Source: Rhodocyclaceae bacterium
Lineage (GTDB): Bacteria > Pseudomonadota > Gammaproteobacteria > Burkholderiales > Rhodocyclaceae
DNA length: 64,000 nucleotides
Reading direction: 5' to 3'
Assembly (NCBI GenBank): GCA_008080565.1
Contig: VIKE01000011.1
Location: 1 to 64,000, forward strand
Part shown: in pieces, positions 1-64,000 of the stretch
How positions within the stretch are numbered: position 1 is the stretch's first letter
Layout: the number at the start of each line of letters is the position of its first letter
The notes under the pieces: model-generated
What the model was told of the DNA's origin: nothing
What the model saw: the letters and a program-made list of their open reading frames with translations, nothing else
The model's database searches: none
Program-made: the position numbers and the translations under genes

Positions 1-70
1 CTTGGGCAACAGCGGTAAAACCGATACCGGCCAGCAGGGCCAGAACCAGAGATTTTTTGACGATATTCAT
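1..70 (-). CDS. Exported protein, N-terminal fragment (signal peptide)
   Basis: The reverse strand reads MNIVKKSLVLALLAGIGFTA followed by VAQ and then leaves the window. This is a typical Sec signal peptide: two lysines, a hydrophobic core, and an A-x-A-like end (TAVAQ). Only about 23 codons are visible, so the mature protein cannot be named; porins and periplasmic binding proteins are possible. It is divergent from the gcr-like gene, so the roughly 170-bp gap should hold both promoters. Confidence 0.7.
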   Translation of the reverse strand, partial: MNIVKKSLVLALLAGIGFTAVAQ

Positions 71-238
71 TTTTGGCAGTCCCGGTGTAGTAATTAGGAT
101 GGTGGTCAATTCTTGAAACCTCTGAATTCTATTACGAATCGTCACATTTCAACCACTTGTCACGCATGGCGGGTAGTCTTTATCTCCGTTACCATGGGTC
201 TGTCCGACACCCCGAGGGCCACTCCGGACTCCAAAACC

Positions 239-2296
239 ATGACAAAAATCCAAGCCTTTTTCCTCTGGCTGTTTGGCAAGGCATCGCCGGTTGGCGACCC
301 GCTGGCCGATGCCCTGAACCGCTTTCGCGACCCTCAAGCCGACACACTGGAGCTGATGCGGCGGCTGGTTGCCGCCCTGCGCCCGCAAAGTCGGCGCGAT
401 GGCGGCTCGGCCGACCGTTACCAGTCGATGCTCGACCGGCTCGAATCCGATCCGGAGCTGCTCACCGCCTTTCGTGGCCACATCGTCCACTTCATCGCCA
501 CCCGCCGGCTGGTCACTTTCTTCACCGATAGCGGCGTGTTGCCGGGCACCGGCTTTTTCTCGGAATGGTGGCGCATCCTGGGCAGCCGGTTGCTGCCGGA
601 AGTCCCCGACGAGCGCCGGCTGAAGGATTGCCTGCATGTCATCTACGACCAGACCGACGACTGGCGCTGGCTCGAGGCGATCCCGCCCGCGGCCTCGCAA
701 CGCTTCTGGGCTCTGCTCGCCCCGGCGGAGGAACTGCGCAATGTCGATTGGCACCGCATCCAGGAACAGATGCTCGACGCCGTATTGCTGCTCGCCCACC
801 GGGTCAGCGGCCTGGGGGTCGAAAGCGAGTTGATGCGTGCCTCGCCCAATTTCGACGACGACACACCACGCTTCGTCGCGCTGTCGGCCGAGGCACTCGA
901 TTTCGTCAATTCTTTCCGTGCTGCGCTCAACGATCCCGAACAGGAAGCCGACGACGGCAGCCAGTTGCTGGTCATCGCCGATCAATGCCAGGACACCCTG
1001 CAGCGCATTCGAAAGCGGGCGCTCACTGTCGGTACAAGCCTCCATCTTTCCTACATTCTGACGCGCAGCGAGCAAAGCCTTGAGCGCCTGCGCGACCTCA
1101 CCGCCATTCTCGCCATCGGCCAGCAGACAACGGCCCGCGACGAGGCCATCCAGTCCTGGGCGGAGTTCGCCCACGCCGCCTTCCTGGCCGAAAACCGCCG
1201 CAACAGCCTGCGTTTCTACGTCGCCCAGCTGTCTCAACTGCTTGCCGTGCGCGTCACCGAAAATGCCGCGCGCTCCGGCGAGCATTACATCTGCGACACG
1301 AATGCCGATTACCGCGCCATGTGGCGCTCGGCGGCCGGCGCCGGCATCATCATCGGCCTCATGGCGCTGCTCAAGATCAAGGCCGCCGCACTGCAAGCGC
1401 CACTCTTTGGTGAGGCTTTCATGTTCAGCATGATTTACGGCCTGGGCTTCGTCATCATCTTCCTGCTCGGCATGACGGTCGCCACCAAGCAGCCGGCGAT
1501 GACGGCGCAAACACTGGCCGGCCTGCTCGGCGACATCAAGCCGACGCGCAGCGCCGATCTCGAACGGCTGGTCGATGTCGCCGCCGCCGTCAGCCGCAGC
1601 CAGCTCGCCGCCATTGCCGGCAACGTCATGGTTGCGCTGCCCGTCGCCATCGCCGTCGGTTTCGGCCTGAGTTATTGGGCCGGGGAGCCGGCCATCACGC
1701 TCGACAAGGGCGCCCACCTGATTGGCGATCTCGACCCGCTGTCCTGGGCGCTGCCGCACGCCGCCATCGCCGGTTTCTACCTGTTTCTCTCCGGCCTGAT
1801 CACCGGCTATTTCGACAACCGCGCCGCCTACGCCGACATCGGCCCACGCATTGGCCGCCTGCGCTGGCTGCAGGCGCTGTTCGGCCGCCAACGGGCCGGG
1901 CGTTTCGGCAACTACATCCAGGAACGCCTGGGCGGCATCATGGGCAACTTCCTGTTCGGCTGCATGCTCGGCTCGACCGGCGTCATCGGCACCATCCTCG
2001 GCCTGCCGCTCGACATCCGGCACATCGCCTTCGCCTCGGCCAACCTTGGCTACGCACTGGTCGGTTTCCAGTTCGCCTTGCCCCTCAAGGCCATCGCCTG
2101 GGCCGCTTTCGGCATCGCCGCCATCGGCTTCACCAACCTCGCTGTCAGCTTCGCGCTCGCCCTGCGCACCGCCATGCGCGCCCGCGGCATTGTTTTCGAA
2201 CATTGGGGACCGTTGCTGAACGTCCTGGGGAGCCGCCTGCTCAGACAACCGCGCAGCTTCCTGCTGCCGCCGCGCCAAGCCGCTGCCAACGCGTAA
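239..2296 (+). CDS. gcr: Gcr-like 'site-specific recombinase' family membrane protein (COG4389)
   Basis: About 685 residues. The N-terminal half is soluble and helical. The C-terminal half has several hydrophobic segments: IIIGLMALLKI, MIYGLGFVIIFLLGM, VMVALPVAIAVGFGLSYW, AIAGFYLFLSGLITGYF and NFLFGCMLGSTGVIGTILG. The RSGEHYI and ATKQPAMTAQTLAG motifs are, as I know the family, characteristic of COG4389/SpecificRecomb. Despite the name it does not resemble tyrosine or serine recombinases, and recombinase activity is not supported by anything seen here. The start is uncertain: ATG at 239 gives MTKIQAFFLWLFG, ATG at 194 is in frame upstream, and neither has a clear Shine-Dalgarno. It ends 9 bp before tamA, so the two are probably cotranscribed. 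Confidence 0.75.
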   Translation: MTKIQAFFLWLFGKASPVGDPLADALNRFRDPQADTLELMRRLVAALRPQSRRDGGSADRYQSMLDRLESDPELLTAFRGHIVHFIATRRLVTFFTDSGVLPGTGFFSEWWRILGSRLLPEVPDERRLKDCLHVIYDQTDDWRWLEAIPPAASQRFWALLAPAEELRNVDWHRIQEQMLDAVLLLAHRVSGLGVESELMRASPNFDDDTPRFVALSAEALDFVNSFRAALNDPEQEADDGSQLLVIADQCQDTLQRIRKRALTVGTSLHLSYILTRSEQSLERLRDLTAILAIGQQTTARDEAIQSWAEFAHAAFLAENRRNSLRFYVAQLSQLLAVRVTENAARSGEHYICDTNADYRAMWRSAAGAGIIIGLMALLKIKAAALQAPLFGEAFMFSMIYGLGFVIIFLLGMTVATKQPAMTAQTLAGLLGDIKPTRSADLERLVDVAAAVSRSQLAAIAGNVMVALPVAIAVGFGLSYWAGEPAITLDKGAHLIGDLDPLSWALPHAAIAGFYLFLSGLITGYFDNRAAYADIGPRIGRLRWLQALFGRQRAGRFGNYIQERLGGIMGNFLFGCMLGSTGVIGTILGLPLDIRHIAFASANLGYALVGFQFALPLKAIAWAAFGIAAIGFTNLAVSFALALRTAMRARGIVFEHWGPLLNVLGSRLLRQPRSFLLPPRQAAANA

Positions 2297-2305
2297 AATG
2301 CCGGC

Positions 2306-3985
2306 GTGATCACCCGCCGCCTGCCACTTCTTGTCCTGCTCACCATCGCCACGCCGCTGATGGCCGGCGAGCTGACTGTGCACGCGCCAAATGACATCAA
2401 CAGACTGCTCGCTCCCTGGTTGCCGGAAGAAGCCGGCAACCAGCGTCGGCTGCAGGGGCAGCTCAGCGAAATCCTCGCCACCGAGGGCTATTTTTCGCCG
2501 GAATTCAATTTCACCGAAAACGATGACGGCCTGACGCTCAACCTCGATCCCGGACCACGGACGACCATCGCCAGCGTCAATGTCACGGTCGACGGGAAAA
2601 TTGAGCCAAAAACGAAATCCGACCTCATCGCCAGCTGGGGCCTGCCGGTCGGCCAGCCATTCCGGCAAGCCGACTGGAACGAAGCCAAGCAGCAAATCCT
2701 GGCTGACCTGCTGGCCGTCGAACACGCCGACGCCAAACTGGTCGACAGCGAAGCCAGCATCGACGCCGAAACGCACCGCGCCGACCTGAGCGCTCATTAC
2801 GACGCCGGCCTGCGCTACCGTTTCGGCAACATTCGCGTCGAGGGCATGGAAAACTACCCGCCCGACCTCATCGCGCGCTACAACCGCGCCGTGCAGGCCG
2901 GCCAGCCCTACCGCGAAGACCGGCTCAACGCGCTGCAGGGCATGCTGCAATCGACCCCCTATTTTTCCTCAGTGCAGACCACGCTCGACCGCGAGGCGGC
3001 CGTGGTCAATGCGGACGGCACGGCGACGGCGCCCGTCCTCGTCCGCGTCCGCGAACGTTCGCCGCACCGCGTCTCGTTCGGCGCCGGCGCCAGTTCCAAC
3101 ACCGGCGCCCGGATCGAGGTGAATTACCACACCCCCAACCTGCTCCACCGCGGTTGGGCGCTCGATACCGGCCTGCGCCTCGAGCAGAAAAGACAGACCG
3201 CCTACAGCGACGTCTTTTTGCCGCCCGACGCGCGCAACCGCCGGCACAGCTTCGGCATCATGGCCGAAGCGGCCGACATCCAGGGCCTGAAAACCGAGCG
3301 CTACGCTTTCGGCGCGCAGACCGTCCAGCAACGCGGCATCGTCGAACAGCGCCTGTCGCTCAACTGGCAGGAAGAAAAGCGCGAAGCCAGCGGCGCCAGC
3401 CCGCAAACCGCCCGGGCGCTGGTCCCCAATGGCGTGTGGACCTGGCGCCACATCGACAACCTGCTCGACCCGCGTGACGGTTCCGTCGTCCAGGTGCAGA
3501 TCGGCGGCGGCGCCAAGGCCGCGCTCTCCGACCAGAACTTCGTCCGGCTGCATACCCGCGTCCAGCATTACATCCCGCTCGGCCGCGCCGACACGCTCAA
3601 TCTGCGCGGCGAAATCGGCTACACCTTTGCCGACTCGCGCCAAGGCATCCCGCAGGATTACCTGTTCCGCACCGGCGGCGCCGGCTCGGTGCGCGGCTAC
3701 GCCTACCAGAGCCTCGGCATCCGGGAAGGCAGCGCGATAGTCGGCGGCCGCTACCTGGCCATCGCCAGCGCCGAATTCACGCACTGGCTGAACGACAGTT
3801 GGGGCATCGCCACCTTCGTCGACGCCGGCGACGCGGTCGATAGCCTGCAGGACATCCGCCTCGCCGTCGGCGCCGGCCTCGGTGCCCGCTGGCGCAGCCC
3901 GGCCGGGCCAATCGGCGTCGATCTGGCCTACGGCGAACGCAACCAGGAAGTGCACCTGCACTTCTCGCTGGCCATTCCGTTCTAA
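2306..3985 (+). CDS. tamA: TamA, outer-membrane translocation and assembly module barrel (BamA/Omp85 family)
   Basis: 559 residues starting at GTG. A signal peptide (MITRRLPLLVLLTIATPLMA) is followed by POTRA-type domains (about 25-260) and a C-terminal 16-strand-type barrel. The barrel carries the Omp85 lid motif GGAGSVRGYAYQSLG and ends in an aromatic residue (SLAIPF). TamA sits in the outer membrane and works with TamB in inserting autotransporters and other envelope proteins. tamB begins 7 bp downstream, as in most Proteobacteria. A degenerate copy of the window-wide short repeat lies in frame at 2580-2620, encoding TVDGKIEPKTK inside the POTRA region. Confidence 0.93.
   Translation: MITRRLPLLVLLTIATPLMAGELTVHAPNDINRLLAPWLPEEAGNQRRLQGQLSEILATEGYFSPEFNFTENDDGLTLNLDPGPRTTIASVNVTVDGKIEPKTKSDLIASWGLPVGQPFRQADWNEAKQQILADLLAVEHADAKLVDSEASIDAETHRADLSAHYDAGLRYRFGNIRVEGMENYPPDLIARYNRAVQAGQPYREDRLNALQGMLQSTPYFSSVQTTLDREAAVVNADGTATAPVLVRVRERSPHRVSFGAGASSNTGARIEVNYHTPNLLHRGWALDTGLRLEQKRQTAYSDVFLPPDARNRRHSFGIMAEAADIQGLKTERYAFGAQTVQQRGIVEQRLSLNWQEEKREASGASPQTARALVPNGVWTWRHIDNLLDPRDGSVVQVQIGGGAKAALSDQNFVRLHTRVQHYIPLGRADTLNLRGEIGYTFADSRQGIPQDYLFRTGGAGSVRGYAYQSLGIREGSAIVGGRYLAIASAEFTHWLNDSWGIATFVDAGDAVDSLQDIRLAVGAGLGARWRSPAGPIGVDLAYGERNQEVHLHFSLAIPF
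2580..2620 (-). repeat. Interspersed repeat copy 1 (in tamA, degenerate)
   Basis: Reads CACGGTCGACGGGAAAA then GAGCCAAAAACGAAAT, matching the reverse orientation of the family core (CCACGGTCAACCGGAAAAAA, then GGCCAAAATTGAAA) with a few substitutions. It is in frame within the tamA POTRA region and read as TVDGKIEPKTK. Confidence 0.6.
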
Positions 3986-3992
3986 GCGTGAC

Positions 3993-6900
3993 ATGAAACG
4001 CCCCCTTACCCTTTTCGCCCTCCTCGCCAGCGCCGCCGTCATCGGCGGACTCGGCTGGCTGACGACCAGCGAAAGCGGCCTGCAAACCGCCATCGGCCTG
4101 GCCCAAAGCGCCACCGCCGGCCAGCTGCGAATCGAACAAGCCAGCGGCCGCCTGCTCGGCAACATCGACATCGGCCAACTGCGCTGGCAAGGCGCCAAGC
4201 AGCAAATCGAGGCGACGCAGATTCACCTCGACTGGTCGCCGTCAGCCCTGCTCCGCGGCACACTGGACATCGCCGAACTGAGCATCGCCACCCTGCACAT
4301 CGTCACCACCCCGAGCGACACGCCGACACCAGCGCCGATCGATCTGCAACTGCCTTTCACGGTCAACGCGAAAAAACTGGCAATTTTGAAATTGAGTGTC
4401 GGCGACGGCTTCACCGCCACCGACCTCGCCGCCAGCTTCAGCAGCGACGGCCGCCAGCACCAGCTTGCAGACGTCCATGCCCTGACTGGCGGCATCGCCA
4501 TCACCGGCCGCGCCAGCCTCGACGGCCTCGCCCCCCTGCCGCTCGCCGCCAGCGCCGAGATTTCCGGCCAGCTCGACGAGCGCCCGCTCACCTTGGCACT
4601 GACCGCCAACGGCCCGCTCGAACGCATCGCGCTGACCGCCGTCGCCACCCAAGGCGTCGCCGGCACGGCCGAGGTCGCGCTCACGCCCTTCGCCGACGCC
4701 GCTTTCGCCAGCGCCCGCCTCCTGCTTGAAGACATCGACCCGGCCACCTGGCAGCCCGGCGCGCCGCAAGCCAAACTCAGCATCACCGCCGACATCGCAC
4801 CGCAAGGCGACGGCATTGTCGGCAGCTTCGGCCTGACCAACCACCAACCCGGCCCCCTCGACCGCCAGCGCCTGCCGCTCGCCACGCTGGCCGGCACGGT
4901 CGACTGGCAGGGCAGCAGCGCCAAATTCGCCACCCTGCACGCCACCCTGCCCGGCGGCAGCGAACTCGACGGCAGCGGCGAATGGCGCGACGGCGCCCTT
5001 AAACTGGCGCTGACCGCCAGCCGGCTCGACGCTGCGCAACTCGTCTCGACGCTACGGTCAACCCGATTAAATGGCCAAATTTCAAGTCTTGTCGGCGCCG
5101 AGCGCCAGCAACTCAAGCTCAATCTGAAAGACGCCACCTTTACCCTGCTCGTCGAGGCCAGCCACGCCGACCAGCGCATCGACCTGCCGCAACTCCAACT
5201 CGCCGCCGGTGACGCCCGCCTGAGCGCCAAAGCCGAACTCAACCTAAAAACGCCGCGCGCCTTCACGGCCGAAGGCGAACTGCAACGTTTCGACCCAAGC
5301 CGCTTCGCCAAAGTACCAGCGGCGCAGATCAACGCCAATTTCAAGGCCGACGGCCGGCTCGACCCGCGTGCCGTGGTCGATGCCAGCTTCACGCTCAATG
5401 ACAGCCGGGTCGCCGGTCAGCCGCTGAACGGCCAGGGCAAACTCAACATCGATTGGCCGCGCATCCCCGGCATCGATATCCAGCTCGTTTCCGGCGCCAA
5501 TCACCTGACGGCCAAGGGCGCTTTCGGCCAGCCCGGCGACACCGTGGTCGTCGACCTCGACGCCCAGCAACTCGCTCCCTACGGCCTCGACGGCGGCATC
5601 ACCGGCCGGCTCGACCTGACCGGCTCGGCGCAGCAACCGAAAATCGCCGGCCAGTTGACCGCCGCCAAAATTGGCCAGCCCGGCGTCGCCCGCCTCACCG
5701 GCCTGAGCCTGAAGGCCAACGCGGCCGGGGAGGCCGGCTCGCCGCTGAGCCTCGATCTCGCCATCGCCGCCGTCGACACGCCGGACCAGCCCGGCCTGCT
5801 GCGCGCCATCCGCCTGCATGGCGAAGGCACCAACCAGGCGCACAGCCTGACGGCCAGCGCCGAGGTAGCCGGCAAGAATCTGCTGAACCTCGCCGTAGAC
5901 GGGGGTTTGAGCGCCGATTTCAGCCAGTGGCAAGGCCGCCTGCTCGAAGCAAAGCTGAACAGCGCCGACAAATCGCGCAATTTCCACCTCGCCGCCCCGG
6001 CCCCGATCAAGCTGGCCGGCGCTGGCTGGAGCATCGGCCCGGCCCAATTCATCGGCGATCCGCTCGATTGGCAAGCTACCTTGCAAGCGGGCGCCGACGC
6101 CAGACAACTGCACGCCACGCTGAGCGCCAGGGGCAGCCGTATCGGCCAGGTCGATGGCGAACTCAACGCCGCCATGCTCGGCGCCTGGTCGCTCAACCAG
6201 ACGGCACGCTGGCAGGGCCGGCTCAAGACCGACATCGCGGACCTCGGCTGGCTGGCCGAACTGATCGGCGACGGTTGGCAGAGCGAAGGACGCCTCAACG
6301 GCGAACTGCAATTGGCCGGCACACCCGCCGTGCCGCTGGCCAGCGGCCGCTTCCGCGGCGATAACTTGGCACTGCGCCTACCCGAACAAGGCCTCAACCT
6401 GGCCCGCGGCGAACTTGATGTCGATCTGCGCGACAACCTGCTGCACATCAATCGCCTCGGCTTCGATAGCCTGCTCCAGCCGATGCCGCGGGCGATCCGG
6501 CTCGATGCGCGCGACGACCTGAGCGGGCTGACGGCCAAGCCGGGGCGACTTGAAATTTCGGGCGAAATTCGGGTTGACCGTGGAAGTGCCGGCGAAAACG
6601 CTTTTCTCGACTTCAAACTCGACCGCCTCGGCGCTTTCCAGTTGCCCGACCAATGGGTCGCCGTTTCCGGCAACGGCCGGCTCAGCCTCAAAGATGGCAC
6701 GCTCGGCGCCGTCGGCAAAATGGCCGTCGACGCCGGTTACTGGCAACTCGCCCCGAGCGGCACGCCACGACTCTCCGACGACGTGGTGGTCAAACGCCCG
6801 GGTACGGAAAAGCCCGCGGCCAGCCTGCGTCCGAAACTCGAACTCGACGTCAGCACCGACCTCGGCCGCAATTTCCTCTTCAATGGCGCCGGGCTTTCGA

Positions 6901-7634
6901 GCCGGCTGGCCGGCAGCATCCGGATTACCGCCCACGGCCGCGACCTGCCGCGGGCCAGCGGCACGATCCGGGCGCGTAGCGGCCGCTTCGAAGCCTATGG
7001 CCAGAAACTGGAAATCGAACGTGGCATTCTGAGTTTCAACGGCCTGCTCGACAATCCCGGCCTCGATGTCCGCGCCGTGCGCAAGGGGCTATCGGTCGAA
7101 CCCGGCGTCCAGATCAGTGGCTCGGCGCAACGGCCGGTCATCAGGTTGATCTCCGACCCGGAATTGCCCGATGCCGAAAAACTGGCCTGGCTGGTACTTG
7201 GCCACGGCCCGGAACAGATGGGCGCCGGCGACGCGACGCTGCTTTTCTCGGCAGCCGGCGGCCTGCTCGGCAACGATTCGGGGAATGTTGTCCAGCAGTT
7301 GAAAAAGACCTTTGGATTCGACGAATTCGGCCTTCGTCAGGGCAATATCGGCGACACCGGCGGGCGCCAACCAACCAGCCGCGTGGCCGGCGGCAACAGC
7401 ATTGACACGGCCGGGACGACCGGCCAGCAGATTCTCAGCGTCGGCAAACGCCTGACGTCAAACGCGCTTGTTTCCTACGAGCAGACGTTGGGTCGCGCCG
7501 AAGGTATCGTCAAGCTGACCGTCAACCTGACGCGACAAATCGCTGTCATTGGCCGCGCCGGCAGCGACAACGCGCTGGATATTTTCTATACGCTGACCTT
7601 CGGGCGTGCAGAAAAAAAGCCCGTCGTCGAGTAA
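3993..7634 (+). CDS. tamB: TamB, translocation and assembly module inner-membrane protein (AsmA-like, DUF490)
   Basis: 1213 residues. One N-terminal membrane anchor (LTLFALLASAAVIGGLGWL) is followed by a very long repetitive beta-rich region, as expected for the lipid-transfer-like TamB groove. The C-terminal DUF490 region has the conserved elements GTIRARSGRFEAYGQKL and FNGLLDNPGLDVRAVRK and the usual aromatic C-terminus. It partners TamA, encoded 7 bp upstream. The ATG at 3993 follows a weak GCGTGAC spacer and gives the expected anchor. Three copies of the interspersed repeat lie in frame (4355-4394, 5052-5087, 6550-6585). They are read as TVNAKKLAILKL, LRSTRLNGQIS and EIRVDRGSAG, so this gene seems unusually permissive to the repeat. 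Confidence 0.93.
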   Translation: MKRPLTLFALLASAAVIGGLGWLTTSESGLQTAIGLAQSATAGQLRIEQASGRLLGNIDIGQLRWQGAKQQIEATQIHLDWSPSALLRGTLDIAELSIATLHIVTTPSDTPTPAPIDLQLPFTVNAKKLAILKLSVGDGFTATDLAASFSSDGRQHQLADVHALTGGIAITGRASLDGLAPLPLAASAEISGQLDERPLTLALTANGPLERIALTAVATQGVAGTAEVALTPFADAAFASARLLLEDIDPATWQPGAPQAKLSITADIAPQGDGIVGSFGLTNHQPGPLDRQRLPLATLAGTVDWQGSSAKFATLHATLPGGSELDGSGEWRDGALKLALTASRLDAAQLVSTLRSTRLNGQISSLVGAERQQLKLNLKDATFTLLVEASHADQRIDLPQLQLAAGDARLSAKAELNLKTPRAFTAEGELQRFDPSRFAKVPAAQINANFKADGRLDPRAVVDASFTLNDSRVAGQPLNGQGKLNIDWPRIPGIDIQLVSGANHLTAKGAFGQPGDTVVVDLDAQQLAPYGLDGGITGRLDLTGSAQQPKIAGQLTAAKIGQPGVARLTGLSLKANAAGEAGSPLSLDLAIAAVDTPDQPGLLRAIRLHGEGTNQAHSLTASAEVAGKNLLNLAVDGGLSADFSQWQGRLLEAKLNSADKSRNFHLAAPAPIKLAGAGWSIGPAQFIGDPLDWQATLQAGADARQLHATLSARGSRIGQVDGELNAAMLGAWSLNQTARWQGRLKTDIADLGWLAELIGDGWQSEGRLNGELQLAGTPAVPLASGRFRGDNLALRLPEQGLNLARGELDVDLRDNLLHINRLGFDSLLQPMPRAIRLDARDDLSGLTAKPGRLEISGEIRVDRGSAGENAFLDFKLDRLGAFQLPDQWVAVSGNGRLSLKDGTLGAVGKMAVDAGYWQLAPSGTPRLSDDVVVKRPGTEKPAASLRPKLELDVSTDLGRNFLFNGAGLSSRLAGSIRITAHGRDLPRASGTIRARSGRFEAYGQKLEIERGILSFNGLLDNPGLDVRAVRKGLSVEPGVQISGSAQRPVIRLISDPELPDAEKLAWLVLGHGPEQMGAGDATLLFSAAGGLLGNDSGNVVQQLKKTFGFDEFGLRQGNIGDTGGRQPTSRVAGGNSIDTAGTTGQQILSVGKRLTSNALVSYEQTLGRAEGIVKLTVNLTRQIAVIGRAGSDNALDIFYTLTFGRAEKKPVVE
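4355..4394 (-). repeat. Interspersed repeat copy 2 (in tamB)
   Basis: Reads TTTCACGGTCAACGCGAAAA then AACTGGCAATTTTGAAATTG. This is the reverse orientation of the family, with about three changes in the core and the AT-rich arm well kept. It is in frame within tamB. Confidence 0.7.
5052..5087 (-). repeat. Interspersed repeat copy 3 (in tamB, degenerate)
   Basis: Reads CTACGGTCAACCCGATTAAA then TGGCCAAATTTCAAG. Reverse orientation; the GGTCAACC and GGCCAAA blocks are conserved and the A-tract is interrupted. It is in frame, in a different frame from copy 2. Confidence 0.55.
6550..6585 (+). repeat. Interspersed repeat copy 4 (in tamB)
   Basis: Reads TTGAAATTTCGGGCGAAA then TTCGGGTTGACCGTGGAA. 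Forward orientation with a shortened T-tract; GGTTGACCGTGGAA is intact. It encodes IRVDRG, the same reading frame as the copy in the Fe-S protein at 60.6 kb. Confidence 0.7.
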
Positions 7635-7654
7635 GAACGAAACAATCTGGCGGA

Positions 7655-7921
7655 TCATGCCGCGGCGATGTGGTTTTTAACGGTGTGGTGAGCCGACATA
7701 TGGGCCAGACGCCGAATTTCAGCCCGCAATGCCACCTGCTGCCCAGCCGTGATCATGCGCTGGCCATTGTGCCATTCGTAGTTGATGGCGGTATCGTCAA
7801 CACCAAGCTCATAAAGCGCCTGCGCCATGGCACGCCAGTCGTGCCGCTCAACGCGCCGGCCATCGCTCAAAGCCGCGACAAATTCACTCTTGAAAAACGC
7901 TACGCTTGCAGTAATCGTCAT
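7655..7921 (-). CDS. Small hypothetical protein
   Basis: 88 residues, starting MTITASVAFFKSEFVAALSD. I do not recognise a family. The start is supported by an excellent Shine-Dalgarno (AGGAGG, 8 nt before ATG). It has no signal peptide or membrane segment, is rich in Ala, His and Arg, and looks like a compact soluble protein. It lies convergent to tamB and downstream of the hybrid histidine kinase on the same strand, with a roughly 70-bp gap, so it may be a separate transcription unit. Confidence 0.7.
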   Translation of the reverse strand: MTITASVAFFKSEFVAALSDGRRVERHDWRAMAQALYELGVDDTAINYEWHNGQRMITAGQQVALRAEIRRLAHMSAHHTVKNHIAAA

Positions 7922-7992
7922 GAAAGCACCTCCTGTTGACTCAGGTTAGCGCCATCCTTTTTTGAGGGCAGTGACATATTTCACGCTTGCCA

Positions 7993-10497
7993 TCAACGAG
8001 CCTGGAAATTGCCCAACCACTTGCCGACCATGCCCAGCAACTCGGCATGATTGATCGGTTTGGCCAGAAAATCGTCCATGCCGGCCGCCATGCAGCGCTG
8101 CCGATCCTCGACGAAGGCTGCGGCGCTTAGCGCCACGATGGGCCGGCGCGGCAATCCCTGTTCCTGCTCCCAGTCGCGGATCAGGCGGGTAGACTCGAGA
8201 CCGTCCATGATCGGCATCTGCATGTCCATCAATATCAGATCCGGGTGCATGCCGCCGGTAATGACGGTCAGCGCATCCAGCCCGTTTTCGGCCATCGAGA
8301 CAGCGAAACCCTCTTTCTGGAGCATGGCGCCGACCACTTTGCGGTTCACCAGATTGTCCTCGACCACCAGTACCCGGCCAATCTGGCTGGCCGAGGCGGT
8401 CTTGACGTCGGGTGCCCGATTTCGGGTCGCCTGACGACCATCCTCGCCAGCTTCGACGATCACGGCGCGAACCCGGAACCAGAAGCGCGCCCCAAGCCCG
8501 GACTGGCTCTCGACGCCGACTTCACCGCCCATCATTTCAGCCAGCCGGCGGACGATGGAAAGGCCGAGGCCGGTTCCGCCAAACTCACGGGTCGTCGAGC
8601 TATCGGCCTGCGAAAATGGATGGAAAAGCTGCGACTGCTGGCCCAAGGAAATGCCGATCCCGCTGTCGCGGACGGAAAACTCGAGGATCGCCCCGTGCGC
8701 GTCACGGCTGACCTCGCTCGCCTCGATATCGACAAAGCCGTGCGCCGTAAATTTCACTGCATTGCTGACCAGATTGGACAGCATCTGGCGTAACCGGATC
8801 GAGTCGGCACGGTAGCGTGTGCCCGCTTCGCCCCGCCAGCTCGCCCGAACCTCCAGTTCCTTGTCGTGAACCGGCCCGGAAAAAAGCATGGCGGTTTCGT
8901 CGATGATTTGCTTCGGATCGAAGACCGCGTCGGACAGGGCCAGCTTGCCGGCCTCGATCTTCGACAGATCGAGGACATCGTTGAGCAGCGTCAGCAAGGT
9001 CTGGCCGGAGTTGAGGATGATGCGCGCGTAGTCATTGCGCTCGTCATTCGACACCCCTGGCATCAGCAGCAGTTGTGCCATACCCAGGATGCCGTTCATT
9101 GGCGTGCGGATTTCATGCGACATCATCGCCAGAAAGCTGCTCTTGGCCCGATTGGCCGCCTCTGCGGCCTCCTTGGCAGCGTAAAGCTCGGTCACGTCAA
9201 TGCGAAAACCGACGGTGAAACCTTCCGGTGTCCGGCGCTCGAGAATCCGCAGCCAGCGGCCGTCATCAAGTTGCTGAATGATCTCCGTATTGCCGCCGCG
9301 ATGAGCGGCCAGACGCTCGGCGACCCATTCGTCTACGCGGCCGATGGCCTCTTTGTACTGGCCGCGTTCAGCCCCCGTGCGAATGATTTCCTCGAAGCTT
9401 TTTCCGGCAACCAGCAGGTCGGAAGAGCTCCGGTAATACTGACGATACTGTTCATTGGAATACGCCAGCCGGTCATCCTGATCGTAAATGACAAAGGCCT
9501 CGCCGATGGTATCGACCGCCGAAGCGAGCATCGCCTGGCTATCATGCAGGCGCTTCCCCATCTCGGCCCGCAGGGCCAGCGAACGGAACAGAAACAGCAT
9601 GAAGGCCGCGAAAACGATGCTCACCCCCGAAGCAGCGCCAAGCACGACCCGCCGGTGACTGTAGAAGGGCATCAACACCTGCTCAACGGCATGCCCGATG
9701 ACAAAACTCAGGCCGTAGTCCGGCAGTCGGTAAAACCCGTAGACCCGCTCGACACCATCCACCTGAGCCTGTCGCGTGAAACTGCCGGACAAGGGTGCAT
9801 CCGGCGGCAGATAAGGAGCCCCGACAATTTTCTTGCCCATGGCGTTTTCGAAACCGGGCTCGCGCGCGACAATGTCGCCGCTATCGGCAACCACGGTACT
9901 GCTCGCCTCCGGGGCGATTTTTTCACTATAGGCTGCCACCGACCCCGGGCTGACGGAAGCCACAATCACCCCCGTCAATCGCCCGTTCACCAGGATTGGC
10001 CGGGTGAACTGGATGGACCATTTGCCGGACACCTTACCCTTGATCGGCTTGCTGATGAACAGCCGGTCGCCGCCAGCAAGGTGCGCCCGGAAATGCTCGC
10101 GTTCGCCAAGAAACACTCGCTCCCTGGCAACCGACAGATTGGAATAAGCCAACCAGCCCTCGGCATCGATAACGGCCACCTGAAAGGCCATGTCGGCCAT
10201 GTATTGCTGGCGACGTTTAACCTGGTCGGCGAAGCGCTCGGGGCGCCCATCCCACTGGGTTCGCAGATCGAGCAGCATCTGGTCAAGGCGTTTGATGGCC
10301 GAAAATGCGCTCTCGGCGAAGGCCTGAGCCTGAAACCGGGTCGAGTTCTCGACTTCACGCAAATAACCCGCCCGGCTACGGTCAAGCTCATACCAGGCGA
10401 TCGCCCAGACGAGCCCCAGACCAAACACCAGCATCAGCCAGAGTTGCGGCCGGAGTGACAAAGCGGAGTATTTTTTTGCAGGAATTTCGCTCACCAA
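7993..10497 (-). CDS. Hybrid sensor histidine kinase with periplasmic Cache-type sensor, PAS, HisKA, HATPase and receiver
   Basis: 834 residues. The order is: TM helix at about 17-36; a periplasmic Cache-like domain to about 285 (GEREHFRAHLAGGDRLFISKP and RPILVNGRLTGVIVASV blocks, as in double-Cache sensors); a second TM helix at about 288-308; a PAS domain (about 320-440); the HisKA box SHEIRTPMNG with phospho-acceptor His461; an HATPase with GGTGLGLSIVRRL; and a C-terminal receiver with Asp758 (LILMDMQMPIMDG). This suggests an envelope sensor of a small extracellular ligand that autophosphorylates and relays inside the same protein. No separate response regulator is adjacent, so its output is unknown from this window. 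Confidence 0.9.
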   Translation of the reverse strand: MVSEIPAKKYSALSLRPQLWLMLVFGLGLVWAIAWYELDRSRAGYLREVENSTRFQAQAFAESAFSAIKRLDQMLLDLRTQWDGRPERFADQVKRRQQYMADMAFQVAVIDAEGWLAYSNLSVARERVFLGEREHFRAHLAGGDRLFISKPIKGKVSGKWSIQFTRPILVNGRLTGVIVASVSPGSVAAYSEKIAPEASSTVVADSGDIVAREPGFENAMGKKIVGAPYLPPDAPLSGSFTRQAQVDGVERVYGFYRLPDYGLSFVIGHAVEQVLMPFYSHRRVVLGAASGVSIVFAAFMLFLFRSLALRAEMGKRLHDSQAMLASAVDTIGEAFVIYDQDDRLAYSNEQYRQYYRSSSDLLVAGKSFEEIIRTGAERGQYKEAIGRVDEWVAERLAAHRGGNTEIIQQLDDGRWLRILERRTPEGFTVGFRIDVTELYAAKEAAEAANRAKSSFLAMMSHEIRTPMNGILGMAQLLLMPGVSNDERNDYARIILNSGQTLLTLLNDVLDLSKIEAGKLALSDAVFDPKQIIDETAMLFSGPVHDKELEVRASWRGEAGTRYRADSIRLRQMLSNLVSNAVKFTAHGFVDIEASEVSRDAHGAILEFSVRDSGIGISLGQQSQLFHPFSQADSSTTREFGGTGLGLSIVRRLAEMMGGEVGVESQSGLGARFWFRVRAVIVEAGEDGRQATRNRAPDVKTASASQIGRVLVVEDNLVNRKVVGAMLQKEGFAVSMAENGLDALTVITGGMHPDLILMDMQMPIMDGLESTRLIRDWEQEQGLPRRPIVALSAAAFVEDRQRCMAAGMDDFLAKPINHAELLGMVGKWLGNFQAR

Positions 10498-10569
10498 CTG
10501 GCGCCGTGCATCGACCCATCATGCAAGGCGGCCGCAAGACGCGCCCCCTGCCGATGAACAAGGAGCGTG

Positions 10570-10626
10570 ATGCTCGCCTCGCCCATCGCCAAAGTCAAGA
10601 CCGTCCCGACAGGAACGGCGCTATAA
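10570..10626 (+). CDS. Possible 18-residue micro-ORF
   Basis: ATG at 10570 is preceded by AAGGAG at 4-nt spacing and encodes MLASPIAKVKTVPTGTAL before TAA. It lies in the 206-bp gap between the divergent hybrid kinase and the end of the RND gene. No family is recognised. It may be a real microprotein or leader, or the remnant of a longer gene; nothing else in the gap (10498-10703) is interpretable to me. Confidence 0.25.
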   Translation: MLASPIAKVKTVPTGTAL

Positions 10627-10703
10627 CCGGCATCTGGCGATCATCTCCATGGCGATGACGCCTCGCGCAACATCCCGATGTTCGCCCCCATCTGCCGCGA
10701 TGC

Positions 10704-13685
10704 TTAGTGCGGCTTGAGCCCCAATCGTGCCCGAACCAGCCCGATCAGGTCATCGACGTAGGTGAACACCACCGGAATGACCAGCAGGCTCAGGAAAGTC
10801 GAGGTAATCAGGCCACCGATGACGACAATCGCCATTGGCGCCCGGAAGCTCGGGTCGGTGCCGATGCCCAGCGCGATCGGCATCATGCCGGCGCCCATGG
10901 CGACGGTGGTCATGACGATCGGCCGGGCCCGCTTGCGATTCTTGGTGGCGATGCCCATGAGCATGATCAGGCCGATCATCGACGGCATGGAGAGCGCCGT
11001 GTGGGTGACGAACAGCGCCAGGAAGGCGCCCGGCACGGAGAGCACGAGGGCGGCGAGGATGGTCACCGGCTGGACGAAGTCTTTGAAGAGCAAAACCAGC
11101 ACGATGTAGATGCAGAGCACGCCGGTGGCCATGGCCAGCGCGAAACTGGCGAACAGTTCGCCCATCGCCTCGGCGTCGCCAACCGTCGTCTGGATGACGC
11201 CGGGCGGCAGGTTGGTCAGGCTGGGTTTGGCCAGGGCCTGGGCTTCCACCTCGCCAAGCGGCTGGCCGTTCAGTTCGATTTCAAAATTGATGTTGCGCAG
11301 GCGGTCGTAGCGGTCGATCTCGGCCGGGCCGCCGGCAATGCTGACTGTAGCGACATTGGCGAGCATGACCGGGCCGTGCTTGCCGGGTACGGTCAGCCGT
11401 GCGAGCAGGGCAAGGTCGGTGCGCGCCTCAGGCGGTAATTTGACGACGATGGGCACCTGACGCTGCGTCAGGTTGAGCTTGGCCAGGCCCTGGTCATAAT
11501 CGCCGGCTGTTGCAATACGCAGGGTGTCGGCGATGGCCGCCGAGGTCACGCCGAGGTCGGCCATGCGGGCGAAATCGGGGCGGATGACCAGTTCCGGGCG
11601 AACCAGGCTGGCCGTCGTCGTGATGCCGCCGATGCCGGGAATGGTGCGCAGGTCGCGCTCGACGAGACGGGCGTGTTCAGTGAGCAATGGGCCATTCTCG
11701 CTGGCCAGGACGAGGACGTATTTGGCGTTGCCGGAGGCCAGGCCGACCTTGATCTGGGCGCCGGGGATGACGCTGAGCGCCTCGCGCAACTGGTCTTCGA
11801 TGGCCTGCTTGCTGATGCCCGAACGCTCGTTGCGCGGTGTCAGGTTGATGGTCAGCGTTGATTTCCTCACCTCGGCAGCCCCCGAGGCAGCAAACGGATC
11901 GCTGCCGGCCTTGCCGCCGCCGACGGCGGTGTACACCAGCTTGACGTGCTCGTTGGCCTCGGCGATGTGGCGGGCCTGCTCGGCAATGGCGACAGACTCC
12001 TTGAGCGTCGCGCCGGGCGGCAGGGAGAGGTAGATTTGCGTTTGCGACACGTCGTCCGCAGGCACGAAGCCGGTCGGCAACAGCGGCACCAACATGAAGG
12101 AACCGACAAAGAAGAAGGCCGCACCGAGCATGGTCATGATCCGGTGCTTGAGACACCAGGTGGCCCAGCCTTCGTAATACTTCAACCAGCGCGGCGTCGG
12201 CTCGTCGTGCGTCACCGGACGCAGGATGTAGGCGGCCATCATCGGCGTCAGCATGCGGGCGACGACGAGCGAGAAGAAAACGGCGACGGCTGCGGTCCAC
12301 CCGAACTGGACGAAGAATTTGCCGGCCACGCCGCCCATGAAGGCGGTGGGCAGGAAGACGGCGATCAGGGTGAAGGTCGTGGCGATAACCGCCAGGCCGA
12401 TTTCGTCGGCTGCTTCCATGGCCGCCTGGTAGGGCGTCTTGCCCATGCGCAGGTGGCGCATGATGTTTTCGATTTCGACGATGGCGTCATCGACCAGAAT
12501 ACCGACGACCAGCGACATCGAGAGCAGGGTGACGACATTGAGCGTGAAGCCCATCAGGTACATCGCGGCGAAAGTCGGGATGGCCGACAACGGCAGCGCG
12601 GCGGCCGAAACAAAGGTGGCGCGGCCATCGCGCAGGAAAAGCCAGACGACGAGCACAGCGAGGATGGCGCCTTCGACAAGCAGCTTCATCGAGCCTTCGT
12701 AGTTTTCAATGACCGGATCGACGAAATTGAAGGCTTCGGTGATTTCGATATCGGGATGATCGGCTTTCAGCTTGTCGAGCACGACCTTGACGCTGTCAGC
12801 GACCTCGACTTCGCCAGCGCCCTTGCTCCGCGTGATCTCGAAGCCGACGACCGGCTTGCCGTTGAGCAGGGCGGCAGTGCGCTGTTCACCGACGGTATCG
12901 CTGATCGTCGCCACCTGATCGAGGCGGATGCGCCGGCCGTCGGTCAGCACGATGTCCATGCTGCCCAGCTCGTCGGCGCTCTGCACGGTGGCAATGGTGC
13001 GCACCGACTGCTCGATGCCGCCGACGTCAGCCCGGCCACCCGAGGCATCCTGCTGGATCTGCTTGAGCTGGCGCGAGATGTCTGCAGCGGTGACGTTGAG
13101 CGCCAGCATTTTTGCCGGATCAAGTTCGATGCGGATTTCGCGCGCCACGCCACCGACCCGCGACACGGCGCCGACGCCGCGCGCCGAGAGGATGGCCTTG
13201 CTGACGGTGTTATCGACGAACCACGACAGTGCCTCGTCGTCCATACGGCTCGACGCGACGGTATAGGTCAGGATCGGGGAGCCGGAGACGTTCATCTTGC
13301 TGATCACCGGATCGCGCAGATCGCCCGGCAAGTCGGAGCGGATGCGTGAAACGGCATCGCGCACGTCATCGACGGCTTCCTGCAACGGCTTTTCCAGGCG
13401 GAATTCGACGGTCACTGTCGCCGTGCCGTCCTGCACCTTGGTGTAGATGTGCTTGATGCCCTGCAGCGTCGCCACCGAATTCTCGATCTTGCGCGCCACC
13501 TCGGTTTCCATCTGGGCCGGCGCGGCGCCGGGCAGGCTGGCCGTAACGATCACGTTGGGCAATTCGATGTCCATGAACTGCTGGATCTTCATCGCCTTGA
13601 AGCCCATGATCCCGGCCAGCGTGAGGAGCAGGAAGAGCAGGATGGCCGGCGTCGGATTGCGGATCGACCACGACGAAACGTTCAT
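10704..13685 (-). CDS. RND efflux transporter permease (AcrB/MexB-like) lacking a segment near TM10-11
   Basis: 993 residues, against about 1020-1050 usual for the family. It begins with the cytoplasmic end and TM1 (NPTPAILLFLLLTLAGIMGF), has two large periplasmic porter/docking regions, and retains the proton-relay aspartates in TM4 (LVVGILVDDAIVEIENI). Near the C-terminus the sequence runs MGIATKNRKRARPIVMTT. In homologues as I know them, about 28 residues (a membrane segment and loop, starting KNSILLVEYA) separate KN from KRARP, so an in-frame deletion at about 10935-10950 is inferred, which would probably disable the pump. The membrane-fusion partner is encoded directly upstream, with a repeat copy in the 70-bp gap. 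Substrate unknown; no outer-membrane channel gene adjoins. Confidence 0.88.
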   Translation of the reverse strand: MNVSSWSIRNPTPAILLFLLLTLAGIMGFKAMKIQQFMDIELPNVIVTASLPGAAPAQMETEVARKIENSVATLQGIKHIYTKVQDGTATVTVEFRLEKPLQEAVDDVRDAVSRIRSDLPGDLRDPVISKMNVSGSPILTYTVASSRMDDEALSWFVDNTVSKAILSARGVGAVSRVGGVAREIRIELDPAKMLALNVTAADISRQLKQIQQDASGGRADVGGIEQSVRTIATVQSADELGSMDIVLTDGRRIRLDQVATISDTVGEQRTAALLNGKPVVGFEITRSKGAGEVEVADSVKVVLDKLKADHPDIEITEAFNFVDPVIENYEGSMKLLVEGAILAVLVVWLFLRDGRATFVSAAALPLSAIPTFAAMYLMGFTLNVVTLLSMSLVVGILVDDAIVEIENIMRHLRMGKTPYQAAMEAADEIGLAVIATTFTLIAVFLPTAFMGGVAGKFFVQFGWTAAVAVFFSLVVARMLTPMMAAYILRPVTHDEPTPRWLKYYEGWATWCLKHRIMTMLGAAFFFVGSFMLVPLLPTGFVPADDVSQTQIYLSLPPGATLKESVAIAEQARHIAEANEHVKLVYTAVGGGKAGSDPFAASGAAEVRKSTLTINLTPRNERSGISKQAIEDQLREALSVIPGAQIKVGLASGNAKYVLVLASENGPLLTEHARLVERDLRTIPGIGGITTTASLVRPELVIRPDFARMADLGVTSAAIADTLRIATAGDYDQGLAKLNLTQRQVPIVVKLPPEARTDLALLARLTVPGKHGPVMLANVATVSIAGGPAEIDRYDRLRNINFEIELNGQPLGEVEAQALAKPSLTNLPPGVIQTTVGDAEAMGELFASFALAMATGVLCIYIVLVLLFKDFVQPVTILAALVLSVPGAFLALFVTHTALSMPSMIGLIMLMGIATKNRKRARPIVMTTVAMGAGMMPIALGIGTDPSFRAPMAIVVIGGLITSTFLSLLVIPVVFTYVDDLIGLVRARLGLKPH

Positions 13686-13729
13686 CGCGTCACACCCTTC
13701 ATCTCAATCTTCACAGCAGCCAAGCGGAC

Positions 13730-13764
13730 TTCCACGGTCAACCGGAAAAAACGGCTCATTTTGC
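13730..13764 (-). repeat. Interspersed repeat copy 5 (between MFP and RND genes)
   Basis: Reads TTCCACGGTCAACCGGAAAA then AACGGCTCATTTTGC. The core is perfect in reverse orientation, placed a few bases after the stop codon of the membrane-fusion gene and about 45 bp before the RND start. Confidence 0.85.
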
Positions 13765-14889
13765 AACCCCGTCGACCACCTTGACGATGTCCCCATCGGC
13801 CAGGAAGCCGGCCCCCGTCGCCACCACGCGCGCCGTCGGTTCCAACCCGGAAACCACCTCGATGCGCTCGCCACCACGGCGGCCGAGCGCAACCTTGGCC
13901 TGCGCCACGCGATCCTCGCCCTCCATCCGGAAAACATAGGCAAAACCTTCGCGCAGGACGACGGCCGATTGCGGCAGCGTCAGCGCCGGACTTTCCGCCA
14001 GCGCGAATTCGCCGCGCGCGAACATGCCGGCCCGGACGGCCGAAGTCGCCGGCAGATCAACATAAACCAGCCCGTTGCGCGTTTGCGGATCAACGCTCGG
14101 CGACACCGTGCGCACCGTGCCCTTGACCGTTTCCCCGCCCGGCGCCGTGAGCGCCGCGACGACGCCGACCTTGATCTTGCCGAGATCGGCCGATGGCACT
14201 TCGGCCCGCCACTCGAGCCGGCCGCCGCGGATCAGGCGAAACAGCTCCTGCCCCGACTGGGTCAGCGAGCCGACCGTCGCACTGCGTGCCGAAATCACAC
14301 CATCGTCGGGCGCCACAACGCCGGTCTTGCTCATTTTCAGATCAGCCCCCCGCTGCCGGGCCCGCGCCGCGGCGAGGCGTGCCTGCGCCGTGTGCTGGGC
14401 CGTCTGGTACTGGGTGTTGAGCTGCGAGCTGTAGAAGCCCTTTTCCTTCAACTCCTTCGCCCGCTCGGCATTGCCTTTCGCCTCGGCGACGCTGGCTTCG
14501 AGTTCGGCCACCGAGGCCTGGGCCTCGGCCAGTTCGCTGGCCACGGTGTCGCTGGCGATGCGCGCCAGCACCTGCCCCTTTTTGACCGTATCGCCCACCT
14601 GGACGCGCACTTCGGTGATCCGGTAATTGGCGATTTCGGCGCCGATCACCGCTTCCTGCCAGGCGACGACATTGCCGTTGGCCGGCAGCACCAGCGGCCA
14701 CTCGAGTTTTTGCGGGGTGGTCAGGGTGACCGTCAGCGCCGGCCGGGCGGCGGCCGCCTTGGCTGTTTCGGCCGGTTTCGATTCATCCGAGCGCGATAAA
14801 AGGAAAGCGCCGACCACTGCCAGGGCGGCAATAGCCAGCGCAATGTACGTTTTTCGCCCGGCAAGCGGGCCCAATATATTGGATTTCAT
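13756..14889 (-). CDS. RND efflux periplasmic adaptor (membrane fusion protein, HlyD/MexA type)
   Basis: 377 residues. An N-terminal membrane anchor (TYIALAIAALAVVGAFLL) is followed by a lipoyl-like half-motif (ITEVRVQVGDTVKKGQVLARI), a helical hairpin (about 120-185) with heptad-like Ala/Glu/Lys, the second lipoyl half (VVAPDDGVISARSATVGSLTQ) and a beta-barrel and membrane-proximal domain to the C-terminus. It bridges the RND pump to an outer-membrane channel. It is the first gene of the pair with the RND permease on the same strand. No local regulator gene is visible, and the upstream gap to the CoA-transferase end is only about 77 bp. Confidence 0.9.
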   Translation of the reverse strand: MKSNILGPLAGRKTYIALAIAALAVVGAFLLSRSDESKPAETAKAAAARPALTVTLTTPQKLEWPLVLPANGNVVAWQEAVIGAEIANYRITEVRVQVGDTVKKGQVLARIASDTVASELAEAQASVAELEASVAEAKGNAERAKELKEKGFYSSQLNTQYQTAQHTAQARLAAARARQRGADLKMSKTGVVAPDDGVISARSATVGSLTQSGQELFRLIRGGRLEWRAEVPSADLGKIKVGVVAALTAPGGETVKGTVRTVSPSVDPQTRNGLVYVDLPATSAVRAGMFARGEFALAESPALTLPQSAVVLREGFAYVFRMEGEDRVAQAKVALGRRGGERIEVVSGLEPTARVVATGAGFLADGDIVKVVDGVAK

Positions 14890-14966
14890 GCAAAAACCTG
14901 TGTTGACCGCGGGAATCGTCGAATCATACCGCGGCCGATGTCACAGGCCTAATGACCCTTCGGTCA

Positions 14967-16970
14967 TCATTGCTTTGCCAGATGCCCCTCGGCCTCGTCG
15001 GCGCTCTCGTAGAGATGCGGCGAAATCCGCTGTTTCTCGAGCGCCTCGCCAAGCTTCATGCGCAGGAACGTGCTTGAGGTATAGCGCGTCACGTCGTGAT
15101 AGTGCCGATCCATGATGCCCTTGACGACGCCGATGTACTCATCGACCAGTTCGGGCACGATGGAAAAGCGATCGTAATTGACGATGGCGTTGACCTTGTG
15201 ACCGATCGGCGCCAGTTCGCTCTCGACGGCTTCGAGGATGCGGCTGATATCCGCCTCGCTGCGCACGCTGAGCCCGGCAAAATCGACGAAGAACAGGTTT
15301 TGCTCCGGATCGTAGGTGAGACGTTCGGCCAGCGGCCGTTCGAGCATTTCAGCGCGAAAGTTCATCGGCTCGTCGGTAAAGATCCGCGCATCCATGAGCT
15401 GCGGTTCGCGGTGCATGATCGGCCGGAACTCCATCTTGTCGAGGATGTCCTTCTGCAGATCGACACCGGGTGCGATTTCGATCAATTCGAGTCCTTCGGC
15501 GGTCAGCTTGAAGACACAGCGCTCGGTAATGTAGAGCACGGTCTTGCCCCACTTGGCCGCTTGCGGGCCGCTGAAGGTACGGTGCTCGACCTCGTCAACG
15601 AACTTCACCGCCTTGCCGTCCTCGATAATCCTCAGTTTGCCGGCATCAACCGCAACCTCCAGATTGCCGGCGGTAAAGGTGCCGACGAAAACGACCTTTT
15701 TGGCGTTCTGCGAAATGTTGATGAAGCCACCCGCCCCGGCCAGCCGCGGCCCGAACTTGGAGACATTGAGGTTGCCCTGTTTGTCGGCCTGGGCCAGACC
15801 AAGGAACGCAATATCCAGCCCGCCACCGTCGTAGAAATCGAACTGACTGGGCTGGTCGATGATCGCCTGGGCGTTGGTCGCTGCCCCGAAACTCAGGCCA
15901 CCGGCCGGCACGCCGCCGATGACGCCGGGTTCGGCAGTCAGCGTCATGAGGTCGATGACCTGCTCTTCGGCCGCGACATTAGCAACGCCTTCGGGCATGC
16001 CGATACCGAGGTTCACAATGGCATTGGCTTTCAGCTCCAGCGCCGCGCGCCGGGCGATGATCTTGCGTTCGCTCATCGGCATGGCGGCAATGGCCGACAG
16101 CGGCACCTTGATCTCGCCGGCGAAGGCGGCGCTGTAGGGTTCGGCGAAAGTCTGCATGTGGTATTCCGGCTTCTCGGCGACCACGACGCAATCAACGAGG
16201 ATGCCGGGAATTTTGACCTGGCGCGGGTTCAGCGTGCCACGCTCGGCGATACGCTCGACCTGGACGATGACGATGCCGCCCGAGTTGCGCGCCGCCATGG
16301 CGATAGCCTGCGCCTCGAGGGTCAAAGCCTCTTTTTCCATCGTCACATTGCCATCCGGATCGGCCGTGGTGCCGCGAATGATCCCGACGTTGATGGGCAG
16401 CGCCTTGTAGAACAGGTATTCCTCGCCGTCGATCTCCATCAAGCGGACGAGGTCGGTCGTCGTCATTTCGTTGAGCTTGCCACCGCCGAAACGCGGATCG
16501 ACGAAAGTGCCGAGGCCGACGCGGGTCAGCGTCCCCGGTTTGCCGGCAGCGATGTCGCGGAAGAGGTGGGTAATCACCCCTTGCGGCAGGTTGTAGGCTT
16601 CGATGCGATTGGCCACGGCCAGCGCCTGGACCTTGGGGACCAAGCCCCAGTGGCCGCCGATGACCCGGCGGATCAGGCCATCGTGGCCGAGGTGGTTGAG
16701 GCCACGGTCCTTGCCATCGCCCTGCCCGGCCGCGTAAACGAGCGTCAGGTTGCGCGGCCGACCGAGGCCGTGCACATCGGCTTCCTCGCCTTCGAGAAAA
16801 AGCGCCTCGAGCGCGACAGCGATATTTTCGGCAAAGCCGATGCCGACAAAACCGCCGGTGGCGACGGTATCGCCGTCCTTGATCAGGCGGACGGCATCGC
16901 GGGCCGACACCACCTTGCCGGTATCGGAAGCGCGCAGCGACGAAGCCATTGGGTGACGTGACAAGGCCAT
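14967..16970 (-). CDS. Acyl-CoA:carboxylate CoA-transferase (fused alpha-beta family I, YdiF/propionate CoA-transferase-like)
   Basis: 667 residues, longer than the usual 520-530 of YdiF-type enzymes because of a C-terminal extension of about 130 residues beginning near [17 protein letters not shown]. The alpha half has [19 protein letters not shown]. The beta half has [17 protein letters not shown] and the active-site region [15 protein letters not shown], whose Glu is expected to carry the CoA thioester. It would activate short-chain carboxylates by transferring CoA from acetyl-CoA or similar donors. Its start follows AGGAGAT. The GntP-type permease gene ends 31 bp upstream on the same strand, so import and activation of one organic acid (for example a hydroxybutyrate or propionate-like acid) is inferred; the substrate is not proven. 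Confidence 0.88.
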
Positions 16971-17001
16971 GGTTTATCTCCTCTTTGTTTTTATTGGATT
17001 A

Positions 17002-18399
17002 TCAAACAATACCGGTAGCGTAGAACACCCCGATCACGACAAAAACCGCCATGGTCTTGATGCAGGTGATGGCGAAGATGTCCTTGTACGACTGGCGATG
17101 GGTCAGGCCGGTGACGGCGAGCAGCGTGATGACGGCGCCGTTGTGCGGCAGGGTGTCCATACCGCCGGAAGCCATCGAAGCGACGCGGTGGAAGACTTCA
17201 AGCGGGATGCCGGCCGCGTTGGCGTTGGCGATGAAGGTCTCGGCCATGGCGGCCAGCGCGATACCCATGCCGCCGGAAGCGGAACCGGTGATGCCGGCCA
17301 GCGAGGTAACCGTGATCGCTTCGTTGATGAGCGGATTGGGAATCGAACTCAGGGCATTGGCGACAACCAGGAAGCCCGGCAGCGCCGCGATCACGGCACC
17401 GAAACCGTACTCGGAGGCGGTGTTCATGGTGGCCAGCAGGGCGCCACCGATGGCGTTCTTGCTGCCTTCGCCGAACTTGCTGATAACCATCCGCCAGCCA
17501 AAGATGAAGACCGTCGCAATACCGATCAACAGCGCCCCTTCGACGGCCCAGATGGCAGCGACGGCCTTGGTTTGCTGGACGACCGGGGCAGCCTTGCCGA
17601 TAACAGCCGGGATGAAGGAGACCTTCTCGCCATAAAGCACCGGAATGGCCGTGGTAAACACCTTGTTCATGACGCCGACCATGATCAGCGGCAGGATGGC
17701 GATGGCCGGATGGACCAGTTTTTCGCCGGAAACCGCTTCCGGCTCATTGATGTGCCCTTCGCCATAGCCTTCGCCGGCCTTGGCGGCACGACGACGGGCG
17801 CTTTCCAGATAGAGCATGCCGACGACGAAAATGAACACGCCACCGATGATCCCCAGCCAGGGTGCGGCATAGATGTCCGTCTTGAAGAAGGTGGTCGGGA
17901 TGATGTTCTGGATCTGCGGCGTACCGGGCAGGGAATCCATCGTGAAGGTGAAGGCGCCGAGCGCGATGGTGCCGGGAATCAGGCGCTTCGGAATGCCACC
18001 CTGACGGAACATCTCGGCGGCAAACGGATAGACGGCGAAGACGACGACGAACAGCGAAACGCCACCGTAGGTCAGGACTCCGCAGACGATGACGATGGAC
18101 AACATGGCCCGCTCGCTGCCGATCAACTTGATCACCGAGGCGACAATCGACTTCGAGAATCCTGACAGCTCAATGACCTTGCCGAAGACGGCGCCGAGCA
18201 AAAAGACCGGGAAGAAGTTCTTCACGAAACCGACCATCTTGTCCATAAAGAGGCCGGTGAACATCGGGGCGACCATGTTGGGGTCGATAAAAAGCACGGC
18301 GCCCATGGCGGCGATTGGTGCAAACAGGATGACGCTGTAGCCGCGATAGGCCACAAACATCAGGAACGCCAAGGCGCCCAGAACGATCAGAAAGTCCAC
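17002..18399 (-). CDS. GntP-family organic acid permease (proton symporter)
   Basis: 465 residues with about 12-14 hydrophobic segments over the whole length. Conserved GntP/InoGat elements include FPVFLLGAVFGKVIELSG, FTMDSLPGTPQIQNIIPTTF and MASGGMDTLPHNGAVITLL. GTG start with AAGGAGACAAA upstream. Members of this family move gluconate or 3-hydroxybutyrate; the adjoining CoA-transferase favours a carboxylic acid that is then activated to a CoA ester. A sigma-54 promoter at 18437-18453 and the sigma-54 activator gene just upstream indicate inducible expression. A repeat copy (18478-18510) lies upstream of the promoter. Confidence 0.88.
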   Translation of the reverse strand: MDFLIVLGALAFLMFVAYRGYSVILFAPIAAMGAVLFIDPNMVAPMFTGLFMDKMVGFVKNFFPVFLLGAVFGKVIELSGFSKSIVASVIKLIGSERAMLSIVIVCGVLTYGGVSLFVVVFAVYPFAAEMFRQGGIPKRLIPGTIALGAFTFTMDSLPGTPQIQNIIPTTFFKTDIYAAPWLGIIGGVFIFVVGMLYLESARRRAAKAGEGYGEGHINEPEAVSGEKLVHPAIAILPLIMVGVMNKVFTTAIPVLYGEKVSFIPAVIGKAAPVVQQTKAVAAIWAVEGALLIGIATVFIFGWRMVISKFGEGSKNAIGGALLATMNTASEYGFGAVIAALPGFLVVANALSSIPNPLINEAITVTSLAGITGSASGGMGIALAAMAETFIANANAAGIPLEVFHRVASMASGGMDTLPHNGAVITLLAVTGLTHRQSYKDIFAITCIKTMAVFVVIGVFYATGIV

Positions 18400-18436
18400 T
18401 TTGTCTCCTTGAATGTTATTGCGGAGCCTTCCCTAT

Positions 18437-18453
18437 CGCACGCGGCGTGCCAG
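18437..18453 (-). promoter_or_regulatory. Sigma-54 (-24/-12) promoter of the gntP-type/CoA-transferase operon
   Basis: On the reverse strand the sequence is CTGGCACGCCGCGTGCG. The GG of TGGCAC and the GC of the -12 element have the exact sigma-54 spacing (consensus TGGCACG-N4-TTGC; here the first two T's of the -12 box are G and T). It lies about 38 bp upstream of the permease start codon. The neighbouring sigma-54 activator gene makes this assignment strong. Confidence 0.75.
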
Positions 18454-18477
18454 ACCATTCAACTCATTGACTATTAT

Positions 18478-18510
18478 GGAATTCGACGTTTTTTCCGGTT
18501 GACCGTGGCA
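18478..18510 (+). repeat. Interspersed repeat copy 6 (upstream of the sigma-54 promoter)
   Basis: Reads GGAATTCGACG then TTTTTTCCGGTTGACCGTGG. The core is perfect and the AT arm poor. It sits between the end of the sigma-54 activator gene and the -24 box, about 25-55 bp upstream of it. Confidence 0.8.
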
Positions 18511-18558
18511 GCGCGAACGTCTGCTCCGGCTGACACGCTGTCCAGCCAGGCAGACACT

Positions 18559-19959
18559 TCAGGCCGCCTCGGCATCAACGCCCAGGCCGGCAATCTTTTC
18601 GTACAGCGCCGCCCGCGAAATACCGAGCAGCCGGGCGGCCTGAACCTTGTTCCCGGCACAGCTGCGCAAGGCGGCGAGGATCGCCTGGCGTTCGGCCTGG
18701 GCGACCACCTCGGCAATGCCGAGAACCCTGGCCACCGGCGGCACGAGCGATGCCTTGACCTGCGGCATGACCCGATCAAGATCGGCGCTTTCGAGCATGT
18801 CGCCATCGCTCATCAACAAGGCCCGTTCGAGCACATTGGCCAGTTCGCGCACATTGCCCGGCCAGTCGTGCTGGAGCAGACGATTGAGGCCGGACGTACT
18901 GATGCCGTGCAGGGGAATGCCTTGCAGGCGACAAATCTGTTCAATCAGGTAGTCGGCGAGCAGGCCCATGTCTTCGGGACGCTCGCGCAAAGGCGGCGTT
19001 TTCACGGTGATGACGTTGAGCCGATAATAAAGATCTGCGCGGAACTGGCCATCGGCGACCATTTGCTCGAGATCGCGACTGGTCGCCGCGATGATCCGCA
19101 CATCAACGGTCAGCAGCTTGTTCGAACCAACCGGCTCGAACTCCCGCTCCTGCAGGACGCGTAGCAATTTGGCCTGGAGCGCCAGCGACATGTCGCCGAT
19201 TTCGTCGAGGAACAAGGTGCCGCCATCAGCCAGCTTGAATTTGCCGTCGCGGCCGCGCTTGTCGGCGCCGGTATAGGCCCCGGCAGCGACACCGAAAAAC
19301 TCCGCTTCGAGCAGCGTTTCCGGCACGGCGGCAATGTTGACCGCAACAAACGGCCCGTTAACCCGCGGGCTGGCCGCATGAATGGCCTGGGCCAGCAGCT
19401 CCTTGCCCGTTCCCGTTTCGCCGAGAATGAGCACCGACGACGACGTTCGCGCTGCCCGTCGCGCCGCCTGCTTCAACTCGCTGCAACCGGTGCCAGCGCC
19501 GACAAAGCTCGAAAAGGTATATTTGGTCCGCCGGGCATCAGCCAGCTTGCGTTCGGCTTCGGCCAAATCCGCCCGTAGCCGCTGGTAACGCGACACCACC
19601 GGCGTCAGATGGCGCGGATCGTCGTACAGGATGAAGCCGACCGCCCCGACCACCACCCCGCCCTCATCGCGCAGCGGCAGGCGGGTGACAACGAAGGCCT
19701 CTTCGCCGAAATCCATGATGTCGAGCATGATCGGCCGGCCGGTGCTGATCACCTGACGCATCAGGCTGTTCGGGATCACTTCCTCGATCGGCCGGCCAAC
19801 CGTTGACGCCGGATTGCGGATGCCCAGACGGGCCGGATACTGATCATTCATCCAGACGACGTTGGCCTCGGCATCGACCACCACCGCCCCCTCGCACAAA
19901 TCGGCAAAATGCGAGAGCAGTGATTTCGATGCCAGCTGGCGCAGGTCGTCCGGAGTCAC
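18559..19959 (-). CDS. Sigma-54-dependent transcriptional activator (PAS, AAA+, Fis-type HTH)
   Basis: 466 residues. An N-terminal PAS domain (about 15-125, VVDAEANVVWMNDQYPARLG) senses a ligand or redox signal. The AAA+ domain carries Walker A GETGTGKE, the sigma-54 contact loop in the variant form GAYTGA, Walker B GGTLFLDEIGD and WPGNVRELANVLERA. A C-terminal Fis-like helix-turn-helix follows (NKVQAARLLGISRAALYEKI). GTG start, 2 bp after the stop of the CBS-domain gene. It is expected to drive the downstream sigma-54 promoter of the permease and CoA-transferase operon. Confidence 0.92.
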   Translation of the reverse strand: MTPDDLRQLASKSLLSHFADLCEGAVVVDAEANVVWMNDQYPARLGIRNPASTVGRPIEEVIPNSLMRQVISTGRPIMLDIMDFGEEAFVVTRLPLRDEGGVVVGAVGFILYDDPRHLTPVVSRYQRLRADLAEAERKLADARRTKYTFSSFVGAGTGCSELKQAARRAARTSSSVLILGETGTGKELLAQAIHAASPRVNGPFVAVNIAAVPETLLEAEFFGVAAGAYTGADKRGRDGKFKLADGGTLFLDEIGDMSLALQAKLLRVLQEREFEPVGSNKLLTVDVRIIAATSRDLEQMVADGQFRADLYYRLNVITVKTPPLRERPEDMGLLADYLIEQICRLQGIPLHGISTSGLNRLLQHDWPGNVRELANVLERALLMSDGDMLESADLDRVMPQVKASLVPPVARVLGIAEVVAQAERQAILAALRSCAGNKVQAARLLGISRAALYEKIAGLGVDAEAA

Positions 19960-19961
19960 GC

Positions 19962-20546
19962 CTAGTTGGCCAGGGCGGCTTCGATTTCGGCGAAAGTGCT
20001 GGCCAGCTCGAAGCCAAGCACCGGCACGCCGAGCTGGCGACCGATGTTGGTGGCCGAAAACACGCCACGGACGCGCGGCAAGCCGGTCGCCGCATCCACA
20101 TCCTCGACCAGGATGTGCTGGCGACCGAGACGTTTCAGGGCATCGAGAATATCCACGACGCGCACGTTCAGCACTTCCTTCAAGTAGAGCGTATCGACAT
20201 GGCTGATCGGCGTCATGAGCTCGGCGACCTTGAGCTCGTCACGCTTGCAACCGCGCGCCGAGGCGACCTGCATCGGCTTCTCGCTGAGAATGTCGCGGGC
20301 GGTGATCAGGCCTTCCAGGCGGTCGCCAGCCCCCGTCACCATGAGCAGACGAACGCCGCGCGCAATCATCTGCGCATTGGCCTCGACCACCGAGGCATCA
20401 GGCGCGATGACCACCACGCTGACCCGCAAAAAGTCAGTCATCGCCTCGATCGCCGGCGAGTCGGCGCCGATCACGTTGTATCCGGAAGCGCTCAAAGTAA
20501 TGTTTTTGGAAATCTTGTGCGTTTGCACCTTGGGTACCAAAGTCAT
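19962..20546 (-). CDS. CBS-domain-pair protein
   Basis: 194 residues with a tandem CBS module: ANAQMIARGVRLLMVTGAGDRLEGLITARDIL around 60-95, and a second repeat VVDILDALKRLGRQHILVEDV. CBS pairs bind adenine nucleotides (AMP, ATP, S-adenosyl ligands) and regulate partners. It is the first gene of the cluster with the sigma-54 activator, with 2-bp spacing, which suggests it may relay energy status to that regulator; this is inference. The start at 20546 is preferred over 20561 because the GGAGG ribosome site lies between the two ATGs. Confidence 0.82.
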   Translation of the reverse strand: MTLVPKVQTHKISKNITLSASGYNVIGADSPAIEAMTDFLRVSVVVIAPDASVVEANAQMIARGVRLLMVTGAGDRLEGLITARDILSEKPMQVASARGCKRDELKVAELMTPISHVDTLYLKEVLNVRVVDILDALKRLGRQHILVEDVDAATGLPRVRGVFSATNIGRQLGVPVLGFELASTFAEIEAALAN

Positions 20547-20683
20547 GTCTCGATCCTCCATCCGTTATTGTTTTGCGACCAAACCTCTGTTGAGTCAGGC
20601 CAGCCTGACACGGACAAAGTATTCGGCGATTCGCGCAGCAATACAAGCACCCCGAGGGAAAACCCTAACCCGGGAAGAAATGA

Positions 20684-20709
20684 AAAAGGCCTGACAAATC
20701 AGGCCTTTT
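20684..20709 (-). terminator. Intrinsic terminator, original terminator of tRNA-Ala
   Basis: AAAAGGCCTGA, loop CAAA, TCAGGCCTTTT: an 11-bp perfect stem with U-tracts on both strands. It lies immediately beside the left direct repeat (the duplicated tRNA 3' end), on the strand of tRNA-Ala. Before the 7-kb element inserted it would have sat about 10 nt after the tRNA CCA end. Confidence 0.85.
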
Positions 20710-20715
20710 CAGGAA

Positions 20716-20736
20716 TCGATGGTGGAGAGGATGAGG
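20716..20736. repeat. Left attachment site (direct repeat)
   Basis: 21-bp sequence identical to 27699-27719. It reproduces the 3' end of tRNA-Ala, adjacent to the tRNA's orphaned terminator, and marks the distal boundary of the element. The 253 bp from here to the first gene at 20990 hold no other clear feature. Confidence 0.88.
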
Positions 20737-20989
20737 TTCTTGGAACTCTCAACCTGACCACGTAGCGGCGCGGGTTTCGAAGCAGTCTCCCGCAAAATGT
20801 TCCCAATTCTGTACCCAGAAACATTACGCACGAGTTCGATAGTAAAACGCACTCCCGAACTGGGCAAGAGGGGGCGGGAATATCCAGCGAAAATTTGTCA
20901 CGGGTCCATCCCTTTCACTGCCCCTACGAGTTACCCCCGGTGGGGTGTCATACTAATGGCATGTCAATACGTAACCACTGAGGGATTTG

Positions 20990-21340
20990 ATGAGCCTTAT
21001 TAAGCAGCTTGCAGCAGCTCTTCCATTCATGAGAAAGAAGGAGACCGAAGAAGAACGTAATACCCGAATCGTGAAGGAGTTCATCGAGCGCACTCCGAAG
21101 GGTGAGGGGTCGGTATGGGACATCAAGCTACTGCCGCACCCCAAACCGGACATCCAAGCAGCCTTGCTTTGGCTCATGGACGCAAACCCCTCAGCGCGGC
21201 AGATGTTCGGAGCGTTCTATCTGGGCACTGCGTCATATCAGAAGGGCTTCAAACAGAAGGAGACCATCGAACTCCTTGACGCAGCTATCGCCGAGAGGGA
21301 AGCCCTCAAAACAACGCTGAGGCAGCGGGGGTTCGCGTAG
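20990..21340 (+). CDS. Hypothetical protein of the integrative element
   Basis: 116 residues, starting MSLIKQLAAALPFMRKKETE. The ATG follows GAGGG at 5-nt spacing. A charged helical N-terminus leads into a mixed region (SVWDIKLLPHPKPDIQAALLWLMDANPSARQ) and an amphipathic C-terminal helix. There is no signal peptide or clear membrane helix. I do not recognise a family. It is the outermost gene at the left end of the element, directly upstream of the serine recombinase, which has its own promoter-like gap with repeated GTCACAAA motifs. Confidence 0.6.
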   Translation: MSLIKQLAAALPFMRKKETEEERNTRIVKEFIERTPKGEGSVWDIKLLPHPKPDIQAALLWLMDANPSARQMFGAFYLGTASYQKGFKQKETIELLDAAIAEREALKTTLRQRGFA

Positions 21341-21349
21341 GCGTCCGGT

Positions 21350-21449
21350 GCCACAAAACGACCAATTATTGACACCTGCCGGGAGGCTGTCACAAATATA
21401 GCCTTGCTACTTAATGGCACATCATGTTAGCCTGACACCGTTTTGTGAC
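21350..21449. promoter_or_regulatory. Inverted and direct repeats upstream of the serine recombinase (possible res-like or operator site)
   Basis: GCCACAAAACG at 21350-21360 and CGTTTTGTGAC at 21439-21449 are 10/11 inverted repeats. A third related motif, GTCACAAAT, lies between them around 21389-21397. The array immediately precedes the serine recombinase gene, where resolvase systems keep their recombination and operator sites. Site identity is inferred. Confidence 0.4.
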
Positions 21450-21463
21450 GAACGAGGTTAGCC

Positions 21464-22081
21464 ATGAGCCGTGTCTTTGCCTATGCCCGCGTATCAACCG
21501 TGGAGCAACTTACCGAGAACCAGCGCGAGCAGATAGCGCAGGCTGGATACCAGATTGAAGAACGCCGTTACGTCGAAGAGAAGGTGAGCGGCAGTGTGCC
21601 AGCCCTCCAGCGCCCCGGCTTTGCCCGCCTGCTTGATCGTATCGAGGCCGGGGATACCGTAGTCGTCACCAAGTTGGACCGTCTGGGGCGGGACAGCATT
21701 GACGTTCAGCAGACAGTGAAGCTCTTTCAGGACCGAGGGGTACGCCTAGTGGTCCTCCAACTGGGCAACCTTGATCTAACCAGCAGCGCCGGGGAACTCA
21801 TGGTCAAGATGCTGGCAGCCGTGGCCGACTTTGAGCGGGACTTGATCATCGAGAGAACGCAGGCTGGGCTGGCCCGTGCCAAGTCTGAAGGTAAGCGACT
21901 GGGACGCCCTACCAAGACCACCGAGAAGGAGCGCAGGGAGATTGCCGAGGCGCTGAATAAGGGCGCGACTGTGAGCGAGGTTGCGCGGTCCTACGGTATC
22001 AGCCGGGCGCTAGTACATAACATCCGGGATGCCCTTGCCGACTGGGAGATGAGCCAGCAGGAGGCCACGCCATCGGCGTAG
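21464..22081 (+). CDS. Serine recombinase (small resolvase/invertase type)
   Basis: 205 residues. The catalytic domain (1-140) has AYARVSTVEQ with nucleophile Ser11, the arginine motif KLDRLGRDSIDV, and the E-helix region MLAAVADFERDLIIERTQAGL. A C-terminal helix-turn-helix follows (GATVSEVARSYGISRALVHNI). The length equals Tn3-type resolvases and Hin/Pin invertases. It could resolve multimers of the circular form or invert a segment. No transposase accompanies it, so it is not part of an intact Tn3-type unit. GAGG precedes the ATG at 6 nt. Element mobility itself is better assigned to the tyrosine integrase at the other end. Confidence 0.92.
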   Translation: MSRVFAYARVSTVEQLTENQREQIAQAGYQIEERRYVEEKVSGSVPALQRPGFARLLDRIEAGDTVVVTKLDRLGRDSIDVQQTVKLFQDRGVRLVVLQLGNLDLTSSAGELMVKMLAAVADFERDLIIERTQAGLARAKSEGKRLGRPTKTTEKERREIAEALNKGATVSEVARSYGISRALVHNIRDALADWEMSQQEATPSA

Positions 22082-22089
22082 CGCCCCGG

Positions 22090-22611
22090 TTAGAATTTAA
22101 CGATCAAGGATTTATGCTCCGGCTGCCTGAGGGTGAGCGTGTCGCCAGTCACAAAGGCCCACCCTTCACGCTCCCCAAGCTCCCTCTTTCGGCCTGAATC
22201 AAGGGTTATGTCAAAGCTCCGACTCTGACCTGAAGAGGCCCTGCTGACCTCCACCACAACCGCTATTGACTGTGCGGAGGTGTTGGTAAGCATTGCAACA
22301 TGCCCGTTGCTCATCAGCGCCTTACGAAACCCAACGGACACCGGGACTTCCCGTTGATTGGCCTGTTGGAGTTTATCGTTGGCTTCATCTGCTAGTTGTT
22401 TTATCTGGTTATTCGCCTCCTCAGCAATCTGCTTAGCCTTACTGTTTGCAGCGGCAATCTTTACATTGGCATCGGCCACCAATTCGCTGTATTGCTGCTT
22501 CATATTTGCAAGTTCAGCATCTTTCTGCGCCAGCTTTGCCTGCGAGTCTTGCCACACCCACCCGAGCAACGCCAAGCAGACAACTGAAACAACCCAAGGA
22601 ACGAACTTCAT
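22090..22611 (-). CDS. Membrane-anchored coiled-coil protein, unknown
   Basis: 173 residues. An N-terminal membrane helix (VPWVVSVVCLALLGWVW) is followed by a long coiled coil of Ala/Lys/Glu/Gln heptads (about 22-90) and a beta-rich C-terminal domain containing VSVGFRKALMSNGHVAMLTN. The start at ATG 22611 has GGAG at 6-nt spacing. The expected topology is the C-terminal domain in the periplasm. No family recognised. It ends 9 bp from the convergent serine recombinase and shares its strand with the membrane protein gene upstream (22678-23187), so the two may act together. Confidence 0.65.
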   Translation of the reverse strand: MKFVPWVVSVVCLALLGWVWQDSQAKLAQKDAELANMKQQYSELVADANVKIAAANSKAKQIAEEANNQIKQLADEANDKLQQANQREVPVSVGFRKALMSNGHVAMLTNTSAQSIAVVVEVSRASSGQSRSFDITLDSGRKRELGEREGWAFVTGDTLTLRQPEHKSLIVKF

Positions 22612-22677
22612 AGGACTCCAATTTTTCTCGATTAGTGGAAGCAAGACTCCGGGCACCTACAGGGTCAAGGAGTTGGT

Positions 22678-23187
22678 CTAAGGGATCAACAAGGGAGGGA
22701 GGTAGCGGTGTCGCCACTTGGATTCCCCCGTTGGAGTTGCCCCGAGGGCGTCGCAAGCTCTGAGGTAACAACGCTCCAAAAGGCATTGATTGGCTGCCGG
22801 TTCTCCTGCCTCTATTTCGTTGGCGCGGGCACACCATACGCTCAACTGCTCTTCAGTAAAGCCCCGTTCTCCTGCTGCTTCTAGGTCTCGCTCAAGAAGC
22901 GCCCACTCAGAGCTACGTCGCGCCCCGTCCCTGGCCTTTGCGCCAAACCCGAATACCAAAGAGCAAATGCTGCCCGCAGCTACAACAGCCGCACAGTACC
23001 TAATTATTTCCGGGTTGGTCAGATTAGCGAATGCTACCGAGCTGGCAATGATTGAGGCGGCCTTTATGGCTCCTTCTCGGAATTCAAAAATACGCTGTCG
23101 CTCCTGTTGGTAGAAGCGATTGGTCAGCGCGCGCAGCTTTATCTCGTGCCTTCGTTTCCAGAGGTAATCATGCTCTTCTTGGGGCAT
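22678..23187 (-). CDS. Two-helix membrane protein, unknown (SLATT-like architecture)
   Basis: 169 residues. The basic and acidic N-terminus (PQEEHDYLWKRRHEIKLRAL) precedes two adjacent membrane helices (AASIIASSVAFANLT and CAAVVAAGSICSLVFGFG), then a soluble helical C-terminal part with the motif WALLERDLEAAGERGFTEEQ. Two-helix proteins with a cytoplasmic helical extension resemble SLATT-type proteins often linked with defence and nucleotide-signalling operons; that resemblance is architectural only. The start at ATG 23187 overlaps the upstream small ORF's end region (stop at 23190), suggesting translational coupling. Confidence 0.6.
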   Translation of the reverse strand: MPQEEHDYLWKRRHEIKLRALTNRFYQQERQRIFEFREGAIKAASIIASSVAFANLTNPEIIRYCAAVVAAGSICSLVFGFGAKARDGARRSSEWALLERDLEAAGERGFTEEQLSVWCARANEIEAGEPAANQCLLERCYLRACDALGATPTGESKWRHRYLPPLLIP

Positions 23188-23189
23188 CG

Positions 23190-23315
23190 TTACTTCTTGA
23201 TCGGAGGCGCAGGTGGCGGACTTGAAGGGCGGGGAACGTGAGACTTTACCGAAGCAGTACCTTGGGTATTGGTGTGCTGAACAGGTTTGCTGGTGGTTTG
23301 TCCGGTTTGCTTCAT
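23190..23315 (-). CDS. Small proline-rich protein, unknown
   Basis: 41 residues: MKQTGQTTSKPVQHTNTQGT and then a basic Ser/Pro-rich tail ending PPAPPIKK. AGGAG lies about 10 nt before the ATG. It ends 2 bp before the ATG of the two-helix membrane protein, an arrangement typical of coupled pairs. It is low-complexity and probably disordered. No family recognised. Confidence 0.45.
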   Translation of the reverse strand: MKQTGQTTSKPVQHTNTQGTASVKSHVPRPSSPPPAPPIKK

Positions 23316-23582
23316 TGTTGGCGCGCTCCTGTAGATATAGGTGAGTGCATATGATGCTATAGGCATTGGTCGGTACGCAACTACCGCTAACACCCACTCC
23401 TCTACTGCGAAGACGCGTTAAGCGGAACCGCCACCCGAGGCTGCTCCAGAGAACAATCCACAATCTGATTGTAGATAACTCATTGTATTTATTCGTCTAT
23501 AGCACAACCGAATGGCTGTTCACAACCCCCTGTCATGTGGCAGAGTGGCGTCTTTCTTAACCAACCATCGAAAGAACGCACC

Positions 23583-23834
23583 ATGGCACTCGAATTCAAC
23601 ATCTCCGCCCCCTTCCGTTTCTCCATGCTGGCATCCGCAGGCCACCTGTCGATGTTCTGGGGGTGGGCTGAGCGTGGCTTCGTCCTTGAGTCGGGAGCAG
23701 GCGCAAACCCCAGCGGCAAGATTATCGAGGTATGGCGGAACGCCTACTGCGGGAGCCTGAACGTGTCGGCCTTCGGTCTGCATCTGGTCATCGCGGGCAG
23801 CAAGAGGGCTACACCAGCAAGCGCAACAGCCTGA
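23583..23834 (+). CDS. Small hypothetical protein of the integrative element
   Basis: 83 residues, starting MALEFNISAPFRFSMLASAG. The protein is compact and rich in aromatics (FWGWAERGFVLESG, IIEVWRNAYCGSLNVSAFGL), suggesting a small folded beta protein. An in-frame earlier start at 23535 is possible, but the ATG at 23583 has a purine-rich GAAAGAA ribosome site. No family recognised. It is divergent from the small proline-rich gene at 23315, with about 270 bp between containing AT-rich promoter-like DNA. Confidence 0.5.
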   Translation: MALEFNISAPFRFSMLASAGHLSMFWGWAERGFVLESGAGANPSGKIIEVWRNAYCGSLNVSAFGLHLVIAGSKRATPASATA

Positions 23835-24193
23835 AAACGCCCCCGCTGAAACGCGAACGAGGACTGCTATTTGTGGTCCTTTTCTTTTCCGCACAGGACG
23901 CCTTCTAAACACCCTCCAGAACGCACAGAAACGCCACGTACAGGGCTTTCGATGACCTCAGAAGGGGTGCGTGCCAATCAGCATAAAACATTCACAAACG
24001 CGCCGCATTGAATATTTCCGCGCAGATCAGCCAAGACCCTTGTGCTACAAGGCTTTCGCCATAATCGAATGGGTAAATCCCACCTATAGCATACAAAACG
24101 CGCGAGAGCGGCGGTAGATATGTGTTTTTGTGGTTGATTTTCTGCTCAGGCAGGAATTCACGCCATTTATATCAATCTTGTAGAAGGAAGAAG
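23835..24193. other. AT-richer gene-free stretch inside the element
   Basis: About 360 bp without a convincing ORF, more AT-rich than the flanks, especially 23980-24190. It is likely the promoter and leader region of the rnhA operon. I see no hairpin strong enough to call, nor iteron-like repeats. Confidence 0.5.
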
Positions 24194-24226
24194 ATGAAGC
24201 ACAAAGACTCACGAGGCACCCGATGA
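24194..24226 (+). CDS. 10-residue leader peptide coupled to rnhA
   Basis: [10 protein letters not shown], with a strong ribosome site (GAAGGAAGA just before ATG). Its TGA overlaps the rnhA ATG (sequence ATGA at 24223-24226). The leader's ribosome site is much better than anything in front of rnhA itself, so rnhA is probably translated by re-initiation from this mini-ORF. Confidence 0.5.
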
Positions 24227-24675
24227 GTGCCACCACAGACAACCCGGTAGTCATTTACACGGATGGCGCATGCAAAGGTAATCCCGGCCCCGGTGGCTGG
24301 GGCGTGGTCATCTCCCGCAATGGGCGCAGCAAGGAGCTATGCGGCGGCACGTTCTGGACGACGAACAACCAGATGGAACTGACCGCTGCCATCGAGGGGC
24401 TTGAGGCCTTGAAGAAGCCCCTGCCGGTGCGCCTGATTACTGATTCACAGTATGTCGTTGATGGGATGACCAAGTACCTGAACGACTGGAAGGCCCGTGG
24501 CTGGCGGAAGTCAGACAAGAAGCCAGTACTCAACGCCGAGCTATGGCAACGCCTTGATGAACTGGCAGCCGTGCATCAGGTGGAATGGGTCTGGGTGCGC
24601 GGTCACACTGGCGAGGCTGGCAATGAACGGGCAGACCAGTTAGCCAACGAAGGCATCAGCAAGGCCAACTTGTAG
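24223..24675 (+). CDS. rnhA: Ribonuclease HI
   Basis: 150 residues, full family length. Active-site residues Asp14 ([16 protein letters not shown]), Glu52 ([17 protein letters not shown]), Asp74 ([12 protein letters not shown]) and Asp138 ([15 protein letters not shown]) are all present, and the basic handle region ([14 protein letters not shown]) is intact. The enzyme degrades RNA in RNA-DNA hybrids. The chromosome surely has its own copy elsewhere, so a mobile-element copy suggests a role in the element's replication (primer removal) or in clearing R-loops; that is inference. It is preceded by the coupled leader peptide and followed, 36 bp later, by a small gene and the ParB-like gene on the same strand. 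Confidence 0.95.
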
Positions 24676-24711
24676 CAGCCCCGATAGACAACCATTTACG
24701 AAAGCAGATCA

Positions 24712-24939
24712 ATGATTCACCCCAACAACAGCGAGCAGTTAGTATTTCGGCAAGTCGCTTTCCCGGTGTCCGCCTTCGATTACCTGAAGGAACTTCAGCG
24801 GGACATCGAACGGCAAACCGGCCAGCGCCTGAACAATAACCAAGTCTTGGCCCGCATCTTGGCCGAACATCGTCAATCAAATGTAGAGAGTGTAGAACGC
24901 AATGCAAACCAATCGGGCAAAAGCCTTCAAGGCAATTGA
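24712..24939 (+). CDS. Small hypothetical protein upstream of the ParB-like gene
   Basis: 75 residues, starting MIHPNNSEQLVFRQVAFPVS, with a helical middle (AFDYLKELQRDIERQTGQ) and NNNQVLARILAEH, reminiscent of small ribbon-helix-helix-like accessory proteins, although I cannot assign it. Its last 38 bp overlap the start of the ParB-like gene in another frame, so the two are translationally coupled and probably act together. Confidence 0.55.
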   Translation: MIHPNNSEQLVFRQVAFPVSAFDYLKELQRDIERQTGQRLNNNQVLARILAEHRQSNVESVERNANQSGKSLQGN

Positions 24940-25771
24940 GAAGAGGATTCGGCGGGGGAGTAGCCCTTACCCTGCCGCACCGGTGGAGCTTCTGCTGCGC
25001 GAGGTCACAACCTTCGAGCCTCTATTCCAGACACGAAGTCCCAGCGAGGATGAGTCCGAAACACACATCAGGAAACTGCACCGCGCAATCAAGTGCAGGC
25101 GAGGCAAGCCATTGGACCCGGTGCAGGTCTTCTGGGTTGGTGATGCGTGGGTGTGCATTGATGGCCACCACAGACTCAAGGCCTATAAGCGGGCAGTCGG
25201 CGCAGGCCACTGGCAGGAGTCCCAGCCGGTCCCGGTAACGGTCTTTGAGGGCACCTTACTAGACGCCAGCGCGGCAGGTGGCGCGGAGAATGGGAAGGAC
25301 CGACTCCCGATGCGGGACAGAGAGCGGGAAGACCATGCGTGGTCCTTCGTCATTCTGGACGCCGAACAGAAGGTTTCGAAGAAGGAGACCGCCGAGAAGA
25401 CGGGGGTAGGGACAGCAACTATCGGGAACATGCGCCGCGTTCTAGCGTTCTTCAGGGAGCAGAAGCCTATGCACGACCCGGCCGACTTCTCGTGGCGACA
25501 GGCGCAGCATCTTGAGCGGTTCGGTGAAGAGCGCGAGACTGGAAACGCTGAGGAGCGGAGGCGGCAGGATGTGGAGAGGTACGCACGACTGTTGAAGAGC
25601 TCCTTCAAAGACGCTTTCACGCGGGACGCCTCCCTGTTGGTAGCTGTAGTACGTGAGGCGTACTCCGAAGAGTACCTGCCGATCCTTTCACGAGCCTTGG
25701 CAGCAACCCTGCCCGAGAACGAGGAGGAAGCCAGCAGAGAACCTGCGGAAGCCCTGACAGGGGACTTCTAA
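24902..25771 (+). CDS. ParB/Srx-superfamily domain protein with helix-turn-helix
   Basis: 289 residues. An N-terminal ParB-like domain has the diagnostic signature WVCIDGHHRLKAYKRA preceded by PLDPVQVFWVGD. A helix-turn-helix-like region follows (VSKKETAEKTGVGTATIGNM), then a charged helical C-terminus (EERETGNAEERRRQDVERYA). This is the architecture of ParB-type CTP-binding partition proteins or of plasmid and phage regulators with nuclease-like ParB domains. No ParA is adjacent, so classical partition is not supported; transcriptional regulation or element maintenance is more likely. The start overlaps the preceding small gene. Confidence 0.75.
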   Translation: MQTNRAKAFKAIEKRIRRGSSPYPAAPVELLLREVTTFEPLFQTRSPSEDESETHIRKLHRAIKCRRGKPLDPVQVFWVGDAWVCIDGHHRLKAYKRAVGAGHWQESQPVPVTVFEGTLLDASAAGGAENGKDRLPMRDREREDHAWSFVILDAEQKVSKKETAEKTGVGTATIGNMRRVLAFFREQKPMHDPADFSWRQAQHLERFGEERETGNAEERRRQDVERYARLLKSSFKDAFTRDASLLVAVVREAYSEEYLPILSRALAATLPENEEEASREPAEALTGDF

Positions 25772-25905
25772 CAGAGCGGCAGAAGGTAATCCAAGGGTGT
25801 CCAAAGCGGGCATCCTTGGGCATCTTCTGTACATCAGTTAGACCCCCTCGCCTGTACATCATGTACAGCCAGAATGCCTCAACGTCTGTCCGTCATCCCC
25901 TGTTT

Positions 25906-27600
25906 TTACGCAGGCCGGGGCGGGGACACCTCGAAGGTGATCATCTCCAGAATGCGCACCTTGTTGGGCAACTCCAGTTCCCCACCCTTGTAGCCTTCAG
26001 CGTCCTTGCTGTGGCCTCCGGTGGAATGCCCGGTAATGTTTTCGATAGGCCACGGCAGGCCCGGAGTGTTGGCAGCCTTGGTCATCAAGGTATGCCGGAA
26101 GCAGTGGAAGCCGGTGATGCACTTGCCCGGCGTTTCGTCTCTCAGGCCAATCCCCCGGAGCCAATCACTGAACCATTCACGCGCCTTGCCACTAGCCTTT
26201 CCAGCCTTCGGGTGCCACTTCGGAAATAGCAGGCTGTGGCCCTGCGCCTTGACCTTCTCCACGTAGGGCAAGAAGCCGAGCGCAAGCAGTTGTGAATGGA
26301 CCGGGACACGGCGCCGGGACGACTTATTCTTGACGCTCTTCGTGACGCGCTCATCGGTGTCAGAGTCTTCGGTGAAGTCAAAGAACCAGACCCCGCCATC
26401 CTCCCGAATATCGCACTGCGGGTTCAACTGGCAGACCTCATTCACCCTAGCCCCGGTGTAGAGCCCGACCAGTGGTAGCCAGTAGCAATGCGCCTGCTCC
26501 GGGTCCGCCGCGAAAGCAGCGAACTCCGCCCCCTCATAGAGCCGCTTTAGTTCATCCGGTTTGAGTGCCCGCTGCTTGTCTTCACCACCTTTGCGAGTGC
26601 CTGTGTAGGGCGTGCGCGTGACGCTCAAGGTGCGAGGGAATCCAGCGTCACCATAAACATGTGCGCAATCCTTCAGGAAGACACTTAGCGATGCCCGGTA
26701 GGTCTTGTTAAACGTCGCCTCAGTGATGCACTTCGGCCAATCCTGCGCGGCAATTTGGAATACTGTCTTCCCCTCCTTACGCTCTGCCGTCCAGCGAGGT
26801 GGCAACCTGCACAGCAATGCGCAGAACTCCTCAATATCGGCCTGCCTCAGCGAGTCCATAGCACGCCCGCCGAAGACCTCCGCGAACAAACCGAGCGCTT
26901 GCTTATGCTTCCGATGCATGGATGTGGCTTGGTCCTGCCGACCCAGAAACCAAGCCGTAAGGTCTGCTACTGACTTTGTGGCGGGTAGGCTCTTGCCAGT
27001 GAATACCCCGGCGTCAGGCATCGGAGGTGTATCGACCCAGCCACCAGCCCCACGGGTCAGCGCCGCCTCTAGCAGTTCCCGTTCAGCCTTCCACAGTGCG
27101 TGGCAGAGCTGGAGCCACGAGGGCGAGTCCTCAATAAGGGTCAGCTTGAAGCGGCGGAGAAGTAGCGCGGCGTAGCCGGACATCAGGGAGTAATCTGCCA
27201 ACTGGCCAGCGTCCTGAAGGTCAAGCAAGCGGCGGCGTGCAGACTCCTCAAATTCAGCCTTGAGCGTCGAGCCCTGCCCTCCGAAGCCCTGCAGCATCAC
27301 CTCTTCATGGATACGCAGGCAGTCCGAGCGATGAGCCGCTGCAAGTGCCTGTAGCTGTTCAGGTGGAAGCGATGCAGCAAAGCGGGAGCCAGTGGCCCGG
27401 ATGCGCTGAAACTCTTCTTCGAGGTCAGCCAACCAGCGGAGCGCCTGCGCACGGGCAGCCTTCTCATCAGGCTCCTGCGTGGTGAAGCGGTGGGTCTGGT
27501 TAGGATAGTGAGCCTGTAGGGCCTTTGGCACGCGCTTGGTGTAGCGCCAGCCAGCCCCGTGGCGTTCGAGCCTGAGTGCAGCCATTTTCTTTTCGTTCAT
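25906..27600 (-). CDS. int: Tyrosine-recombinase integrase
   Basis: 564 residues. An N-terminal arm-binding-like region has RLERHGAGWRYTKRVPKALQ, typical of DUF6538-containing phage and island integrases. A core-binding domain lies at about 200-330. The catalytic domain has Arg385 (GLYTGARVNEVCQL), His499-x-x-Arg502 (HCFRHTLMTKAA), His525 (GHSTGGHS) and nucleophile Tyr537 (DAEGYKGG). The gene lies inside the right attachment site, 100 bp from the intact tRNA-Ala, and reads inward. It should catalyse insertion and excision at the 21-bp site. An in-frame ATG at 27585 is an alternative start. The roughly 130 bp at 25772-25905, between it and the convergent ParB-like gene, hold nothing clear. Confidence 0.95.
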   Translation of the reverse strand: MNEKKMAALRLERHGAGWRYTKRVPKALQAHYPNQTHRFTTQEPDEKAARAQALRWLADLEEEFQRIRATGSRFAASLPPEQLQALAAAHRSDCLRIHEEVMLQGFGGQGSTLKAEFEESARRRLLDLQDAGQLADYSLMSGYAALLLRRFKLTLIEDSPSWLQLCHALWKAERELLEAALTRGAGGWVDTPPMPDAGVFTGKSLPATKSVADLTAWFLGRQDQATSMHRKHKQALGLFAEVFGGRAMDSLRQADIEEFCALLCRLPPRWTAERKEGKTVFQIAAQDWPKCITEATFNKTYRASLSVFLKDCAHVYGDAGFPRTLSVTRTPYTGTRKGGEDKQRALKPDELKRLYEGAEFAAFAADPEQAHCYWLPLVGLYTGARVNEVCQLNPQCDIREDGGVWFFDFTEDSDTDERVTKSVKNKSSRRRVPVHSQLLALGFLPYVEKVKAQGHSLLFPKWHPKAGKASGKAREWFSDWLRGIGLRDETPGKCITGFHCFRHTLMTKAANTPGLPWPIENITGHSTGGHSKDAEGYKGGELELPNKVRILEMITFEVSPPRPA

Positions 27601-27698
27601 CCATGAATCTTACCGGATGTTCCCGGCAATGTTCCCAAAGATGACTACTCGAAACCCTTGCTACGCCTCAATCCCAGAGCCTGCGCGGCTTCAAGAAT

Positions 27699-27719
27699 TC
27701 GATGGTGGAGAGGATGAGG
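27699..27719. repeat. Right attachment site (direct repeat, within tRNA-Ala)
   Basis: Identical to 20716-20736. It covers the last 17 nt of the intact tRNA-Ala gene, including its CCA, plus 4 bp beyond. Confidence 0.88.
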
Positions 27720-27778
27720 ATCGAACTCACGACCTCCTGATTGCGAACCAGGCGCTCTCCCAGCTGAGCTACCCCCCC
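27703..27778 (-). tRNA. tRNA-Ala (anticodon CGC)
   Basis: 76 nt with encoded CCA. The acceptor stem is GGGGGGG with CCTCTCC, giving the G3-U70 alanine identity pair. The anticodon arm is CCTGG-TTCGCAA-TCAGG, and the T-loop is TTCGATC. The anticodon CGC reads GCG. It is the target site of the 7-kb element, whose right repeat supplies its 3' end. Confidence 0.96.
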
Positions 27779-27871
27779 AACGAGGACTGATTCTAGCGCA
27801 CTCCAATTTGCAGATCAAAGCGGGGTTTTGCCATTAGTTGAAATCACGCGCCAGCGACAACGCTTGCGGGC

Positions 27872-27912
27872 GACATTTCAATTTTGGCCGTTTTTTCCGG
27901 TTGACCGTGGAA
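27872..27912 (+). repeat. Interspersed repeat copy 7 (best full-length copy, downstream of tsaC)
   Basis: Reads ATTTCAATTTTGGCCG then TTTTTTCCGGTTGACCGTGG, then AA. This is taken as the type copy. It lies 9 bp beyond the tsaC stop codon, between tsaC and tRNA-Ala. Confidence 0.9.
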
Positions 27913-27920
27913 GTCTGCTT

Positions 27921-28907
27921 TTACGCTTGCCCGGCACCGGCAACGGCGCGGCGCAGGCGGTCAGCGACTGCGGCCCAGGCCGGTTCGTCGGGCAGGGCTT
28001 CGACGGCGATCAGGTCGACGCCGGCGTGGTCCATGTCGCGCAGGGCGGCGTAGAGGTCGTGGGCGTAGCCGACCGGGTCGGCCGGCAGCATGCGCCAAGC
28101 GTGGGGCATGCCGGCGTGTGGCGGCTGGTTGGTGCTGATGACCCCGCAGCGGTCGCCTTTGTGGCGCTGGGCGTTGATGAAATCGAGCAGGCGCTCGGAC
28201 GACACCAGACGCATCGGCGTTTGTGGCGCGTAGTGGGCGGCCAGCGAACCGGAAACGCGGGGGGCGCCGACGGCGGTTTCGATGGCCGGGCGGCGGCCGA
28301 GGACAGCTTCGAGATGGGCCGGGGCGATGTGGCCGGGACGCAGGACGACGGGTTCGCCGCGCGAGCAATCGACGATGGTCGATTCGATGCCGACCTTGCA
28401 CGGCCCGCCGTCGAGAATCAGCGGCACCCGGTCACCAAGTTCTTCACGGACATGTTCGGCCGTGGTCGGGCTGATGCGGCCGAAGCGGTTGGCCGATGGG
28501 GCGGCGATGCCGGCATGTTCACCGGCGACGGCGGCAAAGGCACGCAGCAGGTCGAGCGCCACCGGGTGGCCGGGAACGCGCAATCCAACCGTATCCTGGC
28601 CGCCGGTCACGGCGTCGGGCACCCAGGCCTGTTTTTTGAGGATCAGGGTCAGCGGACCGGGCCAGAAGGCTTCCATGAGTTCCCACGCCACGGCGGGAAC
28701 CTGCTCGGCCCAGTGGTCGACGGCGTCGTGGCCGGAAATATGGACGATCAGCGGATGATCGGCCGGGCGGCCTTTGGCGGCGAATATCTTGGCGACGGCG
28801 GCCGGGTTGGCGGCATCCGCCCCCAGGCCGTAAACCGTTTCCGTCGGGAAGGCGACCAGCTCGCCGGCGCGCAGTAATTCAACGGCACGCGCGTAGTCCT
28901 GAGTCAT
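27921..28907 (-). CDS. tsaC: L-threonylcarbamoyladenylate synthase (TsaC/Sua5, long form)
   Basis: 328 residues. The YrdC domain (about 1-200) has ELVAFPTETVYGLGADA, KIFAAKGRPADHPLIVHI, FWPGPLTLIL, GLRVPGHPVALDLL and APSANRFGRISPTTAEHV. It is followed by the C-terminal Sua5 domain (ALRDMDHAGVDLIAVEALP and a DRLRRAV end), so this is the Sua5 form rather than the short TsaC. It makes threonylcarbamoyl-AMP from Thr, bicarbonate and ATP for t6A37 in tRNAs. The start at ATG 28907 gives MTQDYARAVELL. It follows purE by 25 bp in an apparent operon. Confidence 0.94.
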   Translation of the reverse strand: MTQDYARAVELLRAGELVAFPTETVYGLGADAANPAAVAKIFAAKGRPADHPLIVHISGHDAVDHWAEQVPAVAWELMEAFWPGPLTLILKKQAWVPDAVTGGQDTVGLRVPGHPVALDLLRAFAAVAGEHAGIAAPSANRFGRISPTTAEHVREELGDRVPLILDGGPCKVGIESTIVDCSRGEPVVLRPGHIAPAHLEAVLGRRPAIETAVGAPRVSGSLAAHYAPQTPMRLVSSERLLDFINAQRHKGDRCGVISTNQPPHAGMPHAWRMLPADPVGYAHDLYAALRDMDHAGVDLIAVEALPDEPAWAAVADRLRRAVAGAGQA

Positions 28908-28932
28908 CGGCGAAAGCTGGTCGGCAAGGCGT

Positions 28933-29430
28933 TCAAGGCTGGTCGGGCAGCGTCTTGGACAGCACTTTTTCGGTCTGGCTCTGGCGGAAGCCGGCCAGCC
29001 TCTGGGCAATGGCTTCGTCGCTCAAGGCCAGCATGGCGACGGCAAACAGCGCCGCGTTGGTGGCGCCGGCTTCGCCGACGGCAAAGGTGGCGACCGGAAT
29101 GCCGCCGGGCATCTGGACCATGGAGAGCAGCGAATCCAGACCCATCAGGTGCTTGGACGGCATCGGTACGCCGAGCACCGGGAGTTGGGTCTTGGCGGCG
29201 AGCACGCCGGCCAAGTGGGCAGCACCGCCGGCCGCGCCGATCAGCACCTTGATGCCGCGCTCGGCGGCGGTCGAGGCGTAGTCAAGCGCCTGATCCGGCG
29301 TGCGGTGGGCCGACAGCACCTTGGCTTCGTAGGGAATATCGAGGTTCTTCAGGGCAACGGCGGCGGCGCGCATGATCGGCCAGTCGCTGTCCGAACCCAT
29401 GACGATACCGACGAGGGGCTTTGTGCTCAT
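28933..29430 (-). CDS. purE: 5-(carboxyamino)imidazole ribonucleotide mutase
   Basis: 165 residues, full length. Family motifs are VGIVMGSDSDWPIMRAA, YEAKVLSAHRTPD, GAAGGAAHLAGVLAA and LPVLGVPMPS. It converts N5-CAIR to CAIR in purine synthesis. It normally partners PurK, often encoded next to it; here tsaC follows directly with a 25-bp gap and no purK is in the window. Confidence 0.96.
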   Translation of the reverse strand: MSTKPLVGIVMGSDSDWPIMRAAAVALKNLDIPYEAKVLSAHRTPDQALDYASTAAERGIKVLIGAAGGAAHLAGVLAAKTQLPVLGVPMPSKHLMGLDSLLSMVQMPGGIPVATFAVGEAGATNAALFAVAMLALSDEAIAQRLAGFRQSQTEKVLSKTLPDQP

Positions 29431-29465
29431 GTTGTTAGTCCTTCTAGTAGGGATGGAAAGAGGCC

Positions 29466-30326
29466 TTAGTCAGCCAGCGCTGCTTTTCGTTCCGCAGCTT
29501 CGATCGTATTTGCCAGCAGCATGGTGATGGTCATCGGCCCGACGCCGCCCGGCACCGGGGTGATCTGGCCGGCGACTTCGAGACAGCTGGCAAAATCGAC
29601 GTCCCCACACAGCTTGCCGTCCGGCAGGCGGTTGATGCCGACGTCGATGACGACAGCGCCCGGCTTGACCATGTCGCCGGTGACGAACTTCGGCTTGCCG
29701 ACGGCGGCGACCAGAATGTCGGCGCGGCTGGTGTGGAACTTCAGATCCTTGGTGCGCGAATTGCAGACGGTAACCGTCGCCCCGGCATTGATCAGCAGCA
29801 GGGCCATCGGCTTGCCGACGATATTGGAACGACCGATGACGACCGCTTCCTTGCCGGTCAGATCGACGTTGCCCTTCTCGAACATCTTCATGACGCCGTA
29901 GGGCGTGCAGGGAATGAAGCGCGGGTTGCCCTGGGCCAGGGCACCGACGTTTTCGGCGTGGAAGCCATCAACATCCTTGTCAGCAGCGATGGCTTCGAGG
30001 ACGGCCTCTTCGTCGAAATGCTTGGGCAGGGGCAGTTGCACGAGGATGCCGTGGATGTTCGGATCGGCGTTCAGTTCGGCGATCTTGTCGAGCACCGTGG
30101 CCTGATCGACCGTGGCATCGTAAGTGATCTTTTCGGAGTGCATGCCGATGGCCAGACAGCCATTGACCTTGTTGCGAACATAAACCTCGGAAGCCGGGTC
30201 GGCGCCGACCAGAATGACCACCAGACCGGGCTTGTGGCCCTTGGCGGTGAGTGCCTCGACGCGTGCCTTGAAACCCTGGCGCAGTTCTTCGGCCAGCGCC
30301 TTGCCGTCAATAATTTGAGCTGTCAT
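29466..30326 (-). CDS. folD: Bifunctional methylenetetrahydrofolate dehydrogenase/cyclohydrolase
   Basis: 286 residues from ATG 30326 ([15 protein letters not shown], as in other FolD proteins; ATG 30338 is an in-frame alternative). Signatures are [19 protein letters not shown] (with the catalytic Lys), [29 protein letters not shown] and [15 protein letters not shown]. It is cytosolic and interconverts methylene-, methenyl- and formyl-tetrahydrofolate with NADP. purE lies downstream on the same strand; formyl-THF feeds purine synthesis, so the linkage is sensible. Confidence 0.96.
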
Positions 30327-30348
30327 CGTCGCATCCAACTGAAAAGAA

Positions 30349-30375
30349 AAAGGGGAAGGCGAAAGCCTTCCCTTT
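30349..30375 (-). terminator. Intrinsic terminator after iorB
   Basis: AAAGGGAAGGC, loop TTTC, GCCTTCCCCTTT followed by TTCTTTT on the reverse strand. It is a strong GC stem with U-rich tail, 24 bp downstream of the iorB stop and just before folD. Confidence 0.8.
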
Positions 30376-30398
30376 GAATTGGCGCGTATTTTACCAGA

Positions 30399-31022
30399 TT
30401 ACGCCGCGGCAGCTTCCGCTTCGCCGACGGCGGCGCGACCGGCCTCAAAAGCGCGGCGGTTCAGTTCGACCAGTTTTTCGCCCTTGCGCTGGAAGCGCTT
30501 GAGCACGCATTCGAGCAGTACCTCGGCGCCGAACGGCAGGTGGTCAGCGATAGCGCCCAGCATCACTGTGTTGCCGAGGCGGATGTCGCCGAGATTCTGC
30601 GCGATGGTCGTCGCGTCGAAGGCGACAACCTTGTTGCCGGATTTCCGGATCTCGGCCAGCGGATTTTCCGGATAATCGAAGAGGCCTAACTCGACAACCG
30701 GCGGCACCAGCCTGGCCGTGTTCATGAGCGTGATGCCGCCCGGCTTGAGCATGTGCTGCCAGCGCATGGCTTCGGCCGACTCGAAACCGAGCAGCACATC
30801 GGCCGTGCCCGGCGTGATCTGCGGCGACAGGACGCGCTTGCCGAAACGCAGGTGCGACGAAACGACGCCACCGCGCTGCGCCATACCGGCGACTTCGGTT
30901 TTCTTGGCGTCGTGGCCGAGCGCGATGGCGGCTTCGGCGAGGATTTCGGTCGCCGTCATGACGCCCTGACCACCGATGCCGACGACGAGGATATTGGTGC
31001 AGGTGTTTTCAACAACGCTCAT
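30399..31022 (-). CDS. iorB: Indolepyruvate ferredoxin oxidoreductase beta subunit
   Basis: 207 residues. The gamma-type POR domain has NILVVGIGGQGVMTATEILAEAAI, AQRGGVVSSHLRFG and ADVLLGFESAEAMRW. With IorA it oxidatively decarboxylates aryl-pyruvates (indolepyruvate, phenylpyruvate) to aryl-acetyl-CoA, reducing ferredoxin. The ATG overlaps the iorA stop (ATGA at 31019-31022). A terminator follows, so iorAB is its own unit. Confidence 0.93.
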   Translation of the reverse strand: MSVVENTCTNILVVGIGGQGVMTATEILAEAAIALGHDAKKTEVAGMAQRGGVVSSHLRFGKRVLSPQITPGTADVLLGFESAEAMRWQHMLKPGGITLMNTARLVPPVVELGLFDYPENPLAEIRKSGNKVVAFDATTIAQNLGDIRLGNTVMLGAIADHLPFGAEVLLECVLKRFQRKGEKLVELNRRAFEAGRAAVGEAEAAAA

Positions 31023-32896
31023 GCTGCGCAGCCTCCCTTGGTCACCAGCTGGATCGGCGAGGTCTGCACATGATGGACGATGGCCTTCGGCGCACAGGGC
31101 TGGACACACAGGCCGCAGCCGGTGCACACCGAGGTTTCGATGCGCACGAATGCCAGATCGACCTCGCGACCGCTCGGTTTGACTTCCTTGCCACGGCGCG
31201 TGACGTGAATGGCCGGGCAGCCGACGTCGATGCAATTGCCGCAACCCGTGCACTTGTCGTCGATCACCTCGAACGGCTTGAGCTTGTGGTAATCCTTGAC
31301 CAGCACGCAGGGCTGGTCGGTGATGATGACCGACACATCGGGGACCTTGACCTCATCGCGAATGGTCTTGAAGAGCACCGGCAACTCATACGGATTGACG
31401 ACGTGGATGCGCTCATCCTTGACGCCCAGCGCACTGACCAGCTTGGCGAAATCGACGCGCGGTGCTTCTTCGCCGTGGATGCCGTAGCCGTTGCCCGGAT
31501 TGTTCTGGCCGCCCGTCATGCCGACGGCACGGTTGTCGAGCAACAAAACCGTGACGTTGCCCTTGTTGTAAACCATGTCGAGCAAGCCCTGCATGCCCAT
31601 GTGCAGGAAGGTCGAGTCGCCGATCACGGCCACCACGCGCTTGTCTTTGTCGGCCTCGCCGCGCCCCTTGTCCATACCCAGCGCGACGCCCATCGAGGCG
31701 CCCATCGAGACGCAGGTATCGAGGGCGTTCCACGGGTGTCCTGCGCCCAGCGTGTAGCAGCCGATATCGCCCGAGATATTGAGATTGCGCACTTGCGACA
31801 GCGTGTAATAGACGCCAAGGTGCGGGCAGGCGACGCACATCGTCGGCGGCCGCGGGAAAACCTGCAGCGGGGCCAGCGCGGTCTTTTCCGGAATCGGCTC
31901 GCCAAGCAGCCTGGCGATGGCCGGCTTGAGCACGTTCGGCGACAACTCGCCCTGCAACGGCAGGATTTCCTTGCCGATGACTTTCAGGCCCTGGGCCTTG
32001 AGTTCGGTTTCGACCAGCGGCTCGACTTCTTCGACGACGACGACCTGATCGACCATGGCCGCCAGTTCGCGGCATTTCTCAAATGGGACCGGGCAGGAGA
32101 AGCCGAGCTTGAGGACCGGCGCGTTCGGGAAGGATTCCTTGACGTGCATGTAGGCCGGGCCGGAGGCGATGAAGCCGACGCGTTTGTCGGAACCGTCCTC
32201 GATGAAATTGAGTTCGGAGGTTTCAGCCAGTTCGCGCAGCTTGATGTCACGCGCGAACATGAGCGGGATGCGCTTGCCGGCATTGCCCGGCACCATCACG
32301 AAGCGGGCCGGCTCCTTCTTGAAACCGGCGCCGACGTATTCGTTCCGCTCGCCGACAGTGACCAGCGACTTGACGTGGTTGATCCGTGTCGTCATGCGCA
32401 GGATGACCGGCACCTGGAATTTTTCCGACAGTTCGTAGGCGACCAGCGTCATCGCATAGGCTTCCTGCGAATCGGCCGGTTCGAGCACCGGCACGTGGGC
32501 GAAGCGGCCCCAGTAGCGGGAATCCTGTTCGTTCTGCGACGACGACAGACCAACGTCGTCGGCAATGGCAATGACCAGGCCACCGATGACGCCGGTCAGG
32601 GTCAAGGTCATGAGCGCGTCGGAGGCGACGTTCATGCCGACATGCTTCATGCAGCAGAAGGAACGCGAGCCGGCGTAAGCGGCGCCGATGGCGACTTCCA
32701 GCGAGACTTTCTCATTGACCGACCACTCGGCGTAGAGATCCGGGTAGCTGGAAATGACTTCGAGCATTTCAGTAGACGGCGTGCCGGGATAAGCGGCGGC
32801 GACCTTGACGCCAGCCTCCCAGACGGCGCGGGCGACTGCTTCGTTTCCGGACATCAAAACCCGGCTGGCTGCGGGTACAGGCATGACTGCCGCCAT
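31019..32896 (-). CDS. iorA: Indolepyruvate ferredoxin oxidoreductase alpha subunit
   Basis: 625 residues. A pyrimidine-binding-type domain comes first (SGNEAVARAVWEAGVKVAAAYPGTPSTEML). The TPP-binding domain has GDIGCYTLG and AVIGDSTFLHMGMQGLLD. The C-terminal ferredoxin domain has two 4Fe-4S motifs, CTGCGNCIDVGCP and CTGCGLCVQPCAP. It acts in the cytosol in aromatic amino-acid catabolism with IorB, encoded immediately downstream. Anaerobic phenylalanine or phenylacetate degradation in Rhodocyclales would be a fitting role (inference). Confidence 0.94.
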   Translation of the reverse strand: MAAVMPVPAASRVLMSGNEAVARAVWEAGVKVAAAYPGTPSTEMLEVISSYPDLYAEWSVNEKVSLEVAIGAAYAGSRSFCCMKHVGMNVASDALMTLTLTGVIGGLVIAIADDVGLSSSQNEQDSRYWGRFAHVPVLEPADSQEAYAMTLVAYELSEKFQVPVILRMTTRINHVKSLVTVGERNEYVGAGFKKEPARFVMVPGNAGKRIPLMFARDIKLRELAETSELNFIEDGSDKRVGFIASGPAYMHVKESFPNAPVLKLGFSCPVPFEKCRELAAMVDQVVVVEEVEPLVETELKAQGLKVIGKEILPLQGELSPNVLKPAIARLLGEPIPEKTALAPLQVFPRPPTMCVACPHLGVYYTLSQVRNLNISGDIGCYTLGAGHPWNALDTCVSMGASMGVALGMDKGRGEADKDKRVVAVIGDSTFLHMGMQGLLDMVYNKGNVTVLLLDNRAVGMTGGQNNPGNGYGIHGEEAPRVDFAKLVSALGVKDERIHVVNPYELPVLFKTIRDEVKVPDVSVIITDQPCVLVKDYHKLKPFEVIDDKCTGCGNCIDVGCPAIHVTRRGKEVKPSGREVDLAFVRIETSVCTGCGLCVQPCAPKAIVHHVQTSPIQLVTKGGCAA

Positions 32897-32991
32897 GTCG
32901 ACTCCTCGATCGTTTGGACTAAAGCCTTAGATTATAAAAGGGCATTCCTGCCGCAACTTGATACAACGCAATTCGCCGAGGTATTTTTTTC

Positions 32992-33687
32992 GTGTCGTAT
33001 CAAGGCATGGCAAAAGCCGTTGATGAACATCAAGGCCAGCCCTGCCTGCCCCCGGAACAATGGCTGCTCATCGACACCTCGACCATGAACGCCGCCATCC
33101 TTCCCGCCGAACCGCCCCCTGCTGCCGAAAGCCCATTCCGGATTCCCGGCAACAAGGGCATCTGGGCCGGCATTACCTGCGAGTTTGTCGAGTTCGGCGT
33201 ACTTTTCGCGGTGTACTTCATAGCCCGCGCCCATTTCCCGCAGGCCTTCCACGACGGCGCCCAACGCCTGTCGGTGACCGCCGGGACGGTGATCACACTG
33301 CTCATGATCACCAGCAGTTATTTCATCGCCTGCTCGGTGAACGCCATCCGCCAGGACAAGCATCGCTCGGCGATCATCTGGCTGGTTGCCGGCCTCATTG
33401 TCGCGCTCGGCTACCCGCTGACCAAGGTGCTCGAAATCGACTGGAACCTGGCCCACGGCATCAACGGCGAATCGGGCATTTTCTTCACGGTCTATTACTA
33501 CCTGACCTTCACCCACCTCGTACACGCCACCTGGGGCATCCTCGGCATCCTCTGGGTGCTCGCCCGGCTGAGTTTCCGCGGCTATTCGTCCGCGGACTAC
33601 GCCGGACTCGAAGCACTGGCCAGCTACTGGCACGCCACCGACATCATCTGGCTGGTCATCTTTCCGCTGTTCTACGTGCTGGCGTGA
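32992..33687 (+). CDS. norE: NorE-like heme-copper oxidase subunit III family protein
   Basis: 231 residues at most. The start is uncertain: GTG 32992 has a distant GAGG, and ATG 33007 and ATG 33085 are in frame. The conserved part begins near RIPGNKGIWAGITCEFVEFG. There are five hydrophobic segments, with the subunit III pattern EFVEFGVLFAVYFIARAHFP, HLVHATWGILGILWVLARL and YWHATDIIWLVIFPLFYVLA. NorE-type proteins assist nitric oxide reductase. The NorF-like gene follows 2 bp later. No norCB is in the window. A poor FNR-like half-site (TTGAT at 32958) lies upstream. Confidence 0.75.
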   Translation: MSYQGMAKAVDEHQGQPCLPPEQWLLIDTSTMNAAILPAEPPPAAESPFRIPGNKGIWAGITCEFVEFGVLFAVYFIARAHFPQAFHDGAQRLSVTAGTVITLLMITSSYFIACSVNAIRQDKHRSAIIWLVAGLIVALGYPLTKVLEIDWNLAHGINGESGIFFTVYYYLTFTHLVHATWGILGILWVLARLSFRGYSSADYAGLEALASYWHATDIIWLVIFPLFYVLA

Positions 33688-33689
33688 AC

Positions 33690-33986
33690 ATGAATTTCAA
33701 AAATGACCATTTTTTCCGGTTGACCGTGGCATGGCTGGCCCTGGTCGCCCTGACCCTGGCCAGCCTCGGCCTCAGCGAATGGTTCCGCGAGGCACGCTGG
33801 CTGCCGCTGCTCGTCGCCGCCATCATCTGGATCAAGGGCGTGCTGGTCGCCAGCTGCTTCATCGAAGCGCAGGTCGCCCACCCTTTCATCGCCCGCGTTC
33901 TGAAAATCTTCATCGCCGTTTCGCCCCTCGCCCTGATCGCCACCGCCTTCTTCGGCGGCACGCTGGCCCGCTGGGCCACGCTCTGA
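33690..33986 (+). CDS. norF: NorF-like / cytochrome c oxidase subunit IV family small membrane protein, with repeat-derived N-terminus
   Basis: 98 residues with three membrane helices (AWLALVALTLASLGL, LPLLVAAIIWIKGVLVASCF, IFIAVSPLALIATAFFGG). The central IKGVLVASCFIEAQ is the usual mark of the subunit IV/NorF family. The first 14 codons (MNFKNDHFFRLTVA) are encoded almost entirely by a copy of the interspersed repeat (33694-33731), so the repeat supplies the start region of this protein. It is coupled to norE with 2-bp spacing. Confidence 0.78.
   Translation: MNFKNDHFFRLTVAWLALVALTLASLGLSEWFREARWLPLLVAAIIWIKGVLVASCFIEAQVAHPFIARVLKIFIAVSPLALIATAFFGGTLARWATL
33694..33731 (+). repeat. Interspersed repeat copy 8 (forms 5' end of the norF-like gene)
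   Basis: Reads ATTTCAAAAATGACCA then TTTTTTCCGGTTGACCGTGG, then CA. The core is perfect. It begins two codons after the start ATG and is read in frame as FKNDHFFRLTVA. Confidence 0.88.
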
Positions 33987-34040
33987 CCTCCCTGTTGTAA
34001 ATCGACAAAAAAGCACAAGGTACGCGCTCGTATGTATTGC

Positions 34041-34077
34041 ACGATGCGAATATTGTTTTTACAATGCGAAACGCGAA
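34041..34077. promoter_or_regulatory. Possible operator upstream of aceE
   Basis: In the 188-bp gap before aceE, ATGCGAA occurs at 34044-34050 and 34064-34070 (20 bp apart) with a related ACGCGAA at 34071. A small inverted repeat, ATTGT-TTTT-ACAAT, lies between the two copies. No named regulator site is recognised. The region is the aceEF-lpdA promoter by position. Confidence 0.35.
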
Positions 34078-34174
34078 TTAGGGAAAGTACCGACTCGCGG
34101 TCCGAGTCAGAAGCAGCTAAAGTAGTTTTGCTCAACAGGCAAAACAGAATGACATTCAACCCAGGAGACAAACC

Positions 34175-36850
34175 ATGGCCGAACAACCGAACAATTTGCC
34201 TGACCCCGCTGACGTAGATCCGCAAGAAACCAAAGAATGGACTGATGCACTCGGCGGCGTCCTCGCCAACGAAGGCGCCGACCGCGCCCATTACCTGATC
34301 GAAAAGCTGATCGGCCAGGCCCGCGAAGACGGGATCGATCTGCCCTACTCGGCCAACACCGAATACATCAACACCATCCCGGCCGACCGTCAGCCCAAGT
34401 ACCCGGGCAATGCCGACCTGGAAATCAAGATTCACAGCTACATCCGCTGGAACGCGATGGCCATGGTCGTCCGCGCCAACAAGGACACCAACGTCGGCGG
34501 CCACATCGCCTCCTTCGCTTCGGCCGCCGCGCTTTACGACGTCGGCTTTTCGCATTTCTGGCGCAGCATCAATGACCCGTCCGGCGGCGACCTGATCTTC
34601 TTCCAGGGCCATTCGGTGCCGGGCGTCTATTCCCGCGCCTTCATGCTCGGTCGCCTGACTTCCGACCAGATGGACAACTTCCGTCAGGAAACCGACGGCA
34701 AGGGCATTTCGTCCTACCCGCACCCGTGGCTGATGCCGGATTTCTGGCAGTTCCCGACCGTTTCCATGGGCCTTGGCCCGATCCAGGCCATTTATCAGGC
34801 CCGTTTCATGAAGTACCTCGACTCGCGCGGACTGGCCAAGGCCGGTGATCGCAAGGTGTGGGCCTTCCTCGGCGACGGCGAGACCGACGAAGTCGAATCG
34901 CTCGGCGCCATCGGCATGGCCGGTCGCGAAAAGCTCGACAATCTGATTTTCGTCATCAACTGCAACCTGCAGCGTTTGGATGGCCCGGTGCGCGGCAACG
35001 GCAAGATCATCCAGGAACTCGAATCCGAATTCCGCGGTGCCGGCTGGAACGTCATCAAGCTAATCTGGGGCACCCAGTGGGACACCCTGTTCAACCGCGA
35101 CAAGAAGGGCATCCTCAAGAAGCGCATGATGGAACTGTGCGACGGCCAGTACCAGACCTTCAAGGCCAAGGATGGCGCCTACGTGCGCGAGCATTTCTTC
35201 AACACACCCGAGCTGCGCGAACTGGTCTCCGACTGGACCGACGATCAAGTCTGGCAACTGAACCGTGGCGGCCACGACATCTTCAAGATCTTCGCCGCCT
35301 ACAACGCCGCCGTCACCCACAAGGGCGCCCCGACCCTCATTCTCGCCAAGACCATCAAGGGCTTCGGCATGGGCCAGGCCGGCGAGGCGATGAACATTTC
35401 GCACCAGCAGAAGAAAATGGACAAGGAGCAGATCGGCCGCTTCCGTGACCGCTTCAATCTGCCGGTTGCCGACGACCAACTGGAAGAACTGCCCTACCTG
35501 ACTTTCCCGGAAGATTCCGAGGAATACAAGTACATGCGCCAGCGTCGCATGGACCTCGGCGGTTTCCTGCCGCAGCGCCGCCGCAAGGCCGAAGCGCTGC
35601 AGATTCCCGCGCTCGACACCTTTGCCGCCCTGCTCAAGGCGTCCGGCGAAGGCCGCGAACTGTCCACGACCATGGCCATCGTTCGCATCATGAACATGAT
35701 GTTGAAGGACAAGAACGTCGGCAAGAACGTCGTGCCCATCGTGCCGGACGAATCCCGCACCTTCGGCATGGAAGGCATGTTCCGCTCGGTCGGCATCTGG
35801 AACCAGGAAGGCCAGAACTACGTGCCGGAAGACCATGACCAGCTGATGTTCTACAAGGAATCGAAGACCGGCCAGGTGCTGCAGGAAGGCATCAACGAGT
35901 CGGGCGCGATGAGCGACTGGATCGCCGCCGCCACCTCGTATTCGGTGCATAACGTCCAGACCATTCCGTTCTACATCTGCTACTCGATGTTCGGCATGCA
36001 GCGCGTCCTCGATCTCTGCTGGGCGGCTGGCGACCAGCGCGCCCGCGGCTTCCTGATCGGCGGCACGGCCGGTCGCACGACGCTGAATGGCGAAGGCCTG
36101 CAGCACGAGGACGGTCATAGCCTGATCCTCTCCAACCTGATCCCGAACTGCGTTTCCTACGACCCGACCTTCCAGTACGAAGTCGCCGTCGTGACGCAGG
36201 ACGGCATGCGCCGCATGTTCCAGGAGCAGGAAGACGTCTTCTATTACCTGACGGTAATGAACGAGAATTACGAGCACCCGGAAATGCCGGTCGGCGCCGA
36301 AGCCGACATCATCAAGGGCATGTACCTGTTCAAGAAGGGTGGCGAATCGGCCGGCCCGCGCGTTCAACTGCTCGGTTCCGGCACCATCTTCCGCGAAGTC
36401 ATCGCCGCCGCCGATCTGCTCAAGGCCGACTGGGGTGTCGAGGCCGACCTGTGGGGCTGTACCAGCATGAACGAGCTGGCCCGCAACGGTCAGGATGTTG
36501 CTCGCTGGAACCTGCTGCACCCGCTCGAAGAGCCGAAACTGTCGCACGTCGAAGAGAAGCTGGCTGGCGCCAAGGGCCCGGTCATTGCCTCGACCGATTA
36601 CATCAAGCTGTTCTCCGAGCAGATCCGTCCTTTCGTCAAGGCGCCGTATGTCACGCTCGGCACCGATGGTTTCGGCCGTTCGGACACCCGCGAAAAGCTC
36701 CGTCACTTCTTCGAAGTCGATCGTCACTGGGTGACGCTGGCCGCCCTCAAGGCGCTGGCCGACAACGGCGAAATCGGCCGCGAGAAGGTTGCCGCCGCTC
36801 TGGTCAAGTACAACCTTGACCCGAACAAACCCAACCCGATGTCGGTTTAA
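34175..36850 (+). CDS. aceE: Pyruvate dehydrogenase E1 component, homodimeric
   Basis: 891 residues, the same size as E. coli AceE. Conserved blocks: GGHIASFASAAALYDVGFSHFWR near the start; the TPP/Mg motif LGDGETDEVESLGAIGMAGREKLDNLIFVINCNLQRLDGPVRGN (split, residues about 230-275); and SHQQKKMDKEQIGRFRDRF. It decarboxylates pyruvate and acetylates the E2 lipoyl groups. GGAGA precedes the ATG. aceF and lpdA follow with 15- and 18-bp gaps, forming the complete PDH operon. The upstream gap holds a possible operator but no recognised PdhR site. Confidence 0.98.
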   Translation: MAEQPNNLPDPADVDPQETKEWTDALGGVLANEGADRAHYLIEKLIGQAREDGIDLPYSANTEYINTIPADRQPKYPGNADLEIKIHSYIRWNAMAMVVRANKDTNVGGHIASFASAAALYDVGFSHFWRSINDPSGGDLIFFQGHSVPGVYSRAFMLGRLTSDQMDNFRQETDGKGISSYPHPWLMPDFWQFPTVSMGLGPIQAIYQARFMKYLDSRGLAKAGDRKVWAFLGDGETDEVESLGAIGMAGREKLDNLIFVINCNLQRLDGPVRGNGKIIQELESEFRGAGWNVIKLIWGTQWDTLFNRDKKGILKKRMMELCDGQYQTFKAKDGAYVREHFFNTPELRELVSDWTDDQVWQLNRGGHDIFKIFAAYNAAVTHKGAPTLILAKTIKGFGMGQAGEAMNISHQQKKMDKEQIGRFRDRFNLPVADDQLEELPYLTFPEDSEEYKYMRQRRMDLGGFLPQRRRKAEALQIPALDTFAALLKASGEGRELSTTMAIVRIMNMMLKDKNVGKNVVPIVPDESRTFGMEGMFRSVGIWNQEGQNYVPEDHDQLMFYKESKTGQVLQEGINESGAMSDWIAAATSYSVHNVQTIPFYICYSMFGMQRVLDLCWAAGDQRARGFLIGGTAGRTTLNGEGLQHEDGHSLILSNLIPNCVSYDPTFQYEVAVVTQDGMRRMFQEQEDVFYYLTVMNENYEHPEMPVGAEADIIKGMYLFKKGGESAGPRVQLLGSGTIFREVIAAADLLKADWGVEADLWGCTSMNELARNGQDVARWNLLHPLEEPKLSHVEEKLAGAKGPVIASTDYIKLFSEQIRPFVKAPYVTLGTDGFGRSDTREKLRHFFEVDRHWVTLAALKALADNGEIGREKVAAALVKYNLDPNKPNPMSV

Positions 36851-36865
36851 TCAGGGAGAGACAAC

Positions 36866-38497
36866 ATGAGCCAAATCATTGAAGTCAAAGTCCCCGATAT
36901 CGGCGATTTCGAAAGCGTTCCGGTCATCGAACTGTTCGTGAAGGTCGGCGACACCATCAAGGTCGACGACGCGATCGTCACGCTGGAATCGGACAAGGCG
37001 ACGATGGACGTCCCGTCCACCGTTGAAGGCGTCGTCAAGGAAGTGCTCGTCTCGCTCGGCTCCAAGGTCGGCGAAGGCGCGTTGCTGATCAAGGTTGAAA
37101 CGGGTGGCGCTGCTGCGGCCGCAGCTGCCCCGGCTGCGCAAGCTGCTGCGCCGGCACCCGCCCCCACAGCGGCTCCGGTGGCTGCCGCACCGGCGGCCGG
37201 CGGTGGCGTGGTTGAGGTCAAGGTGCCGGATATCGGCGACTTTGCCGAAGTCCCGGTCATCGAGCTTTACGTCAAGGTCGGCGACAGCATCAAGGTTGAC
37301 GATGCCATCGCCACGCTCGAATCCGACAAGGCAACGATGGATGTTCCCTCCACCGTCGCCGGCACGGTCAAGGAAGTGCTCGTTCAGATCGGTTCCAAGG
37401 TCGGCGAAGGCACGGTTCTGATCAAGGTTGAAAGCGGCTCATCGGCCCCGGCAGCCGCACCGCAAGCCGCTGCTCCGGCGCCTGTCGCTGCTGCCCCGGC
37501 TCCGGTTGCTGCACCCGTCGCAACGGCTGCTGCCGCGCCTGTGGCACTGGCTCCGGCCCTGGCAGTCGGTTCCAAGGTTCACGCCTCGCCGTCCGTCCGT
37601 GCCTATGCCCGCGAACTCGGTGTCGATCTGAACAAGGTGCCGGCCACCGGCCCGAAGAACCGCATCGTCAAGGAAGACCTGACCAAGTACGTCAAGGGCG
37701 TGATGTCCGGCGCCGTTGCCGGCCCGGCTGCTGCCGCTGGCGGCGCCAGCCTTGGCGGCGGGCTCGATCTGCTGCCCTGGCCGAAGGTTGATTTCGCCAA
37801 GTTCGGCGAGATCGAGGTCAAGCCGCTGTCGCGCATCAAGAAGATTTCCGGCCAGAACCTGTCGCGCAACTGGGTGATGATCCCGGCCGTCACCTACCAC
37901 GAAGACGCCGACATCACTGACATCGAAGCCTTCCGCGTGCTGCTCAACAAGGAAAACGAAAAGGGTGGCGGCGCCAAGCTGACCATGCTGGCTTTCCTGA
38001 TGAAGGCTTGCGTCAAGGGCCTGCAGAAGTTCCCGGAATTCAATTCCTCGCTCGACGGCGACAACCTGGTGCTGAAGAAGTATTTCAACATCGGTTTCGC
38101 GGCCGATACGCCGAACGGTCTGGTCGTGCCGGTGGTCAAGAACGTCGACAAGAAATCGGTCTTCGAACTGGCGCAGGAATCGGGCGAACTGGCCAAGCAG
38201 GCGCGTGACGGCAAGCTCAAGCCGGCCGACATGTCCGGCGCCTGCTTCACGATTTCCAGCCTGGGCGGCATCGGCGGCACCTACTTCGCACCGATCGTCA
38301 ATGCGCCGGAAGTCGCCATTCTCGGCGTCAACAAGTCGGCCATGAAGCCGGTCTGGGACGGCAAGGCCTTCGTGCCGCGTCTGGTCCTGCCGCTATCGCT
38401 GACTGCTGATCACCGCGTCATCGACGGGGCGCTGGCAACCCGCTTCAACGTCTACATCGCTCAGCTGCTGGCCGACTTCCGTCGCGTCGCGCTGTAA
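36866..38497 (+). CDS. aceF: Dihydrolipoamide acetyltransferase (PDH E2) with two lipoyl domains
   Basis: 543 residues. Two N-terminal lipoyl domains each contain ESDKATMDVPST (lipoyl-Lys in the DKA motif), separated by Ala/Pro-rich linkers. They are followed by the E1/E3-binding domain (ASPSVRAYARELGVDLNKV) and the catalytic acetyltransferase core ending with the active-site motif DHRVIDGALATRF. It transfers acetyl from lipoate to CoA. Two rather than three lipoyl domains is common in betaproteobacteria. It is the middle gene of aceE-aceF-lpdA. Confidence 0.97.
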   Translation: MSQIIEVKVPDIGDFESVPVIELFVKVGDTIKVDDAIVTLESDKATMDVPSTVEGVVKEVLVSLGSKVGEGALLIKVETGGAAAAAAAPAAQAAAPAPAPTAAPVAAAPAAGGGVVEVKVPDIGDFAEVPVIELYVKVGDSIKVDDAIATLESDKATMDVPSTVAGTVKEVLVQIGSKVGEGTVLIKVESGSSAPAAAPQAAAPAPVAAAPAPVAAPVATAAAAPVALAPALAVGSKVHASPSVRAYARELGVDLNKVPATGPKNRIVKEDLTKYVKGVMSGAVAGPAAAAGGASLGGGLDLLPWPKVDFAKFGEIEVKPLSRIKKISGQNLSRNWVMIPAVTYHEDADITDIEAFRVLLNKENEKGGGAKLTMLAFLMKACVKGLQKFPEFNSSLDGDNLVLKKYFNIGFAADTPNGLVVPVVKNVDKKSVFELAQESGELAKQARDGKLKPADMSGACFTISSLGGIGGTYFAPIVNAPEVAILGVNKSAMKPVWDGKAFVPRLVLPLSLTADHRVIDGALATRFNVYIAQLLADFRRVAL

Positions 38498-38515
38498 CCC
38501 GGGAAGGAGATCATC

Positions 38516-40297
38516 ATGAGTCTCGTAGAAGTCAAAGTCCCGGATATCGGCGATTTCGCCGAAGTGCCGATCATCGACCTGTTCGTCAAGGTTGGCGACA
38601 GCATCAAGGTGGACGACGCGATCTGCACGCTGGAATCCGACAAGGCGACGATGGATGTGCCGTCGCCGGTCGCTGGCGTGGTCAAGGAAGTGCTCGTTCA
38701 GCTTGGCACAAAGGTGGGTGAAGGCGCGTTGTTGATCAAGGTTGAAAGCGGTGCGGCTTCCACGGTCAACCCGGAAAATGCGCCAAAAACGGAAACCCCG
38801 GCTGCGGCGCCAGCCGCCGCCCCGGTGGCCGCTCCGGTCGCCGGTAGCCATGCCGGCGGTGCCGACATCGAGTGCGAGATGCTCGTCCTCGGCGCCGGCC
38901 CCGGCGGTTACTCCGCCGCCTTCCGTTCAGCCGACCTCGGCATGAAGACGGTCATCGTCGAACGCTACGCCACCCTCGGCGGCGTCTGCCTCAACGTCGG
39001 CTGCATTCCGTCCAAGGCCCTGCTGCACGTCGCCGCGGTCATGGAAGAAGCCCTGCACGCAGCCGATCTCGGCGTCACCTTTGCCGCCCCGACGGTCGAT
39101 ATCGACAAGCTGCGTGCCCACAAGGACAAGGTCGTCGGCAAGCTGACCGGCGGTCTGGCCGGCATGGCCAAGGGCCGCAAGGTCGACATCGTGCGCGGTT
39201 TCGGCACTTTCCTCGACCCGCATCACATTGAGGTCGAAGTCACCGACGGCAGCGGTCAGGACAAGACCGGCAGCAAGAAGATCGTCAAGTTCCAGAAGTG
39301 CATCATCGCCGCCGGTTCGGCGGCCGTGCATCTGCCCTTCATCCCGAAGGACCCGCGCATTGTCGACTCGACCGGCGCGCTCGAACTGCGCTTCGTGCCG
39401 CAGAAGATGCTGGTCATCGGCGGCGGCATCATCGGTCTCGAAATGGCTACCGTCTATTCGACTCTCGGCGCCAAGGTTGATGTCGTTGAAATGCTCGACG
39501 CGCTGATGCAGGGCCCCGACCGCGATGCGGTGAAGGTCTGGGAAAAGCAGAACACGCATCGCTTCGACAAGATCATGCTGAAGACCAAAACGGTGGCCGT
39601 CGATGCCCGTGAAGATGGCCTCTACGTGACCTTCGAAGGCGAAGGCGTCTCGCCGGAGCCGGTCAAGTACGACATGATCCTGCAAGCCGCCGGCCGCTCG
39701 CCGAACGGCAAGAAGATCGGCGCCGAGAAAGCAGGCGTCGCGGTCACCGACCGTGGCTTCATCAACGTCGATGCCCAAATGCGCACCAACGTGCCGCACA
39801 TCTTCGCCATCGGCGACGTCGTCGGCAATCCGATGCTGGCTCACAAGGCCGTCCATGAAGCCCACGTCGCAGCCGAAGTCGCGGCCGGCCACAAGGCAGC
39901 CTTCGACGCCACAGTGATTCCCGGCGTTGCCTACACCCATCCGGAAGTGGCATGGGTCGGCTACACCGAGGACCAGGCCAAGAAGGAAGGCCGCAAGGTC
40001 GAAGCCGCCAAGTTCCCGTGGGCGGCCTCCGGTCGCGCCATCGCCAACGGGGCCGAGTACGGTTTCACCAAGCTGATCTTCGATGCCGAAACGCATCGCG
40101 TCATCGGCGGGGCGATTGTCGGCCCGAACGCCGGTGACATGATCGGCGAAGTCTGCCTGGCCATCGAAATGGGCTGCGACGCGGTCGATATCGGCAAAAC
40201 CATCCACCCGCACCCGACGCTCGGTGAAACGGTCGGCATGGCGGCCGAAGTGGCGCACGGCACCTGTACCGATGTGCCGGCACCGCGCAAGAAATAG
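38516..40297 (+). CDS. lpdA: Dihydrolipoamide dehydrogenase (PDH E3) with N-terminal lipoyl domain
   Basis: 593 residues. One lipoyl domain (1-80, ESDKATMDVPSP) is fused by a linker (about 81-118) to a complete flavoprotein E3. The E3 has FAD site VLGAGPGGYSAAF, redox disulfide GGVCLNVGCIPSKALLH, NAD site VIGGGIIGLEMATVYSTLG, and C-terminal base HPHPTLGETVGMAAE. Lipoyl-E3 fusions are known in betaproteobacteria. The linker contains an in-frame copy of the interspersed repeat (38758-38796, read STVNPENAPKTE). The 3' end (40243-40298) is duplicated about 2.3 kb downstream at 42534-42588. Confidence 0.97.
   Translation: MSLVEVKVPDIGDFAEVPIIDLFVKVGDSIKVDDAICTLESDKATMDVPSPVAGVVKEVLVQLGTKVGEGALLIKVESGAASTVNPENAPKTETPAAAPAAAPVAAPVAGSHAGGADIECEMLVLGAGPGGYSAAFRSADLGMKTVIVERYATLGGVCLNVGCIPSKALLHVAAVMEEALHAADLGVTFAAPTVDIDKLRAHKDKVVGKLTGGLAGMAKGRKVDIVRGFGTFLDPHHIEVEVTDGSGQDKTGSKKIVKFQKCIIAAGSAAVHLPFIPKDPRIVDSTGALELRFVPQKMLVIGGGIIGLEMATVYSTLGAKVDVVEMLDALMQGPDRDAVKVWEKQNTHRFDKIMLKTKTVAVDAREDGLYVTFEGEGVSPEPVKYDMILQAAGRSPNGKKIGAEKAGVAVTDRGFINVDAQMRTNVPHIFAIGDVVGNPMLAHKAVHEAHVAAEVAAGHKAAFDATVIPGVAYTHPEVAWVGYTEDQAKKEGRKVEAAKFPWAASGRAIANGAEYGFTKLIFDAETHRVIGGAIVGPNAGDMIGEVCLAIEMGCDAVDIGKTIHPHPTLGETVGMAAEVAHGTCTDVPAPRKK
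38758..38796 (-). repeat. Interspersed repeat copy 9 (in the lpdA linker)
   Basis: Reads TTCCACGGTCAACCCGGAAA then ATGCGCCAAAAACGGAAAC. Reverse orientation, with one extra C in the core. It encodes STVNPENAPKTE at the start of the flexible linker between the lipoyl and FAD domains. Confidence 0.78.
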
Positions 40298-40310
40298 CAA
40301 GACAACCCGA

Positions 40311-40377
40311 TTGCGGTTTTGAACCGCAACGCCCCAACGAATCGGCCGAACCCCACATCAGTGGCGTTCGGCCGATT
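40311..40377 (+). terminator. Tandem hairpins terminating the PDH operon
   Basis: First hairpin TTGCGGTT-TTG-AACCGCAA (40311-40329). Second is a 12-bp perfect stem AATCGGCCGAAC / GTTCGGCCGATT (40340-40351 and 40366-40377). Both lie within 80 bp of the lpdA stop. A long U-tract is lacking, so termination by the second hairpin is probable rather than certain. The rest of the 342-bp gap to 40640 contains only a degenerate repeat copy. Confidence 0.6.
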
Positions 40378-40379
40378 TG

Positions 40380-40417
40380 CTACGGTCGACGACCCGGAAT
40401 GGCAAAAAACGGCCACC
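40380..40417 (-). repeat. Interspersed repeat copy 10 (degenerate)
   Basis: Reads CTACGGTCGACGACCCGGAA then TGGCAAAAAACGGCCACC. The ACGGTC, CCGGAA and AAAAAACGGCCA blocks match the reverse orientation, but two short insertions separate them. Intergenic, between the lpdA terminator and the GGDEF-EAL gene. Confidence 0.45.
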
Positions 40418-40639
40418 AGAACCCCGTCCGCCCGGCCCGGAATTTCAAACTGGCGCCCCGCTCCGCCATCCGCAGGCCAGACACGCCTCCCCATGCCGTG
40501 AACATAGCCCGATGACGCAGGGGTTTCCCGGGGTTTTCCCGAGCTTGACCGCAGCCGGAACACGAAGTGATACTGCGGAAAAATCTTCCGGCGCGAGTTG
40601 CCAAACGCCCTGCCAGGAAAACAGAAACGCCCCGGAGAC

Positions 40640-42529
40640 ATGTCCATCCATACCCTGCAGCAACTCATCCCCGGCCCGGGCAATCGCGGCATCCTGGCGC
40701 GCCTGGCCCTGCTCGCCCTGCTTGGCGTACTCCTTCCGCTGCTCTGGTGGTGGGAGTCGTCGTTCGTCATGCGCGGCGGTTTCGCCCTGCTCATCCTCTT
40801 CGGCGGCTACGTCATCCAGGCTCAGTTGCGCCAACTGTGGGCCACGCAGCGCGCCTACAGCCTGGCTATGGCGGCGGCGCACGACGGTTTCTGGGCGTGG
40901 GACCCGGTCAGCAAGCGCCTCGATGTCGGCAAGCGCCTGCTGGAAATCCTCGGTTACCACGACAATTTCCTGCCCGACACGCATGCCTGGCTGGAACTGG
41001 TCCATCCGGAGGACCGCAGCCATTACAACCGGACCGTCGCCGAGCACCTCAAGGGGCTGACGCCATACTTTTACTGCGAGTACCGGGTCCGCGCCAGCAG
41101 CGGCCAGTACCGCTGGATCGCCTCGCGCGGCATTGCGGTGCGCGACCGTCACGGCGTCGCCTACCAGATGGCCGGCTCGGTCACCGACATCACCGAACGC
41201 AAGCAGCACGACGAGCAACTCGCCTTCATGGCTCAGCATGACCCGCTGACCGGCCTCCCCAACCGCTTGCTGCTTGCCGAAAAACTGAGCGAGGCGCTGC
41301 ACCAGGCGACGACTCGGCAAGAACGTGTCGCCCTGCTGTTCATCGACCTCGACCGCTTCAAGGACATCAACGACTCGCTCGGCCACCGGCTGGGCGACAG
41401 CCTGCTCCAAGATGTCGCCGGGCGTCTGCGCGGTGGCCTCGGCCCGCTCGACACCCTGGTCCGCCAGGGCGGCGATGAGTTCATCGTGTTGCTCACCGGC
41501 ATCGCCAGTGGCGCGACCGCCGAAACCCGTGCCCGCGACTTCCTCGAACGCCTCAATCAACCCTTCATCACCGATGGCAACCAGTTGCACGTCGGCGCCA
41601 GCATCGGGCTCAGCCTGTACCCGGACGATGCTGCCGATGCCGAGCAACTGTTGCGCGATGCCGATACAGCGATGTACGTGGCCAAGCGTCGTGGTGGCGG
41701 CCAGGTGGCCCGCCACACGCCGGAAATGAAGGAGCGCGTGCTGCAACGCGCCTCGATCGAGTTACGCCTGCACCGCGCCATCGAGCAACAAGCCTTCTCG
41801 CTGCACTACCAGCCCAAGTTCGACACCGCCAGCGGCCGCCTGCTCGGTGCAGAGGCCCTGCTGCGCTGGCAGGACGGCGACCAGTGGATTCCGCCCGACC
41901 GCTTCATCTCGGTGGCTGAAGAAACCGGCCTGATCATCCCCATCGGCCACTGGGTACTGACTGAGGCAATCGCTTGTCTGGCCCGCTGGAACCACCTGTC
42001 GCCGACGCCGCTGCACATAGCCATCAACCTGTCGGCCCGCCAGTTCTGGCCCGGCGATCTGACCGAGACGGTGGCCGCGCTGTGCGCCGAACACGGCGTC
42101 GCCTGCGGACAAATCGAGCTGGAAATCACCGAGTCGATGCTGCTGCAGGCCGAGGGCAACCACGTCGACATGCTCCACGCCATGCGCGCCCGCGGCTTTC
42201 GCCTGGCGCTGGACGATTTCGGTACCGGCTATTCCTCGCTGTCCTACCTGCACCGCCTGCCCTTCAGCAGCCTGAAGATCGACCGCAGCTTCGTCACAGC
42301 ACTGATCGACGATGCCGGCGGCAGCGCGCTGGTCCCGGCGATCATCACCATGGCGCACAACCTCGGCCTCGAAGTCGTTGCCGAAGGGGTCGAAACAGCA
42401 GCGCAACTGGGACTTTTGCGCGACCTGCACTGCGATATCCACCAAGGCTACCTGAGCGGACGGCCGATGCCGGAAACTGAATTCCGCCAGCGCTTCCTCG
42501 ATGCGCCAACGCCCCCCGCCAGCCAGTAG
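40640..42529 (+). CDS. Membrane-anchored PAS-GGDEF-EAL cyclic-di-GMP protein
   Basis: 629 residues from ATG 40640 (CGGAGAC upstream). Two N-terminal membrane helices (LARLALLALLGVLLPLLWWW and VMRGGFALLILFGGYVIQ) are followed by a PAS/PAC domain (AHDGFWAWDPVSKRLDVG to SVTDITERK), a GGDEF domain with intact signature RQGGDEFIVLL, and an EAL domain with GAEALLRW, ITESMLLQ and DDFGTGYSSLSYL. Both catalytic signatures look intact, so it may make or degrade c-di-GMP; in such tandem proteins usually one activity dominates. It sits between lpdA and a duplicated lpdA tail (42534-42588), suggesting it entered this locus by a recombination event. Confidence 0.92.
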   Translation: MSIHTLQQLIPGPGNRGILARLALLALLGVLLPLLWWWESSFVMRGGFALLILFGGYVIQAQLRQLWATQRAYSLAMAAAHDGFWAWDPVSKRLDVGKRLLEILGYHDNFLPDTHAWLELVHPEDRSHYNRTVAEHLKGLTPYFYCEYRVRASSGQYRWIASRGIAVRDRHGVAYQMAGSVTDITERKQHDEQLAFMAQHDPLTGLPNRLLLAEKLSEALHQATTRQERVALLFIDLDRFKDINDSLGHRLGDSLLQDVAGRLRGGLGPLDTLVRQGGDEFIVLLTGIASGATAETRARDFLERLNQPFITDGNQLHVGASIGLSLYPDDAADAEQLLRDADTAMYVAKRRGGGQVARHTPEMKERVLQRASIELRLHRAIEQQAFSLHYQPKFDTASGRLLGAEALLRWQDGDQWIPPDRFISVAEETGLIIPIGHWVLTEAIACLARWNHLSPTPLHIAINLSARQFWPGDLTETVAALCAEHGVACGQIELEITESMLLQAEGNHVDMLHAMRARGFRLALDDFGTGYSSLSYLHRLPFSSLKIDRSFVTALIDDAGGSALVPAIITMAHNLGLEVVAEGVETAAQLGLLRDLHCDIHQGYLSGRPMPETEFRQRFLDAPTPPASQ

Positions 42530-42533
42530 TGTT

Positions 42534-42588
42534 GGCCGAAGTGGCGCCCGGTAACGCATCGATGTGCCGGCACCGCGTAAAAAACAAG
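42534..42588 (+). pseudogene. Duplicated 3' tail of lpdA (remnant)
   Basis: GGCCGAAGTGGCGC, then after a diverged 11-12 nt, CGATGTGCCGGCACCGCG and an A-rich end, match the last 56 bp of lpdA (40243-40298), with a one-base gap and a few substitutions. It begins 5 bp after the GGDEF-EAL stop codon. It is a non-coding relic. Confidence 0.7.
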
Positions 42589-42657
42589 CTGCGTTAAAAT
42601 TGCGTTCGACTTGGCCGACGGCAACCCCGTCGCCCTTTTTAATGTCTATCGGACCCA

Positions 42658-43143
42658 ATGACCTCGACACCGCCCCGCCGCTCTCCTGAAGAGCAAAAGC
42701 ACCTCGAAATCACGCTGCGTTATGTTTTCGAGCACCGCCTCTGTTTCAACGAGCTCCTCGGTTTCCGCGTCGAATCGCTCGACCCGGCTGCACCGCAAAT
42801 CAGCTTCGCCATGCGTCAGGACCTGATCGGCCATTATCAGCACGGCCGCCTGCATGGCGGGGTGATCGCCACCGTTCTTGACACCGTCGGCGGTCTGGCC
42901 GTGACAGTGGCCGTCGCCGAAAAATTCAACAGCGAAAGCACCGACCAGGTCAGCCATCGCTTTGGCCGCATCGGCACCATCGACCTGCGTACCGACTACC
43001 TGCACCAGGGCGTCGGCAAGAAATTCACGGCGACCGGGCGGGTGACCCGCCTCGGCGGCCGCATCGCCTCGGTGCAGATGACGTTGGAGAACGAAACCGG
43101 CCTGCTCATCGCCACCGGCGGCGCCTCATACGTCATCAGCTAG
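42658..43143 (+). CDS. Hotdog-fold thioesterase (YigI/PaaI-like)
   Basis: 161 residues with one hotdog domain. The helix motif HYQHGRLHGGVIATVLDTVGG (HGG plus the Asp of VLDTVGG, the usual catalytic and binding segment) and the later RTDYLHQGVGKKFTATGRV and RIASVQMTLEN strands are typical of PaaI/YigI acyl-CoA thioesterases. Likely cytosolic acyl-CoA hydrolysis; substrate unknown. It lies after the duplicated lpdA tail, so it was probably the original downstream neighbour of the PDH operon. Confidence 0.85.
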   Translation: MTSTPPRRSPEEQKHLEITLRYVFEHRLCFNELLGFRVESLDPAAPQISFAMRQDLIGHYQHGRLHGGVIATVLDTVGGLAVTVAVAEKFNSESTDQVSHRFGRIGTIDLRTDYLHQGVGKKFTATGRVTRLGGRIASVQMTLENETGLLIATGGASYVIS

Positions 43144-43165
43144 GGCTGAACCGGCCACAGCACCT

Positions 43166-43204
43166 GCCACGGTCAACCGGGAAAAAGGGCCAAAATTGAA
43201 ATGC
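43166..43204 (-). repeat. Interspersed repeat copy 11 (downstream of thioesterase)
   Basis: Reads GCCACGGTCAACCGGGAAAA then AGGGCCAAAATTGAAATGC. The copy is near perfect, in reverse orientation, between the thioesterase stop and a strong terminator. Confidence 0.88.
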
Positions 43205-43214
43205 CGTTCGCAGT

Positions 43215-43250
43215 AACGACAAAGGCCGGAATCTTCCGGCCTTTGTCGTT
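43215..43250. terminator. Bidirectional intrinsic terminator
   Basis: A 17-bp perfect inverted repeat, AACGACAAAGGCCGGAA / TTCCGGCCTTTGTCGTT, with a 2-nt centre. It lies between the convergent thioesterase and PEP-CTERM genes and can serve both strands. Confidence 0.75.
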
Positions 43251-43289
43251 TATGCAGGGCCAGCCCTGCCGCCTGAGACGCCTTTGTCG

Positions 43290-43946
43290 TCAGGCGCGGA
43301 TGCTGCGACGACGGGCGACCACGCCCATCAAGCCGAGACCGGCGAGCAGCATGGCGTAGCTTTCCGGCTCGGGAACAGCGGCCGTGAAGGTCAGGTTGTC
43401 GAGCACGACGCCATCGCCGGAAATGCTGACGCGGGCGATGTTGGCCACGTCGCTGACATAACCGAAGCTCTGGAACTGGTTGTAGGTCGCACTGCCAAAC
43501 GGCGAGAAGATGAACTTGGCGGTTTTCAGCAGGCTGTCGTTGGCATCGTAATAACGCGCCGTCAGCATGGCGGAGCCATCGGTATCACCCAACTCCTCGT
43601 AGATGCTGTAGTCGAAGGCAACGCCCTGGGTCGGTGCGGCGAAGCTGATGTTCATGGTCATCTGACCGATGGTGTCAAACGAGACGAAGTGATTGCCGGC
43701 ACCCCATACGCCGTTTTCGCCAAGATCGGCAATGTACTGGCCAACGGTATAGCTGTCGGTGGCGGTGAGCGAACCGCCGGCAAAGTTGTAGATGTCACCG
43801 CCCAACAGGTTGAGGCCATCTTCGCTTTCGAAGTCGATGACGGTTTGTGTGGCCGGCACGTCGGCACGGTCGACGATTACGGCGGCGTGCGAGGCGGCGG
43901 AAGAAATCGCCAGCAGCAGGCCGGCAATCAGGTTGAACTTGTTCAT
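43290..43946 (-). CDS. PEP-CTERM sorting domain protein
   Basis: 218 residues. A signal peptide (FNLIAGLLLAISSAASHA) is followed by a secreted beta-rich body and a C-terminal PEP-CTERM tail: VPEPESYAMLLAGLGLMGVV then ARRRS. This tail is the substrate of exosortase/EpsH systems, so the host is expected to make exopolysaccharide-associated surface proteins. No exosortase is in the window. It lies 53 bp downstream of phoX on the same strand; the hairpin between may end phoX transcription. Confidence 0.9.
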   Translation of the reverse strand: MNKFNLIAGLLLAISSAASHAAVIVDRADVPATQTVIDFESEDGLNLLGGDIYNFAGGSLTATDSYTVGQYIADLGENGVWGAGNHFVSFDTIGQMTMNISFAAPTQGVAFDYSIYEELGDTDGSAMLTARYYDANDSLLKTAKFIFSPFGSATYNQFQSFGYVSDVANIARVSISGDGVVLDNLTFTAAVPEPESYAMLLAGLGLMGVVARRRSIRA

Positions 43947-43966
43947 TGATTTTCCTTTATCGAATT

Positions 43967-43988
43967 AACCCCGGCTGGCGCCGGGGCT
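43967..43988 (-). terminator. Hairpin after phoX
   Basis: GCCCCGGC-loop-GCCGGGG with a short AT tail (TTAATT) on the reverse strand, in the 53-bp gap between phoX and the PEP-CTERM gene. The tail is weak, so it may attenuate rather than fully stop transcription. Confidence 0.5.
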
Positions 43989-43999
43989 GGTTCAAAAAC

Positions 44000-46162
44000 T
44001 CAGGCGCCGACGATGCCGCCGTCGTCCTTGGTGATGACCACGACGCCGCTGCGCGGACGGCCGCCCGGTAACGGGGTGCCGTCGGCACGCGTCGCCCACT
44101 GGCTGGCCGGCCAGTTGGACAGCGCGGTCGGATTGGCGGCAACGGCGTCTTCACCGGGGTGCTGGATGCCAACAAACAGGGTCTTGCCATCCGGCGTCAT
44201 GGTGATGCCGGTGACTTCGCACTTGTTCGGGCCGGTCAGGAAACGACGGAACTCCTTGCTCACCGGGTCGGCACAGGACAGGCTGTTGGCGCCGATGTTG
44301 ACCCAGTCGCCGGTGCCGTTGCCGGCCTGGTCGGTCTGCACCCAGAGGCGGCCGAACCAGTCGAACCACAGGCCATCCGGCGCACCGATATCGGCCGAGC
44401 CGTTCGGATCGTCGTTGATGTTGCCCTTGTAGTCGTTGGTCGGCTTGGCCGTCTTGGTCGTCGCGGTGTCGCCGCACTGGACAAAGATGTCCCAGCCGAA
44501 TTCGGTGGCGAGCACCGACTGGCCGGCTTCGCGCCAGCGGATGATGTGACCGTAGCGATTGTCTTCACGCGGGTTGGCGGCATCGACCGGCGGCCGGGCA
44601 GAAGCCGCCGTCGTCGAACCATCGGCCTTGTTGGACGAAGCGGTGGTCGTACCACGGCGATCGTTGTTGGTCAGCGTGCAGAAGATTTCGATCTCGTCGT
44701 TGCCGTTGAGGCGCGGACGGGCGCCGGTCCATTCCGGACGATCCATCATCGTGGCGCCCACGGCATCGGCCGCCATGCGGGTCTTGATCAGGATCTTGGC
44801 CTGGACTTCGGCATCGTCGGCCCCGGCAAAGTTCGGGTTGTCGCGCAGGGCAACGCCGTCGAGGCCGATGCTGTCCGGCGTCAGCGGTAGCCAAGAGCCG
44901 CTCAGGTCGGCATTGAAGCGGGCGACGTAGAGCGTCCCGTGGTCGAGCAGATCGCGGTTGGCAGCACGGTTGCCCGGGTTGTACTTGTCGGCGCAAACGA
45001 ACTTGTAGATGTATTCGTTCTTTTCGTCGTCGCCCATGTAGAAGGCGAGGTTCTGGGCACGGTCAACGACGTACTGGGCGCTCTCGTGCTTGATGCGGCC
45101 GAGTGCGGTGCGCTTGACCGGCACGCTCTTCGGATCCGTCGGGTCGACTTCGACAACCCAGCCAAAATGGTTGGTTTCGTTCGGGTTAACCGCTAGGTCG
45201 AAACGCGGATCGACAGTGTGCCAGCGATAGCCAAAACCGCCGGCAGTGACGCCGTAGCGGTTGTAGAGCTTGCCGGCTTCGGTGGTAACAGCCGGCAGGG
45301 CGGCGTTGGCGCCGAAGTTGCCGTTCCAGTTCTCTTCGCAGGTCAGGTAGGTGCCCCAGGGGGTGATGCCATGCGCACAGTTGTTGATGGTGCCGAAAGC
45401 CTTGAAGCCGTCGGTGCTGTTGCCGGTGGCGACTGAGCCGGTCGGCGCGATGTTGAACTCACGGGTCTTCATCAGGGCGTGACCGGCGGCCGGGCCGGCG
45501 ATACGCATCGGCGTGTTGGCGGTCAGCCGGCGGCCGTAGATGGAGCTCTTGACGACGCTCCAGTTACCGTTGATGCGGCGGACTTCGGTGATCGAAACGC
45601 CGTGCGCGGCCTGCGACTTGCGGCACTTCTCGATGTTGTAGCCGCTGGCGCCGACCTGACCATCCGGGAAGAGGATTTCTTCGTGGGTATATTCGTTGTT
45701 GGCGCACAGGATGCCACGGTCGTTGAGGACCTGGCCACGGCTCGGGAAGGGGAAGAAATGCATGCCGTCAGTGTGCATGCCGTACTGCATGGCCTGCTCG
45801 GCAGCCGTATTGGTGGCATCAGCCTTGTAGGCAGCAGCCCCCGGCATGATCGGATCGCCCCAGGAAACCAGAGCCTTGACAGTATGACCAGCCGGCACGG
45901 TGACCTTGTCGGCAACCGGTGCCAGACTGGGCGGGATGCTTTCGAAACCGATACCCACCACCGGGGCGGCCACGGCTGCCTCAACGGTACCGACGATACC
46001 GGACAGGGTCAGGCCACCGGCCGCTGCCAGCGCGCCGGCGCTGGCCGAACCCTGGATGAAGCGGCGGCGGCTGACTTCGACGCGGCCGATGACATCGATG
46101 ATCGATTCGTTGCCTGACGGATTGATCGTCAGATCGTTCCTTGGATGCTTGCTGCCTTTCAT
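44000..46162 (-). CDS. phoX: PhoX-family alkaline phosphatase (Tat-exported)
   Basis: 720 residues from ATG 46162 (AGGAATG upstream). The N-terminus carries a twin-arginine signal VSRRRFIQGSASAGALAAAG, so the protein is exported folded. Body motifs expected of PhoX/DUF839: CANNEYTHEEILFPDG, THGI-like ITPWGTYLTCEENWNGNFG, HFGWVVEVDPTDP, GRIKHESAQYVVDR, and C-terminal GSADIGAPDGLWFDWFGRLWVQTDQAG. PhoX enzymes are Ca/Fe-dependent phosphomonoesterases that release phosphate from organic esters. The gap upstream (46163-46628) should hold its promoter; no convincing Pho box was found. Confidence 0.93.
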   Translation of the reverse strand: MKGSKHPRNDLTINPSGNESIIDVIGRVEVSRRRFIQGSASAGALAAAGGLTLSGIVGTVEAAVAAPVVGIGFESIPPSLAPVADKVTVPAGHTVKALVSWGDPIMPGAAAYKADATNTAAEQAMQYGMHTDGMHFFPFPSRGQVLNDRGILCANNEYTHEEILFPDGQVGASGYNIEKCRKSQAAHGVSITEVRRINGNWSVVKSSIYGRRLTANTPMRIAGPAAGHALMKTREFNIAPTGSVATGNSTDGFKAFGTINNCAHGITPWGTYLTCEENWNGNFGANAALPAVTTEAGKLYNRYGVTAGGFGYRWHTVDPRFDLAVNPNETNHFGWVVEVDPTDPKSVPVKRTALGRIKHESAQYVVDRAQNLAFYMGDDEKNEYIYKFVCADKYNPGNRAANRDLLDHGTLYVARFNADLSGSWLPLTPDSIGLDGVALRDNPNFAGADDAEVQAKILIKTRMAADAVGATMMDRPEWTGARPRLNGNDEIEIFCTLTNNDRRGTTTASSNKADGSTTAASARPPVDAANPREDNRYGHIIRWREAGQSVLATEFGWDIFVQCGDTATTKTAKPTNDYKGNINDDPNGSADIGAPDGLWFDWFGRLWVQTDQAGNGTGDWVNIGANSLSCADPVSKEFRRFLTGPNKCEVTGITMTPDGKTLFVGIQHPGEDAVAANPTALSNWPASQWATRADGTPLPGGRPRSGVVVITKDDGGIVGA

Positions 46163-46467
46163 GACATTCCTCTCAAAATTGTGACTCGACCATCTTTCAT
46201 CGTCGGGTGGGGGGCGGGACCATGGCCTCACCAATGCGCCGATTCGAACCGGGAAAATCCATTGGGGGTAGCCATACAATTTTGATTCTGACCAAAAATT
46301 ATTACCTGATCATTGCACCAAAGTTGATGTTCTGTGATCCGTTTGGACTACGCAAAGGCCTCGCGGATACGATTGCTGTCACGCCAGAATGATGGTGACT
46401 GTAGGAATCCCCTGAAAGAACGTTCGGCCGACCAGCAAGCTGGTCCGCACCAACTGATCGGCAAAAC

Positions 46468-46509
46468 AATACGGCCACCGGACGGATAAACCGTCCCGGT
46501 GGCCGTATT
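46468..46509 (-). terminator. Intrinsic terminator of ppk2
   Basis: AATACGGCCACCGG...ACGG pairs with CCGT...CCCGGTGGCCGTATT (18-19 bp, one bulge, loop ATAAA). On the reverse strand it is followed by GTTTTG. It lies 120 bp beyond the ppk2 stop. Confidence 0.75.
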
Positions 46510-46570
46510 CCAGTTGTGCCCATGAGGAACAAAAATCAAACCCGCCGGCGCATGGCGTCCGCCGGGGACA

Positions 46571-46610
46571 TTCCACGGTCAACCGTAAAAAAAGGCCAAA
46601 AATGAAATGC
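46571..46610 (-). repeat. Interspersed repeat copy 12 (downstream of ppk2)
   Basis: Reads TTCCACGGTCAACCGTAAAA then AAAGGCCAAAAATGAAATGC. Near perfect, in reverse orientation, between the ppk2 stop codon and its terminator. Confidence 0.87.
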
Positions 46611-46628
46611 CGTCGATCGCGCCGAAGC

Positions 46629-47753
46629 CTAAAGAATCGGTACGCCCTGCTGCTCGCCGCGCTCGTAAACCACGTTGGCGCGGCCGACGATGAGCGGATC
46701 GAGATTGCCGATACGGTCGGTATCCTTGTTGTTGTATGGCAGTTTGTGCAGCACGTAGCGCATGGCGTTCAGACGCGCCCGCTTCTTGCAGTTCGACTTG
46801 ATCACCGTCCATGGCGCATCGGCGGTATCGGTGTGGAAGAACATCGCCTCCTTGGCCTTGGTGTAGTCGCCCCACTTGTCGAGCGAAGCCATGTCGATCG
46901 GTGACAGTTTCCACTGCTTGAGCGGATGCACCTTGCGTTCGCCGAAACGGCGGCGCTGCTCGTCCTGACTGACCGAGAACCAGAATTTGATCAGATGCGT
47001 GCCGTTGCGCGCCAACATGCGCTCGAACTCCGGTGCCTGACGGACAAATTCGGAGTACTCCTGATCGCTACAAAAACCCATGACCCGCTCGACACCGGCC
47101 CGGTTGTACCACGAGCGGTCGAACATGACGATTTCGCCATTGGTCGGCAGATGCTGCACATAACGCTGGAAATACCATTGGCCGCGCTCCATGTCGCTCG
47201 GCTTTTCGAGCGCCACGACACGGGCGCCGCGCGGATTCAGATGCTCCATGAATCGCTTGATGGTGCCCCCCTTGCCCGCCGCATCGCGGCCCTCGAAGAG
47301 GATCACCACCTTCTGCCCGGTTTCCTTGACCCAGGCCTGCAGCTTCAGCAACTCGACCTGCAGGCGATACTTCTGCCGCTCGTAGTTCTTGCGCTGCATG
47401 AGGTTCTTGTACGGGTAGCCGCCGTCGCGCCAATCCTTGGCCAACTCGTCATCCGGGCTGGCCGGCAATTCCTCGACGACCACGCCCTGCTGCTTGAGCA
47501 GCCCGCGGAGCAAGGCAACCGACTCGTCGGCCGGCATCCCGGCGATAACATCGCGCATCGCCCCCATTTTTGAAGCTTGGGCACCGTCGACCGCAGCCCG
47601 CACGGTGAACCCCTCAATGCCCTGCTCGGTCAGCACCGGCGGCACATCCCCGCTGATCACCCGGCGCCGGCGAACGGCACGTGCGGCAGGCTTGGTTTCA
47701 ACAGGGGCGATCGTTTTCGGCGGCGTTACCGTCGTTTTTTTTCTGGTGACCAT
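46629..47753 (-). CDS. ppk2: Polyphosphate kinase 2 family protein
   Basis: 374 residues from ATG 47753 (GGAGAGAGAG upstream). A basic Lys/Arg/Pro-rich N-terminal tail of about 40 residues precedes a single P-loop PPK2 domain: Walker A FEGRDAAGKGGTIKRF, lid LEKPSDMERGQWYFQRYVQHLP, Walker B GEIVMFDRSWYNRAGVERVMGF and KQWKLSPIDMASLDKW. It uses polyphosphate to phosphorylate nucleoside mono- or diphosphates. With sixA upstream and phoX downstream this is a phosphate-themed neighbourhood, fitting polyphosphate-accumulating Rhodocyclales (inference). Confidence 0.94.
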   Translation of the reverse strand: MVTRKKTTVTPPKTIAPVETKPAARAVRRRRVISGDVPPVLTEQGIEGFTVRAAVDGAQASKMGAMRDVIAGMPADESVALLRGLLKQQGVVVEELPASPDDELAKDWRDGGYPYKNLMQRKNYERQKYRLQVELLKLQAWVKETGQKVVILFEGRDAAGKGGTIKRFMEHLNPRGARVVALEKPSDMERGQWYFQRYVQHLPTNGEIVMFDRSWYNRAGVERVMGFCSDQEYSEFVRQAPEFERMLARNGTHLIKFWFSVSQDEQRRRFGERKVHPLKQWKLSPIDMASLDKWGDYTKAKEAMFFHTDTADAPWTVIKSNCKKRARLNAMRYVLHKLPYNNKDTDRIGNLDPLIVGRANVVYERGEQQGVPIL

Positions 47754-47810
47754 CTCTCTCTCCATCAAACGATGTAAAGAGTTTATTTCACGGCAAACAC
47801 GGCGCCTTGT

Positions 47811-48266
47811 CTAGTCCAGCATTTCAACCGGAATGACCGCCCGCAGCACGGTCTGCGTTTCGCCCCGGCGTACGCGGTTGCTCAGCCACCACAGGGCCCC
47901 CTTCTTGATGCTCCACTCGGACTCATGCCCGGCCAGCAACAAGGACGCCATTCGCCCGAGCGAAGGCTGATGGCCAACGATCAGCACCGAACCCTGAGCC
48001 GAGGGCCAGCCCGAGGCCGCGATCAGCTCGGAAACACAGGCCTCCGGCCCGATCTTGCGCATTGTTTCGAAGGGCAGCTTCAAGGCTTCAACCGTCTGCT
48101 GGGTGCGCACCGACGGGCTGGCGATGATGCGCAGATCCTTGGGTTGATGGGCCAGAATCCAGGCCGCCATCGTCCGCGCCTGTTTTTCACCGCGCAAAGT
48201 CAGACGCCGCTTCAGATCGTCTTCGCCATCTTCCGCCTCGGCGTGGCGCCACAGCAGCAATTCCAT
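47811..48266 (-). CDS. sixA: Phosphohistidine phosphatase SixA
   Basis: 151 residues, histidine phosphatase superfamily. It has N-terminal LLWRHAEAEDGEDD with the catalytic RHA, SPSVRTQQTVEAL, and the second His in LIVGHQPSLGRMASLL. It removes phosphate from His residues, for example HPt domains. It lies 57 bp upstream of ppk2 on the same strand, a pairing I associate with betaproteobacteria. Confidence 0.9.
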   Translation of the reverse strand: MELLLWRHAEAEDGEDDLKRRLTLRGEKQARTMAAWILAHQPKDLRIIASPSVRTQQTVEALKLPFETMRKIGPEACVSELIAASGWPSAQGSVLIVGHQPSLGRMASLLLAGHESEWSIKKGALWWLSNRVRRGETQTVLRAVIPVEMLD

Positions 48267-48379
48267 GACCGCCCCTCCTCAAAAGCCCGCAGTATGCCCA
48301 TGAACTGTTACCACCTGATTTCAATATAGCGAGTTTTTGAGCCTACCGGCCAGCGACAAAACAAATCGCCAAACCCCCG

Positions 48380-49153
48380 CTACCTGACCTTCAAGGCCTT
48401 CTTGGGATAAATATCGTAGCGACTGGACTTTCCCTCCAGCACATAACCCGGCGGCTGACCATCAACGCTCGGCGCCTTGCGCGGCCGCTTGACGACAACG
48501 CGGTGCGTCGCCAGCCCGAGCGCAGCCTGCAGCAGTTGCGCCGCATCGTCGTCGCCCCCGACCAGCGGACGAAAGACACGCATCTCCTTCTTGACCAGCG
48601 AACTCTTGTCCCGATGCGGAAACATCGGATCGAGATAGATGACCTGGGGTGGTTCAGCCGACCAATCCCTGATCAACTCGATGGCGTTGCCAAGCCGCAA
48701 ATCCATCCGCTCAATAATCGGTGCCACCTCCGGATCGACCAGCGCCCGCCCCAAACCGTCAGCCAGCAAAGCCCCAATCAGCGGATGGCGCTCGATCAGC
48801 GTAACGGGACAACCCAGCTGGGCTAGCAGAAAAGCATCGCGCCCCAAACCGGCCGTCGCATCGAGAACCACCGGCCGAACACCCGACTGGATGCCGACCG
48901 CCTTGGCGATCATCTGGCCGTTGCCGCCGCCATGTTGACGACGATGCGCCACCGCTCCCTCAAGGAAATCGACCCGCACCGGGCCCGCCGCATCCGGCCC
49001 CAGCTCCTGCAACTGCAAGCCATCGGCCCCCAGTTGCAAGGCAAATTCAGCCTCCCCCGCCTGCGGCAAACCCAGCGCCTCGGCCAGCCCGGCAACCCGG
49101 TCGACAAACTCCGGCGCCAGCGCCTCGATGCGAACGTTTGCGGCGGTACTCAA
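48380..49153 (-). CDS. rsmJ: 16S rRNA (guanine1516-N2)-methyltransferase RsmJ
   Basis: 257 residues if the TTG at 49153 is used. SAM-binding motif I is [20 protein letters not shown], followed by [18 protein letters not shown] and the catalytic-region [20 protein letters not shown]-terminal [10 protein letters not shown]. These are RsmJ signatures. I prefer TTG at 49153, which follows GAGGACGAC and begins just after the upstream gene's stop; an in-frame ATG at 49198 would overlap that gene by 38 bp. Confidence 0.9.
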
Positions 49154-49160
49154 GTCGTCC

Positions 49161-49343
49161 TCAGACCTTGGGCGTCCCGGCATCAGAAGGCGCAACATCT
49201 GCCGCGGACGGGCTCAACGCCGCATCCTCGCCGGAAGCATTGTCAGCCTTCTCGGCCAGCTTCTGGCGACGTTTTTCCTCCTGCTTGGCTTTCTTGGCGA
49301 GATCTCGTTGGCGCTTTTCGAACTGGTAGTTTGGTTTGGCCAA
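49161..49343 (-). CDS. Small charged coiled-coil protein
   Basis: 60 residues starting at TTG 49343, which has an excellent GAGGAG at about 7 nt. It begins [20 protein letters not shown] after the initiator and continues with a lysine- and glutamate-rich helix, then an acidic Ala/Ser tail. The longer in-frame ORF running upstream to 49553 would cross the tRNA-Phe gene and terminator and is not credible. I recall similar AKPNYxFEKRQRELAKK proteins as conserved hypotheticals in betaproteobacteria; function unknown. It ends just before the rsmJ start, so it is coupled. Confidence 0.75.
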
Positions 49344-49454
49344 GAGGCCTCCTCTAGTCGCCAAAAATGGCGTGGAATGCAGGTTGGAAAAACGGGAGAA
49401 GAAAGAAGTCAGCAGCACGATAATAACCGGCGCAAGAACCACATTCCACAATGC

Positions 49455-49486
49455 AAAACGCCAACCGCTGAGGGTTGGCGTTTTTT
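49455..49486. terminator. Terminator of tRNA-Phe (bidirectional)
   Basis: AAAACGCCAACC / GGTTGGCGTTTT with a 6-nt loop and T-tracts on both strands, about 25 bp beyond the tRNA-Phe 3' end. Confidence 0.85.
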
Positions 49487-49508
49487 CCTTGAGATCCAAG
49501 GATGAATT

Positions 49509-49584
49509 TGGTGGCCAATCGCGGAATCGAACCACGGACACGCGGATTTTCAATCCGCTGCTCTACCAACTGAGCTAATTGGCC
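49509..49584 (-). tRNA. tRNA-Phe (anticodon GAA)
   Basis: 76 nt with encoded CCA. Acceptor GGCCAAT/ATTGGCC is perfect, anticodon arm GCGGA-TTGAAAA-TCCGC, T-loop TTCGATT. It lies between tctE and the small coiled-coil gene, with its own terminator. Confidence 0.96.
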
Positions 49585-49648
49585 AAACGAGGGCGCATTA
49601 TAGCGATGTCACCGCTCCTCCGCAACCAGCACAGGCGTTTTTGAGGAC

Positions 49649-51154
49649 TCAGGTCCCGATTGGTGGGGATTGGCGGTAAAGCTCGGAAAAATCGTCCGGC
49701 GGCGGCATTGGCGGAACCGGTGGATGCCAGGCGGCAAAAGCCACCCGCGCCACGGCACCACGGCGGTTGGGATTGGGTCGCAGACTGGCCCGCGAATCGT
49801 GCTGCATCGCAATCTCCTGAACGATGGCCAGGCCGAGGCCGCTGCCTTCGGTAGTGGCATCGTCCACCCGATAGAAGCGCTCAAAGACGAGTTCGGCCTG
49901 CTCTTCGCTAATGCCGACCCCGTTGTCTTCAACCTCCAGCAGGACGGTCGCCTGATTGACGAGAATGCGGCAGGTGACGTGCCCGCCGCTGGGGGTATAG
50001 CGCAGGGCGTTGTCGAGCAGGTTCTTGGCGAGTTCCTGCAACAGGAATGAATTGCCGACAATCATCGCTGGTTTTTCGGACTCAAAGCCGAGATCGATGT
50101 TTTTCTCGATGGCGACCGGTACCCAGTCGCTGACGACGTCGCGGATCAAATCGGCCAGATCGAGCGGTTCGTGCTTTTGCTGGGTGACTTCGCCGCCTTC
50201 GGTGCGCGCCAGGGTCAACAACTGGTTGATCAATCGGCCGGCCCGGTCCACGCCGGTGGCGATCTGGCGCAGAGCGTGGCGTAGCGCCTCAGGGTCGGTT
50301 TCGCGGATAGCAAACTGTGCCTGGGTCTTGAGCCCGGTGAGCGGGGTGCGCATCTGGTGGGCGGCATCGGCGACGAAGCGTTGCTGGGCCGAAACGCTGC
50401 GTTTCATGCGATCGAGCATTTCGTTGAAGGCTTCGACCAGCGGCTCCAGCTCTTCGGGAACCCGCCGGGTGGCAATCGGCGAGAGGTCGTCCGGCTCGCG
50501 CGCCTCGATGGTCTGACGCAGGCGGGTCAGCGGCCGCAGGCCGCGCGACAGGCCGAACCAGACGAGCATGACGGCGAGCGGAATGATGATGAATTGCGGC
50601 AGGATCACGCTGGCGACGATCTTGTTGGCGAGCTGACTGCGTTTCTCGGTGGTCTCGCCTACTTCGATGAGCACCCACTGGGACTTGGCCATTTGCGGCT
50701 CGGCCAGGTAGGTGTAGGCCATGCGCAGGTCCTGGCCCTTGAAATCGGCATCGCGCATATAGACTTCGCCGGGCATGATCGAGTCATCGGGCAGCGCTAC
50801 CGCCCCCGGCAAATCCTTGTCGCCAGCCAGCAGTTTTCCACCGCCGGCGAGCACATGAAAATAGACGCTGTCGGTTTCGTCGGCCCGCAACATGGCCCGG
50901 GCAGAGGCCGGCAGGGACAACAGTGGCTTGCCATTGACCAGCTTGACCTGTCGGGCAATGGCCGTGACGTGCTCGCGCAATGCCTGATCGTAGGGGTAGT
51001 TGGCGACGTTGTTGGCGAAGTAATGGGTGAAGGCAATACTGAGCGGCCAGACAAACAGCAGGGGCGCCAGCATCCAGTCGAGAATCTCGCCAAACAGCGA
51101 GCGCTCTGTTTCGGAAGCCGGCGCGTGCGGGCTACTCGCTCTGGGGTCGCTCAA
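49649..51154 (-). CDS. tctE: Sensor histidine kinase, TctE-like
   Basis: 501 residues from TTG 51154 (beginning SDPRASSPHAPASETER after the initiator); GTG 51172 is an alternative, and both overlap the end of tctD. TM1 is LDWMLAPLLFVWPLSIAFTH, followed by a periplasmic domain (about 50-165), TM2 (IVASVILPQFIIIPLAVMLVWFGL), HAMP (RGLRPLTRLRQTIEAREPDD), HisKA with His266 (ADAAHQMRTPLTGLKTQ), and HATPase with NLLDNALRYTP and GSGLGLAIVQEI. TctE-type kinases sense tricarboxylates or other carboxylates. With tctD it probably controls the DUF485-actP operon next door (see the shared operator). Confidence 0.92.
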   Translation of the reverse strand: MSDPRASSPHAPASETERSLFGEILDWMLAPLLFVWPLSIAFTHYFANNVANYPYDQALREHVTAIARQVKLVNGKPLLSLPASARAMLRADETDSVYFHVLAGGGKLLAGDKDLPGAVALPDDSIMPGEVYMRDADFKGQDLRMAYTYLAEPQMAKSQWVLIEVGETTEKRSQLANKIVASVILPQFIIIPLAVMLVWFGLSRGLRPLTRLRQTIEAREPDDLSPIATRRVPEELEPLVEAFNEMLDRMKRSVSAQQRFVADAAHQMRTPLTGLKTQAQFAIRETDPEALRHALRQIATGVDRAGRLINQLLTLARTEGGEVTQQKHEPLDLADLIRDVVSDWVPVAIEKNIDLGFESEKPAMIVGNSFLLQELAKNLLDNALRYTPSGGHVTCRILVNQATVLLEVEDNGVGISEEQAELVFERFYRVDDATTEGSGLGLAIVQEIAMQHDSRASLRPNPNRRGAVARVAFAAWHPPVPPMPPPDDFSELYRQSPPIGT

Positions 51155-51803
51155 GGCAGTAACCCAGGCCACGTACGGTAGCGATCTTCACGCCACCGGC
51201 TTCAATTTTCTTGCGTAGCCGATGGACGTAGACCTCGATGGCGTTGTGACTGACCTCTTCGCCCCAGCCGCAAAGGTGGTCGACCAGCTGGTCCTTGCTG
51301 ACCAGACGACCCATGCGACTGAGCAGGACTTCGAGCAGCCCGACTTCGCGGGCCGAAAGGTCGAGTACCTCGCCATGGACCTGTGCCACCCGGCCGACCT
51401 GATCGTAGCTCAGCGCACCGCACTGGATGGTCGGCGAGGTGCCGGCCGAACGGCGGGTCAGGGCGCGCACTCGCGCCTCCAGTTCGGGGAGCTCGAAGGG
51501 CTTGACCATGTAGTCGTCGGCGCCGAGGTCCAGGCCCTTGACGCGGTCGCCCGTGCCGTCGAGGGCGGTGAGAATGAGCACCGGCAGTTGCGAGTTGCGC
51601 GAGCGAATGCGCTTGAGCAGGTCAAGCCCGGAAAGCTTGGGCAAGCCGAGATCGAGGATGAGCAGATCGTAGGAAACCGTGAGCAGCGCGGTGTCCGCAT
51701 CCAGGCCATTGGGGGCCCAGTCTACGGCGTATCCACCCTGACGCAGCGAGCGGGAAAGTCCATCAGCGATGATGGTGTCGTCTTCAGCAATAAGAATGCG
51801 CAT
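51132..51803 (-). CDS. tctD: Response regulator, OmpR/TctD family
   Basis: 223 residues. The receiver has the Asp8/Asp9 pocket, phospho-acceptor Asp51 (LLILDLGLPKLSG) and Lys in DDYMVKPF. The C-terminal winged helix is of OmpR type (LVDHLCGWGEEVSHNAIEVY and HRLRKKIE). It overlaps tctE. A direct repeat CTTACAG-N4-CTTACGC lies 23 bp upstream of its ATG (51826-51843) and recurs upstream of the actP operon, which suggests autoregulation and control of that operon. Confidence 0.93.
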   Translation of the reverse strand: MRILIAEDDTIIADGLSRSLRQGGYAVDWAPNGLDADTALLTVSYDLLILDLGLPKLSGLDLLKRIRSRNSQLPVLILTALDGTGDRVKGLDLGADDYMVKPFELPELEARVRALTRRSAGTSPTIQCGALSYDQVGRVAQVHGEVLDLSAREVGLLEVLLSRMGRLVSKDQLVDHLCGWGEEVSHNAIEVYVHRLRKKIEAGGVKIATVRGLGYCLERPQSE

Positions 51804-51825
51804 GTGTTGGTTTTGGCCTGTGACC

Positions 51826-51843
51826 GCGTAAGATTTCTGTAAG
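51826..51843 (-). promoter_or_regulatory. Predicted TctD operator upstream of tctD
   Basis: On the reverse strand: CTTACAG-AAAT-CTTACGC, two direct half-sites with 11-bp periodicity, the usual geometry for OmpR-family dimers. The same motif occurs at 54057-54074. Confidence 0.65.
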
Positions 51844-51914
51844 CCTGTCGCATTATTCTGTTCGGGCTGTTCTCCTTTTATGGTCTTTGGAGTACGCGGT
51901 TCAGACCGCTACTC

Positions 51915-51957
51915 AGGGGGTTGCCCGACCTGCACTGGTCAACCCCCTACCGTTTTT
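51915..51957 (+). terminator. Orphan intrinsic terminator, possible end of a small RNA
   Basis: AGGGGGTTG (51915-51923) pairs with CAACCCCCT (51940-51948), with an inner GACC/GGTC pair (51927-51930, 51937-51940; the boundary bases compete), followed by TACCGTTTTTT. It points along the + strand, where no coding gene precedes it (tctD is divergent). A short untranslated RNA starting near 51850 would explain it. Confidence 0.5.
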
Positions 51958-52079
51958 TCCCTCGCCCAAGCCACACAGTCTATCAAATAAACTGCCCTGC
52001 GATTTCCGCAGTGCACAAGCACGTCCGCGTTTTCACGATGGCGGCTTCGGCTGGTCGCGAATAGTCGCGAATTATCATT

Positions 52080-52117
52080 TGCCACGGTCAACCGGAAAAA
52101 TCGCCCAAAATTGAAGA
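52080..52117 (-). repeat. Interspersed repeat copy 13 (downstream of actP)
   Basis: Reads TGCCACGGTCAACCGGAAAA then ATCGCCCAAAATTGAAGA. Near perfect, in reverse orientation, just beyond the actP terminator. Confidence 0.86.
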
Positions 52118-52121
52118 CGAA

Positions 52122-52149
52122 AAAAAGCCCGGGCAAGCCCGGGCTTTTT
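52122..52149 (-). terminator. Intrinsic terminator of the DUF485-actP operon
   Basis: AAAAAGCCCGGG-caa-... pairing AAAAAGCCCGG with CCGGGCTTTTT, with U-tracts on both strands, 20 bp beyond the actP stop. Confidence 0.88.
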
Positions 52150-52169
52150 GCTGACGATTGCTCGTCTGA

Positions 52170-53683
52170 TTAGTGACCGCTGGCGCCGGAAGCACCCAGA
52201 CCGGTTTCCGAACGCAGTTGCTGCGACGGATACAGGGCACGTTCCTTTTGGGCCTGAGCGGAGTTGTCCAGAATGGACACCAGCCAGATCGTGAAGAACG
52301 CAGCAGACATCGAGAAGATGGCAGCAGAGTTGTACGGGAACCAGGCCGAGCCCTTCGGGTTGCCCATGACGGCTTCCCAGACGCTGGCCGAGCCAACCGT
52401 CAGGATCACGGCAGAGGCCAGACCGACGAAGCCACCGACCACGGCACCACGGGTGGTGCAGTTCTTCCACAACACGGACATGAAGAGCACCGGGAAGTTG
52501 GAGGAGCAGGCGATGACGAAGGCCAGCATCACCATGTAGGCGACGTTTTCCTTTTCGAAGGCGATACCCAGAACCACAGCCAGAACGCCGAGGCAAACGG
52601 TGGTGATCTTGGAAACGCGCAGTTCGGCTTCGGACGAGCAGCCCTTGGCGAAGACGGAAGCGTACAGGTCATGCGACACGGCGGAAGCGCCGGACAGCGT
52701 CAGACCAGCCACAACAGCCAGGATGGTGGCGAAGGCCACGGCCGAGATGAAGCCGAGGAACAGGTCACCACCAACAGCCTTGGCCAGATGCACAGCAGCC
52801 ATGTTGCCGCCGCCCTTCAGACCCTTGGCCAGTTCGCCGCCGACGTAGAAGTCGCCCGGATTCTGGATCAGGTTGGTGATGGCGCCGAAACCGATGATGA
52901 AAGTCAGGATGTAGAAGTAACCGATCCAGGTGGTTGCCCAGGCAACCGACTTGCGGGCTTCCTTGGCATTCGGCACGGTGAAGAAGCGCATCAGGATGTG
53001 CGGTAAACAGTGCTTCCGGCGAGAAGCCGAATTGCAGCAGAACCGAGACAGCCATGAAGGTGGCACCGCCGAGGAGCATACAGGCCTTGATGATCTGCAC
53101 CCAGGTGGTGGCAGTCATGCCGCCGAACAGCACGTACATCATCATCACGGAACCAACCAGGATTTCAGCGTAGAGGTATTCCATGCCGAAGAGCACCTTG
53201 ATCAGCTGACCGGCACCGACCATCTGCGCAATCATGTAGAAGGCGACGATAACCAGGGAAGCGGAAGCAGCAAAGATGCGGACCGGGGTCTGGGCGAAAC
53301 GGTAGGAAGCCACGTCAGCGAACGTGAACTTGCCAAGGTTGCGCAGACGCTCAGCCATCAGGAAGGTGATGACAGGCCAGCCGACCAGCCAACCGATCGA
53401 GAAGATCAGGCCGTCGAAGCCGTTGGCGAACACGAGACCGGAAATACCCAGGAAGGACGCGGCGGACATGTAGTCGCCGGCGATTGCCAGGCCGTTCTGG
53501 AAGCCGGTGATGCCGCCACCGCCGGTGTAGAAGTCAGCCGCCGACGAAGATGGCGAACATGACGATGGCCGTCCAGTTGGTGGCCTGCTTGGCGGTCTGA
53601 CCGAGGTCGGCACCGGCAGCAACAGCGCCACCAGCAACAGCCAGGGCGAGAAGGCCAGCGAGAATTTGAGTAAATTTATTCAT
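52170..53683 (-). pseudogene. actP: Cation/acetate symporter ActP, disrupted by two frame-breaking deletions
   Basis: Three segments of a sodium:solute symporter lie in different frames. Start [20 protein letters not shown] (ATG 53683) runs to [14 protein letters not shown] then TGA (about 53535). The next frame resumes at [20 protein letters not shown] and runs to FGFSPEALF (about 53015). A third frame resumes at [20 protein letters not shown] and runs to the stop at 52170. In homologues as I know them, about 20 residues are expected between IFV and SADFYT, and several tens between EALF and LPHILM, so both joints are deletions, not single-base errors. Everything else, including [13 protein letters not shown] and [12 protein letters not shown], is well conserved. 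Either a recent pseudogene or assembly loss. DUF485 partner gene upstream. Confidence 0.85.
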
Positions 53684-53684
53684 C

Positions 53685-53993
53685 TTACTTCTGTGCCTCC
53701 TTGATGAGGGCTTCGTTGATCGCGTCGAACTCGGTGTTGGCGCGGCGAACGTAGATCCAGGTCAGGACGATGGTGAAGACGATAACGGCAACGCCGATCG
53801 GCACCCCGATACTCATCGTGTAACCCTCACCGATCTTCTGGGCGAGGAATTCCTTGTTGAAAGCGACCAGCAGGATGAAGCCGTAGTAAGCGGCGGCACT
53901 GACAATAGCCATGATGATGGAGTAAGTGCTGCGCATGGCAACAAACTCCAGAAATTTCGGATTTGCTGTAATCCGATCAAGTACGTCTTGCAT
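53685..53993 (-). CDS. yjcH: DUF485 membrane protein (YjcH-like), ActP partner
   Basis: 102 residues with two membrane helices (YSIIMAIVSAAAYYGFILLVAF and IGVPIGVAVIVFTIVLTWIYV) and the DUF485 pattern NPKFLEFVAMRSTYS near the N-terminus. This family is routinely encoded immediately upstream of ActP-type symporters and is thought to assist them. Its stop is one base from the actP ATG (TAAGATG). The predicted TctD operator lies 64-81 bp upstream of its start. Confidence 0.9.
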   Translation of the reverse strand: MQDVLDRITANPKFLEFVAMRSTYSIIMAIVSAAAYYGFILLVAFNKEFLAQKIGEGYTMSIGVPIGVAVIVFTIVLTWIYVRRANTEFDAINEALIKEAQK

Positions 53994-54056
53994 TGATTTG
54001 CTCCTCAGATTTTGTTTATAGAGGCATTGCTGCGGATCGTAATTTAGGCGCAGCGT

Positions 54057-54074
54057 CTTACAGCTAACTTACAG
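54057..54074 (+). promoter_or_regulatory. Predicted TctD operator upstream of the DUF485-actP operon
   Basis: CTTACAG-CTAA-CTTACAG: two identical half-sites exactly 11 bp apart. It matches the tctD upstream site in 13 of the 14 half-site positions, apart from the final two bases of one half-site. It lies in the 205-bp gap between the convergent end of groEL and the operon start. Confidence 0.68.
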
Positions 54075-54143
54075 ACCGTTACAAAACCCATAGCGCAGAT
54101 CAAAGCAATTTCAGACAAAAGCTCAGGCTGAGCCCGAAAAGCA

Positions 54144-54170
54144 AAAAGCCCCGCACAAGGCGGGGCTTTT
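54144..54170 (-). terminator. Intrinsic terminator of groESL
   Basis: AAAAGCCCCGC-ACAAG-GCGGGGCTTTT, an 11-bp stem with U-tract, 30 bp after the groEL stop. Confidence 0.9.
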
Positions 54171-54199
54171 CAAAGCGGTGACGCTTGCTTGGCGGGAGA

Positions 54200-55852
<1,653 letters not shown>

Positions 55853-55862
55853 TTAATAGCTC

Positions 55863-55897
55863 CTGAAATTTGATCAATTTTCCGGTTGACCGTGGGA
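55863..55897 (+). repeat. Interspersed repeat copy 14 (between groES and groEL)
   Basis: Reads CTGAAATTTGATCAA then TTTTCCGGTTGACCGTGGGA. Forward orientation with a shortened T-tract. The next bases (TCAACCG at 55898-55904) can pair with CGGTTGA inside the repeat, so in the antisense-read groESL mRNA it forms a 7-bp hairpin just upstream of the groEL ribosome site. Confidence 0.78.
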
Positions 55898-55925
55898 TCA
55901 ACCGTCATTTCGAGACGGGCAGAAA

Positions 55926-56216
55926 TTACTTCTGCAGAACGCCCATGATGTCTTCTTCACGCATGACCAGGACTTCCTGACCATCGACCTTGACGCCCTG
56001 GCCGGCATACTTGCCGAACAGCACGCGGTCGCCAACCTTGACGTCCAGAGCGATCTGCTTGCCGTTGTCGTCACGCTTGCCCGGGCCGACGGCCAGAACT
56101 TCGCCCTGATCCGGCTTTTCGCCAGCGGAATCGGGAATGACGATGCCGGAAGCGGTGGTGCGCTCGGCTTCAACGCGTTTGACGATCACTCGGTCGTGCA
56201 AAGGACGGATATTCAT
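55926..56216 (-). CDS. groES: Co-chaperonin GroES
   Basis: 96 residues beginning [20 protein letters not shown]. The mobile loop [21 protein letters not shown] is intact, as is [21 protein letters not shown]. It caps GroEL. It is the first gene of the operon, with the CIRCE operator about 90 bp upstream. Confidence 0.99.
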
Positions 56217-56304
56217 AAATCTGACTCCTGAAATTGAATTGCAACACACGGAAAATTGGCCGACCACGCCTGAACGTGGATTCGGGACCGGAGCTGGCGG
56301 GTTA

Positions 56305-56331
56305 TTAGCACTCGTCTCCGGTGAGTGCTAA
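56305..56331 (-). promoter_or_regulatory. CIRCE operator (HrcA binding site)
   Basis: TTAGCACTC-N9-GAGTGCTAA, a perfect match to the consensus. It lies upstream of groES, so groESL should be repressed by HrcA and induced by heat. The 228 bp from here to the chemoreceptor gene contain only AT-rich promoter-like DNA. Confidence 0.97.
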
Positions 56332-56559
56332 TAATAGGGGCGGGGAACCGCTATTTCAAGGGTGGTGTCTGTTTTTTTTGTACAGAGCCGCACCGTCCCC
56401 ACCACTCGGTTGCCAGCAATTTCGTTGCCGACAGTCCGGATTCAGTCAACAGGGGGCTCACGACATATGCCTTTGGTAATAAAATACTGGGCGCCGTCAT
56501 AGGTTTTTGGTATTTTTACAACAACAAACAAAAAGCAATACCCCCAACAAGGCAGAACA

Positions 56560-58644
56560 GTGAAAAACAACCAACCAGTTACCCAAAGAGAAGTCCCCTT
56601 TCCGCCGAACTGTTATCTGGTCTCAAAAACTGACTTGAAGGGCAGCATCACGTATGCCAACGACGCCTTTGTCGAAATCAGCGGTTTTAGCCGCGCCGAA
56701 CTGATCGGCAGCAGCCACAACATCGTCCGCCACCCGGACATGCCGATGGCTGCCTTTGCCGATCTCTGGCAAACAGTCAAGGCCGGCCTGCCGTGGCGGG
56801 GCGCAGTCAAGAATCGTTGCCGGAATGGCGACTATTACTGGGTTGAGGCCTTCGTCGTTCCGCTCAAGAAAAATGGCGAAATCACCGGCTTCATGTCGGT
56901 GCGCACCCCGCTGACGGCGGACAAGAAGGCCGCTGCCGAAGCACTTTACCGAGCCACCGGCACGGCCGGCAAATTGCCGGTGTCGACCAGGCGCAGCATC
57001 CAGCTGGCCCCTCGCCTGTGGGCCGCGATGGGCGTACTGGTCGCCTTGATGGGCCTGATCGGCTTCTTTGGCCTGCGCAGCCTGGCGGGGACAGATCAGG
57101 CGCTGAATGCGATGTACCGCGACAATCTGTTGCCATCCAACACAGTCAATCGCATGACCTTCCTGCTCGCTGACAACCGCTCGCAGATCATGCTTGCCTT
57201 GCAGCACGAAGCGACGAATCCCTTTGCCAAAATGCACGATCACCCGCTCGATCTGCATATCAACGCGACCCTGAAAAATCGTGAGGAAATCAACGGCCTG
57301 CTCGATGTCTTGAAGAAGCAGACGCTGACCGACACCCAGAAAGTCCTGCTCGACAAGTTTGGCGAAAGCCGCGAGAAATACTCGAAAGAGGGTGTCAACG
57401 CGGCACGCAGCCTGCTGGCCGAAAGTAAATTCCATGAAGCCAACGTGGTCCTGCTGACCCGGATCAACCCGCTATACGCCGAGTTACGGCAAAACGCCGA
57501 AGCCTTGATTCAGCAATTGAGCAGCGATGCCGAAGCGCGCTACATCGCGGCTGAAACGGAATATGCCTCGGTCCGCAACATGAGCATCGGGCTGATCGTC
57601 TTTGCCCTGCTCATCACGCTGATCGGTGGCGGCCTGCTGGTCCGTTCCATCATCGCGCCACTGCGCAAGGCCAACACGCACTTCGAGCGGATCAGCGACG
57701 GCAAGCTGACCGACGAAATCGACATTTCCGGCCGCGACGAAATGGGCGTCCTGCTCTGCAACCTCGGCGTCATGCAAGGCACCATCAAGGCCATGCTCGA
57801 TGAAATCAGCACGGCGGCAAGAAGTATCGACCGGCGCAGCAACCAGCTTGAGCAGCAGATGAGCCAGGTCTCGGCACAGTCCGTGCAGCAGCAAGCCAGC
57901 GTCGAAGGCGTGGCAGCGGCCACCGAGGAGTTCAGCCAGTCGGTGCAGGAAGTCGCAGCCAATGCCGAGGAAACCGCGTCGGCTGCCCGCGATTCGCAGA
58001 ATCAGGTCAAGCTCAGCAACACCAACATCAGCCAGAGCATGGCGGCAACAACCCGCGTCGTCGAGGCTGTCACGGCATCCAACGCCACGATCGACCAGCT
58101 CAACCAGTCGATCGCCAAGATTGGCGACATCACCCGCGTCATTGCCGACATCGCCAGCCAGACCAACCTGCTCGCCCTCAATGCCGCGATCGAAGCGGCC
58201 CGGGCCGGCGAACAGGGCCGCGGCTTTGCCGTCGTTGCCGACGAGGTACGCAAGCTGGCCGAACGGACGACAACCTCGACGGCCGACATCAACAACACGG
58301 TCAACGAAATCCAGTCGGTCACCGCCCAGGCCGTGGCCAGCATGGATCTGGCCGCCAAGGAGGTGGAAACCGGCATTGGCATGCTGCGCGAGAGCGTCGC
58401 CGGCCTCGAAGGCATCACCAACTCGTCGAGCCAGGTTTCGCTGATGGCCAGCCAGATATCCGATGCCGCTCGCCAGCAAGGCGTTGCCAGCGAGGAAGTG
58501 GCCGGCAGCATGCAGCAGATCACCGACCTGATCGAGCAGAACACGCAGTCGGCCCAGAGCGCCAAGTCGATCGCCGAAGAACTGCTCAGCACCTCGCACC
58601 AGCTCGAAGTGCTGATCTCTTCCTTCGAGCTATATCGGCGCTGA
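56560..58644 (+). CDS. Aerotaxis-type methyl-accepting chemotaxis protein (PAS sensor)
   Basis: 694 residues starting at GTG. An N-terminal PAS domain of the Aer kind ([49 protein letters not shown]) senses redox in the cytoplasm. TM1 ([20 protein letters not shown]), a periplasmic four-helix region (about 175-345), TM2 ([21 protein letters not shown]) and HAMP follow. The signalling domain has the hairpin [43 protein letters not shown]. It ends without the NWETF tether. A terminator follows 24 bp later. Combining PAS and periplasmic modules suggests two inputs. Confidence 0.93.
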
Positions 58645-58668
58645 CCGGCTACTCGCAACGACTACAAT

Positions 58669-58692
58669 GGGGGCTTTCGAGCCCCCTTTTTT
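58669..58692 (+). terminator. Intrinsic terminator after the chemoreceptor gene
   Basis: GGGGGCT-TTCG-AGCCCCC followed by TTTTTT; stable UUCG-type loop. It ends 4 bp before the dacB start codon, so dacB needs its own promoter or read-through. Confidence 0.92.
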
Positions 58693-58696
58693 CGCC

Positions 58697-60181
58697 ATGA
58701 CTCTGCCCCAGCCCAGCCCGGCGCCACACCCGACCGCCTGTCGCAAGCTGCGCCAAGCCTTTGGTTTACTCGCGCTGCTAACGGCGGCCGGGCTGGCCAG
58801 CGCCGACCTGCCGCCAACCGTGTTGCAGGCCCTGAAAGCAGCGCAGATTCCGGCCGCCAGCGTCGCCGTCGTCGTCCAGCCAGTCGACGCCGGCGCGCCG
58901 CTGGTTGCCCACAACGCCAGCCGCGCGATGAACCCGGCTTCGGTCATGAAGCTGGTCACCACCTACGCTGCCCTCGACCTGCTTGGCCCGGCCTACACGT
59001 GGAAAACCACGGCGTGGACCGAGACTTCCACGGTCGACGGGAGTTTGAGCGGAAATTTGTACATCCGCGGCAGCGGCGACCCGCGCTTCGCCATCGAACA
59101 TCTGACCGCCCTGCTTCGCCAGATTCAGGTCCGCGGCATCCGCCGGATCGACGGCGATATCGTCCTCGACCGCAGCGTTTTCAACATTCCGGCCATTGAC
59201 CCGGGCGCCTTCGACGACAAGCCGATGCGGCCCTACAACGTCGGGCCGGACGGTTTTCTGCTCAATTTCCGCGCCCTGCGCTTCACGCTGCAACCGGACA
59301 ACGGCAAGCCGCGCATCCTCATGGAAACGCCGAGCGAGGGCCTGCGCGTCGACAACCAGTTGCGTGCCAGCAACAACGAATGCGGCAGCAACTGGAAGGA
59401 CTTCATCAACGTTCGGCTGATTCCCGAAAACAACGGCAATCGGCTCGAATTCACCGGCAGCTACGCCGCGCTCTGTGGCGAAAAGCCGCTCAGCCTGTCG
59501 CCCCTGCCGGCCGAAGCCCAGACCAGCGGCCTGATCCGCGCCCTGTGGAAGGAACTCGGCGGCACCTTGAACGGCCAGGTCCGCGCCGGCAGCGTGCCGG
59601 TCGGCGCCAGGCTGCTCACCCAGCACGAATCGGCGCCGCTGGCCGACGCCGTGCGCGACATCAACAAGTTCAGCAACAACGTCATGGCCCGCCAGGTCTT
59701 CCTGACCATCGGCAACGATTCTGCGCCAGCCACCGCCGAACGCGCCCGCCAGCGCATCACCGACTGGCTGGCTGGCCGCAATCTGCGTTTTGGCGAACTG
59801 GTTCTCGACAACGGTTCCGGCCTGTCGCGCCTCGAGCGGATCAGCGCCGACAGCCTCAACCGACTGCTGCTCGACGCCTGGAAAAGCCCGGTCATGCCCG
59901 AATTCGTCTCCAGCATGCCGATTGTCGGCATCGACGGCACGATGAAAAAACGTCTCAACGGCTCCGACGCCACCGGCCGCGCCCACATCAAGACCGGCAC
60001 GCTCGATGGCGTCAAGACCGCCGCCGGCTATGCCCTCGACGGCCAGGGCCGGCGCCATGCCGTCACCTTCCTGATCAACCATCCGCGCGCCCAAGGCGGC
60101 AGCGCGGCCATCGACGCCCTGCTCGTCTGGGTCGCCCAACGGCGCATTGGCGAGAAAGTGCCAGTCCTTGAAAATGAGTGA
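58697..60181 (+). CDS. dacB: D-alanyl-D-alanine carboxypeptidase/endopeptidase (PBP4 family)
   Basis: 494 residues from ATG 58697. A signal peptide (FGLLALLTAAGLASA) leads into an S13 peptidase with catalytic Ser82-x-x-Lys85 (MNPASVMKLVTTYAALDLLG), the second motif SNN (INKFSNNVMARQ) and KTG (AHIKTGTLDGVKTAAGYALD). It is periplasmic and trims or cleaves peptidoglycan cross-links. The start follows a terminator with no clear ribosome site; ATG 58667 is in frame but inside the terminator. A degenerate repeat-like sequence is at 59024-59060. The stop overlaps the next gene by 8 bp. Confidence 0.94.
   Translation: MTLPQPSPAPHPTACRKLRQAFGLLALLTAAGLASADLPPTVLQALKAAQIPAASVAVVVQPVDAGAPLVAHNASRAMNPASVMKLVTTYAALDLLGPAYTWKTTAWTETSTVDGSLSGNLYIRGSGDPRFAIEHLTALLRQIQVRGIRRIDGDIVLDRSVFNIPAIDPGAFDDKPMRPYNVGPDGFLLNFRALRFTLQPDNGKPRILMETPSEGLRVDNQLRASNNECGSNWKDFINVRLIPENNGNRLEFTGSYAALCGEKPLSLSPLPAEAQTSGLIRALWKELGGTLNGQVRAGSVPVGARLLTQHESAPLADAVRDINKFSNNVMARQVFLTIGNDSAPATAERARQRITDWLAGRNLRFGELVLDNGSGLSRLERISADSLNRLLLDAWKSPVMPEFVSSMPIVGIDGTMKKRLNGSDATGRAHIKTGTLDGVKTAAGYALDGQGRRHAVTFLINHPRAQGGSAAIDALLVWVAQRRIGEKVPVLENE
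59024..59060 (-). repeat. Possible interspersed repeat copy 15 (in dacB, degenerate)
   Basis: Reads TTCCACGGTCGACGGGAGTT then TGAGCGGAAATTTGTAC. The first 16 bases match well (as in the tamA copy, GGTCGACGGGA) and the rest poorly. The encoded STVDGSLSGNLYIRG fits normal PBP4 sequence (DGxLxGxLYIRG), so chance similarity is possible. Confidence 0.35.
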
Positions 60182-60875
60182 GCGCCCACCTTTTCCGGGC
60201 GAGGCGCTGGCCGAGGCTGGCCTCAACCGGCAATTCGTCTTCGATCTGAACGAGCTACCCGAGGCGACGCGCAAGACGCTGGGCGACACCACCGGCTACC
60301 GCCAGCTCATCCTGCTCGGCCACGCTGGCGGACGGCTTTGGGAATGCGTGCAGGCCAGCGGCATAGCCAGCCAACATCCGATCGACGACTACACCGTGTG
60401 CACCGTTGAAGCGTGGCTGGTCGAACATCTGCCCGGCCGGGCTTACCGCATCGTTTATCCGGGCCAGCAGCCGGTCGGTCTGCAGGCCCTCGGCAAGCTG
60501 GCCGGCTGGCACCACACTTCGCCCTTCATGATCGGCATCGACGCCGAGTGGGGTAGCTGGTACGCCTACCGGGCGGCCGTGCTGATCGATTTTCAATTTT
60601 CGGCCTTTTTCCCGGTTGACCGTGGGAACCCGTGCCTCGACTGCCGGTCGACGCCTTGCATCACGGCCTGCCCGGCCGACGCGCTGGCCGGCCGCCAGTT
60701 CAACCTGCAAGCCTGCAGCGGCTACCGCCTGCAGACAGAATCACCGTGCGCCGAAGGCTGCCTGGCCCGCCAGGCCTGCCCGGTCGGCGCCGAACATCGC
60801 TACGAGGCGACCCAGATCGCCCACAGTTACCGCCGGTCGCTGGCCATGCTCCGGCAACACCTCGACAAACCCTGA
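60174..60875 (+). CDS. 4Fe-4S-type cysteine-rich protein (epoxyqueuosine reductase-like C-terminal part), with repeat-derived insert
   Basis: 233 residues from ATG 60174, overlapping dacB. The N-terminal half is a soluble domain (LILLGHAGGRLWECVQASG). The C-terminal part has a ferredoxin-like cysteine pattern CLDCRSTPCITACPADAL and later CAEGCLARQACPVGAEH, reminiscent of QueG-like and other Fe-S oxidoreductases; the exact function is unknown. Just before the first cysteine, FQFSAFFPVDRGN is encoded by a full interspersed repeat copy (60590-60628), so repeat DNA has become part of this protein. Confidence 0.7.
   Translation: MSERPPFPGEALAEAGLNRQFVFDLNELPEATRKTLGDTTGYRQLILLGHAGGRLWECVQASGIASQHPIDDYTVCTVEAWLVEHLPGRAYRIVYPGQQPVGLQALGKLAGWHHTSPFMIGIDAEWGSWYAYRAAVLIDFQFSAFFPVDRGNPCLDCRSTPCITACPADALAGRQFNLQACSGYRLQTESPCAEGCLARQACPVGAEHRYEATQIAHSYRRSLAMLRQHLDKP
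60590..60628 (+). repeat. Interspersed repeat copy 16 (in the Fe-S protein gene)
   Basis: Reads TTTTCAATTTTCGGCC then TTTTTCCCGGTTGACCGTGG, then GAA. Full-length forward copy translated in frame as FQFSAFFPVDRG. Confidence 0.86.
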
Positions 60876-60895
60876 CCACCCCACTGGAAAACACC

Positions 60896-61348
60896 ATGCG
60901 CTCGATACTTCTCTTTCTGCACCTCGCCGGCGTCATCATCTGGATCGGCGGCATGTTCTTCGCCCATTTCTGCCTGCGCCCGGTGGCTGCCGAACAACTT
61001 CAGCCCCCGCAGCGGCTGCCGCTGCTGGCCGGCGTCCTTGGTCGCTTCTTCAGGATCGTTGCAGTTGCGATTGCCCTGATCCTGCTCTCCGGCATCGCGC
61101 GCATGCTCAACGTCGGCTTTGCCAACGCGCCGCTGCACTGGCACGTCATGCTGAGCAGCGGCCTGGTCATGACCATCATTTTCGTCGACATCGCGCTGCG
61201 CCATTTCGCCAGGCTGCAGGCCGGTGTGGCAGCTCAGGACTGGCCGGCGGCCGGGGCGGCGATGAACACCATCCGCCAGCGGGTGGCACTCAATCTGGGG
61301 CTGGGCGTACTGACCGTGGCCATCGCCTGTTTCGGGGTCGGATTCTGA
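60896..61348 (+). CDS. CopD-like four-helix membrane protein
   Basis: 150 residues with four membrane helices: LLFLHLAGVIIWIGGMFFAH, IVAVAIALILLSGIARML, HVMLSSGLVMTIIFVDIALRHF and VALNLGLGVLTVAIACFGVGF. His residues in helix 1 (FLHLAG and FFAHF) and helix 3 are typical of CopD-superfamily or b-type heme-binding membrane proteins. Role unknown. It lies 20 bp after the Fe-S gene, in the same direction, and is convergent with the next operon. Confidence 0.75.
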   Translation: MRSILLFLHLAGVIIWIGGMFFAHFCLRPVAAEQLQPPQRLPLLAGVLGRFFRIVAVAIALILLSGIARMLNVGFANAPLHWHVMLSSGLVMTIIFVDIALRHFARLQAGVAAQDWPAAGAAMNTIRQRVALNLGLGVLTVAIACFGVGF

Positions 61349-61351
61349 GTC

Positions 61352-61759
61352 TTAGTTGTCGATGGCTTTGACGCCAAACAGCGCAATCCAGCCGCGCACA
61401 ACGCGATAGGCCACCCACAGGCCGAGAATGGCGATCAATATCCAGGCGAGCGGAATGCCGATGATGGTAATGACCAGCAGGCCGTAGAAAACCAGCCCGA
61501 GGAAGGTGAACCAGAAGGTGCGGATCTGCCAGCGGAAATGGCTTTCGAGCCAGGTGCCGTTGACCTCGCTGCGTTTGAGGTAATTGAGGAACACCGCGCA
61601 CAAAGAGGGCAGGCCAAAGACGAAGCCGCCGGCGACGGTGGCCGCCGACGTGATGCCAATAAACACGGCGATGGCGTGCAGGCCGTAGATGAAATGGGTG
61701 AGCTGGACGAGCGAAGGGCGGACGCCGTGCAGGTCTGGGGCGGGAACGGGGTCATTCAT
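61352..61759 (-). CDS. Small multi-helix membrane protein (COG3671-like)
   Basis: 135 residues from ATG 61759 (GGAGG upstream), four hydrophobic segments (LHAIAVFIGITSAATVAGGF, SLCAVFLNYL, FWFTFLGLVFYGLLVITIIG, PLAWILIAILGLWVAYRVV) with the family pattern VNGTWLESHFRWQIRTFWF. Function unknown. Its ATG overlaps the stop of the acetyltransferase gene (ATGA), so it is the last gene of the cytochrome-ubiD operon. Confidence 0.82.
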   Translation of the reverse strand: MNDPVPAPDLHGVRPSLVQLTHFIYGLHAIAVFIGITSAATVAGGFVFGLPSLCAVFLNYLKRSEVNGTWLESHFRWQIRTFWFTFLGLVFYGLLVITIIGIPLAWILIAILGLWVAYRVVRGWIALFGVKAIDN

Positions 61760-62253
61760 GGGGCCACCTCCGGAAGGATTTTCTGCATGAGCAGCGCGTT
61801 GCCGGCTGCCGGGTCGAGGACATACGGCGCGTAGCCGGCCTGTTGGTAGGAGGCCATCGCCCGCGTATTGTTGGACAGCACTTCGAGCGTCAGCTTGCAA
61901 CAGCCGAGCTGGCGGGCGCGTTCTTCGGCCCAGGCCAGCAGGGCCTGACCAATGCCCTGGCCGCGCAGGCCATTGAGCACGACGATGTCGTGAACATTGA
62001 GCAGGGGCAGCGCAGCGAAGGTCGAAAAGCCGGCGAAGCAGTCGATCAGGCCGACCGCCTTGCCGTCGAGCCAGGCCAGCGCGCCGTGGAAACCCGGCAC
62101 CTCGCGGATGGTACGCACGAGATTGAGCTTGGCGTAGTCGGACAGGCCATCGCCGCCCCCCATCGGATCCTGCGCATAGTGGTCGAGCAGGCCGAGCCAG
62201 ATTTCAGCCTGAGCAAGATCGGACAAGTCGAGCGGAATGACTTTGACGGTCAT
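61756..62253 (-). CDS. GNAT-family N-acetyltransferase
   Basis: 165 residues from ATG 62253 ([17 protein letters not shown]). The acetyl-CoA-binding motif is [26 protein letters not shown]; then [24 protein letters not shown]. Substrate unknown. Its start overlaps the ubiD stop and its stop overlaps the next start, both as ATGA, so translation is coupled through the operon. Confidence 0.9.
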
Positions 62254-63582
62254 AGCCCGAGATCGCTCCACATGGCGTCGACCTTCTTCTTCACCCCGTC
62301 AAGCCCCATCTTGGAGCCGAGGCCGGCCACCGGCGAGGCAAAGTCGAGGTAATCGATCGGCGTGTTGTCGACCAGCGTCGTGTCGCGCGTCGCGTCCATG
62401 CGCGTCGTCATCGCCCAGACCACTTCCTTCCAGTCGCGGATGTCGATGTCGTCATCGACGACGATGATCGTCTTGGTGTACATGAACTGGCGCAGGAAGC
62501 TCCAGATACCGAACATGATGCGCTTGGCGTGGCCCGGGTAAGCCTTCTTGATGCTGACGATGGCCATCCGGTACGAGCAGCCTTCCGGCGGCAGGTAGAA
62601 ATCGACGATTTCCGGGTACTGCTTCTGGAGCAGCGGCACGAAGACTTCATTGAGCGCCACGCCCAAAACCGCCGGCTCGTCGGGCGGTTTGCCGGTGTAG
62701 GTGCTGTGGTAGATCGGGTTCTTGCGCATGGTCATGCGCTCGATGGTGAATACCGGGAACTCGGCCTGCTCGTTGTAGTAGCCGGTGTGGTCGCCGTATG
62801 GCCCTTCGAGGGCCGTTTCACCTGGATGGATGACGCCTTCGAGGACGATTTCGGCCGAAGCGGGCACTTGCAAAGCGCGAATCGGGAACCGGCGTCACGG
62901 CGCCGAGGATGGTCGCCGGATCGCAGCCCAAAACAACAGCGACCGGGAACGGTTGCCCCGGGTTGGCCAGTTGAAACTCGCGAAAATCCAGCGCCCCGCC
63001 ACGATGCGCCAGCCAGCGCATGATCACCTTGTTCGGGCCGAGCACCTGCTGGCGGTAGATGCCGAGATTCTGCCGGTTTTTGTGCGGCCCCTTGGTGACG
63101 ACCAGACCCCAGGTGATCAGCGGCGCCACGTCGCCCGGCCAGCAATGCTGGATCGGCAACTTCGCCAAATCAACGTCCTTGCCTTCCCAGACGATTTCCT
63201 GACAGGACGCCGACGACACCGTTTTCGGCGCCATGTTCATGACCTGCTTCAAGATCGGCAGCTTGTCCCAGGCATCCTTGAGGCCCTTGGGTGGCTCCGG
63301 TTCCTTGAGATAGGCGAGCAGTTTGCCGACTTCGCGCAGGGCCTGCACCGACTCCTCGCCCATGCCGAGCGCGACGCGTTTTGGCGTGCCGAACAGGTTG
63401 GCCAGCACGGGAATGGTATGACCCTTGGGCTTTTCGAACAGAATGGCCGGACCTTCGGCGCGCAGAACGCGGTCGCAGATTTCGGTCATTTCGAGGCGGG
63501 TATCGACCTCGACGCCGACGCGTTTGAGTTCGCCGGTCTTTTCCAGTTGCGACATGAAGTCGCGCAAGTCGTGATATTTCAT
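62250..63582 (-). pseudogene. ubiD: UbiD-family decarboxylase (3-octaprenyl-4-hydroxybenzoate decarboxylase), with a frame-breaking and an in-frame deletion
   Basis: The first part (ATG 63582, [20 protein letters not shown]) runs to AVTPVPDS; the second frame begins at [20 protein letters not shown] and runs to the stop at 62250. UbiD homologues have about 22-25 residues between PVPD and LQVPASAE (the SEYAFAGLLRG stretch), so about 70 bp are missing at around 62880-62890 and the frame is lost. A second gap: GSKMGLDG is followed directly by VKKKVDAMW, where homologues have about 20 further residues including KWPGE. The total of 1333 bp compares with about 1470. The rest is highly conserved. 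If real, the prFMN-dependent decarboxylase would be dead. Confidence 0.85.
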
Positions 63583-64000
63583 CGGATTCGGTAAGCCTGG
63601 TGACATTGGGCACAACTGCCGGTCAATTGCGACAGCATGGCGGTGGCCGTGTGTTGGTCGCCGGTCAGGGCGACGGTGGCGAAATCGCTGGCAGCCTTGT
63701 AGCCATCGAGCGCCAGGTTTTGCATTTCCTGCGGCATGTACTGCTCCGGCTGCGCCGCTTTTGGCAGCCGGGAGTGGTTGCCCCAAAGCGCCACGCCGAG
63801 GCGTATCTGGGCAATCTGGCCGGCTTCCACCACCTGGCCATCGCGCATCCGTTGCAGCACGCCATCGAGCGCCGCCATCCGGTCGCGCATTTCGGCCCGC
63901 ATGGCCAGCCGGGCCGGCGACGGCATCCTGATCAGCTCGCGTTCATCGTTGGCATTGTCGGGCTTTGCCGGGGCGGACACCGGCGCTGGCTGGACTTTCT
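63579..64000 (-). CDS. Cytochrome c-type protein, partial (C-terminal part)
   Basis: At least 139 codons are visible; the frame stays open to the window edge. A helical body ([20 protein letters not shown]) ends with the single heme motif [12 protein letters not shown] at the C-terminus, the layout of class II cytochromes (c' or c-556). The N-terminal signal peptide lies outside the window. A GTG at 63980 is a possible internal start but is unlikely. Its stop overlaps the ubiD ATG. Confidence 0.8.

Follow-up and report, generated by a model that had tools for sequence, protein, structure and literature searches.

The window analyzed here, a 64,000-bp stretch of a contig from a Rhodocyclaceae bacterium, carries a short sequence that recurs in both intergenic DNA and protein-coding genes. 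The initial annotation listed 16 copies and did not decide whether they derive from a non-autonomous element, serve as DNA-binding sites, or serve as processing sites. The question raised by this locus is therefore what the repeat is and how it came to be so abundant. Several types of short, interspersed, and very abundant sequences are known, including REP/MITE repeats and the Chi and KOPS motifs. Another type serves sequence-specific DNA uptake, which the reports cited here describe for two bacterial families (PMC7811141, PMC1939737).

The Repeat in the Window

The repeat is real and corresponds to a gap-free motif of 38 bp with sharp edges, beyond which only weak sequence preferences are found. 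Its consensus is ATTTCAATTTTGGCC-N-TTTTTTCCGGTTGACCGTGG-N-A. A 38-bp profile, refined on genome G002 and on the window itself, identifies 15 window sites (26–65 bits; six on the + strand and nine on the - strand), compared with none in one dinucleotide shuffle and none in the reversed window. These represent 15 of the 16 sites listed initially, and the remaining one, at 40380, fits the version of a relative (G030). Similarly, TTTTCCGGTTGACCGTGG with up to three mismatches has 13 matches in the window, against 0.10 expected from 100 shuffles. The near-palindrome proposed for the core is borne out (CGGTTGACCG), as is the occurrence of copies in both orientations. The "arm" thought to precede the core is also present, and its content proved to be AT tracts. 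The motif has two such tracts about 11 bp apart, and A and T are interchangeable in each. Both tracts are found in the dialect of G000 and G002, whereas only the far tract is strong in G030.

Own-dialect sites, scored with the 38-bp profile, are located inside an Omp85/POTRA (TamA-like) gene (2581..2618, -, 49.6 bits) and, in three cases, inside a TamB gene (4355..4392, -, 48.9 bits; 5050..5087, -, 40.0 bits; 6548..6585, +, 42.6 bits). The site between HlyD-type and AcrB-type genes (13730..13767, -, 46.6 bits) extends over the final 12 bp of the HlyD-type gene, and another is about 50 bp downstream of a gene for a sigma-54 activator (18473..18510, +, 41.3 bits). The top-scoring site follows the stop codon of the Sua5 gene by at most 10 bp (27875..27912, +, 64.7 bits). 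The site at 33694..33731 (+, 53.0 bits) lies where a short open frame begins, as read by hand, and its G005 orthologue is gap-free and lacks the own-dialect motif. The site at 38758..38795 (-, 50.9 bits) is in an indel-prone stretch of an E3-type gene, where a linker joins the lipoyl domain to the oxidoreductase domain. Further uptake-signal-like sites are found at 43165..43202 (-, 61.5 bits), 46571..46608 (-, 57.4 bits), and 60590..60627 (+, 55.0 bits), as well as next to a hairpin that by eye resembles a terminator (52080..52117, -, 57.5 bits) and directly upstream of the cpn60 (GroEL) gene (55860..55897, +, 34.5 bits). The weakest of the 15 is within a peptidase S13 gene (59026..59063, -, 26.4 bits).

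The site at 40377..40411 (-), with the core GTCGACCGTA, is in the relative's dialect and scores 26.6 bits with the G030 profile but less than 8 bits with the window's own. Because the G030 profile finds 23 window sites of at least 13 bits (two in the reversed window), up to seven further, weaker sites may be present. Scored with this profile, these are 14881..14915 (+, core GTTGACCGCG, 22.0 bits), 19315..19349 (+, core GTTGACCGCA, 23.1 bits), and 47565..47599 (+, core GTCGACCGCA, 19.9 bits), together with four weak sites that perhaps reflect chance, namely 12287..12321 (-, core GTGGACCGCA, 16.4 bits), 33203..33237 (-, core GTACACCGCG, 15.5 bits), 59144..59178 (+, core CTCGACCGCA, 15.8 bits), and 5368..5402 (-, core ATCGACCACG, 13.7 bits).

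Abundance, Strands, and Spacing

For the window's own assembly, the copy number is far above chance, with 311 exact occurrences of the 13-mer CGGTTGACCGTGG (150 on the + strand and 161 on the - strand) compared with one for the reversed pattern. The suggestion of more than 1,000 copies per genome was an extrapolation, and the 97 sites in 400 kb of G002 correspond to about 1,000 per 4.2 Mb. In G002, 52 perfect 12-bp cores and 42 with one mismatch were counted, compared with 0 and 2, respectively, after shuffling. The density in G030 is 272 sites per 400 kb. The spacing is more even than random in both genomes, with coefficients of variation of 0.69 in G002 (0.98 ± 0.10 expected; 0 of 2000 simulations) and 0.84 in G030 (1.00 ± 0.06 expected; p = 0.001).

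Whole-genome strand counts in a census of 76 genomes are about equal. The 400-kb stretch of G030, in which the GC skew has a constant sign, has 133 sites on the + strand and 139 on the - strand, such that no replichore orientation bias is found in this one stretch of one genome. The G002 stretch is uneven (38 + and 59 -). Apparent strand runs in the lists of matches had hinted at replichore polarity; this idea was rejected given the about equal counts and the lack of polarity in G030, and the runs are attributed to the order in which matches are listed.

Distribution Among Genomes

The census, based on an AT tract plus the core, covered 76 genomes of the genus. Among these, 40 have 126–992 sites and 36 have 4–97, whereas the controls have 1–16. 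Among the matches listed for the exact 18-mer, which comprise 101 stretches, records under the names Azonexaceae, Azonexus, or Dechloromonas account for at least 51, and one record named Rhodocyclaceae accounts for at least 13. This distribution fits a placement in Rhodocyclales. In a wider genome draw, the same genus was represented by G000, G146, and G253, in which GTYGACCGCRNCA occurs 176, 322, and 26 times, respectively (control 6 for G253), whereas the highest count outside the genus is 35 (control 17). Within five genomes of the same family, 20 kb each contained zero or one site with the G030 profile. A mild and steady excess of GTYGACCGCRNCA was observed in another genus (g13; eight genomes), with 14–29 occurrences compared with 1–8 in the controls. 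With regard to possible phage carriage, a 16-mer of the repeat was found in 12 viral contigs, with one match apiece.

Foreign-Looking DNA and Competence Genes

In three motif-rich genomes, comEC is interrupted by foreign-looking inserts, which together have one site in 125 kb, compared with 33 in 114 kb of flanking DNA. Individually, the G002 insert has no sites in 33.7 kb (11 in 46.3 kb of flank; profile search), and a search with the AT4-N15-core pattern found none in 48.5 kb of the G341 insert (11 in 31.5 kb of flank) and one in 43.3 kb of the G357 insert (11 in 36.7 kb of flank). The depletion expected of horizontally acquired DNA is seen in all three inserts.

Judged on ComEC, DprA, and ComEA, competence machinery is present in the group. 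ComEC is above the cut-off in 68 of the 76 genomes, including several motif-poor genomes in which comEC is intact. Among 25 genomes searched for each of the other two proteins, DprA was found in 24, the exception being the motif-rich G019, and ComEA is above the cut-off in 22, the exceptions being G000, G003, and G015, which are all motif-rich. The association between few sites and a broken comEC is weak. Interruptions, scored by hand, were observed in seven of 40 motif-rich and 14 of 36 motif-poor genomes (Fisher's exact test, p = 0.044, uncorrected for kinship). The difference is not significant among genomes that are at least 90% complete (p = 0.21) or when only single-contig interruptions are counted (p = 0.12).

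These patterns bear on the possibility that the repeat is a motif for chromosome maintenance or recombination that is read inside the cell, such as a Chi-like, KOPS-like, or nucleoid-protein site. The abundance, the even spacing, and the presence in both coding and intergenic DNA are compatible with such a role, and a dimeric protein might well bind a core that is nearly palindromic. However, replichore polarity is lacking in the one G030 stretch, the sites number just 4–97 in nearly half of the genomes of a single genus, the three inserts are almost devoid of sites while residing in the same cytoplasm, and the repeat exceeds typical Chi and KOPS sites in length. A maintenance role is thus unlikely.

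Dialects and Orthologous Loci

The dialect of the motif differs by lineage within the genus. Scoring orthologous loci together with their flanks by both dialect profiles gave 71 comparisons, of which 18 have the window's own dialect, 22 have the dialect of the relative, and 31 have neither. The presence/absence differences between relatives that the initial annotation asked for are found here, as well as in the census. For G030, 12 of the 15 orthologous segments of equal length match GTYGACCGCR in register at nine or more of ten positions (eight of them exactly), or 10 of 12 if restricted to fully gap-free segments, against a background of 0.00056.

For coding loci at which the relative has no site, 11 of the 25 comparisons are gap-free, 14 have a net length change of zero, and none has a net gap of 30 bp or more. 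Net gaps of 18 bp occur in two, both at window position 38758. Coding motif loci are gappier than random coding DNA (11 of 25 siteless comparisons gap-free vs. 324 of 358 controls). The lack of element-sized gaps indicates that sites in coding DNA arise by point mutation and not by insertion. The intergenic loci differ in that all five comparisons without a site in the relative (four copies) have net gaps of 21–41 bp, compared with gaps of at least 15 bp in none of the 92 control comparisons, so insertion or local turnover is possible there.

At least for the intergenic copies, these gaps could suggest a REP- or MITE-like element that is mobile, non-autonomous, and dispersed, and the high copy number, the lineage-specific abundance, and one close inverted pair are in line with it. 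Such an origin is nevertheless very unlikely, given that none of the 25 siteless coding comparisons has an element-sized gap, that 22 of 71 comparisons have the other dialect at the same place, and that preferences beyond the 38 bp are weak. Among the origins initially left open, the mobile element is therefore unsupported in coding DNA and still conceivable for the intergenic copies, and a DNA-binding site, probably one that is read during DNA uptake, stands as the likeliest class. Also very unlikely is a transcriptional signal, either a regulator site or a terminator; many copies are close to stop codons and 24 of the 97 G002 copies are wholly intergenic although non-coding DNA makes up about 9% of the stretch, but 63 are wholly inside open frames in both orientations (20 in the same sense as the gene and 43 in the opposite sense). 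Moreover, the single close pair in the 400 kb is inverted (head to head), and its stem is followed by A, whereas an intrinsic terminator would have T there.

Comparison With Known Uptake Signals

Published traits of the uptake signals known as USS and DUS, as given in the reports cited, include an origin by point mutation, dialects, and no chromosomal orientation bias (PMC1626085, PMC1939737, PMC3630211, PMC7811141, PMC7371117). The Azonexaceae repeat appears to agree with these traits. The USS of Pasteurellaceae, AAGTGCGGT or ACAAGCGGT, is described as carrying a pair of AT-rich motifs 3' to its core (PMC1626085). The repeat resembles the Haemophilus USS in its layout, with a rigid core and AT tracts on one side, and the Pasteurellaceae USS in having a similar order of copy number, AT tracts 3' of the core, dialects, sites on both strands, and no insertion gaps in coding DNA. 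Moreover, in the orientation of the USS, the dialects of G030, G008, G003, G015, and G032 contain GCGGTC, as does the commonest 10-mer of A. pleuropneumoniae, ACAAGCGGTC. Several differences are also apparent. The core differs overall (GCGGTCRAC, compared with ACGGTCAACC here), the window's own dialect reads ACGGT instead of GCGGT, and the USS core consensus ANNNGCGGT is not matched even in G030, which has GCGGT but prefers T at the position of the leading A. The distance from GCGGT to the first AT tract is estimated to be about 6 bp longer than in the USS. In addition, Pasteurellaceae belong to another class of Proteobacteria, and Azonexaceae genomes are high in GC. It is conceivable, though doubtful, that the Azonexaceae system and the USS, each with AT tracts after a GCGGTC core, are linked by convergence or by deep common ancestry because related minor-pilin receptors read both. 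In that case, the genus would record a switch of dialect in which GCGGTCRAC and ACGGTCAACC have replaced one another at the same chromosomal sites.

The DUS of Neisseriaceae is reported as GCCGTCTGAA with additional dialects (PMC3630211, PMC1626085), and its density as low in genomic islands (PMC7371117). The repeat is similar in having lineage-specific dialects, in being lacking from some family members, and in being sparse in foreign-looking DNA, and both groups are Betaproteobacteria. However, the CTG common to all DUS dialects is absent from GTYGACCG and its complement, such that the cores are unrelated, and no AT motifs flank the DUS. The present repeat is distinguished from REP/MITE repeats and from the Chi and KOPS motifs by its lack of element-sized gaps in coding DNA, its lack of polarity in the G030 stretch, and its longer motif with AT tracts.

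No publication surfaced when the literature was searched for uptake-sequence terms together with either Rhodocyclales names or Betaproteobacteria. The papers listed for natural transformation, competence, and Dechloromonas each mention the genus once, and the matches listed for the bare core strings are all unrelated, judging by their titles.

A Probable DNA Uptake Signal

Taken together, the repeat is likely a signal sequence for DNA uptake in the genus-level group to which the window belongs (Azonexus/Dechloromonas relatives; Azonexaceae, Rhodocyclales). It would likely represent a third and independent case of such signals, in a third family. Receptor binding, biased uptake, and the role of this bias in generating the repeat are what we infer from the genomic patterns. 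A putative DNA receptor at the cell surface, which is probably a minor pilin of the type IV class, would bind the core (CCACGGTCAACCGG in one orientation) and both AT tracts, and the competence machinery would then pull in the marked DNA. Recombination of imported self-DNA may allow each site to spread by molecular drive. The sites would originate mostly through point mutation of pre-existing DNA, settle where the sequence can vary freely, and be held near the consensus by uptake bias. A shift in receptor preference could result in base-by-base conversion of old sites into a new dialect, and the sites would be expected to decay where uptake specificity is lost.

Sequence-specific uptake has been described in two families, so its origin and purpose have been argued from two cases. 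If a third exists, how uptake specificity originates, turns over, and is lost becomes a comparative problem, for which the dialects, the low counts in nearly half of the 76 genomes, and the in-place dialect differences provide useful material. Under the uptake reading, environmental bacteria of the group are also predicted to be naturally competent, and in them the motif would work as a password for self-DNA that leads to preferential import of DNA from their own kind. The motif may then be suggested as a tag for transforming members of the group and as a marker for foreign DNA.

As a marker for the putative receptor, PF16732 (ComP_DUS) was considered and rejected; 53 of 60 genomes have hits above the cut-off, and 20 of 25 genera are matched, but no link to the motif is visible. 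Pilins of this family are widespread in the order. In G000, G002, and G030, the PF16732 matches adjoin other pilin-like genes, as judged by eye.

Structure and Abundance of the Motif

The 38-bp interspersed motif of the window most likely works like the uptake sequences of Pasteurellaceae (USS) and Neisseriaceae (DUS), judging from the sequence patterns described here. Alignment of exact 13-mer copies gave the consensus ATTTCAATTTTGGCC-N-TTTTTTCCGGTTGACCGTGG-N-A, without gaps and with sharp edges, beyond which only weak preferences occur (e.g., C at +17). The identical 38-bp motif emerged from alignments of 39 copies in the own genome and of 123 copies at loci of named records, the latter being retrieved by an 18-mer and thus biased toward four bases of the near T tract and one C. 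Within the window, TTTTCCGGTTGACCGTGG at ≤3 mismatches has 13 matches (0.10 expected). The profile of the own dialect, which is the motif version in the window's assembly (G000) and its relative G002, found 15 window sites (26–65 bits) and none in the shuffled or reversed window. The same profile found 97 sites at ≥18 bits across a 400-kb stretch of G002 (controls 0); it was refined on G002 and the window, such that profiles are trained partly on sequences they score. The profile of a second dialect, from the relative G030, found 23 window sites at ≥13 bits (reversed window, 2), with up to seven weaker additional sites, and recovered the copy that the initial annotation had listed at 40380. 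Exact copies of CGGTTGACCGTGG number 311 in the own assembly (5.2 Mb in 152 contigs, estimated contamination 6.13%), vs. one of the reversed pattern. Site totals other than pattern counts are extrapolations, and many of the genomes compared are fragmented, incomplete assemblies.

Distribution Along the Genomes

Among the 97 sites in G002, 63 lie fully in open frames, 24 are fully intergenic, and 10 straddle a boundary; the non-coding share of this stretch is about 9% by a simple ORF caller. Spacing is more even than simulated in both G002 (CV 0.69 vs. 0.98 ± 0.10; as even in 0 of 2000 simulations) and G030 (272 sites per 400 kb; CV 0.84 vs. 1.00 ± 0.06, p 0.001). Strands are split 133/139 in G030, where the GC-skew sign is constant over the stretch, and 38/59 in G002, where 20 sites in genes have the same sense as the gene and 43 the opposite. 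The commonest reading frame through the sites gives mostly (A/S)TVN-type peptides. Perfect 12-bp cores in G002 (52) outnumber those with one mismatch (42), the shuffle giving 0 and 2. One gene gap of G002 holds a head-to-head pair of sites with touching cores (G002:C1:359169-359244), of which the inner 22+22 bp form a perfect inverted repeat; comparably close cores occur, by coordinates only, at G000:C4:10410/10427 and C59:8489/8507. Two other sequences were observed. The palindrome TTTCACGTGAAA, which we take to be a parS-like site, was counted eight times over both strands (i.e., four places) in each of two 400-kb stretches (L223-L242 and L203-L222). Window positions 36843-38765 hold three diverged 276-nt repeats in dehydrogenase-complex genes, probably lipoyl domains.

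Dialects and Patchy Occurrence

Records named Azonexaceae, Azonexus, or Dechloromonas account for 51 of the stretches listed for the 18-mer in named genome records (at least 101), a single record named Rhodocyclaceae for 13, Betaproteobacteria for 19, Proteobacteria for 9, Gammaproteobacteria for 8, and Pseudomonas extremorientalis for 1. Azonexus is placed in the family Azonexaceae, order Rhodocyclales. Across 60 genomes of relatives, exact 13-mer copies number 311 in G000, 384 in G002, 74 in G003, 69 in G012, and 0–12 in each of the other 56. G030 has five such copies, and GTCGACCGCA and GTCGACCGCG are among its most over-represented 10-mers. Its logo has the geometry of the own dialect with the core GTYGACCGCR-NCA, an equally distant far AT tract, and a weak near AT tract. 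In 40-kb samples, the leading words are GTCGACCGCA in G008 and G003, GTCGACCGTG in G011, GTCGACCGCG in G015 and G032, and GTTGACCGTG in G012, and several samples have no clear leading word. The pattern W5-N15-GTYGACCG, about equally frequent on both strands, has 126–992 sites in 40 of 76 genomes of the genus and 4–97 in the other 36 (controls, 1–16). Motif-poor members adjoin motif-rich ones (e.g., G018 with G011, support 100/100) in a tree of 11 genomes based on one 2-kb stretch with weak support at 4 of 8 inner branches, which suggests that the motif was lost repeatedly within the genus. The G000 assembly also has 176 copies of a sister-dialect pattern, GTYGACCGCRNCA, and a site density of 0.4–2.5 per 10 kb depending on the contig (stretches examined); both may reflect remnants of an older dialect, DNA of foreign origin, or, given the 6.13% contamination, admixture.

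Orthologous Places

Orthologous DNA was available for 43 of 159 copies from a subset of genome stretches, giving 71 comparisons scored with flanks and both dialect profiles: 18 have the own dialect, 22 the relative's, and 31 neither, including one edge comparison. Among the 25 coding comparisons with neither dialect, 11 are gap-free, 14 have a net length change of zero, two (both at window 38758) have a net gap of 18 bp, and none has one of ≥30 bp, which argues that coding sites arise without insertion. The stretches involved are more variable than average, identity inside the 38 bp being 67% (all 57 coding comparisons) vs. 82% in controls. Coding places with the other dialect are gap-free in 13 of 19 comparisons, and random coding loci in 324 of 358. 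All five intergenic comparisons with neither dialect (four copies) have net gaps (21, 22, 24, 30, and 41 bp), compared with 82 of 92 random intergenic loci gap-free and none with a gap of ≥15 bp. G030 has a segment of equal length in 15 of 19 comparisons, and 12 of these 15 match GTYGACCGCR in register at ≥9 of 10 positions (eight exactly; background rate 0.00056); among fully gap-free comparisons, the proportion is 10 of 12. These alignments indicate that site position is kept while the dialect differs between genomes.

Comparison With Known Uptake Sequences

In excerpts of five papers (PMC1626085, PMC1939737, PMC3630211, PMC7371117, PMC7811141), USS and DUS are described as having a point-mutation origin, a strong consensus, no chromosomal orientation bias, dialects, and sparse occurrence in islands, and USS as having two AT-rich motifs 3' of the core; one paper cites significant evenness of spacing found by others and argues that compaction sites would need to be more even. 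The Azonexaceae motif matches these traits, that of point-mutation origin as far as its coding copies are concerned. However, its core lacks the CTG of the DUS core and differs from the USS core ANNNGCGGT, and by sequence it thus belongs to neither family. In the dialects of G030, G008, G003, G015, and G032, the AT tracts lie on the same side of the core as in USS, and the core contains GCGGTC in USS orientation, as does the Actinobacillus pleuropneumoniae 10-mer ACAAGCGGTC in the excerpt of PMC1626085. This likeness was spotted after the fact and may be a coincidence. Searches of the open-licence PMC literature found no paper that links uptake sequences to Rhodocyclales, Rhodocyclaceae, Dechloromonas, or Betaproteobacteria, and none of 15 papers listed out of 359 in a broader search has the term uptake signal sequence; earlier reports elsewhere are possible.

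Competence Genes and comEC Inserts

Matches above the cut-off were found for ComEC in 68 of 76 genomes, DprA in 24 of 25, and ComEA in 22 of 25 (below it in G000, G003, and G015). A minor-pilin-like gene cluster, including a PF16732 (ComP_DUS) pilin, is located at 3343-10963 of L322 (G000:C85) and may contain receptor candidates. Because ComP, the DUS receptor, and ComN, the predicted USS receptor, are minor pilins, our guess by analogy is that the motif receptor would be one as well. ComP is described as the DUS receptor (PMC3630211; PMC3868556) and ComN, a minor pilin, as the predicted USS receptor, with DNA bound by other minor pilins too (PMC12616744).

Hand scoring classed comEC as broken in 7 motif-rich genomes (of 40) and 14 motif-poor ones (of 36; p 0.044), a link without significance in stricter genome sets. 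In several genomes, comEC appears to be divided, its two parts being widely separated on a single contig. The inserts of three motif-rich genomes are nearly free of sites: 0 in 33.7 kb vs. 11 in 46.3 kb of flank in G002 (profile), and, by AT4-N15-GTYGACCG, 0 in 48.5 kb vs. 11 in 31.5 kb in G341 and 1 in 43.3 kb vs. 11 in 36.7 kb in G357. The bare 8-mer GTYGACCG occurs 5 vs. 19 times in G341 and 6 vs. 17 times in G357. The AT4 pattern is absent from both insert and flank in the motif-poor G372 and G005. Insert GC is below flank GC in all five genomes, and sites are also fewer on lower-GC contigs of the own assembly.

The apparent splits span 2–64 kb and recur at three places, near model residues 145, 161–166, and 590. 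Those with sequence examined are at G002:C33:109618-143310 (L327, L328), G341:C22, G357:C1, G005:C9, and G372:C1; those at G335:C1, G361:C1, G371:C153, and G029:C11 come from ComEC search matches only. If mobile DNA has captured the uptake channel repeatedly, this would be consistent with a conflict with transformation. Among the products of the G002 insert, polymerase-, primase-, and UmuC-like proteins were recognized by eye, which suggests a prophage or integrative element.
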